Of a DNA stretch of 64,000 bases, positions 1 to 64,000 are shown in pieces (position 1 is the first letter of the stretch; the number at the start of each line of letters is the position of its first letter). The position numbers and the translations under genes are program-made. The DNA lies in the IMG/VR virus record IMGVR_UViG_3300044997_001199, positions 62,001 through 126,000 of that record; one strand, given 5' to 3'. Under the pieces are notes generated by a model. It saw nothing but the letters and a program-made list of their open reading frames with translations, ran no database searches and was not told where the DNA came from. This stretch comes from a virus.

Positions 1-568
1 GGTCATTGTAAGGGCTGATATAAAATAGCCCCCAATCATGACGATCTGCGATCGAAGCAAAATGACTGTTGCCATTGAAAAACACATGTGGAATCGATTG
101 CTGTGTTAGTTCCTGATGAAACTGCCAGATCTCTTGGTGCGCTCGTTGAGTGCATTGTTCCCAATCCACCTCGGCCACAAATTTTTTGTACCTTTGTTGA
201 TGGTCAGACGGAACATGGTCGATACCTGATGCATTGACTTGCCACCATTGGTCGTTGATCCACCATTCCTGGCGTTCCCACGTGCTCCATTGTATGACCA
301 TGAACGTGCGATCCAGCAGGTCAGGGTTGTTGACGATCCAGTCACGAGTGGTACGCATGGTTCTGTAATTGCTGCCGGCGCTTTCGGCATCACAGTGCAG
401 AACGGCGCCCAACCAATTGGCCAGTTTGCATCCGTAACTGGCCCTGAGATTGTCAGGATGAGGCTGACGGCCCAGCTCCCAGTGTATACCGTCATCCTCT
501 GCAAACACATGCGGAGTCACTGATTCGGCCGCGGCCGAATGGCTGTCACCGTTGACATAGAGATGCAT
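1..568 (-). CDS. GDSH-motif (SGNH-hydrolase-like) phage protein, 3' end outside window
   Basis: The reading frame starts at an ATG (566-568) and stays open to the window edge, giving about 189 residues without a stop, so the C-terminus is missing. The N-terminus reads MHLYVNGDSHSAAAES; the GDSH block at residues 7-10 resembles the nucleophile block of SGNH/GDSL hydrolases. Later blocks ESAGSNY and IQWSTWER resemble an uncharacterised family of marine T4-like phages (DUF6071-like, recalled, not searched). It lies 6 nt after the nucleotidyltransferase stop, in the same operon. Two other proteins here (20124-20933 and 40858-41499) have similar G-(D/C)-S-(H/Y/F) starts. Catalysis is not demonstrated; a sugar or lipid esterase role is inference. 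Confidence 0.7.
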   Translation of the reverse strand, partial: MHLYVNGDSHSAAAESVTPHVFAEDDGIHWELGRQPHPDNLRASYGCKLANWLGAVLHCDAESAGSNYRTMRTTRDWIVNNPDLLDRTFMVIQWSTWERQEWWINDQWWQVNASGIDHVPSDHQQRYKKFVAEVDWEQCTQRAHQEIWQFHQELTQQSIPHVFFNGNSHFASIADRHDWGLFYISPYND

Positions 569-574
569 GGTCTC

Positions 575-1033
575 TTACTTTTTTTCGGCCGCAGCCACAC
601 GCTTTCTCAGGCTGCTGGAACTAAAGCTATGATCTCTAGTATTAAATATCAATTCAATACCACGTTGTATGCATATGTTACGCCCGGTAAATTCACGATC
701 CTGGTATTCTACTCCCAGGATACGCACATCAATGGGCAGAGTCAACAAGATGTCTTCGAGATCTTTTTCGGTCTGGTAGACCACGATTTCGTCCACATAG
801 CGAGTGGCACTGAGCTGTATCTGGCGTTCCACTATGCTCTGCACCGGCGGATTCTTGGAATCGGGACGATCAATGGTGGGATCGGTCTGCAGGCCTGCTA
901 TGAGGTAGTCGCAGTGATTGCGAGCTTCGGCCAGCATGGCAATGTGTCCAGCATGCAGCAAATCAAAGGTGCTGAAAGTAATACCTATGGTATTGCCACG
1001 ATCTTTGAGATCCCGTACTCGATTGAAGATCAT
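575..1033 (-). CDS. Cytidylyltransferase-like nucleotidyltransferase
   Basis: This 152-residue protein has the cytidylyltransferase fold signatures: the HxGH motif HAGH at residues 27-30 after GITFSTFDLL, and a C-terminal SSSSLRKR block (138-145) in place of the family's ISTT/SSS-xx-R motif. Length and order fit the TagD/RfaE C-domain group, which transfers CMP or AMP to phosphorylated sugars or polyols. It may make a nucleotide-activated sugar or polyol for the glycosyltransferases further upstream; the substrate is unknown. The ATG overlaps the stop of the preceding gene by 4 nt (ATGA), which supports this start. Confidence 0.85.
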   Translation of the reverse strand: MIFNRVRDLKDRGNTIGITFSTFDLLHAGHIAMLAEARNHCDYLIAGLQTDPTIDRPDSKNPPVQSIVERQIQLSATRYVDEIVVYQTEKDLEDILLTLPIDVRILGVEYQDREFTGRNICIQRGIELIFNTRDHSFSSSSLRKRVAAAEKK

Positions 1034-1422
1034 GATACCTCACTCCTGCCGTTGCCGATGTCCCGACTTTTGACATAGATACCTGAATTTTGCATGGCCT
1101 GATCCTGTTCCCAAGTCTCCATGACCACATGTCGACAGACATTTTGAAACCACTGATCTACCACATCCGAATCGGTTTTCCCTGCGTATCCAGCTCTCAA
1201 AAGATTGGCCACAAACTTTTCGTTCCAGTCCAGTTCAAACGCGCCCTGATGAGGATTGGCTGGATCAATGTCCAGTCTCAGTACCGCCACATAGGGCTCG
1301 CCTTGTTCCGTGGCCAATTCTCGGGCAGATTTTGCGGGTTTTTTTGTTTCGTCCCGAGGTTTTTCTTTGGTTTGCTGCGGTTCGCTGATTTTGTTGTTTC
1401 TCCAGAAATCAAATATTCCCAT
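1030..1422 (-). CDS. Conserved phage protein with charged N-terminal linker
   Basis: The protein has 130 residues from MGIFDFWRNN. The start is fixed by a TAATG junction in which the A of the ATG is the last base of the queE stop. Residues about 10-40 are a Lys/Glu/Pro-rich linker. The rest is a compact acidic domain with blocks GAFELDWNEKFVANL and DVVDQWFQNVCRHVV. I recall this domain from T4-like cyanophages, where it has no assigned role. An upstream in-frame extension inside queE is rejected. Function unknown. Confidence 0.75.
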   Translation of the reverse strand: MGIFDFWRNNKISEPQQTKEKPRDETKKPAKSARELATEQGEPYVAVLRLDIDPANPHQGAFELDWNEKFVANLLRAGYAGKTDSDVVDQWFQNVCRHVVMETWEQDQAMQNSGIYVKSRDIGNGRSEVS

Positions 1423-2276
1423 TATCGTCCCCACCCGTTGCCCCAGATATCTACATGCAGCCGAGGCGAATACCAATGACCTCTGCGCAGAGCCTCGTCG
1501 GCCACATTGATACGATTGTCATCGTACACAGACACCACACCTCCTACCGGCATCACACACACCGGACCTCTAAATCCTGCTGTCCGATATTCTTCCACGG
1601 CTCGATCCACTTCGTCAAAGTCTGCTGTGTGTGCTACCACAAACTTGAGATAGGTCATACCCACAGTTTCGTATTCCACTATGATCTGTGGCTTGATGGC
1701 ATCTTCCCAACGTTCGCCGCTCACTGTGAGTTTTGGGCTCACCGAAAAAGTGATTTCTCTGCGACCCCGACAGGTGGTATTTAGATATCGTCGGAAATCA
1801 TCATGCAACGATTGTGTGCCATTGGTTTCAAATGTGATCTGCTGTAGGTCCTGCATGCGATCATGTTCAAACAATTCCACATAGGCCCGCTGCCATCCCA
1901 GCAACGGTTCCCCGCCAGTGATCACTAGATGCACGGGATTGCCATTGGGTTGCAGCCAGCGATTATTTGGCACGAGCGCCAACATGCGGTCCACGATTTC
2001 GCCAATTTCTAAACTAGGACTAAATTTTTTGAATGCCGGATGCCAGGACGCATAGCTGTCACAGCCAGTGGCCACCAAGGGCAGTTCTTCGAAGGTCTTG
2101 AACTGCACAACATTGGCCGCCACCGCATCGGCCGCGGTACTCATCTGTCCTTTGGGCATACCAAAAGATGAACAAGTGAAATTACATCCAAACGTGCGTA
2201 GGAAAACCGAAGGTACGCCTACGTATCGACCTTCGCCTTGTGCCGAATAAAAAATTTCTGACACCTTGAGTTTCAT
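1422..2276 (-). CDS. queE: 7-carboxy-7-deazaguanine synthase (radical SAM)
   Basis: QueE converts 6-carboxytetrahydropterin to 7-carboxy-7-deazaguanine using a [4Fe-4S] cluster and SAM. The N-terminus has the family signature EIFYSAQGEGRYVGVPS and FLRTFGCNFTC. Cluster cysteines are C31 and C35. The canonical third Cys two residues later is absent, and the likely ligand is C72 in TGCDSY, which matches the usual C-D-(T/S) end of the motif after an insertion (CX3CX36C). ITGGEPLLGWQ is the GGEP SAM-binding block. At 284 residues it is longer than the roughly 220 of E. coli QueE, mostly because of the insertion. It belongs with queD, folE and the DpdA-like gene. Confidence 0.93.
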   Translation of the reverse strand: MKLKVSEIFYSAQGEGRYVGVPSVFLRTFGCNFTCSSFGMPKGQMSTAADAVAANVVQFKTFEELPLVATGCDSYASWHPAFKKFSPSLEIGEIVDRMLALVPNNRWLQPNGNPVHLVITGGEPLLGWQRAYVELFEHDRMQDLQQITFETNGTQSLHDDFRRYLNTTCRGRREITFSVSPKLTVSGERWEDAIKPQIIVEYETVGMTYLKFVVAHTADFDEVDRAVEEYRTAGFRGPVCVMPVGGVVSVYDDNRINVADEALRRGHWYSPRLHVDIWGNGWGR

Positions 2277-2731
2277 TGTGTAATTATAACATCATTTTCA
2301 GTTTTGATCCAGACTCTGGCTCCACAACTCAATGGCCTGTGGGTAAAGTATTTAACAACCGCAGGCCCTGTGATCTCGACTTCATGCGCGTAGACATTGG
2401 AGTGCCCACTTTTGACTGTGAGCATAGGTTCATCTGAGCTGTTTTTGGTAAAGTAATCATATTCTAATTTACTTTCTCTCAAATTGATTTCATCAACTAT
2501 TGATCTTTGAATAGGGTTATTTTTAGCATATTCTGTTTTGATTTTTTTATCCTCTTCTTTACAATCCCTACAATAGATTTCATATTCGGCCACCGTTATC
2601 TTTGAAATCATTTCTTCAGTTTCGATGACAATGTCAGGAGCCTTTAGTTTTTTCAATCTTTTGACCCTTGCCTGTCTTTCTTCTTGAAACTTTTTATTTC
2701 CACTTATAGTATCTTCAATAATTTCTCTCAT
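2273..2731 (-). CDS. Hypothetical protein with coiled-coil N-terminal half
   Basis: This 152-residue protein starts at an ATG well placed between neighbours and overlaps the queE start by 4 nt (ATGA), suggesting translational coupling. Residues 1-95 are rich in Lys, Glu and Arg and look like a long charged helix; they include CRDC (54-57). The C-terminal part from about 100 is beta-like (EVEITGPAVVKYF). The underlying DNA is more AT-rich than the neighbouring genes, which may mean separate acquisition. I recognise no family. Confidence 0.65.
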   Translation of the reverse strand: MREIIEDTISGNKKFQEERQARVKRLKKLKAPDIVIETEEMISKITVAEYEIYCRDCKEEDKKIKTEYAKNNPIQRSIVDEINLRESKLEYDYFTKNSSDEPMLTVKSGHSNVYAHEVEITGPAVVKYFTHRPLSCGARVWIKTENDVIITQ

Positions 2732-2734
2732 TCT

Positions 2735-2920
2735 TCAACTCCATCTCAGTAGTGTTAGTGTTGCCATCTTAGGATCACGGAACCACCATGAGCAACCATA
2801 GTCAGAGTCCAAGGGACTTAGGTTGTAAGTCCTGCCCCAGTCCCTGCCAAACTCGCCCACATACCGATCTAACCAACGACCAAAGTCAATCTGAGCATCC
2901 ACTAGAAAAACTTGTTTCAA
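2735..2920 (-). CDS. Small conserved-type phage protein
   Basis: The 61-residue protein begins MKQVFLVDAQIDF and ends WWFRDPKMATLTLLRWS. The ending FRDPKMATLTLLRW resembles the tail of several short proteins of T4-like marine phages that I recall as hypothetical. It sits 3 nt upstream of the coiled-coil gene in the same operon. No catalytic motif is visible. Function unknown. Confidence 0.6.
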   Translation of the reverse strand: MKQVFLVDAQIDFGRWLDRYVGEFGRDWGRTYNLSPLDSDYGCSWWFRDPKMATLTLLRWS

Positions 2921-2945
2921 TGCTGTGAGTTGGTATTGTTTTCAT

Positions 2946-3656
2946 TTAAAACTCCAGTATCAGATGGCTGCGGTTTCTATAAACACATCGCTGGGCCTGC
3001 GCAGTCCAGGCATCGTAGAGCTCGTCATCGACCAGTCTGCAGTGTTCTTGTTGCTTGGCGTATCTGCCTACCTTGATGGGATGATATTCAACCCAGTTGG
3101 TTATCACAAATCGTCCGTGAAACTCACGCACGATGCGATCCCAGGTTGGGTCAAACAGTTCCTGCTGGATGTGTTCTATGGTATCCACCATGACGATAGT
3201 ATCGTAATTTGCAAAATCAATCTTATCGATCAGGTAATCGATGGATCCAATCAATGGTGATGCGTTTTTGAATTTTTTTCCAAAAAACTGTTTTCCGGTT
3301 TTCGAAAACCAAGTTTTGGAATCCTCACACACTTCAATGCTGGTAACCGGTATCTGCAAATGAGTCAGCACAGCGGCAATTTCGCCGCGACCACCACCTA
3401 TTTCCAACACACCACTGGGATGTCTTGTGGCTGCTGTACGCAAAAAACCAATCTGGTCTTGGAGAACATTTTTGTTGACCACTTCCATACGACCGGTTGG
3501 GTGTATTTCAAAATACCACGGAAATGCGTCCATCAGCTGATCCCAGGTGATGCCATGCATATAACTCAGTGCGGCCATGGTGTCACCAAATTTCAAATTT
3601 CCTGCATGCCAGCTGCGTATGCCGTCGGCCCGAGAAAAATAATCATAATCATACAT
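2946..3656 (-). CDS. Class I SAM-dependent methyltransferase
   Basis: The 236-residue protein has the SAM-binding glycine motif LEIGGGRGE at residues 84-92. An acidic residue follows the next strand (SIEV), and motif IV-like DTIVMVDTIEH is near residue 155, as in Methyltransf_11/23-type enzymes. The N-terminal 80 residues are unlike classic DNA methyltransferases and there is no DPPY or PC motif, so a small-molecule or sugar substrate is more likely than DNA. Its position beside glycosyltransferase and deazaguanine genes would suit either sugar or modified-base decoration. Specificity unknown. Confidence 0.82.
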   Translation of the reverse strand: MYDYDYFSRADGIRSWHAGNLKFGDTMAALSYMHGITWDQLMDAFPWYFEIHPTGRMEVVNKNVLQDQIGFLRTAATRHPSGVLEIGGGRGEIAAVLTHLQIPVTSIEVCEDSKTWFSKTGKQFFGKKFKNASPLIGSIDYLIDKIDFANYDTIVMVDTIEHIQQELFDPTWDRIVREFHGRFVITNWVEYHPIKVGRYAKQQEHCRLVDDELYDAWTAQAQRCVYRNRSHLILEF

Positions 3657-3676
3657 GTTCGTAGTTCCTTGGATCG

Positions 3677-4507
3677 TTAGGTTGAGTGTGGATTGGCGTA
3701 TTGCACCATCTGTCGATTGACGTCATTCTGGGCCAGTTTTTCCCAGGGATCTTGTGTTCCGTTGAACACATTTTCAAAAAAAGTCATGTCCTGGCACAAA
3801 ACTGTGCGTAAATAGGCTGCCAGTTTGTAGCAGTCGCGATATCGAAGATTTATCATTTCCACACTCTGAAAATCTCGCGGATCCTGAGGATTGCCCTCCA
3901 TGATCTTGCGTTCCCGGAATGTGCTGTCACAGTTATTCCCTGTGAGATCATAACGGTCGTGCGTGACCTCGACCGGGATGCGCTCCCAGATATCCAATAC
4001 ATAGGCCTGCTGGCTGAGCCAAGCGTCCTGACTGGGATGCGGACTGATATAACCTGTCAATTCATACCATTTGCTGGGCAGTATTGGAAAGATACTGTAA
4101 GGATGGTCTCTGTGAGTGTGGAACGCCAACAGTTTGAATTCGCCCGAATGCTGCATGATCGTCGAGTCCCATCCCTGGGTTTCCATCACGGCATCGTCGT
4201 TCCACACTATCATCCATTGTGCGGATGCATGTGGTGCTAGGCCGTTGTAGTAGAGATTGAGATGGCTGTAGCCCATGCGGTCAAACACCATGGCACGGTA
4301 ATTGATCTCATGTTGGTCCAGCCATGGCACTATCTGCGAGGTAAAGAAATCGATACCAACGGTGTCGTCGCGATCAAATGCCAGCAAAATCTGCACACGA
4401 TCCGGCACTGCGGCTAGATCAAACAGACTGCGCACACTACGAAACAGAGTTTCTGTGCGCCCGCGCGTGGCCAACAACACTGCTATGTCAAATAAATGCT
4501 GAGACAT
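3677..4507 (-). CDS. GT-A type glycosyltransferase-like protein
   Basis: The 276-residue protein opens with FDIAVLLATRGRTETLFRSVRSL, the nucleotide-sugar-binding start of GT-A enzymes, and has an acidic DxD-like block VWNDDAVM at 101-108. It lacks the long C-terminal region of many GT2 proteins. It lies 3 nt downstream of queD. The family suggests sugar transfer from an NDP-sugar; whether the acceptor is modified DNA, a virion protein or host glycan is open. Confidence 0.75.
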   Translation of the reverse strand: MSQHLFDIAVLLATRGRTETLFRSVRSLFDLAAVPDRVQILLAFDRDDTVGIDFFTSQIVPWLDQHEINYRAMVFDRMGYSHLNLYYNGLAPHASAQWMIVWNDDAVMETQGWDSTIMQHSGEFKLLAFHTHRDHPYSIFPILPSKWYELTGYISPHPSQDAWLSQQAYVLDIWERIPVEVTHDRYDLTGNNCDSTFRERKIMEGNPQDPRDFQSVEMINLRYRDCYKLAAYLRTVLCQDMTFFENVFNGTQDPWEKLAQNDVNRQMVQYANPHST

Positions 4508-4510
4508 TGG

Positions 4511-5059
4511 TCACTGCCCCGACCGATTCGCAATCGAGCATTCGTAGATGGCCGAATTACCATCATGCTCAAACACTTCGGCTGATCGTAGATGCACACC
4601 TTGTCCCACTGGATACCGCGCTTCAAAGTGTCGACCGTTGGGATGGCACCAGCTGCGACCTTCCTGATATGCGGTCAAGATCTCTGACATGACTTGATAG
4701 GCCAATTCGGCAAATTTTTCGCAACCCACAGCCGAGACAATCCGTAGGTCACAGATACCGCCTTGATCCTGCAGGCCAAGTTTGGCCAGTTCGACGAATT
4801 TTTCAAGATATGGGTCATCCTGAGCGACCACCAGAGTGTGATCGAACTGCCAGTCGGCCCATTCCTTGAAGGCCCTGAGCCCCCCAAAATCCATGACCCA
4901 GTTGCGATTATCCAGAGTTTCAGACTCAAATACCAAGCGTAGACCAATGGAATAGCCGTGCAACAGCGAACAATGGCTGTGAGAGGATCGCCACTGACGA
5001 AAGCAGCAACTCAATCCACGGTCGGTGCCGTAGGTTTTAGTCGAAAGATACTTTGCCAT
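4511..5059 (-). CDS. queD: 6-carboxy-5,6,7,8-tetrahydropterin synthase
   Basis: QueD converts dihydroneopterin triphosphate, the FolE product, to 6-carboxytetrahydropterin. This 182-residue protein has the T-fold signature near the N-terminus: CFRQW, then SHSHCSLLHGYS, with H27/H29, the probable catalytic C30 and H34. Later come NRNWVMDFGGLRAFKEW and FDHTLVV, matching the family's DFxxLK and LDH blocks. The usual HGH pair reads HGY here, so one zinc ligand may come from a different histidine, an apparent phage variant. Only 4 nt separate it from folE, so the two first pathway steps are co-transcribed. Confidence 0.9.
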   Translation of the reverse strand: MAKYLSTKTYGTDRGLSCCFRQWRSSHSHCSLLHGYSIGLRLVFESETLDNRNWVMDFGGLRAFKEWADWQFDHTLVVAQDDPYLEKFVELAKLGLQDQGGICDLRIVSAVGCEKFAELAYQVMSEILTAYQEGRSWCHPNGRHFEARYPVGQGVHLRSAEVFEHDGNSAIYECSIANRSGQ

Positions 5060-5063
5060 TTAA

Positions 5064-5747
5064 TTATCTGTGTCCTTTCATGCTAAGACAAATATCGTAG
5101 AATTCTTGTTTCAGCGCAGGATCAGTTTCGAATGCACCTAGCATGATGGCCGTGGTCATGTCTGATTCGTGCTCACGCACACCGCGCTGAGTCATGCAAT
5201 GATGTTCAGCCTTGACTACCACTGCGACGTTTGAGGTCCGGGCGTATCGTTTGAGTGCCTCTGCTATCTGCGTGGTCATCTCCTCCTGGATCTGCGGACG
5301 TTCACAGATATGATGCACGATGCGATTGAACTTGCTGAGTCCAATGACTTCCTCTTCGGGCACAATGCCCACCCAGCAGTGACCCACGATGTTCTGAAAG
5401 TGATGCGCACATGTGGATCTGATGGTTATGGGTCCGGTGGTATACAGGCTTTTGTATCCCATGTTAGGGAACGCAGTGACCTTGGGCACCGGGCGATAGC
5501 GGCCTGAAAAGGTTTCCATGACAAACATATTGGCCACTCGTCGTGCAGTGTCTCGAGTGTTGTGGTCATGGTCGGTGTCGATCACGAGGCTTTCCAGCAC
5601 ATCTTGCATCTTGGCCGCCACTTCGTCTACCAGTTGTTCCAACTCACCGGGTTGGATAAATTCGGCAATGTTGTCATTGCAATGAAATCGTGCGCCGGCC
5701 ATGTTGATGCGATTGCGAATGGTATTACTAATTTTGGTATAAATCAT
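5064..5747 (-). CDS. folE: GTP cyclohydrolase I
   Basis: FolE opens GTP to dihydroneopterin triphosphate, the first step of folate and 7-deazaguanine synthesis. The 227-residue protein has the zinc-site blocks STCAHHFQNIVGHCWVGI (C113, H115, H116) and AEHHCMTQRGVRE (H182, H183, C184), and the GLSKFNRIVHH substrate block. Length matches bacterial FolE (about 190-220). A second ATG at codon 16 is possible; the upstream one is kept. A TTGCAA-17-TATCAT promoter-like element lies just upstream (5790-5818), so this gene may lead the folE-queD-queE operon. Confidence 0.95.
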   Translation of the reverse strand: MIYTKISNTIRNRINMAGARFHCNDNIAEFIQPGELEQLVDEVAAKMQDVLESLVIDTDHDHNTRDTARRVANMFVMETFSGRYRPVPKVTAFPNMGYKSLYTTGPITIRSTCAHHFQNIVGHCWVGIVPEEEVIGLSKFNRIVHHICERPQIQEEMTTQIAEALKRYARTSNVAVVVKAEHHCMTQRGVREHESDMTTAIMLGAFETDPALKQEFYDICLSMKGHR

Positions 5748-5787
5748 GCGTTCTCCGAGTTAGGGTCGAGGATGACCAGTTATAGTG

Positions 5788-6387
5788 TTATGATATAGGG
5801 TTTTCCGTGATCTTGCAAGATCTAAGATCGGGATATTGGTGATATTTAGGGACCGGATCAACCCGGGGAAGTTTTTCAAGTCCCATGGCTGCTTCCTCAG
5901 GATTCATTTTGTAGTGGTAGCCCACGTAGAATGTCTGCTGATCTTGCCAGGGCACAATGCTGAGATCGCGCCCGTCGTATCGTTGCAGGCGCAGACGCTG
6001 ATATGCGTCCGGGTCGTCCAGCAGGATCGCACCACCGCGTCCAATTTCCAAAGGTTTGCCGCGTCCAAAACTCACACACTGCATCTGACCAGCACGATAC
6101 ATGCCAGGCGCCAACAGTCGTGCAGAGTCCCAGATCCGAGTGCCATGTATGGGATATTCACCCAGCCACTCGTGGTCGAGATAGGAATATCCGATACTCA
6201 GTTTGTGCATGACCATGGGCACCGACAGATAGGTAAACGCAGTGAATTGTACGTACTCAGGACGTTCGTACCGCAAGCAAAGTTCAAGTGCATGAGTACA
6301 GCAGTCCGTGGCAATGGCAAAAGGCGCACCGGTATAGTCACACAGTGCCTGTTCAAACTGTGCGATGGTGGTAAAGTTTACTTCCAA
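5788..6387 (-). CDS. Short DegT/DnrJ/EryC1-type aminotransferase-like protein
   Basis: The N-terminal fold of sugar aminotransferases is visible: FTTIAQFEQALCDYTGAPFAIATDCCTHALELCL (residues about 5-38), QFTAFTY, then SFGRGKPLEIGRGGAILL, where the lysine fits the PLP-binding SF..K...GEGG block. At 199 residues it is about half the usual 370-400, lacking the C-terminal small domain. Either the rest has been lost, it is a minimal phage version, or it acts as a binding protein. The start overlaps the epimerase stop by 10 nt. Amino-sugar synthesis is the family role; activity of this short form is uncertain. Confidence 0.7.
   Translation of the reverse strand: MEVNFTTIAQFEQALCDYTGAPFAIATDCCTHALELCLRYERPEYVQFTAFTYLSVPMVMHKLSIGYSYLDHEWLGEYPIHGTRIWDSARLLAPGMYRAGQMQCVSFGRGKPLEIGRGGAILLDDPDAYQRLRLQRYDGRDLSIVPWQDQQTFYVGYHYKMNPEEAAMGLEKLPRVDPVPKYHQYPDLRSCKITENPIS
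5790..5818 (-). promoter_or_regulatory. Sigma70-like promoter before folE
   Basis: TTGCAA (5813-5818), 17-bp spacer, TATCAT (5790-5795), reading on the minus strand toward folE (ATG 5747). Four and five of six bases match consensus. Activity is inferred. Confidence 0.45.
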
Positions 6388-7328
6388 TGCCAGGCCTGTG
6401 CATGTTCAATGGCGTCGGCCACGGTCCAGCGTGATGCCCAGCCAGCAGTGCGTTTCCACAGGTCAGGATCTGCATAGGATTCAGCTGGATCACCTGTACG
6501 AGCCGGACCATCGATCACAGACACAGCGTGTCCAGTGACCTGCGCGACTAGATCCACGATTTCGCGATTGCTGTGCGCTGTACCAGTGCCCAGGTTGTAG
6601 ATGCCTGCAGGAACCTTGCGATCTATGGCCCGGACGTGTGCGTCGGCGATGTCTTCCACGTGCGTATAATCTCGCACACAGGTACCGTCGCGGGTGTCAA
6701 ATCCCACACCGTTCAAGGTAAATGCACTGCCATCCCGGGCAGCAGCCAACAACCGAGGAATAAGATGCGTGGCACCGGGTTCTTGTCCGTGGCGACCAAG
6801 GTGGTCGGCTCCGCAGGCGTTGAAATATCTAAAGCACACATAGTCCACTGCGTAGGCTCGATGATAGGCCTCAAACAACCATTCTACCATGGCTTTGCTT
6901 TGGCCATACGGGCTCAACGGCATCACAGGGTCAGATTCCCTACAGGGATTGAATTCTGGCTGACCATAGATCGATGAACTGGAACTGAAAACAATGCGTG
7001 TGCCCGGCTGATTGTTACGGATATAATCTACCAAAGTCTTGGTGCGTACAAAATTGTTGTCGTAATACAGTCCCGGGTCAGACACACTGGGCGCGACCAA
7101 ACTGCTGCCTGCACAGTGAATCACGGCGTCGATGTGATGCGAGCCCAGCTGACCCAACGAACTGGCCGCTGCAAAATCTGCTGTGACCGTGGAATCCGCC
7201 ACATTGCGCAGATGGTCGGGCATGGGCCGTTGATCAACAGCCATGGCCCACAGTCCATGGTCCTTGAGGCGCAGCAAGGTCTGTCCGCCAATGAATCCTG
7301 CTGCTCCGGTAATGAGTATTCTTTGCAT
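6378..7328 (-). CDS. NAD-dependent sugar epimerase/dehydratase (GalE-like)
   Basis: This 316-residue extended short-chain dehydrogenase has the Rossmann motif GAAGFIG at 8-14, the Ser-rich catalytic strand VFSSSSSIYG (113-122), and the catalytic pair Y141-K145 in SPYGQSK. RYFNACGAD and RDGTCVRDYTHVEDIADAH are hallmark GalE blocks, so a UDP-hexose 4-epimerase is the best guess. It is flanked by aminotransferase-like and glycosyltransferase genes, consistent with making an NDP-sugar for phage-directed glycosylation. Substrate not determinable here. Confidence 0.88.
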   Translation of the reverse strand: MQRILITGAAGFIGGQTLLRLKDHGLWAMAVDQRPMPDHLRNVADSTVTADFAAASSLGQLGSHHIDAVIHCAGSSLVAPSVSDPGLYYDNNFVRTKTLVDYIRNNQPGTRIVFSSSSSIYGQPEFNPCRESDPVMPLSPYGQSKAMVEWLFEAYHRAYAVDYVCFRYFNACGADHLGRHGQEPGATHLIPRLLAAARDGSAFTLNGVGFDTRDGTCVRDYTHVEDIADAHVRAIDRKVPAGIYNLGTGTAHSNREIVDLVAQVTGHAVSVIDGPARTGDPAESYADPDLWKRTAGWASRWTVADAIEHAQAWHWK

Positions 7329-7329
7329 G

Positions 7330-8529
7330 TTAACCCTCGATCTTTCTCACATGATACTTGGCGGCACTGACATGGTCTCTGTAGCGGGGACCGTCTCGCC
7401 GCCATTGTTCGCCTTGCCCCAGCATGATGTCTACACAACGATCCACAGTACCGTCAGTCCAGTCTGAAATCAGGCCCTGATTGTGGTGCGGGTCACGCAA
7501 GAGATTTTGCAATTTGTGGAAGGCATCATCAATGGACCAAGGCACATAGAGTCGGTTGGGATCGTCGGCAAAGGTCTCAGGGAATGAACGATAGGCCGGA
7601 TACAGCACGTTGCAGCCCAGGGTGTCAGCTTCGCTCACTGTATTGCTCACCCAGTCCTGCAGTGCACAGTTGAACAACACTCGGGTATCGTTCAACAGGT
7701 CGTAGTACTGATTCTTGGAAAGACCCTCGTAGATGGTCAAGAGACCGCGTTGTTCGAGCCCACGTGCACGTTCCACATAGCGGGGGTTATTGGAACGCAG
7801 TTCGCTGCCTTGGAACACACAGAATTCCACTCCCACTGGTCCCTGTGCATGGAACATCTCAACAAGGTCCATGTAGAATCCGGGCTGCTTTTCCTGATCC
7901 CAGCGAGCAGCGAATCCTACTCTGCGCGGCCGCTCTGCAAAGGGTCGGACATTGTCGGCGCCACCAATGCGTTCTAGCACTTCTGCCTTGCCGAACGCCA
8001 GGCCTGAAATGTTGTAGATCGGAGCAGTCCAGCCAGCGATACGCATGTGAGCCACCATTTCTTCATTGGTAGCCAACACCGTGGCGAAATCATTGACCAT
8101 GTGTTCGTAGTGCGACATCCAGCGATTCATGCCCCACACATGCACAAAATCATCGGGGTCAATGCTCTGAGCAAGACAGCGCACAAACACCCGCGGCCGC
8201 TGGTTTTCCGGAATCTGGTCCATGATGTAGGGCAGGCTTTCGATGCCCGGCTGGAACATGTCTTCGAAGAAAATCACATCTTGAGCAGTGACTTCTCCTT
8301 GCTGCATGAGTCTCACTAGGTTCATCATCTGGCTCATGCCAAAATAGCTGCGCCCGTGTGCATCCAGTACCTGCCCCACTGAGATCTTCTGCGAGTTGTC
8401 AAGATTGAGTCCGGGTATATAGACCACATCTAGGCCACGACGGTCAAACACGCGCCGGTTCCATTCTGTGAGTTGGAGAGTGTATCGGGCCTCGTACGAT
8501 TCGAGTCCCATGTAATAGAGTTTACGCAT
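7330..8529 (-). CDS. GT-B (GT4-like) glycosyltransferase
   Basis: The 399-residue protein has the C-terminal GT-B signature: RRVGFAARWDQEKQPGF near 205-220, then YEGLSKNQYYDLLNDTRVLFNCALQDWVSNTVSEADTLG, the group-1 donor-binding region with a conserved acidic residue before a glycine. There is no signal peptide or membrane segment, so it is cytoplasmic. It lies 1 nt upstream of the epimerase gene, suggesting coupled expression. Donor and acceptor unknown. Confidence 0.8.
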   Translation of the reverse strand: MRKLYYMGLESYEARYTLQLTEWNRRVFDRRGLDVVYIPGLNLDNSQKISVGQVLDAHGRSYFGMSQMMNLVRLMQQGEVTAQDVIFFEDMFQPGIESLPYIMDQIPENQRPRVFVRCLAQSIDPDDFVHVWGMNRWMSHYEHMVNDFATVLATNEEMVAHMRIAGWTAPIYNISGLAFGKAEVLERIGGADNVRPFAERPRRVGFAARWDQEKQPGFYMDLVEMFHAQGPVGVEFCVFQGSELRSNNPRYVERARGLEQRGLLTIYEGLSKNQYYDLLNDTRVLFNCALQDWVSNTVSEADTLGCNVLYPAYRSFPETFADDPNRLYVPWSIDDAFHKLQNLLRDPHHNQGLISDWTDGTVDRCVDIMLGQGEQWRRDGPRYRDHVSAAKYHVRKIEG

Positions 8530-9406
8530 GATTTTTTTTCTCCAATAAAGTCGCTAACTGCATGGTATCAGTGGGGAACCGGTTTAGATCTTGGCATTGT
8601 ATTTCGTATCCACGATCCCTCAATCGTTTTTGAACAATAGCTTCACTGACAAAACACAACGAAGACCACGTAAAGTTTTTGGAATTTACAGTAAAATCAA
8701 CGATAGTATCAATCAATTCGAACTCATTGACAATATATGTTTGTGCTGCCTGCCATTCTTCTACGAAACTATTTAGATCACCTTGCAGCTCTAGTTCGCA
8801 AAAACTAATTATGCGCTCCAAGCTCGCAACAGTATCGTACAATATATCAGTGTTGGACATGATCAACCATGAATCATCGACATGCTTTGGACAATCAATG
8901 AATTCCTGTACTGACCCCGGATAGAACAAGCTGAACCATTCGCGAGCTTGCCACGGTTCTAGATCCGACCAATGTTTGCAATGAGAATTCCACTTTTTCC
9001 AATTGTCGATGTGATCGCCATACATGGCATCTAGAGACAACGGCAACCACATTTTGTAATATTTAAAAAGAAGATTTAACTCAGCAGCATGTAGGTTGGG
9101 TTGATAGACCACTATCTTGTGATCAGTTGCCCAGGAAGTCACGGTAGAAAAATATTCTAGCAACTGAGGCAATTTGAATTCACAATACGTGAGACCCGGT
9201 GTGGTAATTCCCGACGGGTTGAGGGCCTGATCCAGGAATTCTCTCAACTGATCCATGTTCATGACATGATACTCTTTGTCAAAAGAGTGCATAGATCCGT
9301 CGGGCATGATTCGTGCATTTATTTTTTGTGGATGATTGGTGTAGTTGTGTAGCACATACTCAATGGTGCTGCCAAAACTACCCGGATCATAGAACACATG
9401 TATCAA
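8522..9406 (-). CDS. Phage protein with sulfotransferase-like N-terminus
   Basis: I place the start at a TTG (9404-9406) that forms a TTGA overlap with the preceding stop and has AGGA 8 nt upstream. An in-frame ATG at 9440-9442 lies inside the neighbour and lacks a clear ribosome site. The protein then starts LIHVFYDPGSFGSTIEYVL, a glycine-containing loop like those of phage P-loop/sulfotransferase-like proteins. The remaining 275 residues are rich in Trp and Asp with no motif I can name. It overlaps the GT-B gene by 8 nt. Sulfotransferase assignment is weak. Confidence 0.6.
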   Translation of the reverse strand: MIHVFYDPGSFGSTIEYVLHNYTNHPQKINARIMPDGSMHSFDKEYHVMNMDQLREFLDQALNPSGITTPGLTYCEFKLPQLLEYFSTVTSWATDHKIVVYQPNLHAAELNLLFKYYKMWLPLSLDAMYGDHIDNWKKWNSHCKHWSDLEPWQAREWFSLFYPGSVQEFIDCPKHVDDSWLIMSNTDILYDTVASLERIISFCELELQGDLNSFVEEWQAAQTYIVNEFELIDTIVDFTVNSKNFTWSSLCFVSEAIVQKRLRDRGYEIQCQDLNRFPTDTMQLATLLEKKNHA

Positions 9407-9624
9407 GTACGAGATCCTGTGCGGCGAACAAGGTCGGCCCATGAATCTTTGGCATTTTTTCCTTGTTGCAGTTTGTTGAATTGCTGGAAAGCATAGCTCT
9501 TCCAGTTGTAAAGATCTGCTTCGTTGTACACATATCCATAATTTCGGCAGAAGTCGAGATATTTTTCGAGATCATCAAGAATGATACGAACCTTGGGGTT
9601 GGGTTGAAACTTTTGCTTGGACAA
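9403..9624 (-). CDS. Small conserved phage protein
   Basis: The 73-residue protein contains the block ILDDLEKYLDFCRNYGYVYNEADLYN, which I recall as a frequently conserved short protein of T4-like marine phages with no known role. It overlaps the next gene by 4 nt (TTGA). There are no membrane segments; it looks like a small helical cytoplasmic protein. Confidence 0.7.
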   Translation of the reverse strand: MSKQKFQPNPKVRIILDDLEKYLDFCRNYGYVYNEADLYNWKSYAFQQFNKLQQGKNAKDSWADLVRRTGSRT

Positions 9625-9636
9625 TTTATGTCTCCG

Positions 9637-10080
9637 TTAGATTACAAGAGATTGACTAGGACGAGTACTGTTGTACTCAATGGAACACCCATTTTCGTCA
9701 TCTTCACTGACTTCAATGTGAACATCGCGACCGGGATACCGCGCAGAGATTTGTATATACAAATCATCGGCAATCATTTCACAACTACGATGGTTGAGTT
9801 CTAAAAGGTTTTTACTATACAAGGATTCAAGCCAGCGTTTGAACTGGATAAATTCGATGTCTCGGTCGTTGTGCCACACACTGATTGACACCCTGAAATG
9901 AAAAATATGGCGATGAGGATGAGCAAGAAACGAAACATCGTCGGGGCCTCCGGTGGCCAGTTGAGGATCTGTTGCAGCAGCAGGATAGCAGTGTATGCCT
10001 TCCTTTTGAAAAGTCACCCAGATTTTACGCTGGGCTACTTGTTTGATACGTTCTGCAGTTTCGCGTTGGTGTTGGTTCAT
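9637..10080 (-). CDS. QueD/PTPS-like T-fold protein (second copy)
   Basis: The 147-residue protein parallels QueD in order: HPHRHIFHFRVSISV for the HGHxyxvev strand, IEFIQFKRWLESLY for the D-F-xx-L-K helix, LELNHRSCEMIADDLYIQI for LDHxxLN-PTxE, and VHIEVSEDDENGCSIEY for the terminal V-x-V-x-E-T...Y strand. I recall this family as unassigned in phages; the T-fold relation is my inference from motif order. It lies two genes from the DpdA-like gene, so it may act in deazaguanine chemistry or as an inactive partner of QueD. Confidence 0.7.
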   Translation of the reverse strand: MNQHQRETAERIKQVAQRKIWVTFQKEGIHCYPAAATDPQLATGGPDDVSFLAHPHRHIFHFRVSISVWHNDRDIEFIQFKRWLESLYSKNLLELNHRSCEMIADDLYIQISARYPGRDVHIEVSEDDENGCSIEYNSTRPSQSLVI

Positions 10081-10607
10081 TTGATTACCTTGTCGTACTT
10101 GTATTGATCCCAGGATGTGAATTGCCGACGATCCATGAGGTCATGAAGCTCATGACACCACACACCGGGATTGGTTGCCTCGAAATCTCGATCATCCAAT
10201 TTGATCACAGCATTGTATCCCAACAACCCTATGTGAGGTAATTTAACTGAGATCATGGGCACAAATCTAGGCGATTCGGTAAGACTGGTCTCGGCCAGGC
10301 CTTCCACGCAGTCAACATCAAGATCCAGAGTGCACCAATAGCCTCGTTCCAGCAGAACCTGGACCATGGACTCCCACTGATGCCAGGCCGTGTCTGCAAA
10401 TACCAACCGCGGAAAACTGTGATTGGCACCGAAATACACATGTCTGATCGGGCTGGCTGCGGCCCGATCATGTTCTCCGATCTTCCATAGGATTTTTTCT
10501 GGGTCTTGCAGCCCGATCACAAACAGTGTACGGTGCCCACGCACAGGCGAATGTTCGATTTCGTCGCCCACAAAAAATTCAACGTCATTGTGTCCTGGTC
10601 GGTTCAT
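10077..10607 (-). CDS. Conserved phage protein adjacent to the transglycosylase
   Basis: The 176-residue protein has strongly patterned blocks: HVYFGANHSF, GYWCTLDLDVDCVEGL, MISVKLPHIGLLGYNAVIKLDD and NPGVWCHELHDLMD. These look like a conserved marine T4-like phage family without known role. It overlaps the transglycosylase stop by 4 nt and the T-fold protein start by 4 nt, so all three are translationally linked. Conserved Cys, His and Asp could form a metal or catalytic site. A function in DNA modification is inferred only from position. Confidence 0.7.
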   Translation of the reverse strand: MNRPGHNDVEFFVGDEIEHSPVRGHRTLFVIGLQDPEKILWKIGEHDRAAASPIRHVYFGANHSFPRLVFADTAWHQWESMVQVLLERGYWCTLDLDVDCVEGLAETSLTESPRFVPMISVKLPHIGLLGYNAVIKLDDRDFEATNPGVWCHELHDLMDRRQFTSWDQYKYDKVIK

Positions 10608-12124
10608 ACGCTGTTTTCCAATTCATCTAGCAGTTGTTGATCAAATTCTTCATCTGGTAAATCTGTGTTGTTGGTATCAAACAGCAGATCAAACTGCGGC
10701 CTTGACGACCACACTCGTTTGCCCGTGAAGCCTCGTGTGCCTACAATTCTTTCCCATATTTTAGCATGATCATCTATGATTTGCAACGACTTTGTTCGAT
10801 CCTGCTCTGCAAACACTCGATCAATGATTCGAGCTGCATCAAGATCGGGGTCAGTGGGATGTAGCAACATATTAGGCGCTGTGCCCGAATCAAAACATCG
10901 ATTGGCTCGTTGTACCGATTCGAGGTGCATCCATACATTGTGTCCCATGAGCAAGGCGTAGCTGAACGAGTCCCACGACGTGCGACCTTCCTTGCCGATC
11001 TTGTTGAGATCACCGGGACAGTAGATACAGACATCGGAAATTTTCAATCGCGAGGAAATCGGAGAGTCTTCGAAATCGGGATGTATGAGATCCTGCCTCA
11101 CAGCATCTCCAAACGATCTTGAGTCCGTGGCATAGCGTTTGTCGTCGGCTGTGGGCGCCATCTGATAACTCCATTTGCCACGATGCGGAGTCAGGATGCT
11201 GTGATAGAGCTGGCCGTTGGCTGTGGCCAAGAACGGGCTAGCACAATCAAAACTCACAGTGAAGTTGGCGTTGTGATATTGACGCACTGCACGTTGTACC
11301 GCAGTCAAAAACACTGCCCATTCCAGGCGCGAAGTGCCCAGGAAGTGCATCCAGTCATGCACTCCGGTTTCCAACAACCCATCGTGTATCAAGGTCACTA
11401 TACGGCGCAGAACCAAGTGCGCGTCGCACATGTTCTGTCCGCCCATGCCCCAGCCATCGAAATGATTGGAGTGACGGCTGGGATCCGAAAAATGTTTCAT
11501 GGTGTCATACCAGTGATCGGCTTCGGCATGATTGCCGCCCTGCAGCACATTGAGTATCTTGGTAGAACCATGGCGATTGGCCACCCAGTAGTTGTTGTTG
11601 TATTCCGTGGCCCGCACTGCATCGTCATAACTGTGAATTCCAGATGCCGCAGCGGCCCGGGGATCACGGAAAGTCCAGGTGGGTATGTCCATGGTCATGC
11701 CGTAGGTAGCAATGCCCATCTGCCAGTCCAGGACCTGTGCTCGTCTTTTTTCTGCATCGCGGTCTGTGGGGTCAGCCCAGCGGCCTGGCCACACGCCCTT
11801 GGCAATCTGGAAACCGCCCGAATCTGCAAGTATGATCGAGCTGGGATCTCGATTGCGTATCATGTCTTCTTTGGGATCGGCCTTGGCAAGGTCGAGATTG
11901 GCATGTCCAGCCGAATACAGGCTCCAGCGATAAGGAAACAGACTCTGCTGCGGATTCAACCAGTTCATGGACTCCATGTCGGGTATGCCCGCGGGCATGC
12001 GCGCCGATTCCACATAGGCAGCGGTGCGCTGACGACCTATGTAACTGGAATAAAACGAACTGATCGCAGGTAGAAAAATCGCGTAGTCATTCTGTTTGGC
12101 AGCGAGATTGTCTTGTTTAGGCAC
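10604..12124 (-). CDS. dpdA: TGT-superfamily 7-deazaguanine transglycosylase (DpdA-like)
   Basis: TGT enzymes exchange guanine for a 7-deazaguanine; phage DpdA does this in DNA. The 506-residue protein has the TGT signature ILADSGGFQIAKG with D101, LNVLQGG near 191-197, GWGMGGQ as the glycine-rich block, and FTVSFDCASPF with D293 where the TGT nucleophile aspartate lies. It is longer than bacterial TGT (about 375). The start is a GTG (12122-12124) overlapping a 48-aa gene. Company with queE, queD and folE supports DNA rather than tRNA modification. The C-terminal zinc site of TGT is not obvious. Confidence 0.85.
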   Translation of the reverse strand: MPKQDNLAAKQNDYAIFLPAISSFYSSYIGRQRTAAYVESARMPAGIPDMESMNWLNPQQSLFPYRWSLYSAGHANLDLAKADPKEDMIRNRDPSSIILADSGGFQIAKGVWPGRWADPTDRDAEKRRAQVLDWQMGIATYGMTMDIPTWTFRDPRAAAASGIHSYDDAVRATEYNNNYWVANRHGSTKILNVLQGGNHAEADHWYDTMKHFSDPSRHSNHFDGWGMGGQNMCDAHLVLRRIVTLIHDGLLETGVHDWMHFLGTSRLEWAVFLTAVQRAVRQYHNANFTVSFDCASPFLATANGQLYHSILTPHRGKWSYQMAPTADDKRYATDSRSFGDAVRQDLIHPDFEDSPISSRLKISDVCIYCPGDLNKIGKEGRTSWDSFSYALLMGHNVWMHLESVQRANRCFDSGTAPNMLLHPTDPDLDAARIIDRVFAEQDRTKSLQIIDDHAKIWERIVGTRGFTGKRVWSSRPQFDLLFDTNNTDLPDEEFDQQLLDELENSV

Positions 12125-12263
12125 TGATATCTCTTCGGCTAAGATGGTTCAAGATCTCAAATTGTTCCCAGGCCGCCTGCAGAGCGGGATTGTCACGCAT
12201 GCCCTGTTCTCTTTGATGGTCCTTGTGCATGCGTTGCAATGAGTTTTTTAACGAGTCAATCAT
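12117..12263 (-). CDS. Small 48-residue protein between gp45 and the transglycosylase
   Basis: Reading the gap gives an ATG ORF of 48 codons: it starts MIDSLKNSLQRMHKDHQ and ends NHLSRRDISA. The ATG shares one base with the gp45 stop (TAATG) and the stop lies inside the transglycosylase start, the tight packing of real genes here. It is charged and helical, with no membrane segment. Function unknown. Confidence 0.65.
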   Translation of the reverse strand: MIDSLKNSLQRMHKDHQREQGMRDNPALQAAWEQFEILNHLSRRDISA

Positions 12264-12985
12264 TATTTGCTCTGTGCCGGAAGAGTATAGTGGTACACCG
12301 CGATGCCAGAGTCCACGGTGATCTGAGCTGCACCTTCGTCAGAAATGCGCATAGTCTTGTCACCGGTCAGAGACAGGATACTGAGAACCTGCGCAACTGG
12401 CCATGACCAGGTTCGCCGCAGCGTTCCCTCGACACTGGGCTGGAACACAAAATTGCCAGCATGCGTGGAATGATCGCCAAAGTAGAATTTTAGATCACCG
12501 TTCTCGGTACGTGCCTGGAACGTGGGTTCTTCGGCATTGGCCTGTGCCTGCATGCGCAGACGTTGTATCGCGGCCACTGTGGGTTCAAACTCCAGGTGCC
12601 AGTTGGCTCCTTTGAACCGTGCGGTCTTGAGTTTTTCGTTGACGATTTCGGCAGCCATGAAACGATAACTGTTGCGGAAGTCACCGGCAGCATTGCGAAA
12701 GTTTACTCCATCGGGCACACCTGTGTCCTTGCGGGTGAGAGTGAGTTCTGCATCCTCGCGATATTCAGGCAAGTTCAACAGGATCTTGAGTTTGTTGAGA
12801 TTCGGCATGCCAAATGTGCCGATGAATTCGGGCACAGGATTCTTGAATTCTCCTTGTACTACCACTGACACATCTTCGGCTAAACCGTTGATCTGTGTTC
12901 TGCTATCATCACCTATGATTTTTACTAGATCAATACAGCCCAGATCGTGGGTATGTTCCACTAGATCTAACAGATAATCACGCAT
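12263..12985 (-). CDS. 45: DNA polymerase sliding clamp (T4 gp45-like)
   Basis: In T4 the gp45 trimer tethers the polymerase and also activates late transcription. This 240-residue protein has the size of gp45 (228). It contains ISDEGAAQITVDSG, GVNFRNAAGDFRNSYRFM and FGMPNLNKLKILLNLPEY, blocks shared with clamps of T4-like cyanophages as I recall them. Its place near gp43 matches the replication cluster. GGAG lies before the ATG, and the upstream spacer holds a TATAAT-like hexamer. Because T4 late promoters need gp45, it could serve the TAAATAC boxes in this window. Confidence 0.85.
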   Translation of the reverse strand: MRDYLLDLVEHTHDLGCIDLVKIIGDDSRTQINGLAEDVSVVVQGEFKNPVPEFIGTFGMPNLNKLKILLNLPEYREDAELTLTRKDTGVPDGVNFRNAAGDFRNSYRFMAAEIVNEKLKTARFKGANWHLEFEPTVAAIQRLRMQAQANAEEPTFQARTENGDLKFYFGDHSTHAGNFVFQPSVEGTLRRTWSWPVAQVLSILSLTGDKTMRISDEGAAQITVDSGIAVYHYTLPAQSK

Positions 12986-13023
12986 TGCATTCTCCTATGA
13001 CATTGTGTAGTATTATACATAGT

Positions 13024-13983
13024 TTATTTAGACTTGGGTATGATTTTGGCCAAAGTTTGTGCACCTCGCATGCTGGCCATTGTTCCGGGGCGGCGCAGTT
13101 CCAGCCAAGCACAGTCTGCACTGCCGTGATAGTGTTCCAGTACCTCGTAGCCTTGCAGTTGTGCCTGATCTCTTACCCGACTGCCCGGGGTGTAACACAT
13201 GAACGAGCGTTCGGCCAGGCCGGCGCCATGTACCCAGTCGCAGTCATTCAAGGTCATCAGCAGGATGCCCCCGGGTCTCAGATGCTGCCAGATTTCCCGG
13301 AGATAGCGTTCGATCAGCTCGATGGGGCGGAAGTTGAAAAAATTATAGGCAAACACATAGCCAAATTGTTCGCTGGGCAACTGAGACAATATGGCCTGAT
13401 CGCTGCGGTCATCGATCACATAGCATCGCATGCGTCGTTGATATTCTGCAGGAAATCTTTCTTGTGACGGTTTCAGTAGATCAGGGTGCTGATCCACCAC
13501 ATAGAGAGGATCAAGCGCGACGAGATGGTCAATCCAGGGTTCCGCTCCGGGACGTATGATCATGCCGGGCACTCGCCAGTCCGAGTATGTCAGGATCTTT
13601 GCATGCAACCGGTCACGATCTGCGAGCTCGATGTCAAGGCGACGTGACAGTATGTAATCGACGGTTTCGTACTTCATTTCGTCTGTAAACAAACGACGGC
13701 TGCGTTCGTAATAGATTGGTTGTTGTTGTTCGATCAGTTCATCCACGGCCCGACGCAGGTAAGAAACACTGTGGCAGAAGTTTTCCATTGCATCGGTCAG
13801 AACTTGTTGCGCGCCGATCACACGACTGTTGTTTTTTTTAAAACGTACATGCGGGTTTTCTGTGGCCGCATGTACCACTCCGCTCAGCATGTGTTGTAGA
13901 TGTGCCGACACCGACACCAAATCTATGGCGTCGAGTTCGTTGCGATAGCGCACTAGATCGCTGAGTGGTGGTGCTGGTTTCAT
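13024..13983 (-). CDS. SAM-dependent methyltransferase-like protein
   Basis: The 319-residue protein has a helical N-terminal half (to about 120) and a Rossmann-like C-terminal half: DHLVALDPLYVVDQH, RCYVIDDRSDQAIL, FGYVFAYNFFNFRPIELIERYLREIWQHLRPGGILLMTLNDCDW. The last block is the typical methyltransferase motif V/VI region (LRPGGxLxxxxND). The glycine loop of motif I is degenerate. It overlaps the polymerase stop by 4 nt (ATGA). Substrate unknown. Confidence 0.72.
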   Translation of the reverse strand: MKPAPPLSDLVRYRNELDAIDLVSVSAHLQHMLSGVVHAATENPHVRFKKNNSRVIGAQQVLTDAMENFCHSVSYLRRAVDELIEQQQPIYYERSRRLFTDEMKYETVDYILSRRLDIELADRDRLHAKILTYSDWRVPGMIIRPGAEPWIDHLVALDPLYVVDQHPDLLKPSQERFPAEYQRRMRCYVIDDRSDQAILSQLPSEQFGYVFAYNFFNFRPIELIERYLREIWQHLRPGGILLMTLNDCDWVHGAGLAERSFMCYTPGSRVRDQAQLQGYEVLEHYHGSADCAWLELRRPGTMASMRGAQTLAKIIPKSK

Positions 13984-16640
13984 GACCAGTCAAACAGAGC
14001 CTGAAAAGTGTTGGTGGTGTCGGTGGCCGACGCTAGATCCCATGACAGCACTCCCAAGAGATTGTCGACCTTGCCATCGATCACAGTGCTTTCCATTTTG
14101 GCATCGTCAAACGGCAACTCACGGAACCACAGTGGCAAGTGCAATTCGTCTGTGGGATAGGCGATAGAAGTCCAGCCCAGGGGATTGGCCCGGATTTTGC
14201 ACACAATAACTTTCATGCCATCAACGATCTGCATGGAATGGTTGTCGGAATTCATGCGTCTCAGGGCATTCCAGTTCAAGGCCGCTCGCACGTGCCCGGG
14301 CATGTTGGCACGGCCTTCGCGTTCTTCCTTTTTTTGATATCGAGTGAGATTGTTCACCCGCTTGGGACTGCCCTTTTCCCAACCCGGACGCTCACTGAAC
14401 TGATACTTGAATTCACGTATGCGCTCGACTGTCTGCTCTCGACTGGACCCCTGTAGCACCCCATCCAAGATTTCACTGAGAAATTCTTGAATGACCTTGG
14501 GTGTGTCTGATCGTTTGAGATCCAGCCCCATGGCCTTGACCTTGCCCGGCTTGCCATTGACATCGTATCGACGTCCTTCTTTGTCGTAGTAGAGCACAGC
14601 ATAGCGTTTCTTGGTAATGAACAAACCGCGGGTGGCCACGATTTCCCTGCCGCCGCGTATGACATCACCGCGACTCCTTGGACAATGAAATGCGCGTTCC
14701 ATAAACTGCGGAAAACTGGCATTGACCTGTTCGGCGATACTGTCGTAGAGCTGCACAGCAATTTCTTTTGACCATTCCATGCCGCCGGCATCCACTTCTG
14801 TCTGTACCGCAGGCCAGGCCGAGAAGTAACAGGAGTCTGTATCACCGTAGATGATGGCCTCTCCCACGTGATTATAGTGGCCTGTGATGCATTCGTTGAC
14901 GTAGGCGTCCATGTGTTGGGCAATGGCTCGACCCGTGAGTGTGGTGCTTTGTCCGATGCGCTTGTCAAAGAACCTACAGCCAGGATTGAGAATGGCTCCG
15001 TACAAACTGTTGAGATTGATCTTCTTGACCAGCTGTCGCTTGTCCCAGTATTCTTCGTCTTCTTTGGTAGTACACTCCCGTAGCCGGGCCTGCATGTCTT
15101 TGCGCTCGGCATGCCAACGGGCCAGCAAGCCCGGTATGATGGCTTCGGTTTCGTAGGTAAACACCGTGCCATTGGCAGTGAGTATCCAGGGACGATTGGA
15201 ATCAAATATCATGCGCCAGATTTCGGCGGCCGAGTGCACGGATTCTTCGCCCGACGCCCAATCAATGGTGATTTCAGTACCGCGCTGTTGTTCCATCACA
15301 GCAGTGTATTCCAGAGTACCAAACAATCCTTCCCAGGCCGCAGCAAAACTGGCACCAGATCTCTGCTTTTCGGAGATGTATCTGTCGGTCATGATCGGGC
15401 GTAGCTGTGCCACAATGGTTTCTGGACCCATGTTCAACGCACGAATAGTGGATGGATACAGACTGTTGATGTCTATGTTGGCCACCCAGTCGTGCATGCC
15501 CTTTTTGGGATAGGCCACATAGGCACCCGCGGCCTGTGTGTCCTCATCTGTGAGACGTTCATGCCGTGCAGGAACTACCAGGCCACGCTCGTGCGCTTCG
15601 TTGATGATGGCCTGTTCGGTCACGGCTACGGCTCCCATGGTGGTGGGTAGCAGCACGGTGTTTTCATGCGCCAGGGTGTTGGCCAGGTCCAGAAACCTTA
15701 GTTTTTTGTCGATCGCTGCCAGTAACTGCACGTCTTGGCGGTTGTACTCGATAAATGTACGCCAGTTTTGATTGTACAGTTGGTCCAGAGTACCTTCAAA
15801 CGCAGTTTTTGATCCCAGTTCTTCATACTCGCCGATGGCATCCAAGCTGTAACTGTGCCGCTCTTCGTAGGTGTACTTGCGGTAGAGTTGCATGTAGTCT
15901 ATGTGAACTCGACCCGTGAGATCAAATGTTAGATTTTCAGCACCAAATCGTTCAAAGGTTCGCTGCTTGGGCAATTGATTCCAGAGACAGAATCTTCGAG
16001 TATCATCTTTGCTCAGCACTCGAGTGGTACGCATCACGGTATAGGGGATATCGTAACCCTCGGAGTTCCAGCCTGACAGCACATCGGCGTCTTCGATGAG
16101 ATTGAGAAACGTGTCCAGGAGATCTCGTTCTTCCCAGAACACAAAGCAATTAGGGAATTCCGCTGAGATCTCCTGAGCAGTCCTTTCGCTCATATGTCTG
16201 GGCAGACGTACCAAGGTTACCAGTTGATCCAACCAATCCAGGTAGACCGATATGGCTGTGATGGGGTTGAATGGGTCCTCGGGGCGGCTGAATCCGCGCT
16301 CGGGGTCAAAGTCCACTTCGATGTCAAAGAACACAGTGTGCAAGCGCGGCGCATCCTGGCCTCGGTAGTTTTCTTCTAGACATCGAAATACCGGATTGAT
16401 ATCGCTTTCGTACAAGGATTTGCTGCTTTGTATTTTAAGCTCTTTGCGGAACTCCTTGGAATTTCGAGTGGAGAACCTTGACACCGGCGTACCGTAGATT
16501 GTCCGGAACTTACCACGAGGGTCATCGTAGTAGAATCTATACTCTGCAGGGTATTCTTTATATTCTCTAAGTCCGTTGCGCCTTTCCACAACGTGAATAC
16601 GATCGCGTTCGCGATCAAACAGTGCATCGATATATGACAA
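13980..16640 (-). CDS. 43: Family B DNA polymerase (T4 gp43-like)
   Basis: This is the replicative polymerase, 886 residues (T4 gp43 has 898). The 3'-5' exonuclease motifs are FFDIEVD (D106, E108), GWNSEGYDIPY (about 190-200) and YNRQDV (Y299, D303). Polymerase motifs: A, DINSLYPS at 390-397; B, KKINLNSLYG at 539-548; C, YGDTDS at 598-603. All catalytic acids are present. The start appears to be TTG (16638-16640) with AGGAG about 9 nt upstream. A TAAATAC box lies about 70 nt upstream. Confidence 0.97.
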   Translation of the reverse strand: MSYIDALFDRERDRIHVVERRNGLREYKEYPAEYRFYYDDPRGKFRTIYGTPVSRFSTRNSKEFRKELKIQSSKSLYESDINPVFRCLEENYRGQDAPRLHTVFFDIEVDFDPERGFSRPEDPFNPITAISVYLDWLDQLVTLVRLPRHMSERTAQEISAEFPNCFVFWEERDLLDTFLNLIEDADVLSGWNSEGYDIPYTVMRTTRVLSKDDTRRFCLWNQLPKQRTFERFGAENLTFDLTGRVHIDYMQLYRKYTYEERHSYSLDAIGEYEELGSKTAFEGTLDQLYNQNWRTFIEYNRQDVQLLAAIDKKLRFLDLANTLAHENTVLLPTTMGAVAVTEQAIINEAHERGLVVPARHERLTDEDTQAAGAYVAYPKKGMHDWVANIDINSLYPSTIRALNMGPETIVAQLRPIMTDRYISEKQRSGASFAAAWEGLFGTLEYTAVMEQQRGTEITIDWASGEESVHSAAEIWRMIFDSNRPWILTANGTVFTYETEAIIPGLLARWHAERKDMQARLRECTTKEDEEYWDKRQLVKKINLNSLYGAILNPGCRFFDKRIGQSTTLTGRAIAQHMDAYVNECITGHYNHVGEAIIYGDTDSCYFSAWPAVQTEVDAGGMEWSKEIAVQLYDSIAEQVNASFPQFMERAFHCPRSRGDVIRGGREIVATRGLFITKKRYAVLYYDKEGRRYDVNGKPGKVKAMGLDLKRSDTPKVIQEFLSEILDGVLQGSSREQTVERIREFKYQFSERPGWEKGSPKRVNNLTRYQKKEEREGRANMPGHVRAALNWNALRRMNSDNHSMQIVDGMKVIVCKIRANPLGWTSIAYPTDELHLPLWFRELPFDDAKMESTVIDGKVDNLLGVLSWDLASATDTTNTFQALFDWS

Positions 16641-16712
16641 ATCAGACTCCTGGCAGTTTATGGCCTGCGCAACCTTTTTGCATGCTCGTGAGTGAGCGAC
16701 TCGGTGATGTAT

Positions 16713-16973
16713 TTAGAGAGTTTTACCAACAGTGGTCAGTATCGTTTCCAACAGTGCGTGATCCTGCTGTTCACGACTAAATTCAGACTTGTGCGCCAGT
16801 CGTATGGCCTTTTTGAGGACCGTGGGCTTGATGCCCAGCTCCTCGGCCACGGCCTTGACAGTGTCGGTCAGCCCGCCGTTGAGAGTTTCCACTTCGTGCA
16901 TGACCTGCATGCCTTCGTTGATTACCTGAGTGAGTTTGGCCTTTTGTTCTGCCGAAAAATTAATGTCGTCCAT
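16713..16973 (-). CDS. dsDNA-binding protein, DsbA-like
   Basis: The 86-residue protein has block LNGGLTDTVKAVAEELGIKPTVLKKAIRLAHKS. It fits the T4 DsbA family of small helical double-strand DNA-binding proteins reported to affect late transcription; in T4-like cyanophages a similar ORF is annotated so, as I recall. The ATG has GGAGG 5 nt upstream, and a near-consensus sigma70 promoter lies at 17000-17028. It is followed by the polymerase gene. Confidence 0.75.
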   Translation of the reverse strand: MDDINFSAEQKAKLTQVINEGMQVMHEVETLNGGLTDTVKAVAEELGIKPTVLKKAIRLAHKSEFSREQQDHALLETILTTVGKTL

Positions 16974-16990
16974 GATACCTCCGTTGAATG

Positions 16991-17185
16991 TTACTGGTCA
17001 TTGTAAACTAGTGCCTTGGTATTGTCAACAATAATGACGCTCATTTTTGATCTAGAGGTGGCGAAACCTTTGATCAACACAGCAGCCGCGCACACGGCCC
17101 CAAGGTATGTTCAATGTGGTGAGTATGGAACCCGCGGAAGATCGCGTCCATCATCGTCGGGCAACACAGGATACGGGTATTCCAT
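16991..17185 (-). pseudogene. Small membrane-type ORF broken by an in-frame TGA
   Basis: An ATG overlapping the preceding stop (TGATG at 17185) opens a frame of 64 codons before TAA, interrupted once by TGA at codon 25 (17111-17113). The first part reads MEYPYPVLPDDDGRDLPR. The part after TGA has a hydrophobic segment TYLGAVCAAAVLIKGFA, then a polar tail ending KALVYNDQ. The same frame on both sides and the membrane-like second half suggest a real small gene hit by a nonsense change, or readthrough. TGA is a normal stop elsewhere here. Chance remains possible for so short a frame. Confidence 0.35.
17000..17028 (-). promoter_or_regulatory. Near-consensus sigma70 promoter before DsbA-like gene
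   Basis: TTGACA (17023-17028), exact 17-bp spacer, TACAAT (17000-17005). The ATG of the DsbA-like gene is about 20 nt after the expected start site. This is the best host-type promoter in the window and probably drives early expression of the DsbA-like and polymerase genes. Confidence 0.7.
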
Positions 17186-18156
17186 CAACGTTCTTCCACA
17201 TAGTCCGCAGTGCTGTTGCCTCGATCACGGCGCTGGCGATAAAGATCCACGGCCATCTGGGCATGATCAAGGTTGGGAAAACGTGTGGGTAAACTGCGAC
17301 CTCCGCGACGTATTTCAAACCCACGCAGTTGATCACCGTGTATTTCTAACACCGACCCATTTTCCAGTGTAATGCTTTTGACTGCTGCTGGTTCTGACAT
17401 CGCAGAATCCTGTATGGATGCAGGCGGAAAAGTGGTCATGGTATCCACAGCAGTGGGATCTTGGTCCACGGTTTTGTTGTGCTTGGGTAAGAGAGCACAA
17501 TCTTTCTGTACCTTTTTTTCTAGACGATCAAGGTACTGGGTGAGATCGCGTTTGACTTTTGACAGCATGTCTTCTTCGATTTCTGCGATGGCTTCGGCCA
17601 GACTTTGCTCACGCACCCAGGGATTGTCTACTGGACGGCCCAGAGGTTCGGTGGGTCTCGGGTCTGGTATCGCACCACCCCATGAACCTGATTTGAAATA
17701 ACTGCTGGTATCCACTGGTTTCCAATCTGTAGTTACTTTGACAATGTTTCCTGGGTGATGGCGTTTGAACACACTCAATGCTTGATCAACTTCATCTGTG
17801 GTGATGTTGAGTTTCTTTGTACTGCCATCTCTATAGTGCGCAGTCCATAAGTAAGTTTCACCTGACTCATTGATATTGCTTTTGCCTTCATCTATGCTGA
17901 TTTCTTTAGCATTTAAGGCTTTCACTTTTTTTAACATATCTTTTTTATTGCCTTTATCAATTATTTTTTTACTTGAAGAATGAACAACCGCATACGTTGT
18001 AGATTTTGGAATTGCTTCATCAAGTTCTACTTTGTCTGATGACATATCAGCCAAATCGTTAAAAAATGCTTTCTTTTCTTCTTTCTTTTTTTTGTCAGCA
18101 GCAGATTCTTCTATGCTGCGTATGACATCCAGGAGTTTTCTTAGATCGTTTTTCAT
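17185..18156 (-). CDS. Long charged phage protein, possibly head-packaged
   Basis: The start MKNDLRKLLDVIRSIEES is chosen because its ATG overlaps the dps stop by 4 nt; an upstream start inside dps is rejected. The protein has 323 residues: a Lys/Glu-rich helical part (15-50), a small domain with DGSTKKLNITTDEVDQALSVFKRHHPG, a coiled-coil-like stretch (KRDLTQYLDRLEKKVQ), and a C-terminal domain ending DLYRQRRDRGNSTADYVEER. The leader resembles other short leaders between 18 and 29 kb. Function unknown; a capsid-internal role is inference. Confidence 0.6.
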   Translation of the reverse strand: MKNDLRKLLDVIRSIEESAADKKKKEEKKAFFNDLADMSSDKVELDEAIPKSTTYAVVHSSSKKIIDKGNKKDMLKKVKALNAKEISIDEGKSNINESGETYLWTAHYRDGSTKKLNITTDEVDQALSVFKRHHPGNIVKVTTDWKPVDTSSYFKSGSWGGAIPDPRPTEPLGRPVDNPWVREQSLAEAIAEIEEDMLSKVKRDLTQYLDRLEKKVQKDCALLPKHNKTVDQDPTAVDTMTTFPPASIQDSAMSEPAAVKSITLENGSVLEIHGDQLRGFEIRRGGRSLPTRFPNLDHAQMAVDLYRQRRDRGNSTADYVEER

Positions 18157-18593
18157 GCTCTCTCGTCCTTGAGATAGGATTTCAACATCCAAGCATGCTT
18201 GCCGTGCGCATCAATGCGTTCGGCCAGGAAATTTGCGATGCCCTGTTGATCCTCGGCGTCCGCAGAATCAAAACAGCGATTTAGTAGATCCATCAAGACT
18301 TGATTATCGTCTAGCAGTTCTTGTATCATCAGGCGTGCTCGTGGTACCTTGATTTGTCCCCGGATCACGCTCAGCTCGGTAAAGCGTTCAAATGATCCCG
18401 GAGTGTAGTCATCCAGGGTGCGTATGTATTCTGCAGTGGGGTCCAACGCATCATAGACATCCTGGTATAGATTACCAAAAAATTCATGTAGTTGTCCAAA
18501 GTCAGGACCTTCTACATTCCAGTGGAAAAATTGTGCTTTGACCACGAAAGCATACTGTGTGGCCAACAATTGTTTGAGATCATTTGCGAGCAT
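18153..18593 (-). CDS. dps: Dps-like ferritin-family DNA-protection protein
   Basis: Dps dodecamers oxidise and store iron and shield DNA. The 146-residue protein has the inter-subunit ferroxidase set: H24 in QFFHWNVEGPDFGQLH, H36, D51 and E55 (DPTAEYIRTLD), with exactly the spacing of classical Dps (12, 15 and 4 residues). It lacks the basic DNA-binding N-terminal tail of E. coli Dps. AAGGAAAA precedes the ATG, and a TAAATA box lies 32 nt upstream (18626-18631), suggesting late expression. With the SOD, Fe-S carrier and ferritin-like gene it forms an iron/oxidation set. Confidence 0.92.
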   Translation of the reverse strand: MLANDLKQLLATQYAFVVKAQFFHWNVEGPDFGQLHEFFGNLYQDVYDALDPTAEYIRTLDDYTPGSFERFTELSVIRGQIKVPRARLMIQELLDDNQVLMDLLNRCFDSADAEDQQGIANFLAERIDAHGKHAWMLKSYLKDERA

Positions 18594-18762
18594 TTGATGG
18601 AGTTTTCCTTGGTGCGGCGTTCATATATTTAGTGGAATCCAGCATCCTGCGCTCGATCGCTGCAGCGCCCAGGGGCCGAATCACGGTAGCTACCGAACCA
18701 CTGACAGTGTCACTGACCGTGGCGCCCGGGGATGTTGATTCCAGAATTTCATACAGTCTCAT
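18580..18762 (-). CDS. Small protein with capsid-targeting-like leader
   Basis: The 60-residue protein starts MRLYEILESTSPGATVS; the second of two possible starts (ATG) is used. The ILE-S sequence fits a T4 gp21-type cleavage site (L/I-x-E then small residue). The rest is SGSVATVIRPLGAAAIERR and a Lys/Arg-rich tail, a pattern I recall in small T4-like marine phage proteins. It overlaps the next start by 14 nt. Packaging into the head is a hypothesis. Confidence 0.6.
   Translation of the reverse strand: MRLYEILESTSPGATVSDTVSGSVATVIRPLGAAAIERRMLDSTKYMNAAPRKTPSNARK
18626..18631 (-). promoter_or_regulatory. Late-type TAAATA box before dps
   Basis: TAAATA on the minus strand, 32 nt before the dps ATG; the leader holds AAGGAAAA. 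It lies inside the small upstream gene. Confidence 0.4.
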
Positions 18763-19048
18763 CAAAAATCTCTAGTTCGCCACTGTCAGTGATCCTGCCC
18801 GGTCCGTGGTCAACCCGCCAGTTGGTCAGTGTCAGTGATGCTGTGGTCGGCCTCACTAATTCTCCACGTATCATGTACTTACCTGCTGCAGCGACCACGG
18901 TGAGAGCCTCCTCGAGATAGCAGTTGTGCCAGATCCAGGTGCGTTCGACGAACATTTCGTGCTCCACAAACAGTCTATAGCGTGGAGATTCTTGGGACCA
19001 CTCCATATCTACGTCTACTAGAATTCTCACTGTGTATTTGCGGTCCAT
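18749..19048 (-). CDS. Small beta-rich conserved phage protein
   Basis: The 99-residue protein contains WSQESPRYRLFVEHEMFVERTWIW and ends in a beta-rich LTLTNWRVDHGPGRI part. I recall the YR-x-(F/Y)-V...ERT(F/W)-x-W pattern from hypothetical proteins of T4-like marine phages. Its ATG lies only 5 nt after an AATAAATA box, one of the divergent late-type promoters at 19054-19081. A small structural or binding role is likely but unproven. Confidence 0.65.
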   Translation of the reverse strand: MDRKYTVRILVDVDMEWSQESPRYRLFVEHEMFVERTWIWHNCYLEEALTVVAAAGKYMIRGELVRPTTASLTLTNWRVDHGPGRITDSGELEIFDETV

Positions 19049-19053
19049 AATTG

Positions 19054-19061
19054 TATTTATT
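19054..19061 (-). promoter_or_regulatory. Late-type AATAAATA box, 5 nt from ATG of 99-aa gene
   Basis: Minus-strand AATAAATA, then CAATT and the ATG at 19048. In T4 the late start site is 5-7 nt after this box, so the mRNA would begin at the AUG. Confidence 0.6.
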
Positions 19062-19073
19062 ATAATATTCGCT

Positions 19074-19081
19074 TATAAATA
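19074..19081 (+). promoter_or_regulatory. Late-type TATAAATA box, 5 nt from ATG of radical SAM gene
   Basis: Exact T4 late consensus TATAAATA on the plus strand, followed by ATACC and the ATG at 19087; divergent from the box at 19054-19061. Confidence 0.65.
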
Positions 19082-19086
19082 ATACC

Positions 19087-20127
19087 ATGCTGAAGTTATC
19101 ACAGATACGTCGGGTGCATGTGGAACTGACCACTCGATGCAATGCACGGTGTCCCATGTGTCCTCGGAACTATCGAGGCTATGACTACAATAGCGGTTAT
19201 CCCACAACCGAACTCACTGTGCACGATTTCAGGCACATATTCACACCGGAGTTTTTATCGCAACTTCATCCACCACCGCCGAAGGTATATTCCAATGGAC
19301 ATGTCAAACAAGACTTCCAATTCTATGGCATAAATTTCAACGGCAATCTCGGTGACTTCAGCCTGGCCCAGGATGGCAAAGAAATTGTGCAATATGTGGT
19401 GTCTCATGACGTGGCCGTAAACATAACCACCAACGGACACGCACGAAATGCCGAGTGGTGGCGCGGTCTGGCACATTCCAAGGTCACTGTGGGGTTCGCT
19501 CTGGACGGTCTGGCTGACACACACGCCTTGTATCGCCAGGACACGGACTGGAATCGAGTGATTGCCAATGCCAGTGCCTATATCTCCGCAGGGGGTCGAG
19601 CCATATGGCGATTCATACCCTTTGACCACAATCGACACCAGGAGCAGCAGTGCCAACAGCTGGCCCAGGACCTGGGATTTGAGAGATTTGAAAATATCTA
19701 CGACGGACGGGATCGTGGTCCGGTATACACACGAACCGGAGAATTCAGTCATTGGATCGGTCCGGTGGGAGAACCCGAGAAGTATATCCCTCACGTGAAA
19801 GATCTGTTAGAGAGTCATCGAACTTGGTTCAACATCGAAAAGGATACCAGGGAACTTAACATCGTGTGTGAACACAAACGTCAACGAGAAATCTATGTCG
19901 CAGCTGACGGATCGGTATGGCCCTGTTGTTTTCTTGGCTATTACCCCGGGCAGATGCATCATGCTGGCAACGATCAATTGTTGCCTTTGATTCACGAAAA
20001 CAATGCGCTGAAATATGATCTGTCACACTGCATGCAGTGGTTTGACCGTGTGGAACAAACCTGGCAACAAGACAGCATCGCCAACGGTCGTCTGTATCAT
20101 TGCGTGAACAGTTGTAACCGAGTCTAA
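19087..20127 (+). CDS. Radical SAM enzyme with SPASM-like C-terminus
   Basis: The 346-residue protein has the radical SAM cluster motif CNARCPMC (C18, C22, C25), followed by [15 protein letters not shown] and [13 protein letters not shown] (SAM-binding strands). The C-terminus has extra cysteines in [28 protein letters not shown] and HCVNSCN, as in SPASM/twitch domains that bind auxiliary clusters. SPASM enzymes mature peptides or modify sugars and proteins. It is the only plus-strand gene in the first 40 kb. A full TATAAATA box ends 5 nt before its ATG. The substrate is unknown; small neighbours on the other strand are candidates only by position. Confidence 0.88.
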
Positions 20128-20933
20128 GCCTGTCCTACTATGCGTTGTCGATACACATCGGCAATTATCTGTTGTCCATCCGGTCCGGAATGATATCCTG
20201 GATCCTGTCCTGGGAACGGATGATTGCCGCAGATACGCAGTATGCTACAGGGTTCGTCGACCATGATCAATCGATCAGGGATCACTGTGGATATCACATC
20301 ACGCCATTGTGTCTGACTCTTGTTGGAATCCCAGGGCCAGAGTAAGACTGGAACCAGCAAAAATTCAATGCCAGCATGGAACAGTTCAAAAATTCCACTC
20401 TGAATGATCCACTCATCCTGTTGCTTTTTCCACTCGGAATCATAGAGTCTGTCTATGTAGTGTTTCACTGCTCGTCGGACTTCCTTGTTGATCAGTCCTA
20501 ATCGGTAAGGATGCGGATAATTTTCTGCCAGCGTGAAAATAGTTTCACAGATCATGTTGTAGTTGTTGTTACCGTAGTTGACATTGTCGATACCATCTTG
20601 TCTACGGTAGCCATTTTTGATAGTACGATCCTGGAGATGTTTCTGTATGTCGGGTGCCCATCCGTTGCAACTCCGAGACCAGTCGAACGGTGCCGCACGT
20701 GCAGGTATTTCCATGCGATCCCAGAAAGTGGGGGTGATAATGGCAAAATCGGGTCGTTGTCTTAGTATTTCGTCGATCTGTATGCGGATACCGCCATTGC
20801 TGCAACCTTGCCGCGCCAGGTTGGTCAGTTTCCAGCCTAGCTGTTGGGTCAGCAATTCGCTCCATGCAGTGCCTGGGTGTGTCTGGCTCACCGCACTGTA
20901 ACTGCAACCCGCAACTATAAGATGTTTGGGCAT
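20124..20933 (-). CDS. SGNH-hydrolase-like phage protein
   Basis: The 269-residue protein starts [33 protein letters not shown] sits where SGNH hydrolases have GDSxS, and [16 protein letters not shown] corresponds to the block II glycine and block III asparagine. The C-terminal [24 protein letters not shown] has the D-x-x-H-like ending. The nucleophile position is a serine within a non-canonical block, so catalysis is plausible but unproven. It converges with the radical SAM gene with a 4-nt overlap. Possibly acts on glycans or phage-specific sugars. Confidence 0.65.
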
Positions 20934-21061
20934 GATTTTTCAAAATCGTCTGAGTGGACTGGTACACGGCATGGCCATCGATCCATGGAGTTTTCTGTGA
21001 TACCGTGATTACACAGTGCAACAACCATGATCCAATCGGCGCGGTCTAAGCCTCGAATCAT
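20915..21061 (-). CDS. Small 48-residue protein
   Basis: The gap between the SGNH-like and DUF6492-like genes holds an ATG ORF of 48 codons starting MIRGLDRADWIMVVALCNHG. Its ATG overlaps the upstream stop (ATGA), and its stop falls 19 nt inside the next gene. The short hydrophobic helix WIMVVAL is followed by a polar tail. Start coupling supports a real gene. Function unknown. Confidence 0.5.
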   Translation of the reverse strand: MIRGLDRADWIMVVALCNHGITENSMDRWPCRVPVHSDDFEKSCPNIL

Positions 21062-21897
21062 AGATCATGCCCTGCCACGATGTTGTGATCGATGAGATAC
21101 ATCACGAACTGTGTGCGCTGCTCGGCAGTGAGTCGAGCCCAGGCTCTGCGATGTATGCTGACTGAGGTAGTAGTGGGATGCTGCATCTCGGCGATCTTGC
21201 GATCAAACGCGTCAACTTCGCTGTGACAGATATTCACTGGATACACTGCAGTGTCGGGACAATAAAGACTGTCCAGGCTCTGATATCGATACTGCACATA
21301 GCCCGAATACAACACAAATTCAGTGAGTCGACCCTGAGCCTGAAACCACACAGGGAAACTCTGTCGAGTGCGGACGGTGGTTTCGGCGACCATGAATCTC
21401 ACAGTGTCGTTGTGCAGAAAAAAAGGAACTCCACCGGGGCCCAGCTGTTGTGTCATGGTGATATCAAACAGTTCCTGGGTGATCTGTCTGCTGGGCTCAA
21501 ACACCGGATACAAAGGAACACGGCCGCTGCGTATACGACCAGTTTGATCTATCAGCTCGGTCAGCAGCATTGGTCGCACCAGGATGGTCTTGGCATCCAG
21601 TATCATGGTATAAACATTGTAACTCATGGTAGCAGCCAGCAGTTTCCACAGTTGCTGGCTGACCCAACCGTTGTCTGACCACGGCGTGGAAAAAGCTGAC
21701 CTGGGCACAACTACCACACAGCCAGCCAGCGGTCCCCACCAGGCTGGATCTATGTCACGGATCACGGTTTCGTCATCGTTGACCACCACATAGATATTGC
21801 GCACACTCAGCCCGAGACCGTAAAGGCCCACACTCTGGGCCTGAGCGCGTAACACTGGAATCTCGTCGCGGAATACCACTGTGCAGATATCAATCAT
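21058..21897 (-). CDS. Glycosyltransferase-like protein (DUF6492-type)
   Basis: The 279-residue protein starts MIDICTVVFRDEIPVLRAQAQSV, with NIYVVVNDDE and later YTMILDAKTILVRP, which matches the DUF6492 pattern (GT-A-like with a DAK block) as I recall it. NGWVSQQLWKLLAA is another block of that group. There is no membrane segment. Sugar transfer is the likely role by fold; the acceptor is unknown. Confidence 0.65.
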   Translation of the reverse strand: MIDICTVVFRDEIPVLRAQAQSVGLYGLGLSVRNIYVVVNDDETVIRDIDPAWWGPLAGCVVVVPRSAFSTPWSDNGWVSQQLWKLLAATMSYNVYTMILDAKTILVRPMLLTELIDQTGRIRSGRVPLYPVFEPSRQITQELFDITMTQQLGPGGVPFFLHNDTVRFMVAETTVRTRQSFPVWFQAQGRLTEFVLYSGYVQYRYQSLDSLYCPDTAVYPVNICHSEVDAFDRKIAEMQHPTTTSVSIHRRAWARLTAEQRTQFVMYLIDHNIVAGHDL

Positions 21898-21915
21898 AAA
21901 CTTATATATTGAGCA

Positions 21916-22101
21916 TTAGGATATGCGTTGTATATTTGATACCAGACTGCCATCTCCGTACTGAGCCCGTATCAGTTGACGAGCCATAAACGCGTCTCGG
22001 GCAAACACCGTGATCTCAGTGACATTGGTATAGCCCGGGTTCTTGACTTTCACGCGGGCACTGAATACCTGGAAACCTTTGAACACCTCGGTGATTTTCA
22101 T
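21916..22101 (-). CDS. Small conserved phage protein
   Basis: The 61-residue protein starts MKITEVFKGFQVF, chosen because its ATG overlaps the preceding stop (ATGA). The block ARVKVKNPGYTNVTEITVFARDAFMARQLIRAQYG, read in two parts, is a pattern I recall from T4-like marine phages. It has a short leader like its operon neighbours but no basic tail. Function unknown. Confidence 0.65.
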   Translation of the reverse strand: MKITEVFKGFQVFSARVKVKNPGYTNVTEITVFARDAFMARQLIRAQYGDGSLVSNIQRIS

Positions 22102-22460
22102 TTGGTACGGTTGCCCCAGTTCTTGGCACCTCGCTTGCGACATTGGACCAGCGCACCTGATGCATAGGCCGAAGGCCATACCTTGTAACGGCTTCGCACC
22201 TTGTGATAGCAGGCATCTTTTTTTTCTGTCACGGGCTTGACACGTACCAGCTCGGTGCCACCCACATATTGAAATCCCATGTCAGTGAGTTCTTGATACA
22301 GGTCCTGTATGCGCTGACGCAATCTGACCGCCGATGGGCCAGACTGTTCTGCTTCTATCATCTGACCGAGATCGTCAACGGCACGATCGAGATCCTGGGC
22401 GATGGATTTTGCTGTGTTGACATCAGCAACCGTTCGACTGACAAATTCGTGTGCTCGCAT
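22098..22460 (-). CDS. Leader plus basic Cys-module protein, likely virion-packaged
   Basis: The 120-residue protein has three parts: leader MRAHEFVSRTVADVN, a helical middle (about 20-75), and a basic C-terminal module KKDACYHKVRSRYKVWPSAY followed by ASGALVQCRKRGAKNWG (about 80-120). I recall this module in several hypothetical proteins of T4-like marine phages. Two cysteines and about a dozen Lys/Arg suggest nucleic-acid binding. The leader is like T4 capsid-targeting sequences. The ATG overlaps the next gene's stop by one base (TAATG). Confidence 0.7.
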   Translation of the reverse strand: MRAHEFVSRTVADVNTAKSIAQDLDRAVDDLGQMIEAEQSGPSAVRLRQRIQDLYQELTDMGFQYVGGTELVRVKPVTEKKDACYHKVRSRYKVWPSAYASGALVQCRKRGAKNWGNRTK

Positions 22461-22723
22461 TATTTTTTCTTCTGTGTGGCCACGTTTCGTGCAGCACCAC
22501 GACGATTGGGATCAGGATCCTGCCTGCGTTTTCTTGCGGCAGCCGAGGCTCGGACTTTTTTGCCAAGTGCATAAGCCTTGGCCCGAGGTAGGCACTTGGG
22601 TTTGCCTTCCCGATCCGACCCACGAGCACATGGGCCCATAATTTTACCTTGCGGGTTGAAACGTACCCACTTTTCTTGGAACCATTTTTTAAGATCTTCG
22701 ATCACAAACTCACTGGCGCGCAT
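22460..22723 (-). CDS. Leader plus basic Cys-module protein, likely virion-packaged
   Basis: The 87-residue protein starts MRASEFVIEDLKKWF; VIE-D resembles a T4-type prohead protease site. It then has EKWVRFNPQGKIMGPCARG, GKPKCLPRAKAYALGKK and a very basic Ala/Arg-rich tail ending ATQKKK. The pattern G-x-C-A-R...G-K-P-K-C-L-P recurs in T4-like marine phage proteins as I recall. Its ATG follows a CTAAATAC box by only 4 nt, so it is probably late and leaderless. Head packaging and DNA binding are inferred from leader and charge. Confidence 0.7.
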   Translation of the reverse strand: MRASEFVIEDLKKWFQEKWVRFNPQGKIMGPCARGSDREGKPKCLPRAKAYALGKKVRASAAARKRRQDPDPNRRGAARNVATQKKK

Positions 22724-22727
22724 CGAG

Positions 22728-22735
22728 TATTTAGC
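22728..22735 (-). promoter_or_regulatory. Late-type GCTAAATA box, 4 nt from ATG
   Basis: Minus-strand GCTAAATA, then CTCG and the ATG at 22723 of the basic Cys-module protein. Confidence 0.55.
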
Positions 22736-22750
22736 ACCAGTGACCGATCG

Positions 22751-23290
22751 CTAGATCTGATAGATTTCGGCCAGTTGTTGGATCACATTATCCACGCTGT
22801 GCTCACGATACAGGATAGCCTGCCCCCCGGCTTCGCGCCAGCGTTTAACGTTTTGCTTGAAATCATCTATTAGGATGGCAGGAACACCCTTGCGGTTGGC
22901 GAAGCGTTCTTTCATGCCTGTGAAAATCGCTGCACCTGCAGTGCCAGGGTTGTGCTTGTCCAACCACTGCAGTTTTCCTGCGATACTAGCATCGTGATTG
23001 CCTCGCAGGGGTGCGCTGAGAATGGTAAAAGCGATGTCGTGATCCGTTAGCCAGCGCACTAGGAGCGTACCTCCGGGCATCACTGGTAAGTTGGCAAAAA
23101 ATTCCTGGATAAATTCTGGACCGCGTTGATTCAGTTGATCAATGCTGGCCTCGCGAGCCGCACGATCTCCGATATCTTTGTATAGATTTTTTCCAGCGAT
23201 GTTGGCCCAGGCAGTAAAAAAATCAGACTGCACTCCGTCCATATCAAGATAAAGATGTGGCGGGTCGTTGACAATTTGGTTGACTTGCAT
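22751..23290 (-). CDS. HAD-family 5'(3')-deoxyribonucleotidase-like phosphatase
   Basis: The start is the ATG at 23290 with AGGAAA 5 nt upstream, not an earlier in-frame start at 23347 without a ribosome site. The 179-residue protein has LYLDMDGVQSDFF (D16, D18, the HAD nucleophile and acid), TILSAPLRGNHD as the Ser/Thr motif, and AILIDDFKQNVKRW as the terminal Asp pair. Length and motifs fit NT5C-type enzymes that dephosphorylate dNMPs. It has its own sigma70-like promoter (23319-23347), suggesting early expression and a nucleotide-pool role. Confidence 0.8.
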   Translation of the reverse strand: MQVNQIVNDPPHLYLDMDGVQSDFFTAWANIAGKNLYKDIGDRAAREASIDQLNQRGPEFIQEFFANLPVMPGGTLLVRWLTDHDIAFTILSAPLRGNHDASIAGKLQWLDKHNPGTAGAAIFTGMKERFANRKGVPAILIDDFKQNVKRWREAGGQAILYREHSVDNVIQQLAEIYQI

Positions 23291-23546
23291 GGTGTTTCCT
23301 ATTTTGTTTGCTAACTGTATTGTAGGCAAACACCAATCATCGGTCAACCAAACATGGTTAGGTCCACAGCGAGCGCTGTATCTGGATCAAGCGGATCATC
23401 ATTTGTTCATTATTATTTTTTTGTCAGTGCCTCCGAGACTTTTCGGAATTATATGGTGTACCCCTGCGTACCCGGATAGTTCTCTATCCAGAGTTCTTTT
23501 ATGATTCTATAATAAATCTGAGTATACTTGTTGTCCCGCGAACATT
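23291..23546. other. 256-bp non-coding gap with promoter and hairpin
   Basis: I find no credible gene here on either strand. The region holds the sigma70-like promoter of the HAD gene (23319-23347) and a hairpin TCCGA-GACTTT-TCGGA near 23434-23449. A GTACC-type inverted repeat lies near 23458-23474. It is AT-rich toward 23546. I looked for tRNA arms (TTCGAAT-type loops with CCA end) and saw none. Confidence 0.5.
23319..23347 (-). promoter_or_regulatory. Sigma70-like promoter before HAD nucleotidase
   Basis: TTGACC (23342-23347), 17-bp spacer, TACAAT (23319-23324), giving a leader of about 22 nt with AGGAAA before the ATG at 23290. Confidence 0.6.
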
Positions 23547-23777
23547 TTATTTTTTCTTGGCCCGGCCACGACGCATGTTAAGCTGCCACTGAGCCATCCT
23601 ACGCCGTTCTCCTGTGCTGGATTTGGCAATTTTTTCCAGTTGACCTAGTGTGGCCTTTTTAGGTATACCAACTCTACGACTCAGACCTTTTCGTCCCGGC
23701 TTTTTACCATCGGCAAAGTTTTCAACAATTTCTGGGAATCCTGGAAATTTTTCGGAAACTATCTCATTGAATTTCAT
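23547..23777 (-). CDS. Leader plus basic domain protein, likely virion-packaged
   Basis: The 76-residue protein starts MKFNEIVSEKFPGF (ATG overlapping the preceding stop, ATGA). It then has a strongly basic module: GKKPGRKGLSRRVGIPKKAT, LGQLEKIAKSSTGERRRMAQWQ, and a tail LNMRRGRAKKK. I recall this PGRKGL...IPKKA...R-M-A-x-W-x-x-NM pattern in several T4-like marine phage proteins. It looks like a small DNA-binding or protein-docking domain. Together with its neighbours it forms a set of leader-bearing basic proteins. Confidence 0.7.
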   Translation of the reverse strand: MKFNEIVSEKFPGFPEIVENFADGKKPGRKGLSRRVGIPKKATLGQLEKIAKSSTGERRRMAQWQLNMRRGRAKKK

Positions 23778-24433
23778 GATCGTATTAAATCCTTTCTCAC
23801 CAACCACCACCGATGGTCGGAATCATGTTTCTTGAACAGTATATTAATGAAGAAAGCAATGTCTTCTTCATTGACCTCGCTGGGATCAGTGACCTGTTGA
23901 TACTCGGTATCTGCAGACAGTCTATCAACCATTCTTTGATACAGCCGCATGCGATTGTTGGGTTCGTCGCGAGGCACACTGAAGTACATACTGCCTGGTC
24001 GATGTTGGGCAGACCATTGGCGTATGGCTTCGATCACTGTGGCAAATATCCTAAACTCATCGCGCCAATCTGTGAGACTAAAGTCTTGGCCGCGGTCAAA
24101 GGTTATTTTCACGGTTTCCCAAATTGGAGTGCGGTCAAACACTATGTAAAGAGGACGACCTTTGTCGTCCTTGGCCACTGCTTGGTCTGCGAAAATTTTT
24201 ACAGGATACGGACGCTCAAACAGTTCGTTAAGGGGCTGCCAGGACCTGGTCTTTGAACCTCGTCGACCTTTGAATCCCACGCTGCAATTCTTGCCGTGCC
24301 TCCGGGGTTCTGGCATGAGTGTGATGTTGTCTTGTTGTGCCAGACGTTGTAGTTCACGCATGGCTCTGATGCTCGGGCCGTTACGCTGTGGTACAGTGTC
24401 TTCTATTTCTGTGATGAATTCTCTTGCTTTCAT
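23774..24433 (-). CDS. Protein with capsid-targeting-like leader
   Basis: The 219-residue protein starts MKAREFITEIEDTV; EFITE closely matches the T4 capsid-targeting leader MKTYQEFITEA, and I-T-E fits the gp21 cleavage rule (I/L-x-E). A basic Gly-rich stretch KNCSVGFKGRRGSKTRS follows near 48-64, then a mixed domain with IVFDRTPIWETVKITFDRGQ and PGSMYFSVPRDEPNNRMRLYQRM. It is coupled at both ends by 4-nt overlaps. The enzyme class is not recognisable. Delivery with the virion is a hypothesis based on the leader. Confidence 0.6.
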   Translation of the reverse strand: MKAREFITEIEDTVPQRNGPSIRAMRELQRLAQQDNITLMPEPRRHGKNCSVGFKGRRGSKTRSWQPLNELFERPYPVKIFADQAVAKDDKGRPLYIVFDRTPIWETVKITFDRGQDFSLTDWRDEFRIFATVIEAIRQWSAQHRPGSMYFSVPRDEPNNRMRLYQRMVDRLSADTEYQQVTDPSEVNEEDIAFFINILFKKHDSDHRWWLVRKDLIRS

Positions 24434-26691
24434 TTTTTTCGCTCGACAGGCTCTGGCCAGTTGGGTCTTCTACGGGGTAGTTGACTGGGCATGGGCAGTG
24501 CTGGCCCAACTGGTGCTATTTTTTCATCCAGTATCCAGGTATCGGGTATTTCTCCGTGCTTTTTTACCCACATGTCATGTAGTTCCTGACCGGTCAGATC
24601 GTAGGTCTGGGCAATACGCCGCATGATTTTATCTATTCTATCATAGACCTGTTGGTTGGACATTTTGTTCAGTTGAGAGCGGTGCTTTTCCAGTGCGGCT
24701 TTGAGTTCCGGCACTGCATTTTTGCTGTCGCAATGCCGGGATTTATCTGCACGACCAAATTTATTTGTACCACTGTCGGATTTTTCAAGCATGACAGGTT
24801 TGAGTTTGAGATACTGTGGAAACTGTTTGTTAAATTCGCGCATGATCTCTCCAGTAGCCTGATCCAACTTTCTCATGCCACTGCCTTCGCTCACAGGCAC
24901 ACAGTTGGGTACTTGTCGTTGACCCTTGCGTTTTGTGCCTTGCTGGCGGTAGCCGGTCCAACATTTTTCTCTCAGAACCCCGTGTTGTTTGAACTCATCT
25001 AGTGCATTCTGTAAGCCGCTGATCAACAGCGCAGGCATAGTGGGTTTGGATTCAAGACTCGGGGGATGGTCTGGATCATAATCTTCTTGCTGTGGTTCAC
25101 GACTGATAATGCGTGAGGGCAGAGGTCTGGTTCCAGTGGATGTTGAGGGGTCAACCTGCGGTTGTCTGCGTTCCCAGCGATAGATATGACTTTGATTTTG
25201 TGCATTGGCATCGCCCTGTCGAGCACGTAGATAGTTTTTGAGCTCTTGTGTGACTTCTTCCTGCGCACCTGCGGTTCCATAGCGTTCCATGCTCTGCACA
25301 GTGCGACCCAGAGTCTGCACTGTGCGCAGATCCGACATGGTCACGCATCCTGACAGACCAGCGGCCGCACACATGCCAGCGATGGCACGAGCAGTGCCCG
25401 GCGGAATCAGACTCGTGATGTCTTCGTGTAGTTCTTGTCCAAACAGTTCAGGATGACTGTCGGCAAAATCACGCATGATTTTTCCGGCCACAGCGTGAGC
25501 TTCGTCTTCGAATGGCGAGCCGGCACTGCCGGCATCAGTCGGCAACGGTTCAATTTCATGCTGACGGCAGTGTACCAGTTCGTGTGCGGTGGTGCGTAGG
25601 ATATCTAGTAGGTGCCGACCGACCAGGCTCACATGTAGTTCGTGTTGTTCGGGATCATACATACCAAAACTGTGTCGGCGCTCGCTCCAACGGTCGCCGC
25701 GATGTAAAAATATCCGAGGCAGCCGCTGTATCTCCAGTCGGCGGGCAGTGTCTTGGATAAACTGTTTGAGAACCGTGTCGGTGTCAGTCTCGGACAGGAA
25801 CATGTGTGTCGAGGCGCTCACACCGCCGGGCGAGCTCAGTGCAGCTTCTCTAACACTTTCACCGCCGCCGTCGCCGCCGCTGTCGCCCGAGGACTGAGAA
25901 TCGTTGCCAAAAAAAGCATAGCCCGGAAACCAGTAGCCACCGTAGGCCCAACGTTTTCTTGGTTGGGATTTCTTTTTCTTTTTGCGTTCCACTAGACTCA
26001 ATTCTCGGTCCCGGGCCGCACGATGTGCAGAATACAAACGATCGATTAGACCTTGATTGCGCAACAGCTTGAATGCAAGATTTTCTGCACCGAATTCTCC
26101 ATGGTGTGCCAGTCCTGCTTTACGCATGTTCTTGACGGCATCGATCATGGTCTCGAGCCGGGACAGATTGTCCGACTCGATAGCTGCTTCTATCCGATGT
26201 CCTAGATCCTCGTATTTGTGACGTACACTGGCATCATTGATTTCGGCGCGCCGACGTCGTGGAACCGCTCGCCACTCCTGATCACGTACCGAATAGATGC
26301 CCTGACTGACATGAGGTTCGGCGGCATCCTGCACATAGAGTTCAACTTCGTGTGGACCTATGCGTATGTTGTGTTCGTCGTTGAACTCATATTTTTTTGC
26401 CGAAAACAGTTCGCGGTATACCACGTTGTTGGGCATGTTCACGACCAGATGTAGATCCACATCGGAATGATCGGTATAGTTGTAGGCAGCATTGCTACCG
26501 CTCACTGTGATGTCTTGGATTTCGAGATCGTCTACGCCCAGAAACTCGCGAAAATTATCTGCTATGGTCAGCAGAGCCTGCCGTACCCGGGGATGTAGAT
26601 GCTCATCCGGTCCCCAAAGGACCGGATTGAGCTGATCGTGAAATTTTACCGCGTCTGAAAGACGATAGGATTCTAATTCGTTGATATCCAT
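24430..26691 (-). CDS. Nucleotidyltransferase plus HExxH metalloprotease multidomain protein
   Basis: The 753-residue protein has several parts. Residues 55-125: nucleotidyltransferase of the pol-beta type, with SGSNAAYNYTDHSDVDLHLV (GS at 65-66, acids D77 and D79). Residues 236-265: Lys-rich linker and aromatic-Gly stretch. Residues 310-410: zinc-metalloprotease-like, with HELVH at 370-374 and acids EDE at 395-397 as possible third ligand. Residues 575-600: basic Cys module KCWTGYRQQGTKRKGQ...PNC. The C-terminus is helical and basic. It has a CATAAATA box 5 nt before the ATG inside a perfect inverted repeat. It may be a virion-delivered enzyme; activities are inferred. Confidence 0.75.
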   Translation of the reverse strand: MDINELESYRLSDAVKFHDQLNPVLWGPDEHLHPRVRQALLTIADNFREFLGVDDLEIQDITVSGSNAAYNYTDHSDVDLHLVVNMPNNVVYRELFSAKKYEFNDEHNIRIGPHEVELYVQDAAEPHVSQGIYSVRDQEWRAVPRRRRAEINDASVRHKYEDLGHRIEAAIESDNLSRLETMIDAVKNMRKAGLAHHGEFGAENLAFKLLRNQGLIDRLYSAHRAARDRELSLVERKKKKKSQPRKRWAYGGYWFPGYAFFGNDSQSSGDSGGDGGGESVREAALSSPGGVSASTHMFLSETDTDTVLKQFIQDTARRLEIQRLPRIFLHRGDRWSERRHSFGMYDPEQHELHVSLVGRHLLDILRTTAHELVHCRQHEIEPLPTDAGSAGSPFEDEAHAVAGKIMRDFADSHPELFGQELHEDITSLIPPGTARAIAGMCAAAGLSGCVTMSDLRTVQTLGRTVQSMERYGTAGAQEEVTQELKNYLRARQGDANAQNQSHIYRWERRQPQVDPSTSTGTRPLPSRIISREPQQEDYDPDHPPSLESKPTMPALLISGLQNALDEFKQHGVLREKCWTGYRQQGTKRKGQRQVPNCVPVSEGSGMRKLDQATGEIMREFNKQFPQYLKLKPVMLEKSDSGTNKFGRADKSRHCDSKNAVPELKAALEKHRSQLNKMSNQQVYDRIDKIMRRIAQTYDLTGQELHDMWVKKHGEIPDTWILDEKIAPVGPALPMPSQLPRRRPNWPEPVERKK

Positions 26692-26716
26692 GGTTGTATT
26701 TATGAAACAACCATGG
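26688..26716. repeat. Perfect 9-bp inverted repeat around a late-type box
   Basis: CCATGGTTG (26688-26696), an 11-nt loop, CAACCATGG (26708-26716). The loop carries the minus-strand CATAAATA box and the left arm contains the ATG of the multidomain gene. It could form a hairpin or bind a dimeric regulator. Confidence 0.7.
26697..26704 (-). promoter_or_regulatory. Late-type CATAAATA box, 5 nt from ATG
   Basis: Minus-strand CATAAATA, then CAACC and the ATG at 26691 of the multidomain protein; it lies in the loop of a perfect 9-bp inverted repeat. Confidence 0.6.
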
Positions 26717-26725
26717 ACCTGCGGC

Positions 26726-27583
26726 TTACTTTTTGCGAGTTCGCGTGCGTTTGCTTTCGGTCAAAACTTCAGGCTCGGACCATTTGGTCGACTTGTCGGA
26801 TTCGGTGGTTTCTTGCTTGGAAGTATCCACTGGCTTGGCCTGGCTCTGTGTCAGCGCATGTAGATCCTGATAGAGTTTGTCCTGTGTGGCACCATCAAAC
26901 ACATAGGTACCCACATGCCTGAGCAGCACACGATTGTCAACATAGACCTTTCCGCCCAGATCTCGCCAGTTTTCACAGAAAGTCCAGTCTTCTGAGTAAT
27001 AGCGATTTTCTCTCACTGCGGTGTCAAAATAGGTCTTCATGTGCTGGTTGAGTTCCTGAGGCAGTCCGATGTCATTGTTGAAGTGACGCACCGCAGGATG
27101 CTGATCTAGTTTTTCAAAAACTTCACGTTTGATCAACATAAATCCAGTGCCAGTCTTGGTCACTTCCACCAGGTTATCTGTGCCTTCTTCTTGCCCCGGG
27201 ATCCCGTTCACACACCATTTCACAGGCAGGCTCTTCATGGGATAAAGGCCACCGATCACATCAACATTGCGATTCAGCATTACCAGCAGATGCCATGGTT
27301 CCCAGCCAATGTCGGCATCGATGAACATAAGGTGAGTGGATACAGGTGTGCTCAGAAACTTGGCTGTGAGTGTGTTGCGAGCGCGACTGATGAGACTTTC
27401 GTTGGTCATGGTTTCTACTGTCCAGTCAATACCCAATTGACGGCAAGTGTTGCTCCACTTGACAAAGCTCATGAATGTTTGCTCGGTCAACATACCACCA
27501 TAGCAAGGCATACAGATGTGCACACGAGTGGTTTTGAGGTAGTCGATATTGACCTGTATTTGTACCTGTTGTTGTTCAGACAT
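26726..27583 (-). CDS. Family 2-like glycosyltransferase
   Basis: The 285-residue protein has the GT-A start RVHICMPCYGGMLTEQTFMSF, the DxD block LMFIDADIGWEP (about 86-97), then GGLYPMKSLPVKW and a later acidic YYSEDWTFCENWRDLGGKVYVDNRV, the usual acceptor-side region. The C-terminal 45 residues are a polar Lys/Thr/Glu tail. It has GGAGAT before the ATG and a TAAATA box at 27610-27615. I recall homologs in many T4-like marine phages. Acceptor unknown. Confidence 0.82.
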   Translation of the reverse strand: MSEQQQVQIQVNIDYLKTTRVHICMPCYGGMLTEQTFMSFVKWSNTCRQLGIDWTVETMTNESLISRARNTLTAKFLSTPVSTHLMFIDADIGWEPWHLLVMLNRNVDVIGGLYPMKSLPVKWCVNGIPGQEEGTDNLVEVTKTGTGFMLIKREVFEKLDQHPAVRHFNNDIGLPQELNQHMKTYFDTAVRENRYYSEDWTFCENWRDLGGKVYVDNRVLLRHVGTYVFDGATQDKLYQDLHALTQSQAKPVDTSKQETTESDKSTKWSEPEVLTESKRTRTRKK

Positions 27584-27600
27584 AGGATCTCCGTGAAAAA

Positions 27601-27623
27601 ATACTACTATATTTACGTAGTAT
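27601..27623. repeat. 7-bp inverted repeat around a TAAATA box
   Basis: ATACTAC (27601-27607), 9-nt loop, GTAGTAT (27617-27623), the loop holding the minus-strand TAAATA before the glycosyltransferase gene. Same layout as at 26688-26716, different arms. Confidence 0.6.
27610..27615 (-). promoter_or_regulatory. Late-type TAAATA box before glycosyltransferase
   Basis: Minus-strand GTAAATA within a 7-bp inverted repeat; 26 nt before the ATG at 27583, leader with GGAGAT. Confidence 0.45.
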
Positions 27624-27654
27624 ACGGGCTGAGATTATTTTTTACGACCTGCGG

Positions 27655-28800
27655 TTAATCGATGGGGATATTTTGAACATCCGAGGAGCGAATATTTTTG
27701 AGATTAGTGGCGCCATAACTGCGGTTCTTCCACAGACCTTGATTGTATATGTTCAACATAGCATAGTATAGATAACTCGGGTCCACACGGTCTTGGGCCG
27801 TGACCTTGATACCAATGTGTTTGGGATTGAATTCTCGTACCGGGCAACCCACAGCAGATTCCGCCTCGGAGCGTATCAGCCAAAAATCTGCATCGGGAAA
27901 GTTGGTGCGAATTTCGCAATAGTTGGACAACCGCGACTCCTGCAGAGCTTGTTCTATCACACTGTGACTTTTGGTTTTTTTGCCAGATTGTCTGGCTCGA
28001 CGGCCTGCACAATGAGCTCGCTGGCTGAAGCCTTTAGGGTTGTTGCAGTTGATTGAACGTTTGTAGGTTTTGCTCCAGCTGGCTTCGTTTATGTAATCCT
28101 CGGCCATGGATTGGTTTTCACAACGTTGATACAAGGCCATCAGACCTGATGTCGGGGTACCAGACATCTGACCTGCTTGTTCGTTGTAGGTCGCGGCCCA
28201 GCCTTGATTTTCCTCTACAGACCCTGTTATGGCATGATCCAACAGCTTGACCACGATATCGGCCAACTTCCGGTTGCCCTGAGTTCGTGGATACAGACTC
28301 ATGACCAAGTCCAGTTTTCGACGATCATTGAGAGTGGGCCACGCCGTACGAATTTCGGTGGCCGACGTCAAGCCCGGGCCAAATTTCACTGTGGGCAGAT
28401 AGGTCATGTAGCCGTGCTGATTCATGGGCTTGGGATTGTCATCCAGTGGCTGTAGGTATGCCGGAGTACTGTCTCGTTTGATGCCGCCGGACCGAGGAGG
28501 CTTGTTTCGATCTTTTTCGCTGCGCACAAAAATCAGCACTGTGTCGCGAGGATCATACTGTTGAGTGATTTCCTCCACGCGAAATGGTGATTTCACTCTC
28601 ACAAAACGATCAGGGTCCACTCCGGCCAGCCGTGCCAATTTTTCTTTAACTGCAAACGGAAATGGTCTAGTAGAGGTATCGTCAGTGGCTGCTATATAAA
28701 CATCTGCCTGGGGGAACTTGCGACGAGCAGCGTCATACAGAGCCTGATGCCCGGCATGGAAAGGGTGGAATCCACCTGGCATGATCACCAATTGTTTCAT
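27655..28800 (-). CDS. Nucleotidyltransferase fused to basic module and HsdS-like domain
   Basis: The 381-residue protein combines three parts. First, a cytidylyltransferase-fold domain with PGGFHPFHAGHQALYDAARR (HAGH 15-18) and FVRSEKDRNKPPRSGG. Second, a basic Cys module SWSKTYKRSINCNNPKGFSQ plus RAHCAGRRAR (241-270). Third, a C-terminal domain (about 300-381) with DADFWLIRSEAESAVGCPVRE, YLYYAMLNIYNQGLW, YGATNLKNIRSSDVQNIPI, the pattern of the closing part of type I restriction specificity (HsdS) target-recognition domains. An AATAAATA box ends 6 nt before the ATG. The role could be DNA-end or host-DNA recognition; this is inference. Confidence 0.72.
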   Translation of the reverse strand: MKQLVIMPGGFHPFHAGHQALYDAARRKFPQADVYIAATDDTSTRPFPFAVKEKLARLAGVDPDRFVRVKSPFRVEEITQQYDPRDTVLIFVRSEKDRNKPPRSGGIKRDSTPAYLQPLDDNPKPMNQHGYMTYLPTVKFGPGLTSATEIRTAWPTLNDRRKLDLVMSLYPRTQGNRKLADIVVKLLDHAITGSVEENQGWAATYNEQAGQMSGTPTSGLMALYQRCENQSMAEDYINEASWSKTYKRSINCNNPKGFSQRAHCAGRRARQSGKKTKSHSVIEQALQESRLSNYCEIRTNFPDADFWLIRSEAESAVGCPVREFNPKHIGIKVTAQDRVDPSYLYYAMLNIYNQGLWKNRSYGATNLKNIRSSDVQNIPID

Positions 28801-28806
28801 ACCCAG

Positions 28807-28814
28807 TATTTATT
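28807..28814 (-). promoter_or_regulatory. Late-type AATAAATA box, 6 nt from ATG
   Basis: Minus-strand AATAAATA, then CTGGGT and the ATG at 28800 of the NTase/HsdS-like fusion. Confidence 0.6.
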
Positions 28815-28817
28815 GGA

Positions 28818-29252
28818 CTAGAGATTTTCCAGCAACCAGAGATAGCAAGGTGTTTTGAAACGAAAACGCACAACACCATTGCAGCCCATGACTCCTGCAA
28901 AAGGCATTGTGACCGGATCCCGGGTACCGTTGAAGTCATGTGAATATGTCGTGTGTTTCAAAAAAACATGACCCAGCGCGACACCGTCGAATTCCATGTT
29001 GCTCACAGTGACCAAGATGTCATTGACGATGTTGCCATGCGAGTCGATCTTGGTATGATCAACAGTCTTGCCCAGCATGGAAATTTCCAGTACATGTTCG
29101 TTTTCGTCGTCAGCGCAGGACACTGTGCAGACGTGTGCCTGGATCATGCCCGACACATGCTCAACAGCATGCCCGTCGATCGCAACAGCAAACTTAAACG
29201 GGCAGGGATTCTGACTGGACTCAATAACGAAACTGATTGTAAAACTGTTCAT
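28818..29252 (-). CDS. Beta-rich structural-type phage protein
   Basis: The 144-residue protein is beta-rich: FTISFVIESSQNPCPFKFAV, then DILVTVSNMEFDGVALGHVFL, SHDFNGTRDPVTMPFAGVMG and a C-terminal FRFKTPCYLWLLENL. I recall similar proteins in T4-like marine phages with no assigned role; the fold looks like a carbohydrate-binding or virion decoration domain. It is followed closely by other late-type genes. Function unknown. Confidence 0.65.
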   Translation of the reverse strand: MNSFTISFVIESSQNPCPFKFAVAIDGHAVEHVSGMIQAHVCTVSCADDENEHVLEISMLGKTVDHTKIDSHGNIVNDILVTVSNMEFDGVALGHVFLKHTTYSHDFNGTRDPVTMPFAGVMGCNGVVRFRFKTPCYLWLLENL

Positions 29253-29254
29253 GT

Positions 29255-29614
29255 CTAGTAGTTTACGATGACAGAATTGATGGTACCCGAGGCAAAATCC
29301 TCGACTCTGGCCCGCAGCCAGACAAAATTTCCCAAAATGTTGGCAGGGTGATAATCGGTGCGAGGACCAGAAATCGCGGAAAATTCATAGGTTGCGAACC
29401 AAGTCGCAGTGTCAGTCAAGGTGTCCAGGCTGGCTTCGATCGTGATGATTCCCTCGAACTCCGTGGTCTGTATGATCACGGTCTGGAGACCTCCGCGCCC
29501 ACGATAGTAGCTGGCCGCAGGAACTGCATCACTGAACCAGTCCTGGCTGGATCCGTCGTAGTTGCCCGACGGTTCGCCGTGAATCGTGGTGTTCAAGATG
29601 ATTTCTGTGGTCAT
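29255..29614 (-). CDS. Small beta-sandwich phage protein, likely structural
   Basis: The 119-residue protein starts with TTIHGEPSGNYDGSSQDW and ends FVWLRARVEDFASGTINSVIVNY. The G-x-P-S-G-N-Y-D-G-S-S motif and the YYRGRGGLQTVIIQ strand are patterns I recall from marine T4-like phage proteins placed among virion genes. Its ATG overlaps the 55-aa gene stop (ATGA). Likely a virion accessory protein; not proven. Confidence 0.65.
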   Translation of the reverse strand: MTTEIILNTTIHGEPSGNYDGSSQDWFSDAVPAASYYRGRGGLQTVIIQTTEFEGIITIEASLDTLTDTATWFATYEFSAISGPRTDYHPANILGNFVWLRARVEDFASGTINSVIVNY

Positions 29615-29778
29615 TGTACCGATTCAACTTCTACTACCACATTGTTGCCTACCAGTTCCTGTGCTACGGAGGCCAATGTGTCCTTGATGTCTTCCAATAT
29701 CATGGAATCCACAGTGTCATTGTCACGCATTAACTTGCTGAACTTGATTGTAATGGTTTCTTGGTGTATTTTTGCCAT
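29611..29778 (-). CDS. Small 55-residue protein
   Basis: Read from the gap: an ATG ORF of 55 codons, MAKIHQETITIKFSKLMRDN at the start and VEVESVQ at the end. It has a regular amphipathic pattern (ILEDIKDTLASVAQELVG), ATGA coupling with the next gene, and a CTAAATA box ending 7 nt before the ATG. These support a real late gene. Function unknown; a tail or head accessory role is possible. Confidence 0.7.
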   Translation of the reverse strand: MAKIHQETITIKFSKLMRDNDTVDSMILEDIKDTLASVAQELVGNNVVVEVESVQ

Positions 29779-29784
29779 AGCAGA

Positions 29785-30429
29785 TTATTTAGTCTGTATG
29801 GGCATGGTCTTTCGGATTAGACCAGGCACAGCCAGGCTCAGCAATATTAGATCCCCCTGATCATAGTGATCTACGAAATAGTAATTTCTGATATAATGTT
29901 GTCGACTTTTGAAAATATGCTGTTGTAGAGATTGGCTTGGACGGTATCGATCGGCGTTCGATTCGAGAAAGTTTTTCAATGTCTGAGATTCTCTGGGATC
30001 CAGATATCGTTCGCGAAAAAAAGTCCTGAATCCATACCGAGATCGTTTTTTAATCACCACACCTGCTGGACGATCCAGCGTGACCTTTCCGGCCCACAGA
30101 CAGACCACGTTTGTCTGAGAAATCACAGTGGTCAAAAACACTGGGTCATTGGAATAGAGATAGAGATAGTCTATCTGACAAATTTTTTTGAATGGGTCAG
30201 TACTAGCCAATAAAAGATCGCACAGCTGATGCATTCGTTTGACTCGATCCTCGTCGATACGATGGCGATTCCAGGGAAAGCCGATGCAAGTATTTCGATA
30301 CAGCACCATCTCATCTATGGCATTATGGTCCAGTTGTCTGAGAACGCACACATCAGGAACATAACATCGTATGCCACAGAGGTATCGATTGAAATATAGT
30401 GAGCTGCGTGATTCGGGCCTAAATTCCAT
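29785..30429 (-). CDS. Conserved-type hypothetical phage protein
   Basis: The start MEFRPESRSSLYFNRYLCG is chosen over an earlier frame position inside clpA. The 214-residue protein has YFNRYLCGIRCYVPDVCVLRQLDHNAIDEM near the N-terminus and a Leu-rich C-terminal LILLSLAVPGLIRKTM. I recall YFN(R/D)Y...LR.LDH proteins of T4-like marine phages without assigned roles. It overlaps the clpA stop by 11 nt. No catalytic motif is visible. Confidence 0.6.
   Translation of the reverse strand: MEFRPESRSSLYFNRYLCGIRCYVPDVCVLRQLDHNAIDEMVLYRNTCIGFPWNRHRIDEDRVKRMHQLCDLLLASTDPFKKICQIDYLYLYSNDPVFLTTVISQTNVVCLWAGKVTLDRPAGVVIKKRSRYGFRTFFRERYLDPRESQTLKNFLESNADRYRPSQSLQQHIFKSRQHYIRNYYFVDHYDQGDLILLSLAVPGLIRKTMPIQTK
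29786..29793 (-). promoter_or_regulatory. Late-type ACTAAATA box, 7 nt from ATG
   Basis: Minus-strand ACTAAATA, then ATCTGCT and the ATG at 29778 of the 55-aa protein; the box overlaps the TAA stop of the upstream gene. Confidence 0.55.
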
Positions 30430-32695
30430 TGTCTCTGGGCGGCAACTGAATGACGTTGTAGGACTGAGCATGATTCACTGGGTCGATATCAAAGATCACT
30501 TCGTTGTCCAGCATCCTGGCAGTGACCGAACAGTTTTCTAGCTGATCAAACAGGATGCGACGGCTCAGTGGTACTCGGATCAGTTCGTCGATCTTTCTGC
30601 TCAAGGGCCGTGCTCCCATCTTGTGATCATAGCCCTTTTCGGCCAGATAGTCGATCACTGGCTCGGTCAAGGTCAATCGTATTTGACGACCGGCAAGACT
30701 GGTCTTGAGATCTTCTACGAACTTGACCACAATCTTCTTCACTGCCAGTTGATCCAATTTCCGGAACTTGCAAATCTGGTCGATGCGATTGCGTAGTTCG
30801 GGACGGAAAAATTCTCGTAGCGCACGATCTTCTTCGCCGGTCTTTTCCAGATCCGATGAAAATCCAATGTTGTTGTTTTCGTTGTCACGAGCACCAAGAT
30901 TGGAGGTCATGATGATGATACAGTTTTTGACATCCACTCGCTTGCCATTGTTGGAACTGACATGTCCTTCGTCCAACATCTGCAGCAAGATGTTAGTGAC
31001 ATCCGGGTGTGCTTTTTCGATTTCATCAAACAGCAGCACCGCGAACGGATTTTTATTGAGATCGCTGATGAGTTTGCCACCGCCCACAGTGCCATCTTCG
31101 AAACCAACATAGCCCGGAGGTGCACCGATGAGGCTACTCAAGGTATGACGTTCTTGATATTCGCTCATGTCGTAACGCAGCATCTTCATGTTGAGATTTT
31201 CCGCCAGTAGTTTGGCCAACTCAGTCTTACCTGTGCCCGTGGGTCCAAGAAACAGGAAGCTGGCCATGGGTCTGGTAGTAGGGCCGATGCCCGCAAAGTT
31301 GATATACACTCGTTCCAGCACACGATCCACGACATCGTCCTGTCCGTAGAGTCTCTGCTTGATGTTGCTTTCGAGATCAACGATCTTGGCACTGCGCTCG
31401 TTCTGCAATTTGTCTGTGGGAACTCCGCACACTCTTGTGACCTGTTCCTGGATCATGGCACGAGTGATCGTGACATTGCCCTGATCTTTTACACGTTCTC
31501 GAGCACAGGCACCGTCCAGGAGATCGATGCTCTTGTCGGGATTTTTGCGATCATGCATGTAGCGAGTGGCATATTCCACTGCTGCAGTCATGGCCTCGGT
31601 GTCGATCATGACATTGTGAAACTGTTCCAGGCGCGGACTGAGACCAATGAGTATCTGTTCTGTGGTCGCAGCATCGGGTTCGTCGATGCCCAGACGATAG
31701 AATCTGCGCATGAGTGCGCGATCCTTTTCAAACGACTCGTGATATTCTTCCCAGGTAGTGGATGCAATGACCTTGAGATTGCCGCGGGTGACCGCTGGCT
31801 TCAACATGTTGGCAAAATCAAGATTGCTGTTGGAACCCGAGCCTGCACCGCGCATGGTGTGTGCTTCGTCGATGAACAACACACACTTTTTTTTGTTTTC
31901 CAGTGCTGCTATGACCAATTTGAACTTTTCTTCAAATTCGCCGCGGTATTTGCTGCCGGCCAGCAAGCTGCCAACTTCGAGTCCCCAGACTTCGTGGTCT
32001 TTCAGAAACTCTGGTACTCGACCGGCCATGATTTCCTGTGTAAGGCCTTCCACGATGTGTGTTTTGCCCACACCGGGGTCGCCTACCATGAGCACATTGG
32101 CTTTGAATCTGCGAGCCAAGACCGTGATCATTTCTTGCAGTTCGTGACCGCGACCGATCATGGGCTCGAGACGATTCTCTGCAGCCATTCCTGTGAGATT
32201 GGTGCAGTATTCGTTGAGTATCTCTGTGGCCTGACTGGCAGTCAACTTGGCAGTGTTTGATCCTCGGTCGTAGGTTTTGGTCCAAAAATCCACGAACTCA
32301 TTTTTCTTGACACCATACTTGAGCAAGAAATAGTGAGCATGACTGTTGGTTTCGCTCATGATACTGAGATAAAGATCGGCCGTGGTCAGGTTTCGCCGTC
32401 CGGTAAACATGGCCTGCACATTGGCGCGATTGAAGATGCGTTCCAGTGTCTGAGTTTTTTTGGGCTGGAAATCTTCTGAGTTTTTGACCAGGCCCGCCAG
32501 GCTGTCGATATAGGCTTCGATTTCTATATCCAACAACTCGATTTCCACTCCAAATTTTTCTAGAGTTTTGCGGAACGGTTGATAGCGTATCAGAGCCAAC
32601 AACAGGTGCTCAGTTAACACATATTCATGCTGTTTGTTGCGAGCAATCTTGGTAGCTTCTTCGACGATGGCTTCGATTTCGTGGTTCGGGTTCAT
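30419..32695 (-). CDS. clpA: ClpA-type AAA+ unfoldase
   Basis: ClpA hexamers unfold proteins and feed them to ClpP. This protein has 758 residues, the same as E. coli ClpA. It has a Clp N-domain (1-140), AAA-1 with GDPGVGKT (205-212) and VLFIDEAH (272-279), and AAA-2 with GPTGTGKT (484-491) and LLFDEIEKAH (554-563). The ClpP-docking tripeptide is kept as IGF at 610-612, in the loop where ClpA has IGL, so it could take over host ClpP. A CTAAATAC box ends 6 nt before the ATG. dnaJ lies just upstream. Confidence 0.95.
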   Translation of the reverse strand: MNPNHEIEAIVEEATKIARNKQHEYVLTEHLLLALIRYQPFRKTLEKFGVEIELLDIEIEAYIDSLAGLVKNSEDFQPKKTQTLERIFNRANVQAMFTGRRNLTTADLYLSIMSETNSHAHYFLLKYGVKKNEFVDFWTKTYDRGSNTAKLTASQATEILNEYCTNLTGMAAENRLEPMIGRGHELQEMITVLARRFKANVLMVGDPGVGKTHIVEGLTQEIMAGRVPEFLKDHEVWGLEVGSLLAGSKYRGEFEEKFKLVIAALENKKKCVLFIDEAHTMRGAGSGSNSNLDFANMLKPAVTRGNLKVIASTTWEEYHESFEKDRALMRRFYRLGIDEPDAATTEQILIGLSPRLEQFHNVMIDTEAMTAAVEYATRYMHDRKNPDKSIDLLDGACARERVKDQGNVTITRAMIQEQVTRVCGVPTDKLQNERSAKIVDLESNIKQRLYGQDDVVDRVLERVYINFAGIGPTTRPMASFLFLGPTGTGKTELAKLLAENLNMKMLRYDMSEYQERHTLSSLIGAPPGYVGFEDGTVGGGKLISDLNKNPFAVLLFDEIEKAHPDVTNILLQMLDEGHVSSNNGKRVDVKNCIIIMTSNLGARDNENNNIGFSSDLEKTGEEDRALREFFRPELRNRIDQICKFRKLDQLAVKKIVVKFVEDLKTSLAGRQIRLTLTEPVIDYLAEKGYDHKMGARPLSRKIDELIRVPLSRRILFDQLENCSVTARMLDNEVIFDIDPVNHAQSYNVIQLPPRDNGI

Positions 32696-32701
32696 GGTGG
32701 G

Positions 32702-32709
32702 TATTTAGA
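32702..32709 (-). promoter_or_regulatory. Late-type TCTAAATA box, 6 nt from clpA ATG
   Basis: Minus-strand TCTAAATA, then CCCACC and the ATG at 32695. A second TAAATA (32712-32717) lies 4 nt further up, overlapping the dnaJ stop. Confidence 0.55.
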
Positions 32710-32714
32710 AATAT

Positions 32715-33497
32715 TTATTGATCACGGTGCTGCCGTATGGCTTCGGTGATTTCTGGAGCCACGCGATGCGGTATGTTGACTGACACTTTTACAAATGCAT
32801 CTCCCTGTTGTCCCTGTTGGTTTTTCAGTCCGCAGCCGCGCAATCTCAGCAGGGTCCCGGGCTGACAACCGGCTGGGATCTGCGTGACCAATGAGTTGTT
32901 GTAGATGTCCGACAGTTCCAGGCTTCCGCCCAGTATTAGATCCCAGATCAAAATTTTGCGTTCGGTGACAAGGTTCAACCCTTGTCGTTCCCACCGCGAA
33001 TCTGGGCGTATACGGAACTGTATCATCAGGTCCAGACCATTGGGGCCCAGGCCTGCATACTGTACGTTGGCGCCGTCGTCGATGCCCTGTGGTATAGTGA
33101 TGTCAATGGCCGAAATTTCTTGATTGGTGCTCACAGTCACGGTTCTGTTGCCACCAACCGCAATGTCATAGAGAGATACCCAGAGTGTCATCCTTACATG
33201 ATTGCGTCGCGCCTGTGTTTGTGCAAAGCTCTGATTGCGAAAAACATCAAAAATGTTGTTAAAGTCAAACCTATGAGTTCCGAAATCAAATCTAAAAGTA
33301 TTGGATCCGCCGGAATCATATTCCTGGCGTCGCTGTGCATCTCCCAGTACATTATAGGCACTTTGTATTTCCTGGAACTGCTTGGTGTTGCCGCCGCGAT
33401 CAGGATGATGCTGGCTGGCCAATCGACGATAGGCACGCTTGATTTCTTCGGCGCTGGCAGTGCGAGGTACACTCAACACGCTGTAATGATCTTGCAT
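32715..33497 (-). CDS. dnaJ: DnaJ/CbpA-like co-chaperone
   Basis: The 260-residue protein has a J domain (1-65) with HPD at 31-33 and YNVLGDAQRRQEYD. There is no Cys-rich zinc domain, and a DnaJ C-terminal substrate domain follows (VTVSTNQEISAIDITIPQGIDDG, RKILIWDLILGGSLEL, LLRLRGCGLKNQQGQQGDAF). It is thus CbpA-like and would stimulate host DnaK. A TTGATC-17-TATAAT promoter (33505-33533) would start transcription close to the ATG. It precedes clpA, making a chaperone/unfoldase pair. Confidence 0.93.
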   Translation of the reverse strand: MQDHYSVLSVPRTASAEEIKRAYRRLASQHHPDRGGNTKQFQEIQSAYNVLGDAQRRQEYDSGGSNTFRFDFGTHRFDFNNIFDVFRNQSFAQTQARRNHVRMTLWVSLYDIAVGGNRTVTVSTNQEISAIDITIPQGIDDGANVQYAGLGPNGLDLMIQFRIRPDSRWERQGLNLVTERKILIWDLILGGSLELSDIYNNSLVTQIPAGCQPGTLLRLRGCGLKNQQGQQGDAFVKVSVNIPHRVAPEITEAIRQHRDQ

Positions 33498-33504
33498 AAC
33501 CGTA

Positions 33505-33533
33505 ATTATACAGTGCTAGTCGTTGACGATCAA
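33505..33533 (-). promoter_or_regulatory. Sigma70-like promoter before dnaJ
   Basis: TTGATC (33528-33533), 17-bp spacer, TATAAT (33505-33510). The start site would fall about at the dnaJ ATG (33497), so the message may be leaderless. Confidence 0.55.
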
Positions 33534-33856
33534 ATAAATTCTTTCTTTTCTGGCGAAACCGTCGATGGTGTCGGGGTCTGCATGTTGGCTATCTTTTCCT
33601 GGCCGCGACTCCAGACAGCTATGCCTAACACAGCACCCATGGCCATATGGAACAGTCCTGCACCCTGCAAGGTCAATGGTTCCCATTGGCGGAAAGCATC
33701 GTTGGAGGGTGAGTTTTCCCAAAACTGTAGGACCGACCATAGTATGGGGAACAATATGAAGTCTGTGATGCACACACACATGTACATCCAACCCATGGCT
33801 GGACGCCACTTGGTATTCATCCAATCTTCATTTTTTTGCTGCGAGCTGAGTGCCAT
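33530..33856 (-). CDS. Holin, 3-TM type
   Basis: The 108-residue protein starts at an ATG (33854-33856) with GAGGAG 7 nt upstream. It has WRPAMGWMYMCVCITDFILF, then FPILWSVLQFW, and LTLQGAGLFHMAMGAVLGIAVW: two to three membrane segments, with charged ends. The W-R-P-x-x-G-W...GAGLFHMAMGAVLG pattern is that of the phage 3-TM holin group (PF11351-like, recalled). It permeabilises the inner membrane at lysis. A TAAATAC box lies 18 nt upstream. Endolysin and spanins follow upstream on the same strand. Confidence 0.85.
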   Translation of the reverse strand: MALSSQQKNEDWMNTKWRPAMGWMYMCVCITDFILFPILWSVLQFWENSPSNDAFRQWEPLTLQGAGLFHMAMGAVLGIAVWSRGQEKIANMQTPTPSTVSPEKKEFI

Positions 33857-33874
33857 GTTCAACTCCTCTACGGG

Positions 33875-33880
33875 TATTTA
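33875..33880 (-). promoter_or_regulatory. Late-type TAAATAC box before holin
   Basis: Minus-strand TTAAATAC, 18 nt before the holin ATG, with GAGGAG in the short leader. It would drive holin late. Confidence 0.55.
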
Positions 33881-33904
33881 ACGTGGCTCAACGGTTATAA
33901 ACAG

Positions 33905-34153
33905 CTACAATAAAGAAATCACTGCTCGAGATATAGTGTGTAGGTCAGCCACTGCTGTGGCTTCGTCGGCGGTCCTGGCCATGGTGGTCAATGCCGACAA
34001 GTCACCAAGGAGACTCTGGTATTCCTGAGCCGTGAGTTTGCCCTGACTCAGCGCCATAGCATAGTTGCTCACAGTCTGTGCATATTCGGCTATGCGCGGG
34101 TTGGAATGTTCTCTGTAGGGCGCCAGCTGTTGTATCTGTTGATTGATGGTCAT
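33905..34153 (-). CDS. Small helical protein in the lysis cassette
   Basis: The 82-residue protein is helical: QIQQLAPYREHSNPRIAEYA, LTAQEYQSLLGDLSALTTMA. It has no membrane segment or signal. Its ATG overlaps the lipoprotein stop (ATGA). I recall similar small proteins beside phage lysis genes. The role is unknown; it might act as a lysis regulator by position only. Confidence 0.6.
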   Translation of the reverse strand: MTINQQIQQLAPYREHSNPRIAEYAQTVSNYAMALSQGKLTAQEYQSLLGDLSALTTMARTADEATAVADLHTISRAVISLL

Positions 34154-34554
34154 TCTGGTTTTTCTCCGGTGTGCTTCATCAGGATTTCAGCGGCCTTGAT
34201 GATATTTTTTGATCTTTCGCGACAGAAGAATTCTGACATGGTATCTCGATACTGTGTGTCCGTGGCCAGATCTCTCAGAGACTTTGTCAGTTCGGTGGTT
34301 CTTGAATTGTAAGGGCGACCACCGACATACAGTGCTAAACGGTCAGCCTTGCGTGCGATGTTTCGGGCAGATTCCACAGCCTGGGCAAAATTTTCGCACT
34401 GTGGAGTCATGGATCGAGCCTCGGCCACGAGATCCACAGTCATGGCATACTCGGTGGAATCAAATCGATGAAATCTGCCCAGTAGGCCATCGGCCGTGCT
34501 CGTACAACCAGTCAATGCAACCATGGCAACAACACTAAGGAGTTTTGGGCTCAT
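34150..34554 (-). CDS. Lipoprotein in the lysis cassette
   Basis: The 134-residue protein has a short signal peptide MSPKLLSVVAMVALTGC with the lipobox LTGC (C17). The mature part is polar and helical with two cysteines (QCENF, FFCRERS). It overlaps the next lipoprotein gene by 20 nt. Outer-membrane attachment is likely (Ser/Thr after Cys). It may be a second o-spanin-like or lysis-associated lipoprotein; the better o-spanin candidate is the neighbour that overlaps the i-spanin. Confidence 0.7.
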   Translation of the reverse strand: MSPKLLSVVAMVALTGCTSTADGLLGRFHRFDSTEYAMTVDLVAEARSMTPQCENFAQAVESARNIARKADRLALYVGGRPYNSRTTELTKSLRDLATDTQYRDTMSEFFCRERSKNIIKAAEILMKHTGEKPE

Positions 34555-34912
34555 AGTATTCTTTCATCTTGAGAATCACTGTGCGCTGTTGTGCCATGTG
34601 ATTGCGGATGGTCGCGAAATCCACACTGAGTTGTTCGTATCCGACGTCCGTGATGGCAAACAACACTGCTTCGTTGCCAGACTCTGTGATCTCTTTCCAC
34701 ACCTGCTGTATGTTGTCAGGAGTTACGATGCGCCAACGCACTGGGTGCAGTTGCAGTGCTGCGGGCTCCTCGAGATTCAGTGGCACGCGATCCACGGGTT
34801 TGGTATCGCACTGTATCTGGCGTAAATCACTCCAACTGCATGCACTAAGGCTGATAGTTAGGATTAGCGAGATTAGGACATTCGGGGTTGATTTCATTGG
34901 GTTTCTTTGCAT
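34535..34912 (-). CDS. Outer-membrane spanin lipoprotein (Rz1-like)
   Basis: The 125-residue protein (ATG at 34912; another at 34897) has signal STPNVLISLILTISLSACSW with lipobox LSAC. Its first 68 nt lie inside the i-spanin gene in another frame, the classic Rz/Rz1 overlap. The mature part includes a Pro/Leu-containing segment and a helical end. With the i-spanin it would bridge inner and outer membranes to fuse them at lysis. It is larger than typical Rz1 proteins. Confidence 0.68.
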   Translation of the reverse strand: MQRNPMKSTPNVLISLILTISLSACSWSDLRQIQCDTKPVDRVPLNLEEPAALQLHPVRWRIVTPDNIQQVWKEITESGNEAVLFAITDVGYEQLSVDFATIRNHMAQQRTVILKMKEYYEPKTP

Positions 34913-35330
34913 TGATTTCTTTCTCGGTCAACGTAGCACCACTGGCGATCTCCATACAGCGATAGGCATTGTTGGTACCTTGGTTTATTTTTTTTTCTAC
35001 CAGAGAAAGTTTCTCGGTGGCCAAGTCAGACAATGACACTGCGTTGCCGTTGACATCTGTGCGATTTTGTAGACGGTCGCGGAGGTTAGCCACTTCTCGA
35101 TTCTGTTGTCGCACAGCAGCCGACAGTTCGCGACGCAAGCGCTGACCGTTGGTAACATCCTGCTGTATTTGATCAATGACTTGGCGCTGCTGTTCCACTG
35201 TCGTGATCAGTGTGGCATTGTTGGCTTCACTGGTAGCAAGATCGGCCCGGAGACTCTGCACATAGGCATAGATGCCCAGGGCAGCCATGACCACGATCAA
35301 CAACACCACCAGCTTGGCCTGTGCGAACAT
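34845..35330 (-). CDS. Inner-membrane spanin (Rz-like)
   Basis: The 161-residue protein has one N-terminal membrane anchor (KLVVLLIVVMAALGIYAYV), then a long coiled coil (about 28-110, with QQRQVIDQIQQDVTNGQRL) and a polar Cys-containing C-terminal tail ENEINPECPN-like (NEINPECPNLANPNYQP). This is the layout of i-spanins. The start abuts the endolysin stop with no gap. It overlaps the o-spanin gene by 68 nt. Confidence 0.8.
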   Translation of the reverse strand: MFAQAKLVVLLIVVMAALGIYAYVQSLRADLATSEANNATLITTVEQQRQVIDQIQQDVTNGQRLRRELSAAVRQQNREVANLRDRLQNRTDVNGNAVSLSDLATEKLSLVEKKINQGTNNAYRCMEIASGATLTEKEINAKKPNEINPECPNLANPNYQP

Positions 35331-35798
35331 TTACTTGATGAGACCCGGTTTGTACACAGTTTTGCCGCCTTCTTTGAGTGCAGTCAACACTTGTTTTCTC
35401 TGTGGCCCACTGCGCTTGAGACTGACATGTACCCAGCCCGAATCGGGCACACCGGGAGTGTAAAATTCCAGGATCAACTGGTCAAATTCCATGTTGTCTT
35501 GTATCCATTTGGCCAGATCATAGTTAGGCAAACCGGGACATTCGATGTCGGCTGCTTCACCATTGCAGTGCTGGCTGGTTGCAGCTCCGCCCACGGCCTT
35601 GTTGAGCTCAGGGCCGCGATATCCTGAATTGATGGTCAGTGGACGCTTCATGGCAGTGCGCACCGGCTGCACGATCTTGGTCACTAGATTTTTAAGATTT
35701 TCGAGATGTTCGCCACGTGGGGTATTGTCCAGACCCAGGCGCGCGCCGGTCTGGCTCTTGGTAAATTCGGTAAGTGTGAAGTTTTCGCTGAGCTGCAT
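35331..35798 (-). CDS. Peptidase M15 endolysin
   Basis: The 155-residue protein has the M15 zinc-peptidase motifs: NSGYRGPELNKAVGG (R61 region), SQHCNGEAADIE with H77 and D84 as zinc ligands, and WVHVS with H124. It cuts peptide cross-links of peptidoglycan. No signal peptide, so it depends on the holin. TAAATAA box at 35818-35823; GGGGGA before the ATG. It is the first gene of the minus-strand lysis cassette. Confidence 0.93.
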   Translation of the reverse strand: MQLSENFTLTEFTKSQTGARLGLDNTPRGEHLENLKNLVTKIVQPVRTAMKRPLTINSGYRGPELNKAVGGAATSQHCNGEAADIECPGLPNYDLAKWIQDNMEFDQLILEFYTPGVPDSGWVHVSLKRSGPQRKQVLTALKEGGKTVYKPGLIK

Positions 35799-35816
35799 GT
35801 TGACATATCCCCCAGT

Positions 35817-36248
35817 TTATTTATTGAATATGTCTTTTATGAGTTGTTGCGCCCAGTGTTTTGCATTTTGATTGGGTATCACGCGATCGCACCGGACCGG
35901 TGGTTGAAACACGCTGTCGGTATCAGGGAACCTACTGCTGACCAGGGTGTCCATATATACAAGAAAATCTGCGGCAAAAATTTCACGCTGTTTGGGCAAA
36001 GGTGCTACAAAATCTGCCACTACGATGTCAGTAACAGCAAGGTCAGCTGCATCGCGTATGCGCTGTGCCTGCCGCAAACGCCCGGCTTCGGTAAAGTCCC
36101 AATCGTTGAACTGTGCGCGTATTTCATCAGCATTGAGATGCGTCACTGTTTTGCCATGGTCTTTGAGGGCACGAACAAGTTCTCGAGCAAGAAAAGTTTT
36201 GCCTGATCCCGGCAGCCCCATAATGAGAATACGAAATGGTTGCTTCAT
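35817..36248 (-). CDS. P-loop kinase, adenylylsulfate-kinase-like
   Basis: The start MKQPFRILIMGLPGSGKT is set by an ATGA overlap with the oxygenase stop; a longer upstream frame is rejected. The 143-residue protein has the Walker A GLPGSGKT (11-18), VTHLNADEIRAQFNDWDF and GRLRQAQRI, patterns of APS kinase (CysC), which makes PAPS. It is a little shorter than CysC (about 180-200). Next to three sulfotransferase-like genes, a PAPS supply role makes sense. Other small-molecule kinases are possible. Confidence 0.72.
   Translation of the reverse strand: MKQPFRILIMGLPGSGKTFLARELVRALKDHGKTVTHLNADEIRAQFNDWDFTEAGRLRQAQRIRDAADLAVTDIVVADFVAPLPKQREIFAADFLVYMDTLVSSRFPDTDSVFQPPVRCDRVIPNQNAKHWAQQLIKDIFNK
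35818..35825 (-). promoter_or_regulatory. Late-type AATAAATA box before endolysin
   Basis: Minus-strand AATAAATA, 19 nt before the endolysin ATG (35798), with GGGGGA in the leader. Confidence 0.5.
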
Positions 36249-36916
36249 ATCAGATGCTCCCGGCAATTCGCAAGATAGTCGATGAAATCCTGTGTGGACG
36301 CAGTGCGGACTCCGGTGATCTGCAGTGTGCACCGAGGTACATGCCCGGCATTGGCCGTGCAATGCGGAACATTTTGCCAATCAAAGGTAGTGATATCGCC
36401 GCGATACCAACCGCTGTGATTATGGTTACCGTACTGCCAAAAGTGTCCGGGTTTCCAGTCCTCGAGTTGGATCATGATCCTGATCACTCGCTCGGGATTC
36501 TCGGGACACCACTTGCTCAACTTGTCAATGTGTAGATTCCACACCTGACCGGGTCGCTGTATGTGCAGGCGAGTCATGGAATTTTCCAAAACAAACAAAT
36601 CTACCATGCGCTGGAACACTGGTTCGATCTTCCAGTCTAGATCCGTGATTTCACTGTCTCGTGCCATGCCAATAGTGTCGAGATCATGATGTTCTTTTTC
36701 AAGATCCTGGGTTGGTATATCGGCGGTTTGAGACTTGTATCCCCGGGTGGCCCAGGTAGCCGGAGCAGATCTCTGCTTGGCTTGCTCTAGTTCCTGATCC
36801 CAAGATCCCGAGAATCGTCCCAGATACTGCACACAATCCCATCGAGGATCATGCGTTTGAGTATCAAAATGATATTTGCTGGAACTGCGAGTTTCTTGCC
36901 AACTGCTGTTGCTCAT
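36245..36916 (-). CDS. 2-oxoglutarate/Fe(II) oxygenase (Asp/Asn hydroxylase-like)
   Basis: The 223-residue protein has the double-stranded beta-helix core: RLHIQRPGQVWNLHIDKL with iron ligands H129 and D131, then IRIMIQLEDWKPGHFWQYG, FDWQNVPHCTANAG with H185, and PRCTLQITG with R195 for 2-oxoglutarate. All ligands are present. Such proteins hydroxylate protein or small-molecule substrates; I recall homologs in T4-like marine phages. It lies between the kinase and sulfotransferase-like genes with 4-nt overlaps. Confidence 0.85.
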   Translation of the reverse strand: MSNSSWQETRSSSKYHFDTQTHDPRWDCVQYLGRFSGSWDQELEQAKQRSAPATWATRGYKSQTADIPTQDLEKEHHDLDTIGMARDSEITDLDWKIEPVFQRMVDLFVLENSMTRLHIQRPGQVWNLHIDKLSKWCPENPERVIRIMIQLEDWKPGHFWQYGNHNHSGWYRGDITTFDWQNVPHCTANAGHVPRCTLQITGVRTASTQDFIDYLANCREHLI

Positions 36917-37536
36917 AGCACGTAGACCTCGACATCGGACTTTTTGTAGTCTTGTTGATATTCAGCAGGCGGTGATGCAATGCCCAGTTCCGCACACAGT
37001 CGATGATTGTTGTTTACTGACCGAGCACTGTGATTTTTTAATGCCTGGGCCAGATCGGCATTTTGTTGATCGATTATGTGTCCCATGTTCCTGAGATTTT
37101 TATAGTATTTGTCATATCGAGGATAGGTGATATCAAATTCTCCGCAGCGCACCCACCATCCCAGGCAAGCGTCGTTGGGACGCGTCACAGCGACAATGGG
37201 CGAATGGGGCCAGGTCTTTTTGAGAAAATCGATGTGATGTGCAAACACGTGACTTTTTACGATTCTCACGCCCCGCTGATTCGAAAATGGGCGGTCAAAT
37301 TCTTTCTCACACTGGTCAGCACGGTGCTGGTCTAGATTCAAAAACCAATCTCCAAATTCCATGCCTGGATCATAATATGCACCGAGATGCATGAGTTCGC
37401 GATAACCGGTGGCATCGTGATAGTATGTGCGTTCATCGGAGTAGTCGCTGCGGTCGACATCGGGCGAATAGTAAATGTTTTTTATGACCGAGCTCCACTT
37501 GGAACCCGGAGCTCCAGCCACAAAAATGTATTTCAT
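36913..37536 (-). CDS. P-loop sulfotransferase-like protein
   Basis: The start MKYIFVAGAPGSKWSSV is chosen by ATGA coupling. The 207-residue protein has a glycine-rich loop GAPGSKWSS (8-16) in the position where sulfotransferases hold the PAPS 5'-phosphosulfate, then VRIVKSHVFAHHIDFLKKTW and PIVAVTRPNDACLGWWVRCGEFD, similar to the 3'-phosphate-binding block. I recall the family from marine phages. Adjacent to two paralogous P-loop proteins. Sulfation of a phage or host glycan is inference. Confidence 0.68.
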   Translation of the reverse strand: MKYIFVAGAPGSKWSSVIKNIYYSPDVDRSDYSDERTYYHDATGYRELMHLGAYYDPGMEFGDWFLNLDQHRADQCEKEFDRPFSNQRGVRIVKSHVFAHHIDFLKKTWPHSPIVAVTRPNDACLGWWVRCGEFDITYPRYDKYYKNLRNMGHIIDQQNADLAQALKNHSARSVNNNHRLCAELGIASPPAEYQQDYKKSDVEVYVL

Positions 37537-38183
37537 GACGTGGTCTTTCGTTGATCTCGCGGACGTATGCCGTTCCATACCTGCTGATCCAACCAATACT
37601 GATCAACATGAGTAACATACTTGGAATTGGGATCCTGATCTAAGAACTTAAAGATATCAGGATGATCTACGCCAATCGGGAAATCCAATATCCTGGCAAG
37701 GTATCGTAGATAGTTGTGTCGATGTGCAAACAGGGATTCGGTGCTGATAAAATGCACAGGAAATTCACTGGACAACAGGTATTGATAGTAATCCAGCGCA
37801 ATGGGAGTGGTACACTCCTTGCGAACACGCAGTTGCTGTTCGCGATTGATCGTGGCGTCGCGGCAGATAATGGCAATGGTAGTTTCCACTCCAAGCCTCA
37901 ATGAGTGCCGGGCCATTTCCAAGATTTTTGGAATATGACGAACACCATCATAATAAAACGGGCAACTCACATTGGCCAGCCAATAGTCCGGGCCGTTAAA
38001 ATGCTCCAATGAAAGCTGTTCGGGATGTATCCAGTAGTCTGCAAATGGTTCTTCGTCGCTGGGTATCCAATAGTGATCCAGTAGACTTTTCCAGCCACCT
38101 ACCTGTTCGGCAGTGCTGAAAATCCTGCTGAACAAGTGGTTACCGCTGCCCTGTGGCCCGGTCACGATCAATAATTTTTTCAT
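37533..38183 (-). CDS. P-loop sulfotransferase-like protein, tandem paralog A
   Basis: The 216-residue protein starts MKKLLIVTGPQGSGNHLFSR (GPQGSGNH at 9-16) and continues VGGWKSLLDHYW, with later HSLRLGVETTIAIICRDATI and FISTESLF-like blocks. It is clearly a paralog of the next gene (shared TGPQG-(S/A)-GNHL(F/W)S, GW-K-(S/T)-LL, and ATI/AIAVI...RD). The loop is not a standard Walker A (no Lys-Ser/Thr), which fits sulfotransferase-type rather than kinase chemistry. Function not shown. Confidence 0.65.
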   Translation of the reverse strand: MKKLLIVTGPQGSGNHLFSRIFSTAEQVGGWKSLLDHYWIPSDEEPFADYWIHPEQLSLEHFNGPDYWLANVSCPFYYDGVRHIPKILEMARHSLRLGVETTIAIICRDATINREQQLRVRKECTTPIALDYYQYLLSSEFPVHFISTESLFAHRHNYLRYLARILDFPIGVDHPDIFKFLDQDPNSKYVTHVDQYWLDQQVWNGIRPRDQRKTTS

Positions 38184-38824
38184 GGTTTTTCTTTGAAAAC
38201 TAGGCCCAGTTGATTGCCTTGATCCAGCACACAGGGTCCCACTTCGTGTATATACTTAGCGTTGGCATCGTCTTGCAAAATCTTCTCTAATCGATCATCC
38301 GCCCAGGCCACTGGAATGTTCACGGCCAGCTGCTTGAGATAGCGGTGTCGATAGAGATACAACAGTTCGTAACTCAAAAACACGATGTCGCTGAACGAGT
38401 CAAGTTGGTCCAACAAAAGGTCCACAGTGGAACGAGTGCGTATCCTTGTCTGCTGATAGCGCAAAATGTTTTGATCACGGCCTATCACTGCGATTGCTGT
38501 GGAGACGCCCTGACACTGTACCGCAGCAACAAAATCTTTCACATCAGGCACCCACAATGGATTTAGATCACTGCCGGGTATGCCCAGCGGGACACTGATA
38601 CTGGTAAAATAATAATCGCTCTGAGACCAGTCAAATGAGTCTAGGCCAGCAGTGTCTCTCCAGCACGATGCAAACGGTTCGGCAAATCTGTGGGCTTCCC
38701 AGTAGTTTTCCAACAGTGTTTTCCAACCAAAAACCTCTGGGTGCAGGCTGAATACCTTGCTCCACAAATGATTGCCAGCTCCTTGCGGACCAGTCAATAT
38801 CAACATCTGTTTGGTGATGTTCAT
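38180..38824 (-). CDS. P-loop sulfotransferase-like protein, tandem paralog B
   Basis: The 214-residue protein starts MNITKQMLILTGPQGAGNHL (GPQGAGNH at 12-19) and shares GW-K-T-LLENYW and STAIAVIGRDQNILRYQQTRIR with its downstream neighbour, so the pair arose by tandem duplication. It overlaps both neighbours by 4 nt. The two copies may act on different acceptors. Sulfotransferase identity rests on loop shape and context. Confidence 0.65.
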   Translation of the reverse strand: MNITKQMLILTGPQGAGNHLWSKVFSLHPEVFGWKTLLENYWEAHRFAEPFASCWRDTAGLDSFDWSQSDYYFTSISVPLGIPGSDLNPLWVPDVKDFVAAVQCQGVSTAIAVIGRDQNILRYQQTRIRTRSTVDLLLDQLDSFSDIVFLSYELLYLYRHRYLKQLAVNIPVAWADDRLEKILQDDANAKYIHEVGPCVLDQGNQLGLVFKEKP

Positions 38825-39369
38825 ATTTTAATTAGTTGCTGTATTTCCGAAGGTAAAAAAGGATCTTGCATTCTTTCAGGATGCCACACGATTCCGGCCA
38901 TGGCACCGTCGATCCAGGCCTCGCAGTGTCCCTGTGGATCCCGGGCCAGACAATGTGCCGACGAGTGCAGAGTCACAATGGCTTGATTGTGGTAGCTGTT
39001 GACTTTTATATCAAGCCCTAGATAGTTGATTGAGTGTTCACAGTCCAGGTGCCCGTCGCAAGACTCGACCTGTCCGCCCAGCACATCGGTCAACATAAAC
39101 GCTCCGTGGCATATTCCCAGTATGGGCTTGCATTGTTGCATCATCAGCGAGGCAACACGAAACTCCACAGAGCGGCGGATTGCACTGTCATCGCCGCCAG
39201 TGATAATCAAGGCATCGACACTATCGGTCAACGCTTCAAAATCTTGTTCGAGTGTGTTGGGTATAAAAACGAACCTATGACCCTTGAGGAACTTGTACCA
39301 GACCTGTTCCAGAGAATCATAGGCTCGTCCGCGATGATAGAGAACCCGTTGAGTGATCCCTATCTTCAA
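38821..39369 (-). CDS. Class I glutamine amidotransferase-like protein (C26-type)
   Basis: I place the start at TTG (39367-39369), one base after the preceding stop. An earlier in-frame ATG would add a signal-like stretch that merely overlaps the neighbour and is rejected. The 182-residue protein begins LKIGITQRVLYH and has IITGGDDS, the nucleophile elbow LGICHGAF (C87), and GIVWHPE (H163, E165): a complete catalytic triad. C26-type enzymes hydrolyse gamma-glutamyl amides; an amide-donor role in sugar modification is also possible. Confidence 0.85.
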   Translation of the reverse strand: MKIGITQRVLYHRGRAYDSLEQVWYKFLKGHRFVFIPNTLEQDFEALTDSVDALIITGGDDSAIRRSVEFRVASLMMQQCKPILGICHGAFMLTDVLGGQVESCDGHLDCEHSINYLGLDIKVNSYHNQAIVTLHSSAHCLARDPQGHCEAWIDGAMAGIVWHPERMQDPFLPSEIQQLIKI

Positions 39370-39370
39370 T

Positions 39371-40069
39371 TCACCAGCCGTATGCGTTGGCGACCAAATC
39401 ACGGCCTGCAGTAGCAGCAGTGGTATTGCGGCAAGAAATCTCATAGAGATCACGACGCATTGCAGCTACCAGTTGCGAAATACGATCTTGCACTGCCGGA
39501 TCGTTGGTCAGTTCGGCCAGACGACGCGCACCGATTTTGGCATGGAAGCCTTCGTCACGGGCGATCTTGGCATAGTGACTAGCGATGAACTGATCTTCGA
39601 TGCAGCGAGCCATTTCGTCCCATACTGCTTCGGCACGACCTTCGGCTACCAGTTGATACGCAGCCAGAGCGGCTTCGTCATTTTGTGCATCGTACTTTTC
39701 CAGCAGCGAAGCACCCTTGGCAGTGGGGTTGGCAGTTTCAGCAGCGATTGCGGCTTCAACATCAACCGGTGCGCCAGTGATGTGTTCGATCACTTCCTTG
39801 ACCATGCGGAAGTGACGAGCTTCGTCCTGTGCTTGCTTGGTCAGAAGTTCCAGTTCAACTGGATCGGTATCAGCAGGCAATTCGGCGATGGCACGGCTGA
39901 TTTCTACCATGTTCATGCGCTCGTTGACCATACGACCAATGAAGTGTTCGACCAATTCTTCTTGAGCAGGCTGGCTCTCAAAGTATGCACGAACATTGTG
40001 TTGACTGGCTTGAAAAAGTGCTTGATTGTCTTGAACAATCTTTTCCACAAACTGTTTTCCTGTAAGCAT
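39371..40069 (-). CDS. Ferritin-like di-iron protein
   Basis: The 232-residue helical protein has candidate di-iron ligands: E50 in NERMNMVE, E83xxH86 in DEARHFRM, acids near 143-158, and E173xxH176 in RDEGFHAK. This is the two-ExxH pattern of the ferritin-like superfamily. A strong ribosome site AAGGAG precedes the ATG, implying high expression. It might be an oxygenase, oxidase or iron-handling protein; the substrate is unknown. An AT-rich spacer with a TAAATA box (40138-40143) lies upstream. Confidence 0.78.
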   Translation of the reverse strand: MLTGKQFVEKIVQDNQALFQASQHNVRAYFESQPAQEELVEHFIGRMVNERMNMVEISRAIAELPADTDPVELELLTKQAQDEARHFRMVKEVIEHITGAPVDVEAAIAAETANPTAKGASLLEKYDAQNDEAALAAYQLVAEGRAEAVWDEMARCIEDQFIASHYAKIARDEGFHAKIGARRLAELTNDPAVQDRISQLVAAMRRDLYEISCRNTTAATAGRDLVANAYGW

Positions 40070-40137
40070 TACAATCTCCTTGATATATAATTATGAAAAA
40101 CAGCAAATATCAAAAAATTTTGATTCTTTGCTAGATT

Positions 40138-40143
40138 TATTTA
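40138..40143 (-). promoter_or_regulatory. Possible late-type box before ferritin-like gene
   Basis: Minus-strand ATAAATAA about 68 nt before the ATG at 40069, in an AT-rich divergent spacer; weaker evidence than the short-spaced boxes. Confidence 0.35.
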
Positions 40144-40162
40144 TCAAACTGGAAAAAATATC

Positions 40163-40900
40163 GTGAATACAAAAATTTTTAAGTTGATATCTGAACAATT
40201 AAATCAGAGCTTTGGATTGGCAAGATATCAGGGATTGGTTGATCGCATCAATGAACACACCGTGATTGATGATTTGCCCTGGACTCCGGCAAGATACAGA
40301 AAATTCAAACAATGCATCGAAACAGAACTAGACTTGACCTCCACATTCTCAGGTTCGATCAAAGACACTGTGGATGATTTTGATCAGCGATATTCTGCCA
40401 GGTTCTTTGGCCAGATGTGGAAACCGAGAACCGACGAGTATTTTTACACGGGTTGGAATCTAGTTGAGGAAATCAATCGGCAGGATCCCCAATCAGTGTT
40501 AGATGTTGGTTGCGGTTATCATCCGTTCAAGGGACGTATACGAAATCTAATTGGTATTGATCCCTATAACAATTGTGCAGATTACATGATAGATATATTG
40601 GATTATCGGGTCCCCGACGGAACACACGATCATATCATTGCACTGGGGTCGATCAATTTCAACTCAAAACAAGACATAGAATTGAGATTCGCCCAGTGTG
40701 TTAGATTGTTATCTCCCGGCGGCCGGCTATACATGCGTTGCAATCCGGGCATTGCCTGGTCTGCAGGACCGTATGTTGACATTTTTCCTTGGAGTTTTGA
40801 AACTGCGTACGAACTGTCCACGAAATATCAGCTGACTCTGTCGGCTATCAAGAAAGACTATGATCGACTAGCAATATTTTTTAGCAAATCTTTTACTTGA
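40163..40900 (+). CDS. Class I SAM-dependent methyltransferase (plus strand)
   Basis: The 245-residue protein starts with GTG (40163) after GGAAAAA. It has motif I VLDVGCGYHPFKG, a following acidic LIGIDPYNN, and LLSPGGRLYMRCNPG as motif VI region. N-terminal 100 residues form an extra helical part. It lies divergently from the ferritin-like gene and converges with the SGNH-like gene, overlapping it by 43 nt on the opposite strand. No DNA-methylase motif. Substrate unknown. Confidence 0.8.
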   Translation: MNTKIFKLISEQLNQSFGLARYQGLVDRINEHTVIDDLPWTPARYRKFKQCIETELDLTSTFSGSIKDTVDDFDQRYSARFFGQMWKPRTDEYFYTGWNLVEEINRQDPQSVLDVGCGYHPFKGRIRNLIGIDPYNNCADYMIDILDYRVPDGTHDHIIALGSINFNSKQDIELRFAQCVRLLSPGGRLYMRCNPGIAWSAGPYVDIFPWSFETAYELSTKYQLTLSAIKKDYDRLAIFFSKSFT

Positions 40901-41499
40901 TTGATCCAATGATCGGCTGCAGCATGATGTGCTGTATCCATTGGATGATTACGTTCGGTAATCAAAAACTGTTTTTTCTTGCTCCATTCCAAAAAGTTAT
41001 CCCCATCGAAGTTACGCAAGTGTGGGGAAATTTTTGATTGCAAATATCTAATAGCGTGACTATTGTCGCTGGGGCGTTGCTCAAACAACAAATGATCCAT
41101 ATATGTCATTAGGAATGGAATTTTTTGATCCTGTAAATACTCGATTGCAGTGCTCACCCAGATCAAAGAATTGAGTTTATCCTGCCAGTCGGATTGTAAA
41201 TGTTTGTAATAAATTTCATTGAGTGGTATCGTTTCCCCGGGACGAATGGTTTTCCAGCGATGATTGCCGGGGTTTAAATCAACCCGATCGGCAAATGTCC
41301 AATTGACTATTACGATAGTATCGCTGTTTCTGGCATGATGCAGCACTCGGTGACAGATTCTTAAATTTCCCACGCCTCCGCGGGCATGATTGTCATGCCC
41401 GAGACCCAGGCGTTGAGCAATGATTGCCGGCCAAGTCTGTGTGGGATCACTTAGTTCGTCGCCGGCAAGAAAACTACAGCCGAAACTTTGTATTTTCAT
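40858..41499 (-). CDS. SGNH-hydrolase-like phage protein
   Basis: The 213-residue protein starts MKIQSFGCSFLAGDELSDPT: FGCSF is the SGNH block I position, NHARGGVGNLRI matches blocks II/III (G, N), and IVIVNWTFADRVDL a further core strand. The C-terminal ERNHPMDTAHHAAAD is the D-x-x-H block V (D and H present). It resembles the 1-568 and 20124-20933 proteins. Its ATG overlaps the small upstream gene (ATGA). Hydrolase activity is plausible but untested. Confidence 0.68.
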   Translation of the reverse strand: MKIQSFGCSFLAGDELSDPTQTWPAIIAQRLGLGHDNHARGGVGNLRICHRVLHHARNSDTIVIVNWTFADRVDLNPGNHRWKTIRPGETIPLNEIYYKHLQSDWQDKLNSLIWVSTAIEYLQDQKIPFLMTYMDHLLFEQRPSDNSHAIRYLQSKISPHLRNFDGDNFLEWSKKKQFLITERNHPMDTAHHAAADHWINQVKDLLKNIASRS

Positions 41500-41651
41500 T
41501 GATCATGCACCGGGCTGATTGTTTTCGCTAGCTGTTGTAAATGCTCCAGAAAAACTAGACCGCAATCTCTGTACCTTAGATGCCACATCATAGCCTCCAC
41601 GAACAAATTCTGAGCTTTGCTCTTGTATGGCCTCAGTGTTGTATCAATCAG
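41496..41651 (-). CDS. Small 51-residue protein with non-ATG start
   Basis: Between the SGNH-like gene and the Cys-cluster gene a frame of 51 codons is open: LIDTTLRPYKSKAQNLFVEA, then MMWHLRYRDCGLVFLEHLQQ and a tail ending SPVHDQ. It ends in an ATGA overlap with the next gene. No ATG occurs before codon 21, so translation would start at CTG (41649-41651) or a near codon, or at the internal ATG for 31 residues. The amphipathic helix and coupling suggest it is real. Confidence 0.45.
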   Translation of the reverse strand: MIDTTLRPYKSKAQNLFVEAMMWHLRYRDCGLVFLEHLQQLAKTISPVHDQ

Positions 41652-42051
41652 TTATGGGGCCGCCTTCGACCCAGGCTATGCATGTTCTCTTGGCAGCACA
41701 TTTGAATTTCAAAAACTTACAGTACCCCAGAGTACCAGCATCAATGGTATCGTGCGGATCGGATCCGGCCTCGGATCCGATACCTTGAGCAATACAATCT
41801 TGTATTTTTTCAGTGATGTCAAACGCTGCACAGTTACCGCACCGTGCAGATTTGGCATCATCGAGATCGGACATGTTCCATTCGTCGGCGATCCGGGTCC
41901 AGTATTCTTCATTGGGCTCGTTGGGATTCAATGGACCGTAGTTATACTCATCTATGGCCTTTTTGCGGTTGCGGAGATTGAGATCAATGCTCTGCGTGGC
42001 TGGGGGACAGCCACGCTCTATTGCCTCGAGCAAGTTGATTATGTCACGCAT
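41644..42051 (-). CDS. Conserved phage protein with Cys cluster
   Basis: The start MRDIINLLEAIERG is chosen inside the longer frame. The 135-residue protein has DLNLRNRKKAIDEYNYGPLN, ARCGNCAAFDITEKIQDCIAQG and GYCKFLKFKCAAKRTCIAWV; I recall this whole arrangement from T4-like marine phages. Cysteines in CGNC, DC, YC, KC and TC could bind zinc or an Fe-S cluster. The leader LLE-A fits a T4-type prohead-protease site, so it may be a head-internal protein. Function unknown. Confidence 0.7.
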   Translation of the reverse strand: MRDIINLLEAIERGCPPATQSIDLNLRNRKKAIDEYNYGPLNPNEPNEEYWTRIADEWNMSDLDDAKSARCGNCAAFDITEKIQDCIAQGIGSEAGSDPHDTIDAGTLGYCKFLKFKCAAKRTCIAWVEGGPITD

Positions 42052-42058
42052 CGTCGAA

Positions 42059-42166
42059 TCAGGCCTTGAGCCGCTGTTCCAATTCGTACAATGCAACCTG
42101 GAAATTTGGTGCTTCGATCACGATGGTACGGTCGGGATTTCTCACGTTGAATGTGTAGGACTTCAT
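42059..42166 (-). CDS. 35-residue protein with strong ribosome site
   Basis: The gap gives a short ATG ORF starting MKSYTFNVRNPDRTIVIEAP and ending LEQRLKA. AAGGAGAAA lies 5 nt before the ATG, the best ribosome site nearby, and the ATG overlaps the preceding stop (ATGA). Beta-hairpin plus helix pattern. Function unknown. Confidence 0.65.
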   Translation of the reverse strand: MKSYTFNVRNPDRTIVIEAPNFQVALYELEQRLKA

Positions 42167-42744
42167 GATGTTTCTCCTTTGTAAAAATCAATACCTGCTG
42201 CATCCTGCAGGTCGCGTATGTCTGGCTTCACACAATGGATACGCTTTGTGGGGAGACCAGCTGCCTCGCGCCACTCGTTGAGATCGGTTTCTCGTTCTCG
42301 ACGATAAGCGTCCGGAGTCAGTGGTACGATTTCCGAAAATACCTGTTCGCTCCAGGGCATGTAACGGCCATCGTAGTGCATGACCCAGTCTTTGAGTTCA
42401 AACTCGGTCAGGGTAGATAGATCATCCAGCAGTTCGTTGATCAGTCGCGGTGCAGCACTGCGGCGCCGCAGTTCCACATACACGAGATAACGATTGGGTT
42501 TGAGTTCGCCTGGACTGCAATCTGCATCCACTACAAAATCATAGCCCTTTTCAAACCATGACATCAAGTCTCGGGCAGCCCGTTTGCTGCGAACAAAAAA
42601 GCTGATCACAATGATATCCTCGTCGTCGCCCATCTTGGAACTGAATTCGTCCACGTGGATGGAGGGCTTTATCATGCCTTCGAGGTCGCGGAATTCCAGA
42701 CCTTCAGAAAGCCGGCGCGATCGATTGTAGTTGCTGTTGTGCAT
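42163..42744 (-). CDS. Conserved-type phage protein
   Basis: The start MHNSNYNRSRRLSEGLEFRD lies 1 nt after the preceding stop; a longer upstream start inside the neighbour is rejected. The 193-residue protein has DIIVISFFVRSKRAARDLMS, YLVYVELRRRSAAPRLINEL and FELKDWVMHYDGRYMPWSE. I recall this and the next protein as an adjacent pair in T4-like marine phages, without known role. Ferredoxin-like alpha/beta pattern. Confidence 0.68.
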   Translation of the reverse strand: MHNSNYNRSRRLSEGLEFRDLEGMIKPSIHVDEFSSKMGDDEDIIVISFFVRSKRAARDLMSWFEKGYDFVVDADCSPGELKPNRYLVYVELRRRSAAPRLINELLDDLSTLTEFELKDWVMHYDGRYMPWSEQVFSEIVPLTPDAYRRERETDLNEWREAAGLPTKRIHCVKPDIRDLQDAAGIDFYKGETS

Positions 42745-42745
42745 T

Positions 42746-43279
42746 TTATGCTTGCTTGTCTCTCTGATATTCTTCTTGATCCAGATCCATTTCATAGGCC
42801 CGGTCTAGATCTTCGAGATCGATTTCTTCATCTTCCATTTCCACAGAACCAGTGCGGATGTCACTCATCAGGGCCTTGGGTATGATGATCTCTACCAGCC
42901 ATACCGGACGTTCCACTAGCCTGGCCTTCTTGGTTCCGGGGATGAAATCGTTGGGGTTAGTGATACGTATGGGTATCGTGATCTTGGTTTTTCTGTACAA
43001 GACCCGTATGTCAAATGGCAGCAGACGCCGTGCGCCGCGCGGATCAGGCATGAGATGTTCGGGCCAGAGAAATGTACAGGCCACGCGATATCTACCAATG
43101 TCTGGACCTTCTACTAACTCGCCTATGTCCCAGTTGCGGAATGCATAGAGGTCCAGTTCGTCTAACACACGTTCGAAATCCAGCAGGGTAGTGAGACTGC
43201 CATTGGACATATAGATGTCACGGATGTTGTCGGCTACCTGCCAATAGTTTTTGTGATTTTTAAATGTGTCGCGATCCAT
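42746..43279 (-). CDS. Conserved-type phage protein, late promoter
   Basis: I choose the ATG at 43279 (MDRDTFKNHKNYWQVADNIR) because a CATAAATAC box ends 5 nt upstream, like other late genes here. The 177-residue protein has LDELDLYAFRNWDIGELVEG, FLWPEHLMPDPRGARRLLPF and an acidic C-terminus rich in Glu/Asp. The partner gene follows after 1 nt. It is found in T4-like marine phages as I recall. Virion or assembly role likely, not proven. Confidence 0.72.
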   Translation of the reverse strand: MDRDTFKNHKNYWQVADNIRDIYMSNGSLTTLLDFERVLDELDLYAFRNWDIGELVEGPDIGRYRVACTFLWPEHLMPDPRGARRLLPFDIRVLYRKTKITIPIRITNPNDFIPGTKKARLVERPVWLVEIIIPKALMSDIRTGSVEMEDEEIDLEDLDRAYEMDLDQEEYQRDKQA

Positions 43280-43284
43280 GACAG

Positions 43285-43292
43285 TATTTATG
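43285..43292 (-). promoter_or_regulatory. Late-type CATAAATA box, 5 nt from ATG
   Basis: Minus-strand CATAAATA, then CTGTC and the ATG at 43279; it decides the start of the 177-aa protein. Confidence 0.6.
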
Positions 43293-43398
43293 GGTTGCGA
43301 CAATTCCTGGGGTTTTTGGTCTAAAACCTGCCGAGCGAAATATTTAGTCGAGATCTTGACTGAAAACTGTGCCTATTAAATTCGTGGCAGTGTCTCTT

Positions 43399-43404
43399 TA
43401 AATA
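43399..43404 (+). promoter_or_regulatory. Late-type TAAATAC box before phoH
   Basis: Plus-strand TTTAAATAC; the predicted start site near 43410 would leave a leader of about 28 nt with AAGGAG before the TTG at 43438. Confidence 0.5.
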
Positions 43405-43437
43405 CCTGCGTTGTACCATCCCAAAAGGAGAATAGTC

Positions 43438-44175
43438 TTGAGCCGCAATCGAGCAGCAAAAACACAAAAACGCATGAATACCTCAGTTCTAGAAAACACT
43501 ATCAATTTCAACCAAGCACCCCGCAATCAAACACGGAAAATCGATCTGGTGCCACGCTCGCGCAGCCAAGAACGATTGGTGTTGGCCCTACAGGACGCAC
43601 AGGTTCCGATCGTGGTCGCAGTGGGACCAGCTGGAACAGGTAAAACCTATCTGGCCATGCAGGCCGCAGTCAAGGCCCTGCGAGAGGGCGAATGTGAACG
43701 TATTGTCATAACCAGACCTGCCGTGGGCGTGGAGGACGAGCGTCATGGATTTTTGCCCGGAAATCTCACAGCCAAGATGGAGCCCTGGACTCGGCCGTTG
43801 CTGGATGTAGCACGCGAGTACTATCGTACTCAGGACCTGGTAAGCATGATAGAAAATCAGATTATCGAAATCGCACCTCTGGCATTCATGAGAGGTCGCA
43901 CGTTCAAGGATTCCTGGATCATAGCAGACGAAATGCAAAATGCCACCCCGGGGCAGGTAAAAATGTTGATGACACGCATTGGCTCTCACAGTCGCGTAGT
44001 CATAACCGGAGATGTCGAGCAGGCCGATCGTCAGGGCAAAGACAATGGATTGTTGGATCTGTGTCAGAAATTGCAGGCCAATCCGGTGTCAGGGATCGCA
44101 GTGTGCGAACTTGGTGCACGTGATGTGCAACGCCATCCTATCATCGGATCGATATTGCAACTCTACAATGTCTAG
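43438..44175 (+). CDS. phoH: PhoH-like ATPase
   Basis: The start is a TTG (43438) with AAGGAG 7 nt upstream; an earlier TTG at 43411 is 6 nt after a TAAATAC box and would give 9 more residues. The 245-residue protein has Walker A GPAGTGKT (63-70 from this start), IVITRPAVGVEDERHGFLPG, IIADEMQNATPGQVKMLMTR and VVITGDVEQAD, all PhoH hallmarks. PhoH is common in marine phages; its role is unsettled, possibly RNA handling under stress. It converges with the HAD gene (4-nt overlap). Confidence 0.95.
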   Translation: MSRNRAAKTQKRMNTSVLENTINFNQAPRNQTRKIDLVPRSRSQERLVLALQDAQVPIVVAVGPAGTGKTYLAMQAAVKALREGECERIVITRPAVGVEDERHGFLPGNLTAKMEPWTRPLLDVAREYYRTQDLVSMIENQIIEIAPLAFMRGRTFKDSWIIADEMQNATPGQVKMLMTRIGSHSRVVITGDVEQADRQGKDNGLLDLCQKLQANPVSGIAVCELGARDVQRHPIIGSILQLYNV

Positions 44176-44786
44176 CCTGTGATGGTTTGATAAATGTCCT
44201 GCCAGTCACGAGCTCGGACGATCAGGGCATGATTGTAACTGACATTATGATCATGCTCTAGCAGTATTGATTTCAGCCCGATCCTGGTGCCTGCCAGGGC
44301 ATTTTCCGGTTTGTCCTCCACCCACCATAGACCACTGTCTCGGTAAGGTTTCAGTGCCTCATCCTTGTTGCTACCGGTTTCCAGGCACAGTATGCTATCA
44401 AAAACATCACCAAAGTGATTTTGGAGATTCTGTTTTCTCAACTGCACTGCATAGGGATCCTCACTGAGGCTGGTAATCACAGTGAATCGATAGCCGTGTT
44501 GTTGGTTGAGCCGTTTGACCCATGGCACTGCATCGCGAAACGGGGTTAGAAAACCAATGGCAGCTGATTCGTTGAACAATTTGGTATATTTTTTTGCCTG
44601 TGATTCCGGAATATCAAATTGGTCATGTATACAATAGTATCCCTGTGCGCCTGGCTGCTGCTGTAGTCCGCGAGCCGCCATCCACTGCTGGAAGGTTTCC
44701 GTCCAATCCAGCAACACTCCGTCGCAGTCAACCAGGATTGTTTTGTGATTCACCAATGATCTCGATTTGATAGCCATTGATTTCAA
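44172..44786 (-). CDS. HAD-family phosphatase/nucleotidase
   Basis: The 204-residue protein has the HAD set: TILVDCDGVLLDW (D20, D22), FTVITSLSEDP (motif II Ser/Thr), SNKDEALKPYRDSGLWWVED (motifs III-IV, WVED). It fits the 5'-nucleotidase-like HAD proteins of T4-like phages. The start lies 59 nt inside the upstream gene; a GTG at 44753 would shorten the overlap. A role in nucleotide turnover is likely. It converges with phoH. Confidence 0.78.
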   Translation of the reverse strand: MKSMAIKSRSLVNHKTILVDCDGVLLDWTETFQQWMAARGLQQQPGAQGYYCIHDQFDIPESQAKKYTKLFNESAAIGFLTPFRDAVPWVKRLNQQHGYRFTVITSLSEDPYAVQLRKQNLQNHFGDVFDSILCLETGSNKDEALKPYRDSGLWWVEDKPENALAGTRIGLKSILLEHDHNVSYNHALIVRARDWQDIYQTITG

Positions 44787-45018
44787 ACATCTGTTGGATC
44801 AGCGAACTATAATGTTTGTGATAGTATTCAACGATGTTCCCAAAGTTCAGCGGTATGTTGTGTCCTTCGAGCCTGGCCTTGATTACCTCGAGGTTTTTAA
44901 AGTCCAATATCACGCTGGCCATGGTATAATCTCGTAACTTGAGACTGCGACGAGGTGAGACCCGCTCGTCGAGCTGTCCATTGGGCTTACGAAAGTATGT
45001 GACCGTGAGGTATCTCAT
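44728..45018 (-). CDS. Small conserved phage protein after gp44
   Basis: The 96-residue protein starts MRYLTVTYFRKPNGQLDE and has MASVILDFKNLEVIKARLEG and a helical end. I recall this small protein from T4-like marine phages as unassigned. Its place right after gp44 is where T4 has the clamp-loader subunit gp62, but the motif content and short length do not match gp62 as I know it. The ATG overlaps the gp44 stop (ATGA). Confidence 0.68.
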   Translation of the reverse strand: MRYLTVTYFRKPNGQLDERVSPRRSLKLRDYTMASVILDFKNLEVIKARLEGHNIPLNFGNIVEYYHKHYSSLIQQMFEINGYQIEIIGESQNNPG

Positions 45019-45938
45019 TGTATCTGACTCAGTTCGATCAATGTGGCCGAAAGATTGATTTCGGTATCGGCCACAGCATTGTGACTGACCAGCCCGTTGC
45101 GTATGATCACGATGGCCTGATCCTGTTGCTCGTCGGTGGTTCCCCAGAGATCAAGGTTGTCATACATCCAGCGAAAGATATCCTCGGTCTCCTCGGGAGT
45201 GCTCTGCTGACAGATCAAGGTACGTGCAGCACGTATCTGACCGGATTTGAACAGTTGCACACAGTCCAGCTTCCAATCTCTGCTGCCAGCATCGGCGCTT
45301 GACGCCGTGGACAATTTGCCCGACTGGCTGTGTAACTGAACGAGATTCAAACATTTTCGTAGATCTGGATAGGTAGCACGAACATAGTTGTCTAGGGTGT
45401 CAAGATCAAAGTCCACGTCTTCGCTGACCAAGACCGTGGCCACTCGCGCAGTAAATTCGGCCTGATCGGTCTTGGCGATGGTCAGGTGCTGGCATCGACT
45501 GTGCAACGGTGGGATGATCTTGTTGGGCCAGTTACAGGTCAACACGAATCTCACAGATGCGCTGTAGTCCTCCATGAGATTGCGCAGAGAAGGCTGTACT
45601 GATTCGCGATTCATGTAATCTGCTTCGTCGATCAAGACCACCTTGAACGTGCCAAAGGGCATGGTCTGGCAGAATGAAATCAAGCGATCTACCCATTCGA
45701 TCTTGCGCCCTTCCTTGGAACCGTTGACGTAGAGAACGTCATACTCGTCCACCCTCAGTTCGTTGATCAAGACCTTGGCCAGGGTAGTTTTACCGGTTCC
45801 TGGACTGCCCGACAGCAAGAGATGGGGAATGGTCTTGGATCGGATCCAGGCAGTGACCTGTTCGCGCTGTGCGTCGTCTACAAAAACATAGTGTTCGACA
45901 TCACACGGTCTGTATTTTTCGGTCCAGAGATCTTTCAT
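45015..45938 (-). CDS. 44: Clamp-loader ATPase (T4 gp44-like)
   Basis: The gp44 tetramer with gp62 loads the gp45 clamp. The 307-residue protein starts WTEKYRPCDVEHYVF, has Walker A GSPGTGKT (44-51), the VLIDEADYM box (DEAD at 104-107), FVLTCNWPNKIIPPLHSRC with the SRC arginine finger. It has the length of T4 gp44 (319). It works with gp45 (12263-12985) and gp43. A zinc-ribbon gene lies 5 nt upstream. Confidence 0.93.
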   Translation of the reverse strand: MKDLWTEKYRPCDVEHYVFVDDAQREQVTAWIRSKTIPHLLLSGSPGTGKTTLAKVLINELRVDEYDVLYVNGSKEGRKIEWVDRLISFCQTMPFGTFKVVLIDEADYMNRESVQPSLRNLMEDYSASVRFVLTCNWPNKIIPPLHSRCQHLTIAKTDQAEFTARVATVLVSEDVDFDLDTLDNYVRATYPDLRKCLNLVQLHSQSGKLSTASSADAGSRDWKLDCVQLFKSGQIRAARTLICQQSTPEETEDIFRWMYDNLDLWGTTDEQQDQAIVIIRNGLVSHNAVADTEINLSATLIELSQIQ

Positions 45939-45943
45939 GGAGT

Positions 45944-46117
45944 TTATGTCCGGCGTTGAAAAAATTTTTTGATGATCAGCAGCCGACGATCAAAACTGGT
46001 CATGGGCGGACGATGAGGACAGCGACCTTGATCCCAGTCACAGTCCGGTGCAACGGATTTTCTGCACACTGCGCATTTTACTTTGTTGATTTTGGGCAGC
46101 ACAATCTGATTTTTCAA
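45944..46117 (-). CDS. Small zinc-ribbon protein
   Basis: Read from the gap: a TTG (46115-46117) start after GAGAG gives 57 residues, MKNQIVLPKINKVKCAVCRK at the start and LLIIKKFFQRRT at the end. CAVC (15-18), C26 and C33-P-H form a treble-clef or zinc-ribbon-like set. The basic C-terminus could contact nucleic acid. It is directly upstream of gp44 in one operon. Function unknown. Confidence 0.65.
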   Translation of the reverse strand: MKNQIVLPKINKVKCAVCRKSVAPDCDWDQGRCPHRPPMTSFDRRLLIIKKFFQRRT

Positions 46118-46157
46118 GACGTTCTCTCGTGTGTGATTGTTTGATAATAATGTATAC

Positions 46158-46538
46158 CTAGCGTGATTTTGATTCTACATGCAGTGCGTCACTGTGACTG
46201 TCGTCCTGTGGACGACAGTCACTGACCAACAGTATGTCACTGGGATCAACTTTTCTCACAGTTTTTTTGCCCTGGGCATCTTCGATTTCAAGACCGCGAG
46301 TCCAGCGACCGTGTGCCACACAGATCCATTGTCCCGGCGACACATCTTGCTGTTCGGGTCCCACGGCAGTGACCTGTCCCCAACGCGGGCGGATACCAGT
46401 GCCTTTGCCGTTATCATTCAACAACACAATACCACCCTGGGTAAATCTTTCGTCAAACTGCATGTCGTGTACTAGCACCCAATCATGCAAGGTACGCAGT
46501 TGGACAACGGACTGTGGTGCAAAAGCTGATTTATTCAT
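46158..46538 (-). CDS. GroES/gp31-like co-chaperonin
   Basis: The start is the ATG at 46538 (MNKSAFAP). The 126-residue protein has the GroES fold strands: LHDWVLVHDMQFDERFTQGG (the flexible-loop region), IVLLNDNGKGTGIRPRWGQV, VGPEQQDVSPGQWICVAHGR and DILLVSDCR at the end. In T4, gp31 replaces GroES for folding of the large capsid protein. This one likely caps host GroEL. It is longer than GroES (97), like gp31 (111). Confidence 0.85.
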   Translation of the reverse strand: MNKSAFAPQSVVQLRTLHDWVLVHDMQFDERFTQGGIVLLNDNGKGTGIRPRWGQVTAVGPEQQDVSPGQWICVAHGRWTRGLEIEDAQGKKTVRKVDPSDILLVSDCRPQDDSHSDALHVESKSR

Positions 46539-46746
46539 GATCACCGGAATCTTTAGAAATTTCTCGATTGTACTGTCGATTTACCTGTTGAGGCTTGTTG
46601 CTGATAACGCGATTGTTGTGGTCGATGAGATCGCCCTTGGCATTCACATTCATGTTGCCTACTGCTCGCACGTTTTCATTCTGCAGAATCAGCCGACCCA
46701 TGTCGATTTCTTTTCCCTGTGCTGTGCGATAAACATTTTTGGTCAT
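46531..46746 (-). CDS. Small conserved phage protein
   Basis: The 71-residue protein has VYRTAQGKEIDMGRLILQNE and VRAVGNMNVNAKGDLIDHNN, a pattern I recall as conserved in T4-like marine phages near structural genes. AGGAGAG precedes the ATG, and a TAAATAA box lies 19 nt upstream. It overlaps the co-chaperonin start by 8 nt. Possibly a virion accessory protein. Confidence 0.75.
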   Translation of the reverse strand: MTKNVYRTAQGKEIDMGRLILQNENVRAVGNMNVNAKGDLIDHNNRVISNKPQQVNRQYNREISKDSGDHE

Positions 46747-46765
46747 GGTACTCTCCTAAAAAAAT

Positions 46766-46771
46766 TATTTA
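46766..46771 (-). promoter_or_regulatory. Late-type TTAAATAA box
   Basis: Minus-strand TTAAATAA, 19 nt before the ATG at 46746, leader with AGGAGAG. It overlaps the stop of the DnaE-like gene. Confidence 0.5.
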
Positions 46772-47290
46772 ACGTAAAAATTCCGCTGGATCTAAATCGT
46801 AGTAGAGACTGTTAACTCGATGAACACCCAGTTTGTACAGCACGAAACTGGCCACGCACGATCCTCTACCAACTCCCCAGACAATGTTGTTATCTCTCAT
46901 GACATCAACCAGATACTTGAGATATCGTAACAAATCAAACATGTCACGTTCTTGGAACATCAATAATTCTTGGCCGACTCTCTGCAGTTCCGCATCGTCG
47001 CAGCAGGATCGCAGCACGTGCTTGGCGATGTCTAGGTCGCGATACTCCGGGGGCATGAACCAATGATTTTGTTGTCGACTGTCATATTCGTCAATAGAAA
47101 TCTCCGCATCGGTGGGCACGTGCCAGGTCGATAGGTTTCCTGGCTCGCCCAACAGACCCGACAATGCCTCCAAATCCACAGTGTGATCGACCACCAGGCC
47201 CAGCAGAGACGATATGCCACGGCCCTGCATGACCAGATCAATTATGTCATGGTCAGAATATACATATTCACCCACATGATTAATTTTCAT
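46769..47290 (-). CDS. DnaE-like (Pol III alpha) fragment protein
   Basis: I start at MKINHVGEYVYSDHDI (47290), because the longer frame overlaps the neighbour widely. The 173-residue protein ends with LLRYLKYLVDVMRDNNIVWG, then GVGRGSCVASFVLYKLGVHR and NSLYYDLDPAEFLR. This matches the DnaE block G-x-GRGS-x-x-x-S...LG(I/V)...(D/N)P-L-x-Y-x-L-x-F-E-R-F-L in order. No PHP or polymerase aspartates are present, so it is not a full polymerase. I recall it as a conserved marine phage protein. Function unknown. Confidence 0.7.
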   Translation of the reverse strand: MKINHVGEYVYSDHDIIDLVMQGRGISSLLGLVVDHTVDLEALSGLLGEPGNLSTWHVPTDAEISIDEYDSRQQNHWFMPPEYRDLDIAKHVLRSCCDDAELQRVGQELLMFQERDMFDLLRYLKYLVDVMRDNNIVWGVGRGSCVASFVLYKLGVHRVNSLYYDLDPAEFLR

Positions 47291-47882
47291 CTCGTCGGAA
47301 ATCCACGTAGACCACGGTATTCGGAGAGCCAGTGTCTGCTGCGTTCCATGCCAAGTCGTATTGAGACCATGATCCGGCTGGTATCGACGGGATCTCAGAC
47401 GAATCTTTGATGACATCTGAATGCTGTGTGCTGGCATGATGCCACCATCCACCGTCGGCAAATGGTCCGAGATTGTCATCAGAAAAATGTTGATACCAAA
47501 CCATGTCACCGAGCTCACTGGCAATATCTAGTTGCAAAATCTGCATGCGCCGTTCCACCACAGCACTTAACTTGCAATATAGCATGACGCCGACGACTTG
47601 ATCAAGTGGTTCTTCGGGCAAAGTGGTAATATTGATACCCAGATCTTGCATCATTGCGATGTCTTCGCGGTGTTGCGAATTCACAAACACAGTGTGAGAA
47701 AAATTATAATATACCATGGCCTTGATTCGATCCATGGCAATGTTAATTTCGTCGCAGTCTTCGGTGGCAGTTACCAGATGCAGATCGATTTTGTAGCGAT
47801 TGCACTGCAATTTTTCTTTGGGCTGCGACGGAATATAGAAACCGGCCAGGAATTCTAGATCACGGCGCAGAGAAACATTCAT
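47280..47882 (-). CDS. Conserved-type hypothetical phage protein
   Basis: The start MNVSLRRDLEFLAGFYIPSQ is set by coupling to the upstream gene (ATGA). The 200-residue protein has YKIDLHLVTATEDCDEINIA and MDRIKAMVYYNFSHTVFVNS, a Rossmann-like alpha/beta pattern, then an acidic-aromatic region with DDNLGPFADGGWWHHAST. It overlaps the DnaE-like gene by 11 nt and may act with it. I recall relatives in T4-like marine phages without function. Confidence 0.66.
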   Translation of the reverse strand: MNVSLRRDLEFLAGFYIPSQPKEKLQCNRYKIDLHLVTATEDCDEINIAMDRIKAMVYYNFSHTVFVNSQHREDIAMMQDLGINITTLPEEPLDQVVGVMLYCKLSAVVERRMQILQLDIASELGDMVWYQHFSDDNLGPFADGGWWHHASTQHSDVIKDSSEIPSIPAGSWSQYDLAWNAADTGSPNTVVYVDFRRDEN

Positions 47883-48112
47883 TCGACACTGATGCGATCG
47901 TTGTAGTTGTTGCCGCCCTGCTGCTGCCAAGCTTCACGCAATCGAGATTGATACTGAGTCTGATAACTTTCCAGAGCCATTCTCACTTGGTTGGTCAGAT
48001 AACCGTTGCCTGATCTTTGTGCAATGGACAGTTTTTTTTGCAATTCGTTGACCTTGGTAGTGAGTTCGTCCAAAGTCAATGATGAGATGTTGCCAATCAG
48101 CGGATGTTCCAT
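47879..48112 (-). CDS. Small helical conserved phage protein
   Basis: The 77-residue protein starts MEHPLIGNISSLTLDELTTK (ATG with GGTGATACC upstream) and has helical blocks LQKKLSIAQRSGNGYLTNQV and YQTQYQSRLREAWQQQ. I recall this M-x-(H/N)-PLIG-(N)-I-x-x-LT protein as conserved in T4-like marine phages. Role unknown; possibly a coiled-coil adaptor. Confidence 0.7.
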   Translation of the reverse strand: MEHPLIGNISSLTLDELTTKVNELQKKLSIAQRSGNGYLTNQVRMALESYQTQYQSRLREAWQQQGGNNYNDRISVE

Positions 48113-48139
48113 GGTATCACAAACGGTCAACGGTTACAA

Positions 48140-49645
48140 TCACGACCAAGGGCCCACACTGGTCACAGAGCCGGTGCCCAGCGGAGTGGTTTTGAAATAA
48201 CCATTGGCCAACACCGTGGCAGCACCTCCAGCAGCGGCACTGAACTGTACCTGTGGAATCAGTGTGGTGGAACCATTGGTTTTTACCAGTCCCTTGATCT
48301 TTACCGTGATATTTTGATCGGTCGCAGTGCTTGCCGCAGTGACTGCCAGGGCAGTCACTGCATTGCCATGGATGCGACTGACTGTACCCAAGAGATTTCC
48401 GCTGGTACTCGTGGATTCCACGGTGTACAGTATGCTATCCAGTGCACTGGACATTGCGAACAGAGTAGAAAGTGTTCTGCTGGTAGATCCTGCACTGCGC
48501 ACGATGACATATTGAGCTTCTATTTCGTACGTGGTATTTGCTGCCAGAGTCACCGTGGTCGGAGAAGAGAAAACCGATTGGGGCGACGTGTCATCAATCA
48601 GAGTGTTATCGATAGACTGCACGCGAATCATGTAGGATGGAATCACTCCACGCATGCCGGCCACCGGCGATGAATAGATAACAGTACCATCAAACTCCAT
48701 GGTTCCTGCCACTGTAGTGGACACATTTGATACCAGTGCTCCTGAAACAAACTGCAACGGCACTGTGCTTATTGTGGCACCGCCAGCAGCAGGCCTTAGG
48801 TACCCGACAACATTGCCGCCGGTGACATTGCCCGTGGCCGATATCAATCCTGCAGTAGTCAAGTTACCGCCGACGACATTGCCAACCGCAGTTACCCGGC
48901 CGCCAGTGACTATGTTGCCCCCAGTAACATTACCGGTCACAGTGGCCGATCCTCCGGAGATATTGCCTCCTGTTACTGTACCAGCAGCACTGACATTTCC
49001 TGTAGCAGTGATATCTTCCGCCTCCAGATCTGCGGAAACAAAGTTGGTCAGGCCACGGCTGAGGTCAAACAGGGTAATGGTACTACCACCATCATAGCTT
49101 CCAAATGCCAATTCATAGTAACCGGTTGACTCAAATGTTATGGTATTCTGTACCCCGGGCGTACCTGGACTAATACCCTGCACACCGTCTAGGCCTAGAC
49201 TGACTGCAGCTGGCAAGGTAATGTCATGAGCCACATTGGTTATGTTGATCTGTAGTTTGACATAACCATAGTTACCAGCGGTAGGAAAGTTGGTGAATGC
49301 TAGGGTAGTGGGAGCAGTGGTAGAAAACGTTTGGTAATGGCTGGTGGCATAATTAACTGTGGCAGTCAACGGTGACCCCGCAGGGACGATGGCTGTTCTG
49401 GGAGCAGCAAAATCACGTATGTGTGCTGCATAGATCAGGTTGTCATTCATGTTGTTGTCTAACGGCTGACCTATCAGTGCAGATTTCAACAACACCTGAT
49501 TTTGTAAATCACTTATTTCATCTTCGGCATATTGGAAATTTTGCTTGATATTGGTAAAATTGTCACGAAAACCCTGGCTGTTGTTGTCCTGCCCGGCCAC
49601 TGGGTAACTTCCGTCGATGTTGTTGGGGTTTATATTGCTTGACAT
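48140..49645 (-). CDS. Tail-fibre-type repeat protein
   Basis: The 501-residue protein has the N-terminal block GQDNNSQGFRDNFTNIKQNF with a helix after it, recalled as the attachment part of marine T4-like fibre proteins. Residues about 205-290 form short G-N-(V/I)-x-GG-N repeats (TGNVTGGNI, VGNVVGGNL), a beta-helix. The C-terminal 210 residues are a separate beta-rich domain (SIDNTLIDDTSPQSVFS, YFKTTPLGTGS). Likely a virion tail-fibre or baseplate appendage. AGGATCG before ATG; TAAATA box at 49692-49697. Confidence 0.82.
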   Translation of the reverse strand: MSSNINPNNIDGSYPVAGQDNNSQGFRDNFTNIKQNFQYAEDEISDLQNQVLLKSALIGQPLDNNMNDNLIYAAHIRDFAAPRTAIVPAGSPLTATVNYATSHYQTFSTTAPTTLAFTNFPTAGNYGYVKLQINITNVAHDITLPAAVSLGLDGVQGISPGTPGVQNTITFESTGYYELAFGSYDGGSTITLFDLSRGLTNFVSADLEAEDITATGNVSAAGTVTGGNISGGSATVTGNVTGGNIVTGGRVTAVGNVVGGNLTTAGLISATGNVTGGNVVGYLRPAAGGATISTVPLQFVSGALVSNVSTTVAGTMEFDGTVIYSSPVAGMRGVIPSYMIRVQSIDNTLIDDTSPQSVFSSPTTVTLAANTTYEIEAQYVIVRSAGSTSRTLSTLFAMSSALDSILYTVESTSTSGNLLGTVSRIHGNAVTALAVTAASTATDQNITVKIKGLVKTNGSTTLIPQVQFSAAAGGAATVLANGYFKTTPLGTGSVTSVGPWS

Positions 49646-49657
49646 GTGCGATCCTAT

Positions 49658-52600
49658 CTATGCCAAAATGTTGATCTTGGGGAATACAAGATATTTATCA
49701 TACTCGTCAGTGGGGTCGTACATATCCACTGGCTCGATAAATTGCAGGCTGTTGTGATCAAAGGTGGTCTCTAAAGTAATCACTGCGGTAGCAGCAATCA
49801 AGGGTTGCCAATTCACTCTGGACAATGTGCCCACTGGTTGCCCTGGATGGTACAACAGAGCACCAGCCGGGTACTTGGAGCCCTGGCTGGAAGTTACATA
49901 ATCATTGGCCACGGTCTGTAGATCCAGTTCCAACTCCAATATTCCGTCATTGAGTATGTGTATGGTGTAGATGGCCATGCGATTGTTGTCGTAGTTCACA
50001 GCCATGACACCGGTATCGTTAGACAATGCTAGTGGAGACGGTGCATTGGGCTGCTGAGACACACTGAATTTTTTCAAATTGATGGTCATGTCGCCCGATT
50101 CATTGGTCAGTAGCACCGGTGATCCGCCCGGAGTGGTACCAATTTGTATTTGATTGCCAGTGATTGACAGTATGTAATAGGCCCGACGGACGCCATCGGT
50201 ATTCAATGGAGGTATGCCACCAATGGTTTGGTCTGGGAACCAAACCTGATCGTCCACTGCGAGATCAGCTGTTGAGTCTACCACGATGGTATTCAAAATC
50301 GAAAACGTAGCAGTTCCAGTTACCGAGGCCACCGAATGAACATAGTAGACCTGGGTAGCACCGGAATTGGTCACTCTCGATATTCCACCAAATGTGGTTC
50401 CTGTGAACCATACCTTGTTGCCCGGTATCATGCCCAATGTGGAATCAGCGGTTATAGTGTCAGTGGCCGCGGCAGTTTCTATACAGATCGACTGGCTGCC
50501 ACCGGGCACCACTACCCCGTAATCATAACTGCCCGGAGTGACATCTGTGTCAGCGGAATCAAAACCGTTTTCATCATACCAGGTTATGTTTTCAATAAAA
50601 GCATCATTGGTGTTGGGAAATCTATCAAAAGATTCTTGTTTGACAAAGATTATTTTGCTGCCTTCGCGCAAAATAATCTTGGTGCCCGGGGGTGGTGTTT
50701 GCCCCGGAACTGCTATCCGGGTAAATCCATCCAGGCCGCCCAGTGAATTTATGTATTCAATGGTACGTCCGTTGACGTCAAACAGTGCCAGTTCGGTGCA
50801 CACATTGACTGTGCCTAACTCCGTAAACCCGGCGGTGTCAATTCGATCAAACGTGGTAAGATTCGGAGCAGGTGTCCAGGATTGAGCCCGGGAGTCCCAA
50901 TTCCGACTCATGCTTGAATCCAACACATATCGATCTACCTTGAAGTCTATGGTATTGAAACGCTGACCAAACTGTGTGTCTATGTAATAAGCGATCTGAC
51001 GACTGCGACCTGGGTTGGTATAACAAACGATCCAGGCCGGGGTAAATCCTAGAACCTGACCGTTCTCCTGACGACTGGTCATCCACAGCGGAAGTTTTTG
51101 TGAAATCTGTCCCACCACATCCACTACCTGATCACGCATGTTGATCAGACTGTTGGGATAAACAGAGTTGATTACTGTGCTGCCATCCCGTGGGTCTCGG
51201 ATGGCATAAGGCAAGGTCACTATTTTGCTCACGCTTCGACCCTGGTCGTTGACCAAATTGTCAATGACCGGACAGTAAACCACTTCATATATAATTTGTC
51301 CCTGACTGTCCACAGCACGAGCAGTCTGTATTGGACCAAGCACCAGATTTTTCCAATAGTGGTTGAGATCAAGACTCTGTACATAGGTCAACAGTTGTTC
51401 GGGTGCTAGACCCACTGCATGCTCATACTGCACACGTTGACTGACACCAAAATAGGGATCATCGGGACGATAGATATACTCAGGAACAAATATATCTGTA
51501 TCAGTCAACAAAGATTCCAACAGTGCTCGATCATTGTCCGGGGGCATAGCTACGATGTAGAGATTTTGATAGGGTTTGTTATAGGCTCTGACCACGCGCA
51601 CAGTGAAGGTTTTGAATGCACTGACCACTCGGCGCACGCCAGTCGATTGCATTATGACCCGGAGATCGGCCCCAGTGCCCACTCCGGTTACGGTAAATCC
51701 AGCGGTTCCGGTATAACCGGCACCTGGATTGGTCACGTTGATAGCCTGGATGACACCGCCCTGTACCGTCACGGTTGCGGCAGCCTGGATGGCCGCGGCA
51801 CCCACGGGCTCGCTGAAAGTTATGGATGGCGTACTGACATAGCCCTGACCGCCATCGATGACCTTCACTGCCGATACCTTGAATAACGGTTGAGATGTGT
51901 CTTCGGCATAGGCATTCACAGTGAATCTAAACGTGCTATCAACGGTGGTGGGCTCAAGACGAGTAATGGTGTCTTGAGCTGCTTCACCTTCTTCGTCGTA
52001 TTCGTTGTGGTCGTAATCTTCGTCGTATTCGTCGTGGTCGTAATCTTCGTCGTATTCGTCGTGGTCGTAATCTTCGTCCATATCGGATTCGCCAATGGCA
52101 TCTTTCTTGAGCAGTTTGCTGCGACCTGTGGATCCCATGGCGCCAATGGCGCGATCAAAAGTAGTGGCACCAAGATCCACACTGAACGTGTTGAATGTCA
52201 CGCGACCTGAAATTTCTCCTGTGGGCAGCAAGGTCAATCCCTGCGGCAATTCATTGAACGCACCACTAGCCAGTTCGTACACGAGATCACGACCACCACG
52301 ATTTTCTGCCTGTATGCGCAACAGACTGACCGATCCATTCTCCACTGCACCCAGGTCGGCATCAGTCTGCCAGATCACTTCGCGATCGATATTGCCCGCT
52401 ATGGTTAGAGAAAATGGGTAGAGTTGGCTGGCTGATATATCATTGGGCACACAGAACAAATATTGGTTGGCTCCAATGGTGCCATTGGTGAGATTGAACA
52501 CCGTACCCAAGAATGATTCAGAAATCTGGAATTGGGTGTCACCGACTATGCTGGACACATAGTAAGTCTGTCCCAGCGTGATGCCTCCAATCGACGTTCC

Positions 52601-53965
52601 TTCAAATCTCACCGCAGCACCTACGTATAAATCGGCACGGGTCGCAGTGTCACAGATAATAACATCGCCTGCGGCCTGCGTGGAACTACACACCACGCTT
52701 CGCGAGCGTACCTGTATAAAAAAACTATAGGTAGTTTCTGTGATCCCCACATCGGGGATAGTTCCATAGTACCACCCCGAATACGGATCCAGTTCCAGTC
52801 CCGGAGGAAACCCAAAACCCTGATTTACCGAAATCGCATATTCCACTTGTTCGGTGTCATAATCCTCTCCCACAAAGCGGTAGGCAAAATTATTTTCACT
52901 ACGTATTATACCAATGTTAGATGGTTCTGCATTGAGCAAAAAAGGTGCGCGATTGGGAGTTCGATCGGCTGTAACAAACGTGGTATCGGCCGTGATGTAA
53001 GTGTCGTCGGCTTTGAGATTGTCACGGTTGTACACATAGATGGTATAGGTTCTTAGATTTGAAGATTTTCCGTCGGTGATTTCTAGTATGAATTGATAAT
53101 TTTTACTGATAGCCGAAGAAATAAAATCGTATGGTTCGGTTTCCAGCGACGTAAGGTCATACCCAGGCGGTTTGTTTACATCCGGGAATGGTCGGATATA
53201 ACCATGAATGCGTCCAGTGCTTGACAATTTGAGACCCAATGGCAATTGTCCGCTGATCAATCGTATCAATACCTCATCGCCAAGATCGATTTCGGTATAT
53301 TCAATTTGTATTTCTACTTGATCGCCGTCGTAAAAAGTTCCGATGCTGCCAGCCGGTGTGATAAAATCAGGAACATCGTTACCGGTCACGGTCAAGGTAA
53401 AGGTTCGGTCGGCAATGCTGTCAATTACTACCACACCACGCACGGTGCGCTGAGTATAGGCACGAATGGTAAATTTACTGGTAATGTTTTGGCTGACCTC
53501 TAAAGGAACCCCCTGCACGAGGACCATAGGAGTTGGTACCCCTTCCATGAGACCGTTGCTGGCTATCTGGATTCCCTGCGGAAGAGTGCCGGCCTGGAGA
53601 CGATAAAACACTCCCGGGCCAAATCTGGCGGTCATAACACCGGTGGCATCAGTCAATGCCACCGGTCGCGATGCATCCAGTGAGGTGGCAACCGAAAATG
53701 TAGTAGAGCTGGGAACACTGAACACAAAGTAATTGGTATTTTCAATCAAGCCGCCAAAAGTTTCTCCAAAAAATCTCACTGTGAGTCCCGGCGTTACTTC
53801 CAGTGTGGTATCACAGGTTATGAGATTGTTGGTCAATGATGTGCCTGTGCAGTTGGCTGGTATGATCTGATACGGCACTGATACCGATAGTGTCTGTTTG
53901 AAAAACACTCCCTCGGGTATGATACCAAGGCTACCTGCAGGAGTTTGCCAAGTTAGTTGTGTCAT
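49658..53965 (-). CDS. Giant virion protein with Ig-like repeats
   Basis: The 1435-residue protein starts at the ATG MTQLTWQTPAGSLG (53965). It has at least four putative Ig/cadherin-like (He_PIG-type) modules marked by LPQGIQIASNGLMEG, LPLGLKLSSTGRIHG, FPPGLELDPYSGWYYG and LPQGLTLLPTGEISG. Between them lies an acidic region with a 9-residue tandem repeat (see repeat at 51991). Repeated segments such as VYYVHSVASVTG-like and FGGISRVT-like units alternate. It resembles long virion proteins of T4-like marine phages. Probably a tail-surface or baseplate protein binding host glycans. Confidence 0.8.
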   Translation of the reverse strand: MTQLTWQTPAGSLGIIPEGVFFKQTLSVSVPYQIIPANCTGTSLTNNLITCDTTLEVTPGLTVRFFGETFGGLIENTNYFVFSVPSSTTFSVATSLDASRPVALTDATGVMTARFGPGVFYRLQAGTLPQGIQIASNGLMEGVPTPMVLVQGVPLEVSQNITSKFTIRAYTQRTVRGVVVIDSIADRTFTLTVTGNDVPDFITPAGSIGTFYDGDQVEIQIEYTEIDLGDEVLIRLISGQLPLGLKLSSTGRIHGYIRPFPDVNKPPGYDLTSLETEPYDFISSAISKNYQFILEITDGKSSNLRTYTIYVYNRDNLKADDTYITADTTFVTADRTPNRAPFLLNAEPSNIGIIRSENNFAYRFVGEDYDTEQVEYAISVNQGFGFPPGLELDPYSGWYYGTIPDVGITETTYSFFIQVRSRSVVCSSTQAAGDVIICDTATRADLYVGAAVRFEGTSIGGITLGQTYYVSSIVGDTQFQISESFLGTVFNLTNGTIGANQYLFCVPNDISASQLYPFSLTIAGNIDREVIWQTDADLGAVENGSVSLLRIQAENRGGRDLVYELASGAFNELPQGLTLLPTGEISGRVTFNTFSVDLGATTFDRAIGAMGSTGRSKLLKKDAIGESDMDEDYDHDEYDEDYDHDEYDEDYDHNEYDEEGEAAQDTITRLEPTTVDSTFRFTVNAYAEDTSQPLFKVSAVKVIDGGQGYVSTPSITFSEPVGAAAIQAAATVTVQGGVIQAINVTNPGAGYTGTAGFTVTGVGTGADLRVIMQSTGVRRVVSAFKTFTVRVVRAYNKPYQNLYIVAMPPDNDRALLESLLTDTDIFVPEYIYRPDDPYFGVSQRVQYEHAVGLAPEQLLTYVQSLDLNHYWKNLVLGPIQTARAVDSQGQIIYEVVYCPVIDNLVNDQGRSVSKIVTLPYAIRDPRDGSTVINSVYPNSLINMRDQVVDVVGQISQKLPLWMTSRQENGQVLGFTPAWIVCYTNPGRSRQIAYYIDTQFGQRFNTIDFKVDRYVLDSSMSRNWDSRAQSWTPAPNLTTFDRIDTAGFTELGTVNVCTELALFDVNGRTIEYINSLGGLDGFTRIAVPGQTPPPGTKIILREGSKIIFVKQESFDRFPNTNDAFIENITWYDENGFDSADTDVTPGSYDYGVVVPGGSQSICIETAAATDTITADSTLGMIPGNKVWFTGTTFGGISRVTNSGATQVYYVHSVASVTGTATFSILNTIVVDSTADLAVDDQVWFPDQTIGGIPPLNTDGVRRAYYILSITGNQIQIGTTPGGSPVLLTNESGDMTINLKKFSVSQQPNAPSPLALSNDTGVMAVNYDNNRMAIYTIHILNDGILELELDLQTVANDYVTSSQGSKYPAGALLYHPGQPVGTLSRVNWQPLIAATAVITLETTFDHNSLQFIEPVDMYDPTDEYDKYLVFPKINILA
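49692..49697 (-). promoter_or_regulatory. Late-type GATAAATA box before fibre gene
   Basis: Minus-strand GATAAATATC inside the 3' end of the giant protein gene, 46 nt before the ATG at 49645. Confidence 0.4.
51991..52079 (-). repeat. 27-bp tandem repeat coding for an acidic 9-residue unit
   Basis: Three copies of a 27-bp unit code for EDYDHDEYD-type units (third copy with Asn for Asp), flanked by more acidic residues, inside the giant virion protein. The Asp/His content could bind metal ions. Confidence 0.8.
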
Positions 53966-53967
53966 GA

Positions 53968-56619
53968 TCAGACGTTGATCCAACCAGTTCCGGTCTTGAA
54001 GAGTCTCAGTCGGTCCGATGTGGTGTTAAAATAAAATGCACCATTTACTGTGACTTCTGGGTCGACCGAACTAGTGGGTATGACCATGTATGGCCCGGTT
54101 ACCAGTATCACTGCAGCAGTGATGTTTCCGGTGGCCGATACCTGGCCTGCTGTTCGTAGATTGCCACCCTGTATGTTGCCGGTGGCACTGAGAGAAGACA
54201 GGGTTCCCACCGAAGTGACATTGGGCTGTGCATCTGTGAGCAATGTCCCAGCGAGGTTGGTTGCATTGACATTTCCACCGGTGATGTTTCCTATAGCCGA
54301 CAACAACCCAGTGATTTGTAAATTACCGCCTGATATGTTGCCGATAGCAGTTATTGTTGCACCTGTTACCAGCTGCGTTGATATAACATTGGCACCAGTG
54401 ATGTTGCCTGTGGCTGTGACCAAACCACCGGTGACCAGGTTGGCACCAGTGATGTTGCCTGTGGCTGTGACCAAACCACCGGTGACCAGGTTGGCACCAG
54501 TGATGTTGCCTGTGGCTGACACAGTTAGGCCAGATATCAATGTGTTAGCAGTTATTGTATTGGCTGTGACCAAACCACCGGTGACCAGGTTGGCACCAGT
54601 GATGTTGCCTGTGGCTGTGACCAAACCACCGGTGACCACATTGGCACCAGTGATGTTGCCTGTGGCTGACACAGTTAGGGCAGATATCAATGTGTTAGCA
54701 GTTATTGTATTGGCTGTGACCAAACCACCGATGACCAGGTTGGCACCAGTGATGTTGCCTGTGGCTGACACAGTTAGGGCAGATATCAATGTGTTAGCAG
54801 TTATTGTATTGGCTGTGACACTGGTGTTGGCCACTACAGATTGTGATTCTACATTGCCCAGAGCTATGTTACCAAAGTTGTTTACGGTGATCTGATCGCC
54901 GATGACCGTGACTTCCAGTGCTGCGATCAATTTGTTTGTAGAATTTCTGTAACCAACAAATGCTTGTTTTTCGGTCGAATTGAAATAAAAGAGTTGATGT
55001 CCACGGTCTTTGAAATCATTACCGAGTAGAGCCGAGTTGTTGGCACCACGACCAATGGACGGTATTGAGTCGGTGACATGCAGGCTATCTAGGTTTAGAT
55101 AACCGTTGGTACCCGTGACACACAAACTGCCAGACAGTGTAGTTGTACCTGCGGAGAGATCTCCCGAAGTTGCAAGATTGCCACCAACCATTGTTCCGCT
55201 GACCGAAAGAGTGCCCGTGGAAAGTATATTGGCCCCTTGCAAATTGCCAGTAGCACTTACAATACCCGCAGCCAACAGGTTACCGGCGACAACGTTGGCC
55301 AGGGAAACAATGTTGCCTGGGATATTTGCAGCGCCCGATAATGTCAGATTACCGCCGGTGATATTGCCAGCGATCGACGCATAGCCCGATGCCAATACAT
55401 TACCGCCCGCACTGATATTGGCTGCAGCAGCAATGAGTCCACCTGTGCCAATGGATGCCGCGGTCACCGAACCTGCTGCACTGATCACACTGTTGCTAAA
55501 AATACCGGAATTGGCACTGATCAGTCCCTGGGTCAGGACATTTGATGCCAACAGGTTGCCAGACAATATCGCACCAGCAGCAATAACTTGATTTCCTGCC
55601 GAAACATTGCCAGTGACACTGACCAGCGCCGCAGTGACCTGTGTGTTGGCATTGACATTGTTGGCTGCGATATTACCATCCACTAGGTTGGCTGTGATAT
55701 TGCTTCCTGAGATATCGCCAGAGAATACTCCGGTCACAGCCGACACTGTGCCCACTGAAACAAGATTGCCGCCGCTCACTGTTCCGGTTACTGACACTGA
55801 CGAAGCAACTGCGACATTGTTAGCCGATATGTTTCCTGTACCGCCCAGGGCATTGCTTACCGTGAGATTTTCCAGTATGCCAACACTGCGTAGGCCACTG
55901 TTTAGCACATTGGCACTGAGCGTGGTTCCGGTGAGCAATGCAGCATTGCTGCTGACTGAAATGCCTGTGAGCAAAGATCCATTGCCCACAAAGAAAGACC
56001 CAGCGACATTGCCGCTGGCCGAAACATTGCCCATTAGGCCGATGTTGCCTGTCAATGACATGTTGTCTGCAGATATATCGCCAGCGGCATCAATGTCTCC
56101 GCTGCTGTTTAAATTTTGTGCAGAAATATTTCCCGAACTTGAAACCGTTCCTGCAGTGAGAATGTTACCACCAGTGACGTTGCCGGACACAGAAAGGTTG
56201 GCTAAGGTTCCAACTGCAGTGAGCGTGGAAGTGGTGACATTGGCACTGAGCGTGTTCCCAGTCAACTGTCCTGCTGGGGACTGCGATGTTATGCCAGTCA
56301 GTGCACTGCCGTTGCCGATAAACAGTCCCGATGCCGTGATATTACCGGTGGCCGATATTGCAGAATTTGCGATCAAGGTCCCGGCCACCGTGGCTCCTGT
56401 GCTGGAAACTATCACCACATTGGAAACTCCGGTGCTGCTTATAGTCACTATGGAATCTTGTACTATCTGTATGTTGGAAGTACCATTGGCTATACCGGCC
56501 ACACCACCGATGTTGTAAAGTTCGCCAAAATTGTCGTTCACTATAGTGAACGCGGTCCTCAACGGATCACCGGTACCGTCGTTGGCCGCATTGCCTATGT
56601 CTATAAATTGCTGTGGCAT
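53968..56619 (-). CDS. Tail-fibre-type beta-helix repeat protein
   Basis: The 883-residue protein starts MPQQFIDIGNAANDGTGDPL; this GNAANDGTGD...R-x-AF-x-x-VN-x-NFGELY block is recalled from marine phage fibres. Most of the rest is repeats of the form S-A-T-G-N-I-T-G-A-N-(L/V), about 17 residues each, with a non-repeat insert near 500-580 (RGANNSALLGNDFKDRGHQL). The C-terminal domain has FYFNTTSDRLRLFKTGTGW. A GGTAAATA box is 17 nt upstream of the ATG. It likely forms an elongated trimeric fibre shaft. Confidence 0.85.
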   Translation of the reverse strand: MPQQFIDIGNAANDGTGDPLRTAFTIVNDNFGELYNIGGVAGIANGTSNIQIVQDSIVTISSTGVSNVVIVSSTGATVAGTLIANSAISATGNITASGLFIGNGSALTGITSQSPAGQLTGNTLSANVTTSTLTAVGTLANLSVSGNVTGGNILTAGTVSSSGNISAQNLNSSGDIDAAGDISADNMSLTGNIGLMGNVSASGNVAGSFFVGNGSLLTGISVSSNAALLTGTTLSANVLNSGLRSVGILENLTVSNALGGTGNISANNVAVASSVSVTGTVSGGNLVSVGTVSAVTGVFSGDISGSNITANLVDGNIAANNVNANTQVTAALVSVTGNVSAGNQVIAAGAILSGNLLASNVLTQGLISANSGIFSNSVISAAGSVTAASIGTGGLIAAAANISAGGNVLASGYASIAGNITGGNLTLSGAANIPGNIVSLANVVAGNLLAAGIVSATGNLQGANILSTGTLSVSGTMVGGNLATSGDLSAGTTTLSGSLCVTGTNGYLNLDSLHVTDSIPSIGRGANNSALLGNDFKDRGHQLFYFNSTEKQAFVGYRNSTNKLIAALEVTVIGDQITVNNFGNIALGNVESQSVVANTSVTANTITANTLISALTVSATGNITGANLVIGGLVTANTITANTLISALTVSATGNITGANVVTGGLVTATGNITGANLVTGGLVTANTITANTLISGLTVSATGNITGANLVTGGLVTATGNITGANLVTGGLVTATGNITGANVISTQLVTGATITAIGNISGGNLQITGLLSAIGNITGGNVNATNLAGTLLTDAQPNVTSVGTLSSLSATGNIQGGNLRTAGQVSATGNITAAVILVTGPYMVIPTSSVDPEVTVNGAFYFNTTSDRLRLFKTGTGWINV
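54419..54830 (-). repeat. Modular 51-bp and 99-bp tandem repeats in fibre gene
   Basis: The word accaaaccacc recurs at 54419, 54470, 54569, 54620 and 54719, and the same unit boundary recurs at about 54818: offsets 51, 99, 51, 99, 99. The units code for 17 and 33 residues of the TGNITGAN shaft, are nearly identical in DNA, and so are recent and likely to change in number by recombination. Confidence 0.85.
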
Positions 56620-56636
56620 AATGTTGTCCTATCATC

Positions 56637-56667
56637 TATTTACCAAAATGACCAGGTTCGGTAAATA
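56637..56667. promoter_or_regulatory. Back-to-back GGTAAATA late-type promoters between fibre operons
   Basis: TATTTACC at 56637-56644 and GGTAAATA at 56660-56667 form a perfect 8-bp inverted repeat, giving one GGTAAATA box per strand. Each lies 17 nt from its ATG (56619 minus, 56685 plus), and each leader holds a ribosome site. Confidence 0.65.
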
Positions 56668-56684
56668 CGCAGCAGGAGCAAAAC

Positions 56685-58055
56685 ATGCCATATATCATAA
56701 ACAACAGTCGTGGAGACGTTATCGCAGTTGTGGCCGATGGCACGGTAAACACCAGTGCTACTCCACTGACCTTAGTAGGCAGAGCTGTGACCAGTTACGG
56801 CGAAGCTGAAAACGAAAACTACGTGTTCATCCTAGAAAATTTTGCCAACTCGGCAGCTCCTCTGCGTGCAGTGCTAGGACAACTTTGGTACAACAGCGCC
56901 ACCGACATACTGTCAGTTTACAATTTGGCCAATGCATGGGCAGCATTGGCCACAGAGATATACGTACAGGAACAGAAAATATCACCTATATTCACCGGAG
57001 TTCCCGAAGCCCCCACTCCGCCCTCGGGGGACAACTCTGCTCGTATTGCCACCACTGCGTTTGTGCAAGGTGAAAAATTCAGTCCAACCTTTACCGGAGT
57101 GCCAAGAGCACCCACTCCGCCATCCGATACCAACAGCACACAGATTGCTACCACGGCCTTTGTGTATTCAGTGACCGGTACACTGGGAACCATGAGTCAG
57201 CAAAATGCCAATGCAGTGTCTATTACGGGTGGCACTATCGCTGGCATCACTCCGCTGAGAGTGTCCGACGGAGGAACCGGTGCATCCACGGCCCCGGCAG
57301 CGCGAGTCAATCTCGGTGTAGGTACCCTGGGTACTCAAAATGCCAATGCTGTTGCTATCACCGGTGGTACCATTGTCGACATACAAGATCTTGCAGTTGC
57401 CGACGGAGGAACCGGTGCATCCACGGCCCCGGCAGCGCGAGTCAATCTCGGTGTAGGTACCCTGGGTACTCAAAATGCCAATGCTGTTGCTATCACCGGT
57501 GGTAGTATCACCGGCATCGCAGCGATTCCGATTGAGTCTGGTGGAACTTCGGCCACTTCGGCTATCGCAGCTCGTAACAATCTGGGACTGGGTTCTATTG
57601 CTGTGCAAGACAGTGATTCAGTTGCGATCACCGGAGGTAGTATTACTGGCATCGTGCCTTTGCCATTGACTGCAGGAGGCACCGGAGCTTCAACTGCCTC
57701 TCAGGCACGCATCAATCTTGGACTGGGCACCGGAGCCACTGTGAATACCGGTACCATGGCCTTGCAAAATGCCGACGCTGTGGCCATAGTAGGCGGCACC
57801 ATTTCGGGCATCACTCCACTGCCGGTAGCATCAGGCGGTACAGGATCGGCGACCGCAGGCGGTGCATTGAACAATCTAGGTGCTGTTCCAACATCTCGTA
57901 CTGTGACTGGATCCGGTGGACTCGCAGGTGGCGGCGCGCTGACCTCTAACTTGCAATTGACCATCGCCACCGATTCCAATGGGTTCGGGCGCCGCTATGT
58001 ATCAACTTCGACGCCCACCGGCGGAGTCGACGGAGATATCTGGTATCAAATCTAA
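56685..58055 (+). CDS. Tail-fibre protein, GGTGAST repeats (plus strand)
   Basis: The 456-residue protein starts MPYIINNSRGDVIAVVADGT and has the SSAP-like GQLWYNSATDILSVYN block of phage fibre attachment parts. Then come repeats with QNANAVAITGGTI and ADGGTGASTAPAARVNLGVG, classical phage tail-fibre repeats (six or more). A 104-bp exact DNA repeat lies inside (57266-57504). GCAGGAGC precedes the ATG; a GGTAAATA box is at 56660-56667. Probably the first gene of the plus-strand host-recognition operon. Confidence 0.88.
   Translation: MPYIINNSRGDVIAVVADGTVNTSATPLTLVGRAVTSYGEAENENYVFILENFANSAAPLRAVLGQLWYNSATDILSVYNLANAWAALATEIYVQEQKISPIFTGVPEAPTPPSGDNSARIATTAFVQGEKFSPTFTGVPRAPTPPSDTNSTQIATTAFVYSVTGTLGTMSQQNANAVSITGGTIAGITPLRVSDGGTGASTAPAARVNLGVGTLGTQNANAVAITGGTIVDIQDLAVADGGTGASTAPAARVNLGVGTLGTQNANAVAITGGSITGIAAIPIESGGTSATSAIAARNNLGLGSIAVQDSDSVAITGGSITGIVPLPLTAGGTGASTASQARINLGLGTGATVNTGTMALQNADAVAIVGGTISGITPLPVASGGTGSATAGGALNNLGAVPTSRTVTGSGGLAGGGALTSNLQLTIATDSNGFGRRYVSTSTPTGGVDGDIWYQI
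57266..57504 (+). repeat. Exact 104-bp direct repeat in fibre gene
   Basis: 57266-57369 and 57401-57504 read as identical, with a period of 135 bp (45 residues). They code for the GGTGASTAPAARVNLGVG repeat of the fibre. Confidence 0.85.
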
Positions 58056-58058
58056 CAC

Positions 58059-60410
58059 ATGAGAACCATCACACGGCCTGCGGGATATATCGGACAAACT
58101 CAGTATCTCAATACCTTGCCTGTCTCTGTCACAGTGATCGCTCATCTCTGGGGTGGTGGCGGTGGTGGTGGCGGTGGTGGTGGCGGTGGTGGTGGCAATC
58201 GCGACGGTGGGAGCGGCGCCGGGGGCGCCTATAGTCGTGTGACAGTCGAGTTGCAACCACAGGATCTCCTGGGATTGGCAGTTGGTGGTGGCGGTGGAGG
58301 CGGTGCCAGCAGCCTTGATGGACTGGCCTCAGGGGGATCTGCAGGCGGTAGTTTTGTTTTGGCATCAACAAGTTTCAGCGGCGCCAACGGCGGTTACGGA
58401 ACTGCCGGCGGTGGTGGTGGTGGATCAGGCGGTGCCAGTGTGCTGTTTGTCAATGGCACAATCATAGCGACCGCGGCAGGCGGTGCGGGCGGCGGCGGAC
58501 GTGCTGCTGTCAATGGTAACCCATACATAGCTCCAGGTACCACAGGAACCGGTGGTGCTGGAATATATGCCGGGCAAAATGGACAAAACATGCCGGTCGC
58601 AGGTGGCGGTGGTGGCGGTGGCGGTGGGGGTTATCAAGGCGGCAATGGCGGTGCGGCTGCCAGTAACAACGGCGACGGTGGTGCTGGAACCAACGGAGTA
58701 TCATATACCGCCGACGGCGTTGTCGTTGAGAGCTCAGGGCGTGTTCCGGGCAACATCAGACAAAGTTACTACGACGATCGATCGGGATACGGCGGCCAAG
58801 GAGGGTCGCCCGGACAGCCTGGGGGCCGAGGAATCAGCGGATTCATAGTATTGGAATTTTCTTCGTTACCGGGTATCTATGTCAAGTCAGATGGCCAATG
58901 GTATCCTACCAACAAAATTTTCGTGAAGCAGGGAGGTCAATGGAGTTTGGTACAGGATCTATTCGTTCGCGACAATGGAATCTGGCAAGTGACTGCGGCC
59001 ACATCTGGACCGCAGTTACTAACAGATTTTGGCAAATTTGGCGTGGCGCCTCGGCTCTTTGCAGACCCTACGGTTCGATTGACCAGTCTATCATGGAATC
59101 CTGCGTCCACAGTGACCGGGGGAGTATCCACACTGACCTGGCAGACTATTTTTGCTCAATCTGTAGACTATGTAGTGGAATTTTTTCCAGCCCCACCTCC
59201 TCCACCTCCTCCACCTCCTCCACCACCTCCACCTCCTCCACCTCCTCCACCTCCTCCTCCACCGCCACCACCACCGCCGCCGCCCCCACCACCACCGCCA
59301 CCACCACCGCCTCCACCGCCACCACCTCCACCAATAACTGGTAATTTTAACTACCTTGGTGTAGAGGATGGTCCTACTGGTCTGCAATCTACAATTGTAC
59401 TTGGTGTGACCGGTCCAGGCCCCGGGGTCTATGATTACAGTATTATCGGTTCTCCTGCAGTAACATTTGATAATTTTAGCGGAAACCCTCCCATCGGTAC
59501 ATTTAATTGGTTATCTGGGGGTACCGGAGGCAATCAGAGAGCCGTTTGTCGACTGATTACGCCACATGAGGCCACTATATTAACAGCTCGTATCAGTCGT
59601 AGTGGTTATGCTGATTTTACTGAGACTTTGTTTGTGCCCGAACTGATACCACCACCCTCGGGCTCGATATCCTATGTTGTTCCTGGAGTTTATACGTTCA
59701 CGGTTCCCGAACAAACGGCGACTCTAAGAGTCACCTTGTCCGGTGCAGGCGGCGGTGCGGGCGGGCCAGACACTTCAAAGCCAAGCGGAGCCAATGGGCA
59801 GCCGGGACAATTGGTAACTGGTACCATACCAGTTACCCCAGGGCAAAATCTCACTGTCCATGTAGGAGCTGGCGGAGGTTTTGGTATCAGTGGAAAATCT
59901 GCTGTTCCTGGTATTGGTGGATCAGGGTTTGGGACCGGTGGTTCCGGCGGAGCATCAGGCGGTATCGGAGCGTCCGGATCCGGTGGCGGCGGCGGGGGGG
60001 GCAGTGCAGTGTTAGCAGGTGGTGTGGCCTTGGCAATGGCTGGTGGTGGGGGCGGCGGCGGCGGGGCTGGTAAGAATAGTGCTGGCCAGGGAATCCAGGC
60101 CAATATCTATGTGAACGACAAAAACGGCGGCGCAGGTCAGACCAAGGTCGGTGATGGAGGTGGTGGAGGTGGCGGTGGCGGTGGCTCAGCCGGCGGTGTT
60201 GGAGGTGCTGTGCGCAATGGAGACAGCGGTGCATTCTCGGGTGTCACTGGTCAGAGTTTCGCTCCGGGTGGAACAATAAATGCCACTGGAGGGGGCGCAG
60301 GCGGCATCGCAAGTATCCCCAACAACAGCACCGGCAATGGTGCAGCCGGCGCAGTGACCTTGGCCTGGGGACCGGAACAACAACAGTTGTTGTTCCGGTC
60401 CGATGACTAA
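58059..60410 (+). CDS. Adhesin with Gly-rich domains and 47-proline run
   Basis: The 783-residue protein begins with a Gly-rich domain ([15 protein letters not shown], with repeats of GGGG and GNGG), then a fibre-type part PGIYVKSDGQWYPTNKIFVKQ. It then has an uninterrupted stretch of 47 prolines (59193-59333), an Ig-like domain (YDYSIIGSPAVTFDNFSGNPP), and a C-terminal Gly-rich domain starting SYVVPGVYTFTVPEQTATLRVTL. Gly-rich domains of this kind are tip adhesins, as in T4-group gp38. A tail-tip receptor-binding role is likely. Confidence 0.8.
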   Translation: MRTITRPAGYIGQTQYLNTLPVSVTVIAHLWGGGGGGGGGGGGGGGNRDGGSGAGGAYSRVTVELQPQDLLGLAVGGGGGGGASSLDGLASGGSAGGSFVLASTSFSGANGGYGTAGGGGGGSGGASVLFVNGTIIATAAGGAGGGGRAAVNGNPYIAPGTTGTGGAGIYAGQNGQNMPVAGGGGGGGGGGYQGGNGGAAASNNGDGGAGTNGVSYTADGVVVESSGRVPGNIRQSYYDDRSGYGGQGGSPGQPGGRGISGFIVLEFSSLPGIYVKSDGQWYPTNKIFVKQGGQWSLVQDLFVRDNGIWQVTAATSGPQLLTDFGKFGVAPRLFADPTVRLTSLSWNPASTVTGGVSTLTWQTIFAQSVDYVVEFFPAPPPPPPPPPPPPPPPPPPPPPPPPPPPPPPPPPPPPPPPPPPPPPPPITGNFNYLGVEDGPTGLQSTIVLGVTGPGPGVYDYSIIGSPAVTFDNFSGNPPIGTFNWLSGGTGGNQRAVCRLITPHEATILTARISRSGYADFTETLFVPELIPPPSGSISYVVPGVYTFTVPEQTATLRVTLSGAGGGAGGPDTSKPSGANGQPGQLVTGTIPVTPGQNLTVHVGAGGGFGISGKSAVPGIGGSGFGTGGSGGASGGIGASGSGGGGGGGSAVLAGGVALAMAGGGGGGGGAGKNSAGQGIQANIYVNDKNGGAGQTKVGDGGGGGGGGGGSAGGVGGAVRNGDSGAFSGVTGQSFAPGGTINATGGGAGGIASIPNNSTGNGAAGAVTLAWGPEQQQLLFRSDD
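59193..59333 (+). repeat. 47-proline codon run
   Basis: 141 bp of CCN codons only, mostly cca and cct, later ccg. Codon mixing follows a cct-cct-cca rhythm, suggesting growth by repeat slippage. It separates the fibre part from the Ig-like and Gly-rich domains. Confidence 0.9.
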
Positions 60411-60465
60411 ATTGAATCGCGCAAATATATCAAGTTGTAGTGTCACCCCCGAAACACAGTGTAAC

Positions 60466-60471
60466 TAAATA
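60466..60471 (+). promoter_or_regulatory. Late-type CTAAATAT box, 6 nt from ATG
   Basis: Plus-strand ACTAAATA followed by TTTCAT and the ATG at 60478 of the second proline-run adhesin. Confidence 0.55.
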
Positions 60472-60477
60472 TTTCAT

Positions 60478-61749
60478 ATGTCCTACGCCACAGGAACCAA
60501 TCGTCCTCCCAACAGCAGTGTCAGTCTGGCATTGAATCGGCCTGGCACATACCGCGCAACGGTCACTGCCTACAATGCCGATCGTTCGCAGTCCGTCCAG
60601 GCCACAGCAACAATCATAGTAGCAGATCTACCTCCTCCACCACCTCCTCCACCTCCTCCACCACCACCTCCACCACCGCCACCACCTCCTCCACCACCTC
60701 CTCCACCACCTCCTCCACCTCCACCACCTCCACCACCGCCACCACCTCCCCCACCGCCACCACCGGCTCCTGTAGTGGCTAATTATAGTGGACCAGATTA
60801 CGTATCACAGTTGGACCAAGATCGGTTGTTGCTGATGCCCACTGGTCCGGGTCCCGGTCCTTACACTTACACACTGATCGGCTCACCTGCAGTGGCGTTT
60901 GATACTCAAAGTGGCAACCCTGCTGCAGGCACGCTATTGATTTATCAGACCGCTATGGTCAATCTCATAACACCACATCCCGCGACCACAATAACAGCCA
61001 CAGTAAGTCTTCCAGGCAGCGACGATTTCGTGCAATCAATTGCAGTGCCGGCACGTGACGCACCTTCCGGCACAGTAGAATTTACTCGATCTGACACCAG
61101 TGGTACCTGGACGATTCCGCCTGGCGTAACATCGCTACGGATCACTGTGGTCGGTGGTGGTGGTGGTGGTGCTCCCGGTAGCGAAAAAGACCCATACTGG
61201 TCCGGCGGTGGCGGCGGTGGTGGTGGTGGCATATTGCAAACTACATTGAATGTAATGCCCGGAAACGAAATCCGGTATCAGGTCGGTGCAGGAGGACCAG
61301 GAACCGGACCAGTGGGTTCATCACCAATATACCCGGGCTACTCGGGTACACAATCTTATGTTGAATATCTTTCTACCTATTACCGCGCAGACGGCGGCCA
61401 GGGCGGCGGAACATCCGGTGGTATTTCCCGCCAACATTGGAATACTGGTGGAGCCGGTGGATCCCCGGGCGGAACTGCCGGAAATCCTGGACAATCGCAG
61501 CGCGGAGAAAATGCCAACCGCAATCTCATGCCCGGTGGCAGCGGTGGTAGTGCCAGCCCCTATGGATTTGGTGGCAACGGTGCAACCGGCGTACCGCAAG
61601 GTGGCACTCCAACTGACACCAATACAAATGGTCAACCCGGTACCGGATACGGCAGCGGTGGTGGTGGTGGAGCCGGTGGTAAAAACAATGCACCGCAGGG
61701 TCAGGGCGCAGCCGGATCAGGAGGTTATATCAAGATCGAGTGGGGTTAG
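60478..61749 (+). CDS. Adhesin with 45-proline run and Gly-rich domain, paralog of previous gene
   Basis: The 423-residue protein has an Ig-like start ([20 protein letters not shown]), a run of 45 prolines (60631-60765), an Ig-like domain [20 protein letters not shown] and a C-terminal Gly-rich domain starting [20 protein letters not shown]. Proline run, Ig-like and Gly-rich domain follow the same order as the second half of the previous gene, so it is a tandem duplicate. A CTAAATAT box ends 6 nt before the ATG. It converges with the Fe-S carrier gene by a 4-nt overlap. Confidence 0.8.
60631..60765 (+). repeat. 45-proline codon run
   Basis: 135 bp of CCN codons in the paralogous adhesin, with the same cct-cct-cca rhythm and the same place before an Ig-like domain. 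Confidence 0.9.
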
Positions 61750-62066
61750 ATCCCAAAACTCGAACCACAGCCACAGGTCGTGATGGCCTGAGGATTGTTG
61801 ATCACAAAACTGGTGCCCATGGCGTCCTCGCGATAGTCAATCTCAGCACCATGCAAATACTGCATGCTCATGGCATCTACCAGCACTTTGACCGCGCCGT
61901 GATCAAAATCAAAGTCGTCTTCGTTGCGCGTGTCTTCAAATGCAAAGCCGTACTGGAAACCCGAACAACCACCACCCTGCACAAACACTCTCAGCATGAG
62001 ATCAGTGTTGTTTTCTTGGTGTAACAATTCAGTTAACTTGTTGATGCAGTTTTCGGACAGGGTCAT
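61746..62066 (-). CDS. A-type Fe-S cluster carrier (IscA/ErpA-like)
   Basis: The 106-residue protein has the three conserved cluster cysteines C34 ([11 protein letters not shown]), C98 and C100 (TTCGCGSSF), with the length of E. coli IscA (107) and ErpA (114). Such proteins deliver Fe-S clusters to client enzymes. Here possible clients are the radical SAM proteins QueE and the SPASM-like enzyme. AAAGGAAA precedes the ATG; a TATAAATA box is at 62189-62196, about 120 nt upstream. Confidence 0.93.
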
Positions 62067-62188
62067 ATTTCCTTTCTTGGCCAGGCACAGGCCTTGTCAT
62101 TTTTAATCAGTTTTGATACTACTAAATGGTAACCGGTTGCAGATTGCTAAGTTTTTTGGTTGTTCTCAAGGCAGTATACTTCCACAAA

Positions 62189-62196
62189 TATTTATA
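62189..62196 (-). promoter_or_regulatory. Exact TATAAATA box before Fe-S carrier
   Basis: Full T4 late consensus on the minus strand, just after the SOD stop and about 120 nt before the ATG at 62066. The 131-bp spacer holds no gene; a small GGCC-type hairpin lies near 62073-62091. Confidence 0.45.
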
Positions 62197-62197
62197 T

Positions 62198-62755
62198 CTA
62201 CAACCTTTCGTTGATCACATTCCAATCTATTATTTTCCAAAAACTGTCAATGTACGCTTCTTTGTCCCACTGATATTGCAGTGAATATGCGTGTTCCCAC
62301 ATATCTAAAAGTAGCGCAATGTCGGTGCGCACAGCATGATTGGCAATGGTCTTGATATCGCCTGCAGTGGAAAGGTAAACCCATCCTGATCCTTGTAGCT
62401 TCATGGCAGTTTCCTTCACTGCATCCTGGAATGCTTCATAGGTCTTGAATTTGGATTCAATCAGTTCCAGCGCCGCGCCGCGCGGTCGGTTGCCTGCACG
62501 TGGGGCACGAAACTGTGGAAAAAATCGGTTGTGCAGATAACTGCCTGCACGGTTGAAATCGGCATTGCCTTTACCGGCATTGTATCTTTTTGCATAGCCC
62601 TTGGCCAAGTGATTGTAGTGGTAGTCTATGGTTTCTGCACTCATGACCGGAGCCAAGTCCTTCTCCCCGTAAGGCAGAGGTGTGGTTTCCAATTTGGTTG
62701 GCCGAGTGGTGGCTTCCAGCAAGTCAAGATCATCGCGTATAGTTCGCTGTACCAT
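62198..62755 (-). CDS. sodB: Fe/Mn superoxide dismutase
   Basis: The 185-residue protein (ATG at 62755 with GGAGAAA 6 nt upstream) has the metal ligands H46 (MSAETIDYHYNHL), H75 (SYLHNRFF), and D151 and H155 (DMWEHAYSLQYQW). Strand GWVYLSTAGDI and the end YIDSFWKIIDWNVI complete the SOD pattern. No signal peptide. It converts superoxide to H2O2 and O2, perhaps protecting Fe-S proteins during infection. Downstream of IF-1 in the same operon. Confidence 0.92.
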   Translation of the reverse strand: MVQRTIRDDLDLLEATTRPTKLETTPLPYGEKDLAPVMSAETIDYHYNHLAKGYAKRYNAGKGNADFNRAGSYLHNRFFPQFRAPRAGNRPRGAALELIESKFKTYEAFQDAVKETAMKLQGSGWVYLSTAGDIKTIANHAVRTDIALLLDMWEHAYSLQYQWDKEAYIDSFWKIIDWNVINERL

Positions 62756-62756
62756 G

Positions 62757-62987
62757 TCAGTTTCTCCGTACAATGCGTCCTCGTGTAAGGTCGTAGGCAG
62801 AAAATTCCATTTCTACTTCGTCTCCTAGCAGTACCTTAATATTGTTCTGTCGCATACGACCACTGAGTGTTGCCAGTGCAATATGCTCGTGACCGTGTAG
62901 TTGTACTCTAAACATCGCACTAGGCAACACATCTATGACCCGTCCAGTGGTTTTTAATACATCTTCTTTACCCAAGTGAAAATTCAA
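62757..62987 (-). CDS. infA: Translation initiation factor IF-1
   Basis: IF-1 binds the ribosomal A site during initiation. The 76-residue protein matches bacterial IF-1 (72) in length and order: GRVIDVLPSAMFRVQLHGHE, LATLSGRMRQNNIKVLLGDE, VEMEFSAYDLTRGRIVRRN. The H-x-x-x-A-x-x-SG-(R/K)-(M)-R and S-(P/A)-YDLTRGRI blocks are diagnostic. It overlaps the previous gene by 20 nt and ends one base before the SOD start. Phage-encoded IF-1 is unusual and may bias initiation toward phage mRNAs. Confidence 0.93.
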   Translation of the reverse strand: MNFHLGKEDVLKTTGRVIDVLPSAMFRVQLHGHEHIALATLSGRMRQNNIKVLLGDEVEMEFSAYDLTRGRIVRRN

Positions 62988-63363
62988 TCCTCTTTAACCG
63001 ATCCCAACGGAAACTGCGCCATGCATCTTTCTCGCAATCCCATACCACACACACTTCGGGATTGGGAACATGTTCCGTGACAGTATTTACTCGTTTGGCT
63101 CCAAGTATTTCGGAAAGAGTACAAATCATGTGTTTGGCACTGCCATCAGATTTTTCAAATTCAACTGAAACCGCGGTTTCGGTCAACAGTGTGCGCAGCC
63201 AGGTCTTGAAGTCTTCGCGGTCCTGATCCGATGCCCGGCAGTAAAAATTGCCCGGGTCATCGGCCAGTTCTCTCCATGTCTGAGATTGTTCTGAGTTTAT
63301 TGCGATCTCCTTGACCACAAAAAGCAGGCCAACTAGCCAGAAACAGCAGTCGGTCCTACTCAT
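62968..63363 (-). CDS. DUF2693-like SH3-barrel phage protein
   Basis: The C-terminal part matches DUF2693: TAVSVEFEKSDGSAKHMICTLSE, then CVVWDCEKDAWRSFRWDRLKRIEF. The reported start is the ATG at 63363, giving a hydrophobic N-terminus that is atypical for the family. A perfect AAGGAG lies before an in-frame ATA (63301-63303) that would start at INSEQSQTWRELADD, where homologs usually begin. Role unknown. It overlaps IF-1 by 20 nt. Confidence 0.72.
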   Translation of the reverse strand: MSRTDCCFWLVGLLFVVKEIAINSEQSQTWRELADDPGNFYCRASDQDREDFKTWLRTLLTETAVSVEFEKSDGSAKHMICTLSEILGAKRVNTVTEHVPNPEVCVVWDCEKDAWRSFRWDRLKRIEFSLG

Positions 63364-63396
63364 TGAAAAATTCAAAATCCATGCAGTTGATTTCAA

Positions 63397-63494
63397 TACG
63401 ATAGTTTATTTTTGGTCAACTGAATTGTCTTGTTTTCTTTTTATGCCTTCGATAGATTTATAAAATACCTATCATAATATGACCAATATAGATT
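63397..63494. other. AT-rich spacer without gene
   Basis: About 100 bp, AT-rich, between the DUF2693-like gene and the next. A TATAAAATA on the plus strand is visible but no plus-strand gene follows. Nothing else seen. Confidence 0.4.
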
Positions 63495-63875
63495 TTATCT
63501 TCTCATTTTTGCAGCATCAATAGCCGATTGTTTGTCAAACACTGGTTGTAAACACGATTTGTGAAGTACAGTTACTCCAATACACTCTGTACCGGTATAC
63601 TGCTTGGCCGGTGATGCTGCAGCAGTGCCGCGACCGGTGTCCACACTAGGAATGCGAGGTCCGTTATCACGACGATAAGGACCTGGGTTGCCCGGCAAGC
63701 GCGTGACTGTGTCGGTGCGGACAGTGTTTGGTCTGATATCATACTTGTCTAGCAGTTGCTGCCAGGCGTCGCGATTCTTCCGTGCCTGTGCAGCAGCATC
63801 TGCAGTGCGGTATCGGCGACCGCCACGTTTTTTTCCAGTGGTAGTGAGCCAGGGGCCAACAAGGTGCATGGTCAT
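63495..63875 (-). CDS. Conserved phage protein
   Basis: The 126-residue protein starts MTMHLVGPWLTTTGKKRGG, has RDAWQQLLDKYDIRPN and PRIPSVDTGRGTAAASPAKQYT, and ends VLHKSCLQPVFDKQSAIDAA-KMRR. I recall the GPWLTT start and the PS(L/V)(E/D)TG...KQYTG...G(I/V)...(M/L)HKS pattern in many marine phages. A second ATG two codons later is possible. Role unknown, perhaps virion or DNA-binding. Confidence 0.78.
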   Translation of the reverse strand: MTMHLVGPWLTTTGKKRGGRRYRTADAAAQARKNRDAWQQLLDKYDIRPNTVRTDTVTRLPGNPGPYRRDNGPRIPSVDTGRGTAAASPAKQYTGTECIGVTVLHKSCLQPVFDKQSAIDAAKMRR

Positions 63876-63931
63876 GTGCTATCTCTCGTGGTTGATTTGA
63901 GTATTATACAAGAACCGGGTACAGCAGTCAA

Positions 63932-64000
63932 TCACTTGAAGAAAATCATGGCTACTAGAGTCGCTTGCATCACAAAGCCTGCAGCAATGGTGGCGATTTG
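63932..64000 (-). CDS. C-terminal fragment of a membrane-type protein, 5' end outside window
   Basis: At the edge an open frame reads QIATIAAGFVMQATLVAMIFFK followed by TGA (63932-63934). The 22 residues are strongly hydrophobic with one terminal Lys, like the last transmembrane segment of a small membrane protein. The start is beyond the window, so identity cannot be told. Confidence 0.4.
   Translation of the reverse strand, partial: QIATIAAGFVMQATLVAMIFFK

Follow-up and report, generated by a model that had tools for sequence, protein, structure and literature searches.

Several proteins encoded in the window, a stretch of 64,000 nucleotides (bases 62001-126000 of a 215,330-base viral record), begin with a short common leader, which is most probably (probability about 0.8) a T4-type capsid-targeting signal carried by head-internal cargo or core proteins and cut off by an S77 prohead protease. 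The source of the window is, by homology, an uncultured T4-like jumbo phage, since the terminase of the record shares 53% identity with its counterpart in the Pseudomonas jumbo phage PA5oct, and the record and PA5oct are colinear across the neck-sheath-tube-terminase block.

The original prediction named seven N-termini of this kind, all of which were found in place as ATG-started frames on the minus strand. The leader genes, doubtful members and adjoining genes are listed below in window coordinates (G001 is a relative; ↓ indicates the expected cleavage site).

23774..24433, minus strand: 219-aa protein from an ATG-started frame, leader MKAREFITE↓, C-terminal DUF6934-like domain
23547..23777, minus strand: 76-aa basic protein, leader MKFNEIVSE↓ (MRASEFVTE in G001, in the same gene order)
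22460..22723, minus strand: 87-aa very basic protein, leader MRASEFVIE↓ directly before a DLKKWF module (phrog_727/23735)
22098..22460, minus strand: 120-aa protein, leader-like MRAHEFVSR without Glu, C-terminal KDACY-RYKVWPSAYAS module behind VTE↓
21916..22101, minus strand: 61-aa protein starting MKITEVFKG; the canonical leader MRAQEFIAE (MRAQEFIAES) is present on its counterpart in G001
18580..18762, minus strand: 60-aa protein, leader MRLYEILE↓ (start MRLYEILES)
41644..42051, minus strand: 135-aa Cys-rich protein, leader variant MRDIINLLE↓ (start MRDIINLLEA)
24430..26691, minus strand: 753-aa multi-module protein heading the run of leader genes, a candidate precursor without canonical leader
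22751..23290, minus strand: 5'(3')-deoxyribonucleotidase with the leader-like extension MQVNQIVND, a doubtful member
17185..18156, minus strand: 323-aa protein MKNDLRKLLDVIRSIEES, possible leader variant (MRDLLNLLDNILTES type), a doubtful member
18153-18593: Dps-like ferritin gene (by sequence) adjoining the leader genes, with a possible role in DNA protection

In the 753-aa protein, a nucleotidyltransferase-like N-terminus is combined with a CWxGY module and with a stretch resembling HExxH metalloproteases (TAHELVHCRQHE); the counterpart in G001 has 1,396 aa. For the 219-aa protein, the AlphaFold model has a mean pLDDT of 43, the alignment of its domain family is highly divergent, and a search of IMG/VR with exact peptide patterns from the full protein found no relatives. 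The start MRLYEILES of the 60-aa protein resembles MRAQEFIKEN of relatives, and its mature part resembles the expected N-terminus of the mature capsid protein (GATxSGSVATV). Together with L213 and L223, it belongs to a set of tiny proteins (60-66 aa) in which the leader is followed by such a capsid-like N-terminus, as if by mimicry.

The pattern M-(K/R)-x-x-E-(F/I)-(I/V/L)-x-E was matched by 6 of 276 predicted proteins of the whole 215-kb record. By chance, a mean of 0.01 (maximum of 1 in 2,000 shuffles) was expected when residues 2-16 were shuffled and 0.03 upon column permutation, and none of 1,055 internal methionines was followed by the pattern. Out-of-sample matches weigh more, because the pattern had been derived from part of the tested sequences. 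Two of the six matches lie outside the window (genome 27175, MRAREFIAE; genome 27546, MRAREFIRE), and a relaxed pattern was matched 8 times among 380 in G001 (shuffle mean 0.37), twice among 99 in G003 (0.04) and by none of the 157 genes of G002. The order of the leader genes is conserved in G001. The relaxed match at genome 74263 (MRDYLLDLVEH) was discarded as a false positive, because PA5oct gp170 shares it as the start of a domain. The leader observation is confirmed by these counts.

A scan of IMG/VR at the DNA level, using a degenerate pattern that encodes MRAxEFIxE, gave at least 95 reading frames from related uncultured phages. Among the 95 matches listed, the median length was 129 aa with two frames under 40 aa, and the mature parts fell into at least 21 clusters without detectable similarity (BLAST, E 1e-4). 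Among the same listed matches, the leader codons are scattered (GCA 41, GCC 26, GCT 23 and GCG 5; ATC 33, ATT 33 and ATA 29). Because synonymous codons vary freely, selection appears to act on the leader peptide and not on the DNA. A conserved DNA or RNA element overlapping the start codon, such as a late promoter or a ribosome site, was therefore rejected and is hardly credible: a late-promoter-like TAAATA does lie 10-11 nt before two leader genes, but it is also found ahead of many genes lacking a leader, and synonymous leader positions change while the amino acids are kept. In the record as a whole, about 16 of 278 genes, against 0.26 expected, have the T4-late-promoter-like TAAATA 10-13 nt ahead of their ATG, e.g. 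at window positions 22723 and 26691 (minus strand). With this spacing, transcripts would start at or beside the start codon, and the genes concerned possibly give leaderless late mRNAs.

At the leader end, the strict motif (I/L)-x-E is present in MKAREFITE, MRLYEILE and MRDIINLLE, and V-x-E takes its place in MRASEFVIE and MKFNEIVSE. The final Glu is missing from MRAHEFVSR and MKITEVFKG, i.e. two of the seven named proteins are without a recognizable cleavage site. In T4, the corresponding sequences are MKTYQEFIAEA (ipII and ipIII), MAKINELLRES (gp24) and FLTE↓AEIGG (gp23). The capsid proteins of the jumbo relatives read YLKE↓NASAGST or FLVE↓NASAGAT, where the maturation site was deduced from T4, and the small leader proteins read FIKE↓NASVGAT or FIKE↓TASAGAT. 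Leader end and expected capsid site thus look interchangeable.

To avoid circularity, relatives of the 87-aa protein were fetched using its mature part alone. The N-termini recovered were MRITDVITE↓KCWKGY, MRASEIITE↓KCWKGY, MRAEEFITE↓DLKKWF, MRYQEILE↓ACWTGY, MKIAELLSE↓RCWKGY and similar ones. In 17 non-redundant, unrelated contexts before the DLKKWF module, P1 was Glu in 16 (binomial 1e-18) and P3 was L, I, M or V in 16 (binomial 8e-10). In 16 of the 17 contexts, the site (L/I/M/V)-x-E↓(D/N) precedes this module, whether a leader or another module stands in front of it; for the KDACY module, Glu was found at P1 in 7 of 11 cases. A common start inherited through gene duplication and devoid of a targeting role was rejected as very unlikely. 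There are neighbouring leader genes and a few paralogous ones (three in tandem in Vibrio phage D479), but nine leader residues stay fixed while the mature parts fall into the dissimilar clusters described above, and one and the same module is swapped behind different leaders or modules with the site ahead of it in nearly all cases.

In cyanophage S-RIM50, a 582-aa protein fuses three modules which are separate in the phage of the window, and the next gene starts with MKSYNEFISES. The conservation of the site at module junctions suggests that some of the precursors are head polyproteins. More broadly, T4-like jumbo phages and cyanophages may make head polyproteins from each of which, within the capsid, the prohead protease releases several small peptides that are basic or contain Cys, with leader and junctions acting as a portable packing code for swapping injected cargo; we consider this wider proposal tentative, its chances falling slightly short of even.

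Pfam searches of the record for gp21, gp20 and gp23 gave no match, nor did any S77, portal or capsid model. This does not indicate true absence, because the contig ends just past the capsid gene. A gp21-like protease, which the original prediction had proposed to look for elsewhere in the genome, was found as an S77 protease on a sibling contig (G011), not in the record of the window. G011 is 99.97-100% identical to the record over about 30 kb (29.7 kb) and runs past its end. Its head genes follow the T4 order, i.e. capsid, scaffold, S77 protease (214 aa), core proteins and portal, so the protease sits between the core and scaffold genes. The protein was matched by the S77 family (E=2.2e-24), the structure of T4 gp21 (5JBL, E=1.8e-13) and the head maturation protease family phrog_207 (3e-55). 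It aligns with T4 gp21 over about 140 residues only and is a distant homologue, in which the catalytic His and Ser motifs are kept (NHPP/DHPD and GVSSRG, i.e. HP and S-R-G). Every relative with the head cassette in its record has an S77 protease within a few kb of a T4-type portal.

PA5oct gp212, named ‘head maturation protease’ in RefSeq, is ClpP-like by sequence and not gp21, and this name looks like a misannotation. The gp212 homologue of the phage itself (genome 134283-134870) was set aside as a gp21 candidate. ClpA-, ClpP-, ClpS- and DnaK-like phage proteins, identified by inspection and by their homology to annotated proteins of PA5oct, are encoded at window 30419-32695 and at genome positions 134283-134870, 148693-148998 and 149561-151423.

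Instead of the head, the leader might direct proteins to another phage structure or a host compartment (tail, membrane or replication site). This is unlikely, as the leaders are without a hydrophobic signal-like stretch, their site matches the expected site of the capsid protein itself, and the protease is encoded among head genes. What had been claimed originally, T4-like targeting with gp21-type cleavage, is well supported in so far as a short leader is found on many otherwise unrelated cargoes, an S77 protease is encoded in the same virus, and the (I/L)-x-E context is common to leader end, capsid site and module junctions, all of which can be read from the sequences; for the proteins beginning MRAHEFVSR and MKITEVFKG, the cleavage part of the claim is not supported.

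In PA5oct, a relative of the 219-aa protein (gp135), whose leader is loose (MHLFELFDQIE), is tagged as a structural protein by ESI-MS/MS, as are the relative gp282 and the leader-type proteins gp333 (MKINDIITE, adjoining the portal) and gp246 (MKIKDILVE). The pattern fits two of 228 PA5oct genes and both encode virion proteins, an association between leader and MS detection that is not significant (Fisher p=0.12). Within the phage collection, the 219-aa domain has relatives in large T4-like phages of Vibrio and Pseudomonas and in no others; among their starts are MRAxEFITE, MEFRTFLTEA, MNDFKQFMVEA, MKTLQTYMVEA and MKFEQFMES. In Vibrio phage F86 (L358), such a relative adjoins an annotated Alt-like RNA polymerase ADP-ribosyltransferase. 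Alt is a known head-packaged protein of T4.

The closest known system is that of T4 IPII and IPIII (MKTYQEFIAEA, removed by gp21), with which the present proteins share a short charged leader containing EF(I)xE and ending, in some of them, in (I/L)-x-E, its placement on unrelated proteins, and an S77 protease. In contrast to T4, MRAxEFIxE dominates among the matches listed, V is allowed at P3, the cargo families are far more numerous (at least 21), some precursors carry the same site between modules, and targeting is predicted from sequence. The inner-body or ejection proteins of phiKZ and SPN3US are likewise head cargo of jumbo phages and are processed by a prohead protease, their N-terminal propeptides being cleaved behind an x-E motif. 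Several of those propeptides exceed 100 residues (PMC5694885), whereas the leaders described here have 8-9 residues, in T4 style. In P1 DarB, the N-terminal 30 residues are enough to direct cargo into the head (PMC9024508); this signal is also N-terminal and head-targeting, but belongs to another virus lineage and has another leader sequence. In the literature searched, mainly open-access papers, no description of such a leader was found outside T4, P1 and SPN3US.

T4, in which leaders guide proteins into the prohead and are removed by the protease (PMC3012670, PMC9958956, PMC5694885), serves as the model for the mechanism. Here, the leader would bring the protein into the prohead core before DNA packaging. 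The gp21-type S77 protease would then cut after (I/L/V/M)-x-E, and the mature protein would be left inside the head. Where relatives string modules together with a site at each junction, one precursor could give several head peptides. We infer that the proteins of the window are targeted, cut and located in the head. The internal proteins of T4 offer an analogy that makes injection of the cargo along with the DNA plausible. It is also possible, though we rate it clearly below even odds, that the proteins enter the head, are processed and remain there as scaffold, core or DNA-condensing proteins instead of being injected as effectors. Retention is favoured by the small size and strongly basic character of several mature parts (the 87-aa protein has 24 K+R and 6 D+E, the 76-aa protein 20 and 5) and by gp22, gp67 and gp68 of T4, core proteins which are degraded (PMC9958956). 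Against this, the leader cargoes of relatives include many that are larger and look like enzymes or effectors (weak GNAT acetyltransferase hits; sequences kinase-like by eye), and in T4 the internal proteins bearing leaders of this type are injected (PMC3012670).

For the majority of proteins from uncultured giant phages, no function is known. If the leaders are T4-type capsid-targeting signals, a feature readable from sequence would single out those that are packed into the head and perhaps passed on to the host upon infection, the moment at which counter-defence proteins are expected. The leader would also point to the cutting rule of the protease and to head polyproteins.

Follow-up and report, generated by a model that had tools for sequence, protein, structure and literature searches.

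Does a late promoter of the T4 type that ends a few nucleotides before a start codon yield a message that begins at the AUG itself? The question is raised by a 64,000-nucleotide stretch of viral DNA (hereafter, the window), which corresponds to positions 62001-126000 in a virus record of 215,330 bases. A preliminary description of the window pointed to nine genes with the box TAAATA directly before the ATG and predicted that their late mRNAs are leaderless. Late promoters of this type and leaderless messages have each been known on their own; what would be new is a heritable subset of genes in which the promoter is fused to the start codon.

The contig and its relatives

Sequence comparison places the contig in a clade of uncultured giant phages of the T4 superfamily. 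The nearest matches of its tail sheath are Atu_ph07, PA5oct and Phosso. Its ClpA-type protein matches 80 loci on viral metagenome contigs at 64-78% identity; among phage records the best match is about 40%, with nothing much higher and no cultured member of the clade. As clade contigs are up to 353 kb long, the 215,330-base contig is probably a fragment. We looked on it for the gp55, gp46/47 and portal genes and did not find them; they occur in longer relatives.

Three sets were used for comparison within the clade: five large contigs with called genes, 15 contigs as whole records and the 80 relatives' loci. Genes of the contig and of the clade contigs were called by coding score alone, and the box played no part in the calling.

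The left end of the contig, outside the window, carries the truncated C-terminus of a 2-hydroxyacid dehydrogenase (L002:3-356; PF02826). It resembles NAD-dependent formate dehydrogenase and has no match among the clade contigs and loci compared. The fragment is either part of a metabolic gene carried by the phage or the sign of a chimeric end of the contig.

Boxes next to start codons in the window

A check of the sequence found all nine box-ATG pairs where they had been described, with gaps of 4-7 nt, the gap being counted from the end of TAAATA to the ATG. The box had been written as N(A/C)TAAATA(C). Its core TAAATA is strongly conserved, but the flanking letters are not, so this motif was drawn too tightly.

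Two of the boxes face away from each other. On the minus strand, the box at 19054-19059 (gap 5) precedes the ATG at 19048 of a 99-aa gene (18749-19048), predicted to be leaderless. Its orthologues have the box at gap 4-5 in the relatives G002, G003 and G006, and among 13 orthologous loci 9 have a close box. On the plus strand, the box at 19076-19081 (gap 5) precedes the ATG at 19087 of a predicted leaderless gene for a 346-aa radical SAM-like protein (19087-20127; phrog_21308, 2.8e-16), whose score for Pfam Radical_SAM is slightly under the cut-off. Its orthologues in G006 and G010 are likewise close-box genes.

The best conserved cases lie on the minus strand. The box at 26697-26702 (gap 5) stands before the ATG at 26691 of a 753-aa protein with no assigned function (24430-26691; phrog_36119, 2.8e-42). 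Of its 68 orthologous loci, 61 have a close box, each time at the same codon, and so do the orthologues in all five clade contigs. A cytidylyltransferase-like protein of 381 aa (27655-28800; PF01467, 3.5e-5) starts at 28800, behind the box at 28807-28812 (gap 6); here the close box recurs in 67 of 73 loci and again in 5/5 clade contigs. Both genes are predicted to be leaderless, as is that of a 177-aa virion structural protein (42746-43279; phrog_12928, 7.8e-25), which has its box at 43285-43290, 5 nt before the ATG at 43279. A close box was found in 20 of 21 loci of this family and in 5/5 clade contigs, and where the start codon is displaced, by up to 27 nt, the box is displaced along with it. 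The box at 29786-29791 lies 7 nt before the ATG at 29778 of a 55-aa gene (29611-29778) from a conserved family of 54-55 aa. This gene is predicted to be near-leaderless, and 53 of 55 orthologous loci have the close box, at gap 7.

Support is weakest for the remaining three of the nine genes, which are without support from orthologues. The 87-aa gene at 22460-22723 on the minus strand (phrog_23735) is a weak leaderless candidate: its box (22728-22733, gap 4, a weak case) precedes the ATG at 22723, and relatives with 67-81% identity have no box at the equivalent codon. For the 423-aa tail-fibre-like protein on the plus strand (60478-61749; phrog_863, 1.4e-20; PF21722), predicted to be leaderless from the box at 60466-60471 (gap 6 to the ATG at 60478), no orthologue was found among the relatives compared. 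The third is clpA on the minus strand (30419-32695; 758 aa; phrog_4871; Pfam AAA_2, ClpB_D2-small and Clp_N), with a box at 32702-32707 (gap 6 to the ATG at 32695) and a second TAAATA at 32712-32717 (gap 16). None of the 80 relatives has a close box at this codon, which makes the close box a feature of this contig only. We therefore rejected clpA as a conserved example: its relatives have a Shine-Dalgarno (SD) sequence (60 of 79) and mostly TATAAT-like boxes farther upstream. As for the ClpA-type ATPase itself, its conservation extends over 80 or more of the clade's viral contigs.

Besides these nine genes, about ten had been described with the box 17-70 nt upstream and a ribosome-binding site. 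We counted about a dozen in the window, and an SD is visible in most of them. An 883-aa gene on the minus strand has its box at 56637-56642, 17 nt before the start (SD AGGA), and its orthologues are leadered. At the same distance, the plus-strand box at 56662-56667 precedes a tail-fibre gene (SD AGGAG; phrog_11393) that is leadered in 5/5 clade contigs. The 285-aa gene at 26726-27583 on the minus strand, whose box (27610-27615) lies 26 nt upstream, is likewise leadered in 5/5 clade contigs.

Two spacing classes across the clade

The hexamer TAAATA occurs 33 times in the window against 15.8 expected, a count reached by none of 100 shuffles. The whole contig contains 101 occurrences, 26 of which are followed by an ATG after 4-7 nt (about 7.5 expected). 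When only called starts are considered, 14 lie 4-8 nt after TAAATA, as opposed to the 1.67 expected from the density of TAAATA further upstream (P about 3e-9).

The distances between box and start fall into two groups. On the contig, the box lies 4-8 nt before the start in 14 genes, 9-15 nt in 2 and 16-30 nt in 17. The corresponding numbers are 97, 8 and 112 genes in the five clade contigs, and 195, 12 and 194 ATGs in the 80 relatives' loci when only distinct sequences are counted. The genome-wide motif search thus bore out the proposal that the tight spacing is non-random and that there are two spacing classes, with starts at 4-8 nt or at 16 nt and more. The close-box observation is confirmed as real, and it extends far beyond the window.

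The arrangement follows the clade. In whole records, the pattern TAAATA-N(4-7)-ATG exceeds its reversed control in 15 of 15 clade contigs, with no comparable excess for a spacing of 9-12 nt. There was no clear excess in T4, Atu_ph07, PA5oct, Phosso, S-PM2, KVP40, Aeh1, CBB, SCTP-2, P-SSM2 or syn9. Among called genes, T4, syn9, Phosso and Atu_ph07 have none at 4-8 nt and PA5oct has 2 (the counts for Phosso and Atu_ph07 cover the first 400 kb only), and all five have the leadered class. Unlike in the clade, the box in these phages almost never lies 4-8 nt from a start.

The spacing could in principle be a matter of chance, a by-product of AT-rich intergenic DNA or of TAA stop codons placed before an ATG. 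In 17 of the 69 close-box genes that follow a gene on the same strand, the TAA of the box apparently is the stop codon of that upstream gene. Such an origin has next to no probability, given the excess of called starts over expectation and given that permuting the hexamer abolishes the effect. Of 14 other letter permutations, counted at 4-8 nt in the five clade contigs, most gave 3-12 genes against 97 for TAAATA; the highest counts, 34 each, are those of ATAAAT and AAATAT, which overlap with the same TAAATA boxes. Additionally, T4, PA5oct and Atu_ph07 lack the close-box class despite their higher AT content, and the retention of the close box in orthologous loci also contradicts chance.

Inheritance of the spacing class

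Among orthologue pairs from the five clade contigs, 109 were close-close, 153 far-far and only 8 mixed. The spacing class is thus inherited by orthologue. Where N-termini differ in length, as in the family of the 177-aa structural protein, the box keeps its place before the shifted start. Swaps of class were seen in both directions. The clpA gene is close-box here and SD-led in most relatives. The reverse is true of a superoxide-dismutase-like gene of the iron/manganese type, located directly downstream of infA (window 62198-62755, minus strand): it is SD-led in this contig and close-box in four relatives. In two relatives, G002 and G003, the box of this gene starts with the TAA that ends infA. 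The portal gene, which is leadered in T4 (gene 20), is close-box in G003, G006 and G010.

The close-box families include portal and other virion proteins, cytidylyltransferase-like, metallophosphoesterase, radical SAM-like and superoxide dismutase proteins. Tail sheath, tail tube and tail fibres belong to the leadered families; that structural proteins made in high copy tend towards the leadered class is no more than suggestive. By codon bias, taken as a proxy of expression, close-box genes lie slightly below leadered ones, a weak difference (P 0.015, uncorrected).

Inheritance also bears on whether the first gene behind the box is its target. The box might be a real late promoter that serves genes further downstream, with the first open reading frame (ORF) poorly translated or started internally. 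About 73% of close-box genes lie behind a gene on the same strand, in operon-like runs, as this would have it. Nevertheless, we regard it as improbable: the coupling of box and start holds in 53-67 orthologous loci per gene and also where the N-terminus differs in length, and the portal and other virion proteins among the close-box products must be made.

Where the messages would begin

In T4, the late box spans -13 to -6 (PMC1524935), so transcription is expected to start on the sixth base after the box. With this spacing, a gap of 5 nt puts +1 on the A of the AUG, and the 5′ ends of close-box messages are predicted to lie 0-3 nt from the start codon.

Several features of the close-box starts agree with this prediction. 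An SD of 4 or more bases is found in 1% of close-box genes as compared with 78% of far-box genes (difference in SD energy, P 3e-29), although the box itself takes up the SD window and so accounts for part of this lack. The start codon is ATG in 92 of 94 close-box genes (98%; P 0.004 against genes without a box). Position -1 is a pyrimidine in 82% of close-box genes, 56% of leadered genes and 52% of genes without a box (P 5e-9 for close-box against no-box genes).

Genes with a gap of 7 nt show a signal of their own. Position 5 after the box is an A in 16 of 18 of them, followed by pyrimidines at positions 6-7; this A is also present in 63 of 68 distinct loci, mostly from one gene family. The conserved A lies three bases before the ATG, which suggests that these genes probably carry a 3-nt leader. 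The prediction that the messages start at the AUG is therefore supported for gaps of 4-6 nt, whereas at gap 7 a short leader is the more probable form. The leadered genes show an increase in purines 5-8 nt downstream of the box, with no single position standing out as a start-site signal. The 5′ structure of the coding region did not differ between close-box and leadered genes.

Alternatively, the close box could be an AU-rich translation signal within a longer mRNA, binding S1 or substituting for the SD. It does occupy the SD position in genes that have no SD. However, the same hexamer stands 16-60 nt upstream of SD-led genes, and hardly any box lies at 9-15 nt, a distance that would suit a translation enhancer. 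The pyrimidine at -1 and the A of gap-7 genes fit a transcription initiator, and phages of the T4 group use the same box as a late promoter (PMC1524935). A translation signal is thus very improbable.

Like T4-type late promoters, those predicted in the clade have a TATAAATA-like box with the TAAATA core. The first bases of the T4 consensus show no conservation in it; T4-like phages are known to vary at -13 of the late promoter (PMC1524935). Between -45 and -1 relative to the box, we found no conserved element in either class (at most about 0.2 bit per position). With nothing strongly conserved upstream of the box, there is no -35 element, in likeness to T4 and as expected for gp55 promoters. 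A late sigma of the gp55 family (phrog_12791) is encoded by 9 of 15 clade contigs, among them every one of at least 236 kb. It is absent from this contig and from five others of at most 225 kb, which are likely fragments. Of the two further factors of T4-type late promoters, the coactivator gp33 and the gp45 sliding clamp, the clamp was sought with a single family (phrog_223), which matched only T4 and not the clade, Atu_ph07 or PA5oct; as the latter two were missed as well, this says nothing about a clamp in the clade.

A model of split late expression

Taken together, the arrangement appears to be a clade-wide variant of T4-type late transcription. Very probably, the boxes are T4-type late promoters, some of them positioned to make transcription begin on the AUG (gaps 4-6) or some 3 nt ahead of it (gap 7). 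A gp55-like late sigma would direct RNA polymerase to TAAATA. At gaps of 4-6 nt, the start would fall on the A of the start codon, and at gap 7 the message would begin 5′-A-Y-Y-AUG. Lacking an SD, such messages would presumably be translated via a leaderless, 70S-type route. Other late genes would use the same box at least 16 nt upstream, and their leader would hold an SD. The nearly empty zone at 9-15 nt would correspond to leaders of roughly 4-10 nt, avoided as too long for leaderless initiation and too short for an SD. What we infer in this scheme is where transcription starts, that expression is late, that initiation is of the 70S type and whatever part IF-1 plays. The clade would then provide many natural examples of leaderless and SD-led genes that answer to the same sigma factor.

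The initiation factor was part of the preliminary description, and the window indeed encodes an IF-1: infA, at 62757-62987 on the minus strand and up to 76 aa long from a TTG, scores 65 bits against PF01176 (cut-off 30.2). IF-1 is present in 15/15 clade contigs and, among seven other phages, in Phosso only. IF-3 was found in none of the 8 clade contigs tested. Three giant relatives that lack the close-box class, Atu_ph07, Phosso and CBB, do have homologues of IF-3, and Phosso has both factors. According to a review (PMC9031893), leaderless translation in vitro is stimulated by IF-1 and IF-2, and a raised level of IF-3 inhibits it. It is conceivable, if rather doubtful, that the late programme is split into SD-led and leaderless messages and that the phage, with its own IF-1 and no IF-3, tilts host ribosomes toward the latter. 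This gives the phage-borne IF-1 a testable role. As the clade is one lineage, IF-1 and the close-box class may represent a single correlated event. IF-1 does not mark the class perfectly, a reading that we rejected since Phosso carries IF-1 without close-box genes; the factor is thus not sufficient.

A likely benefit of the close box is insulation. In read-through RNA from upstream genes, close-box ORFs would be silent, so that their product would come only from their own late promoter. The frequency of same-strand upstream neighbours does not by itself favour this idea, because leadered genes have them equally often (74%).

Relation to known systems

T4 faces the same problem of keeping late ORFs untranslated in early RNA: RNA structure silences its late genes e, soc and 49 in early read-through transcripts (PMC3014915). 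T4 hides the SD or the AUG in a helix, whereas the clade would have no SD at all, its function in this respect being surmised. The close-box arrangement would then be an alternative to the structural silencing of T4.

The closest cellular parallel is in Deinococcus-Thermus, where a -10 region adjoining the ORF yields leaderless mRNA (PMC12340547). As in the clade, the box lies a few bases before the ORF at a specific spacing, there is no ribosome-binding site, and an SD-led class coexists. The two differ in that the former is a cellular TANNNT -10 box with experimental proof, and the latter a phage late-sigma box known from sequence evidence only. Among the mostly open-access papers searched for leaderless late mRNAs of T4-like or giant phages, we found no description of this arrangement, which is a weak negative. 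A paper on a giant phage does note that transcripts of phages frequently lack a leader.

The position of the box also allows annotation of the start codons of close-box genes. A possible further close-box start, with a gap of 7 nt and a product of 176 aa, lies at 9052 of the window on the minus strand. It falls within a longer ORF of low score, the called start of which may have been placed too far upstream.
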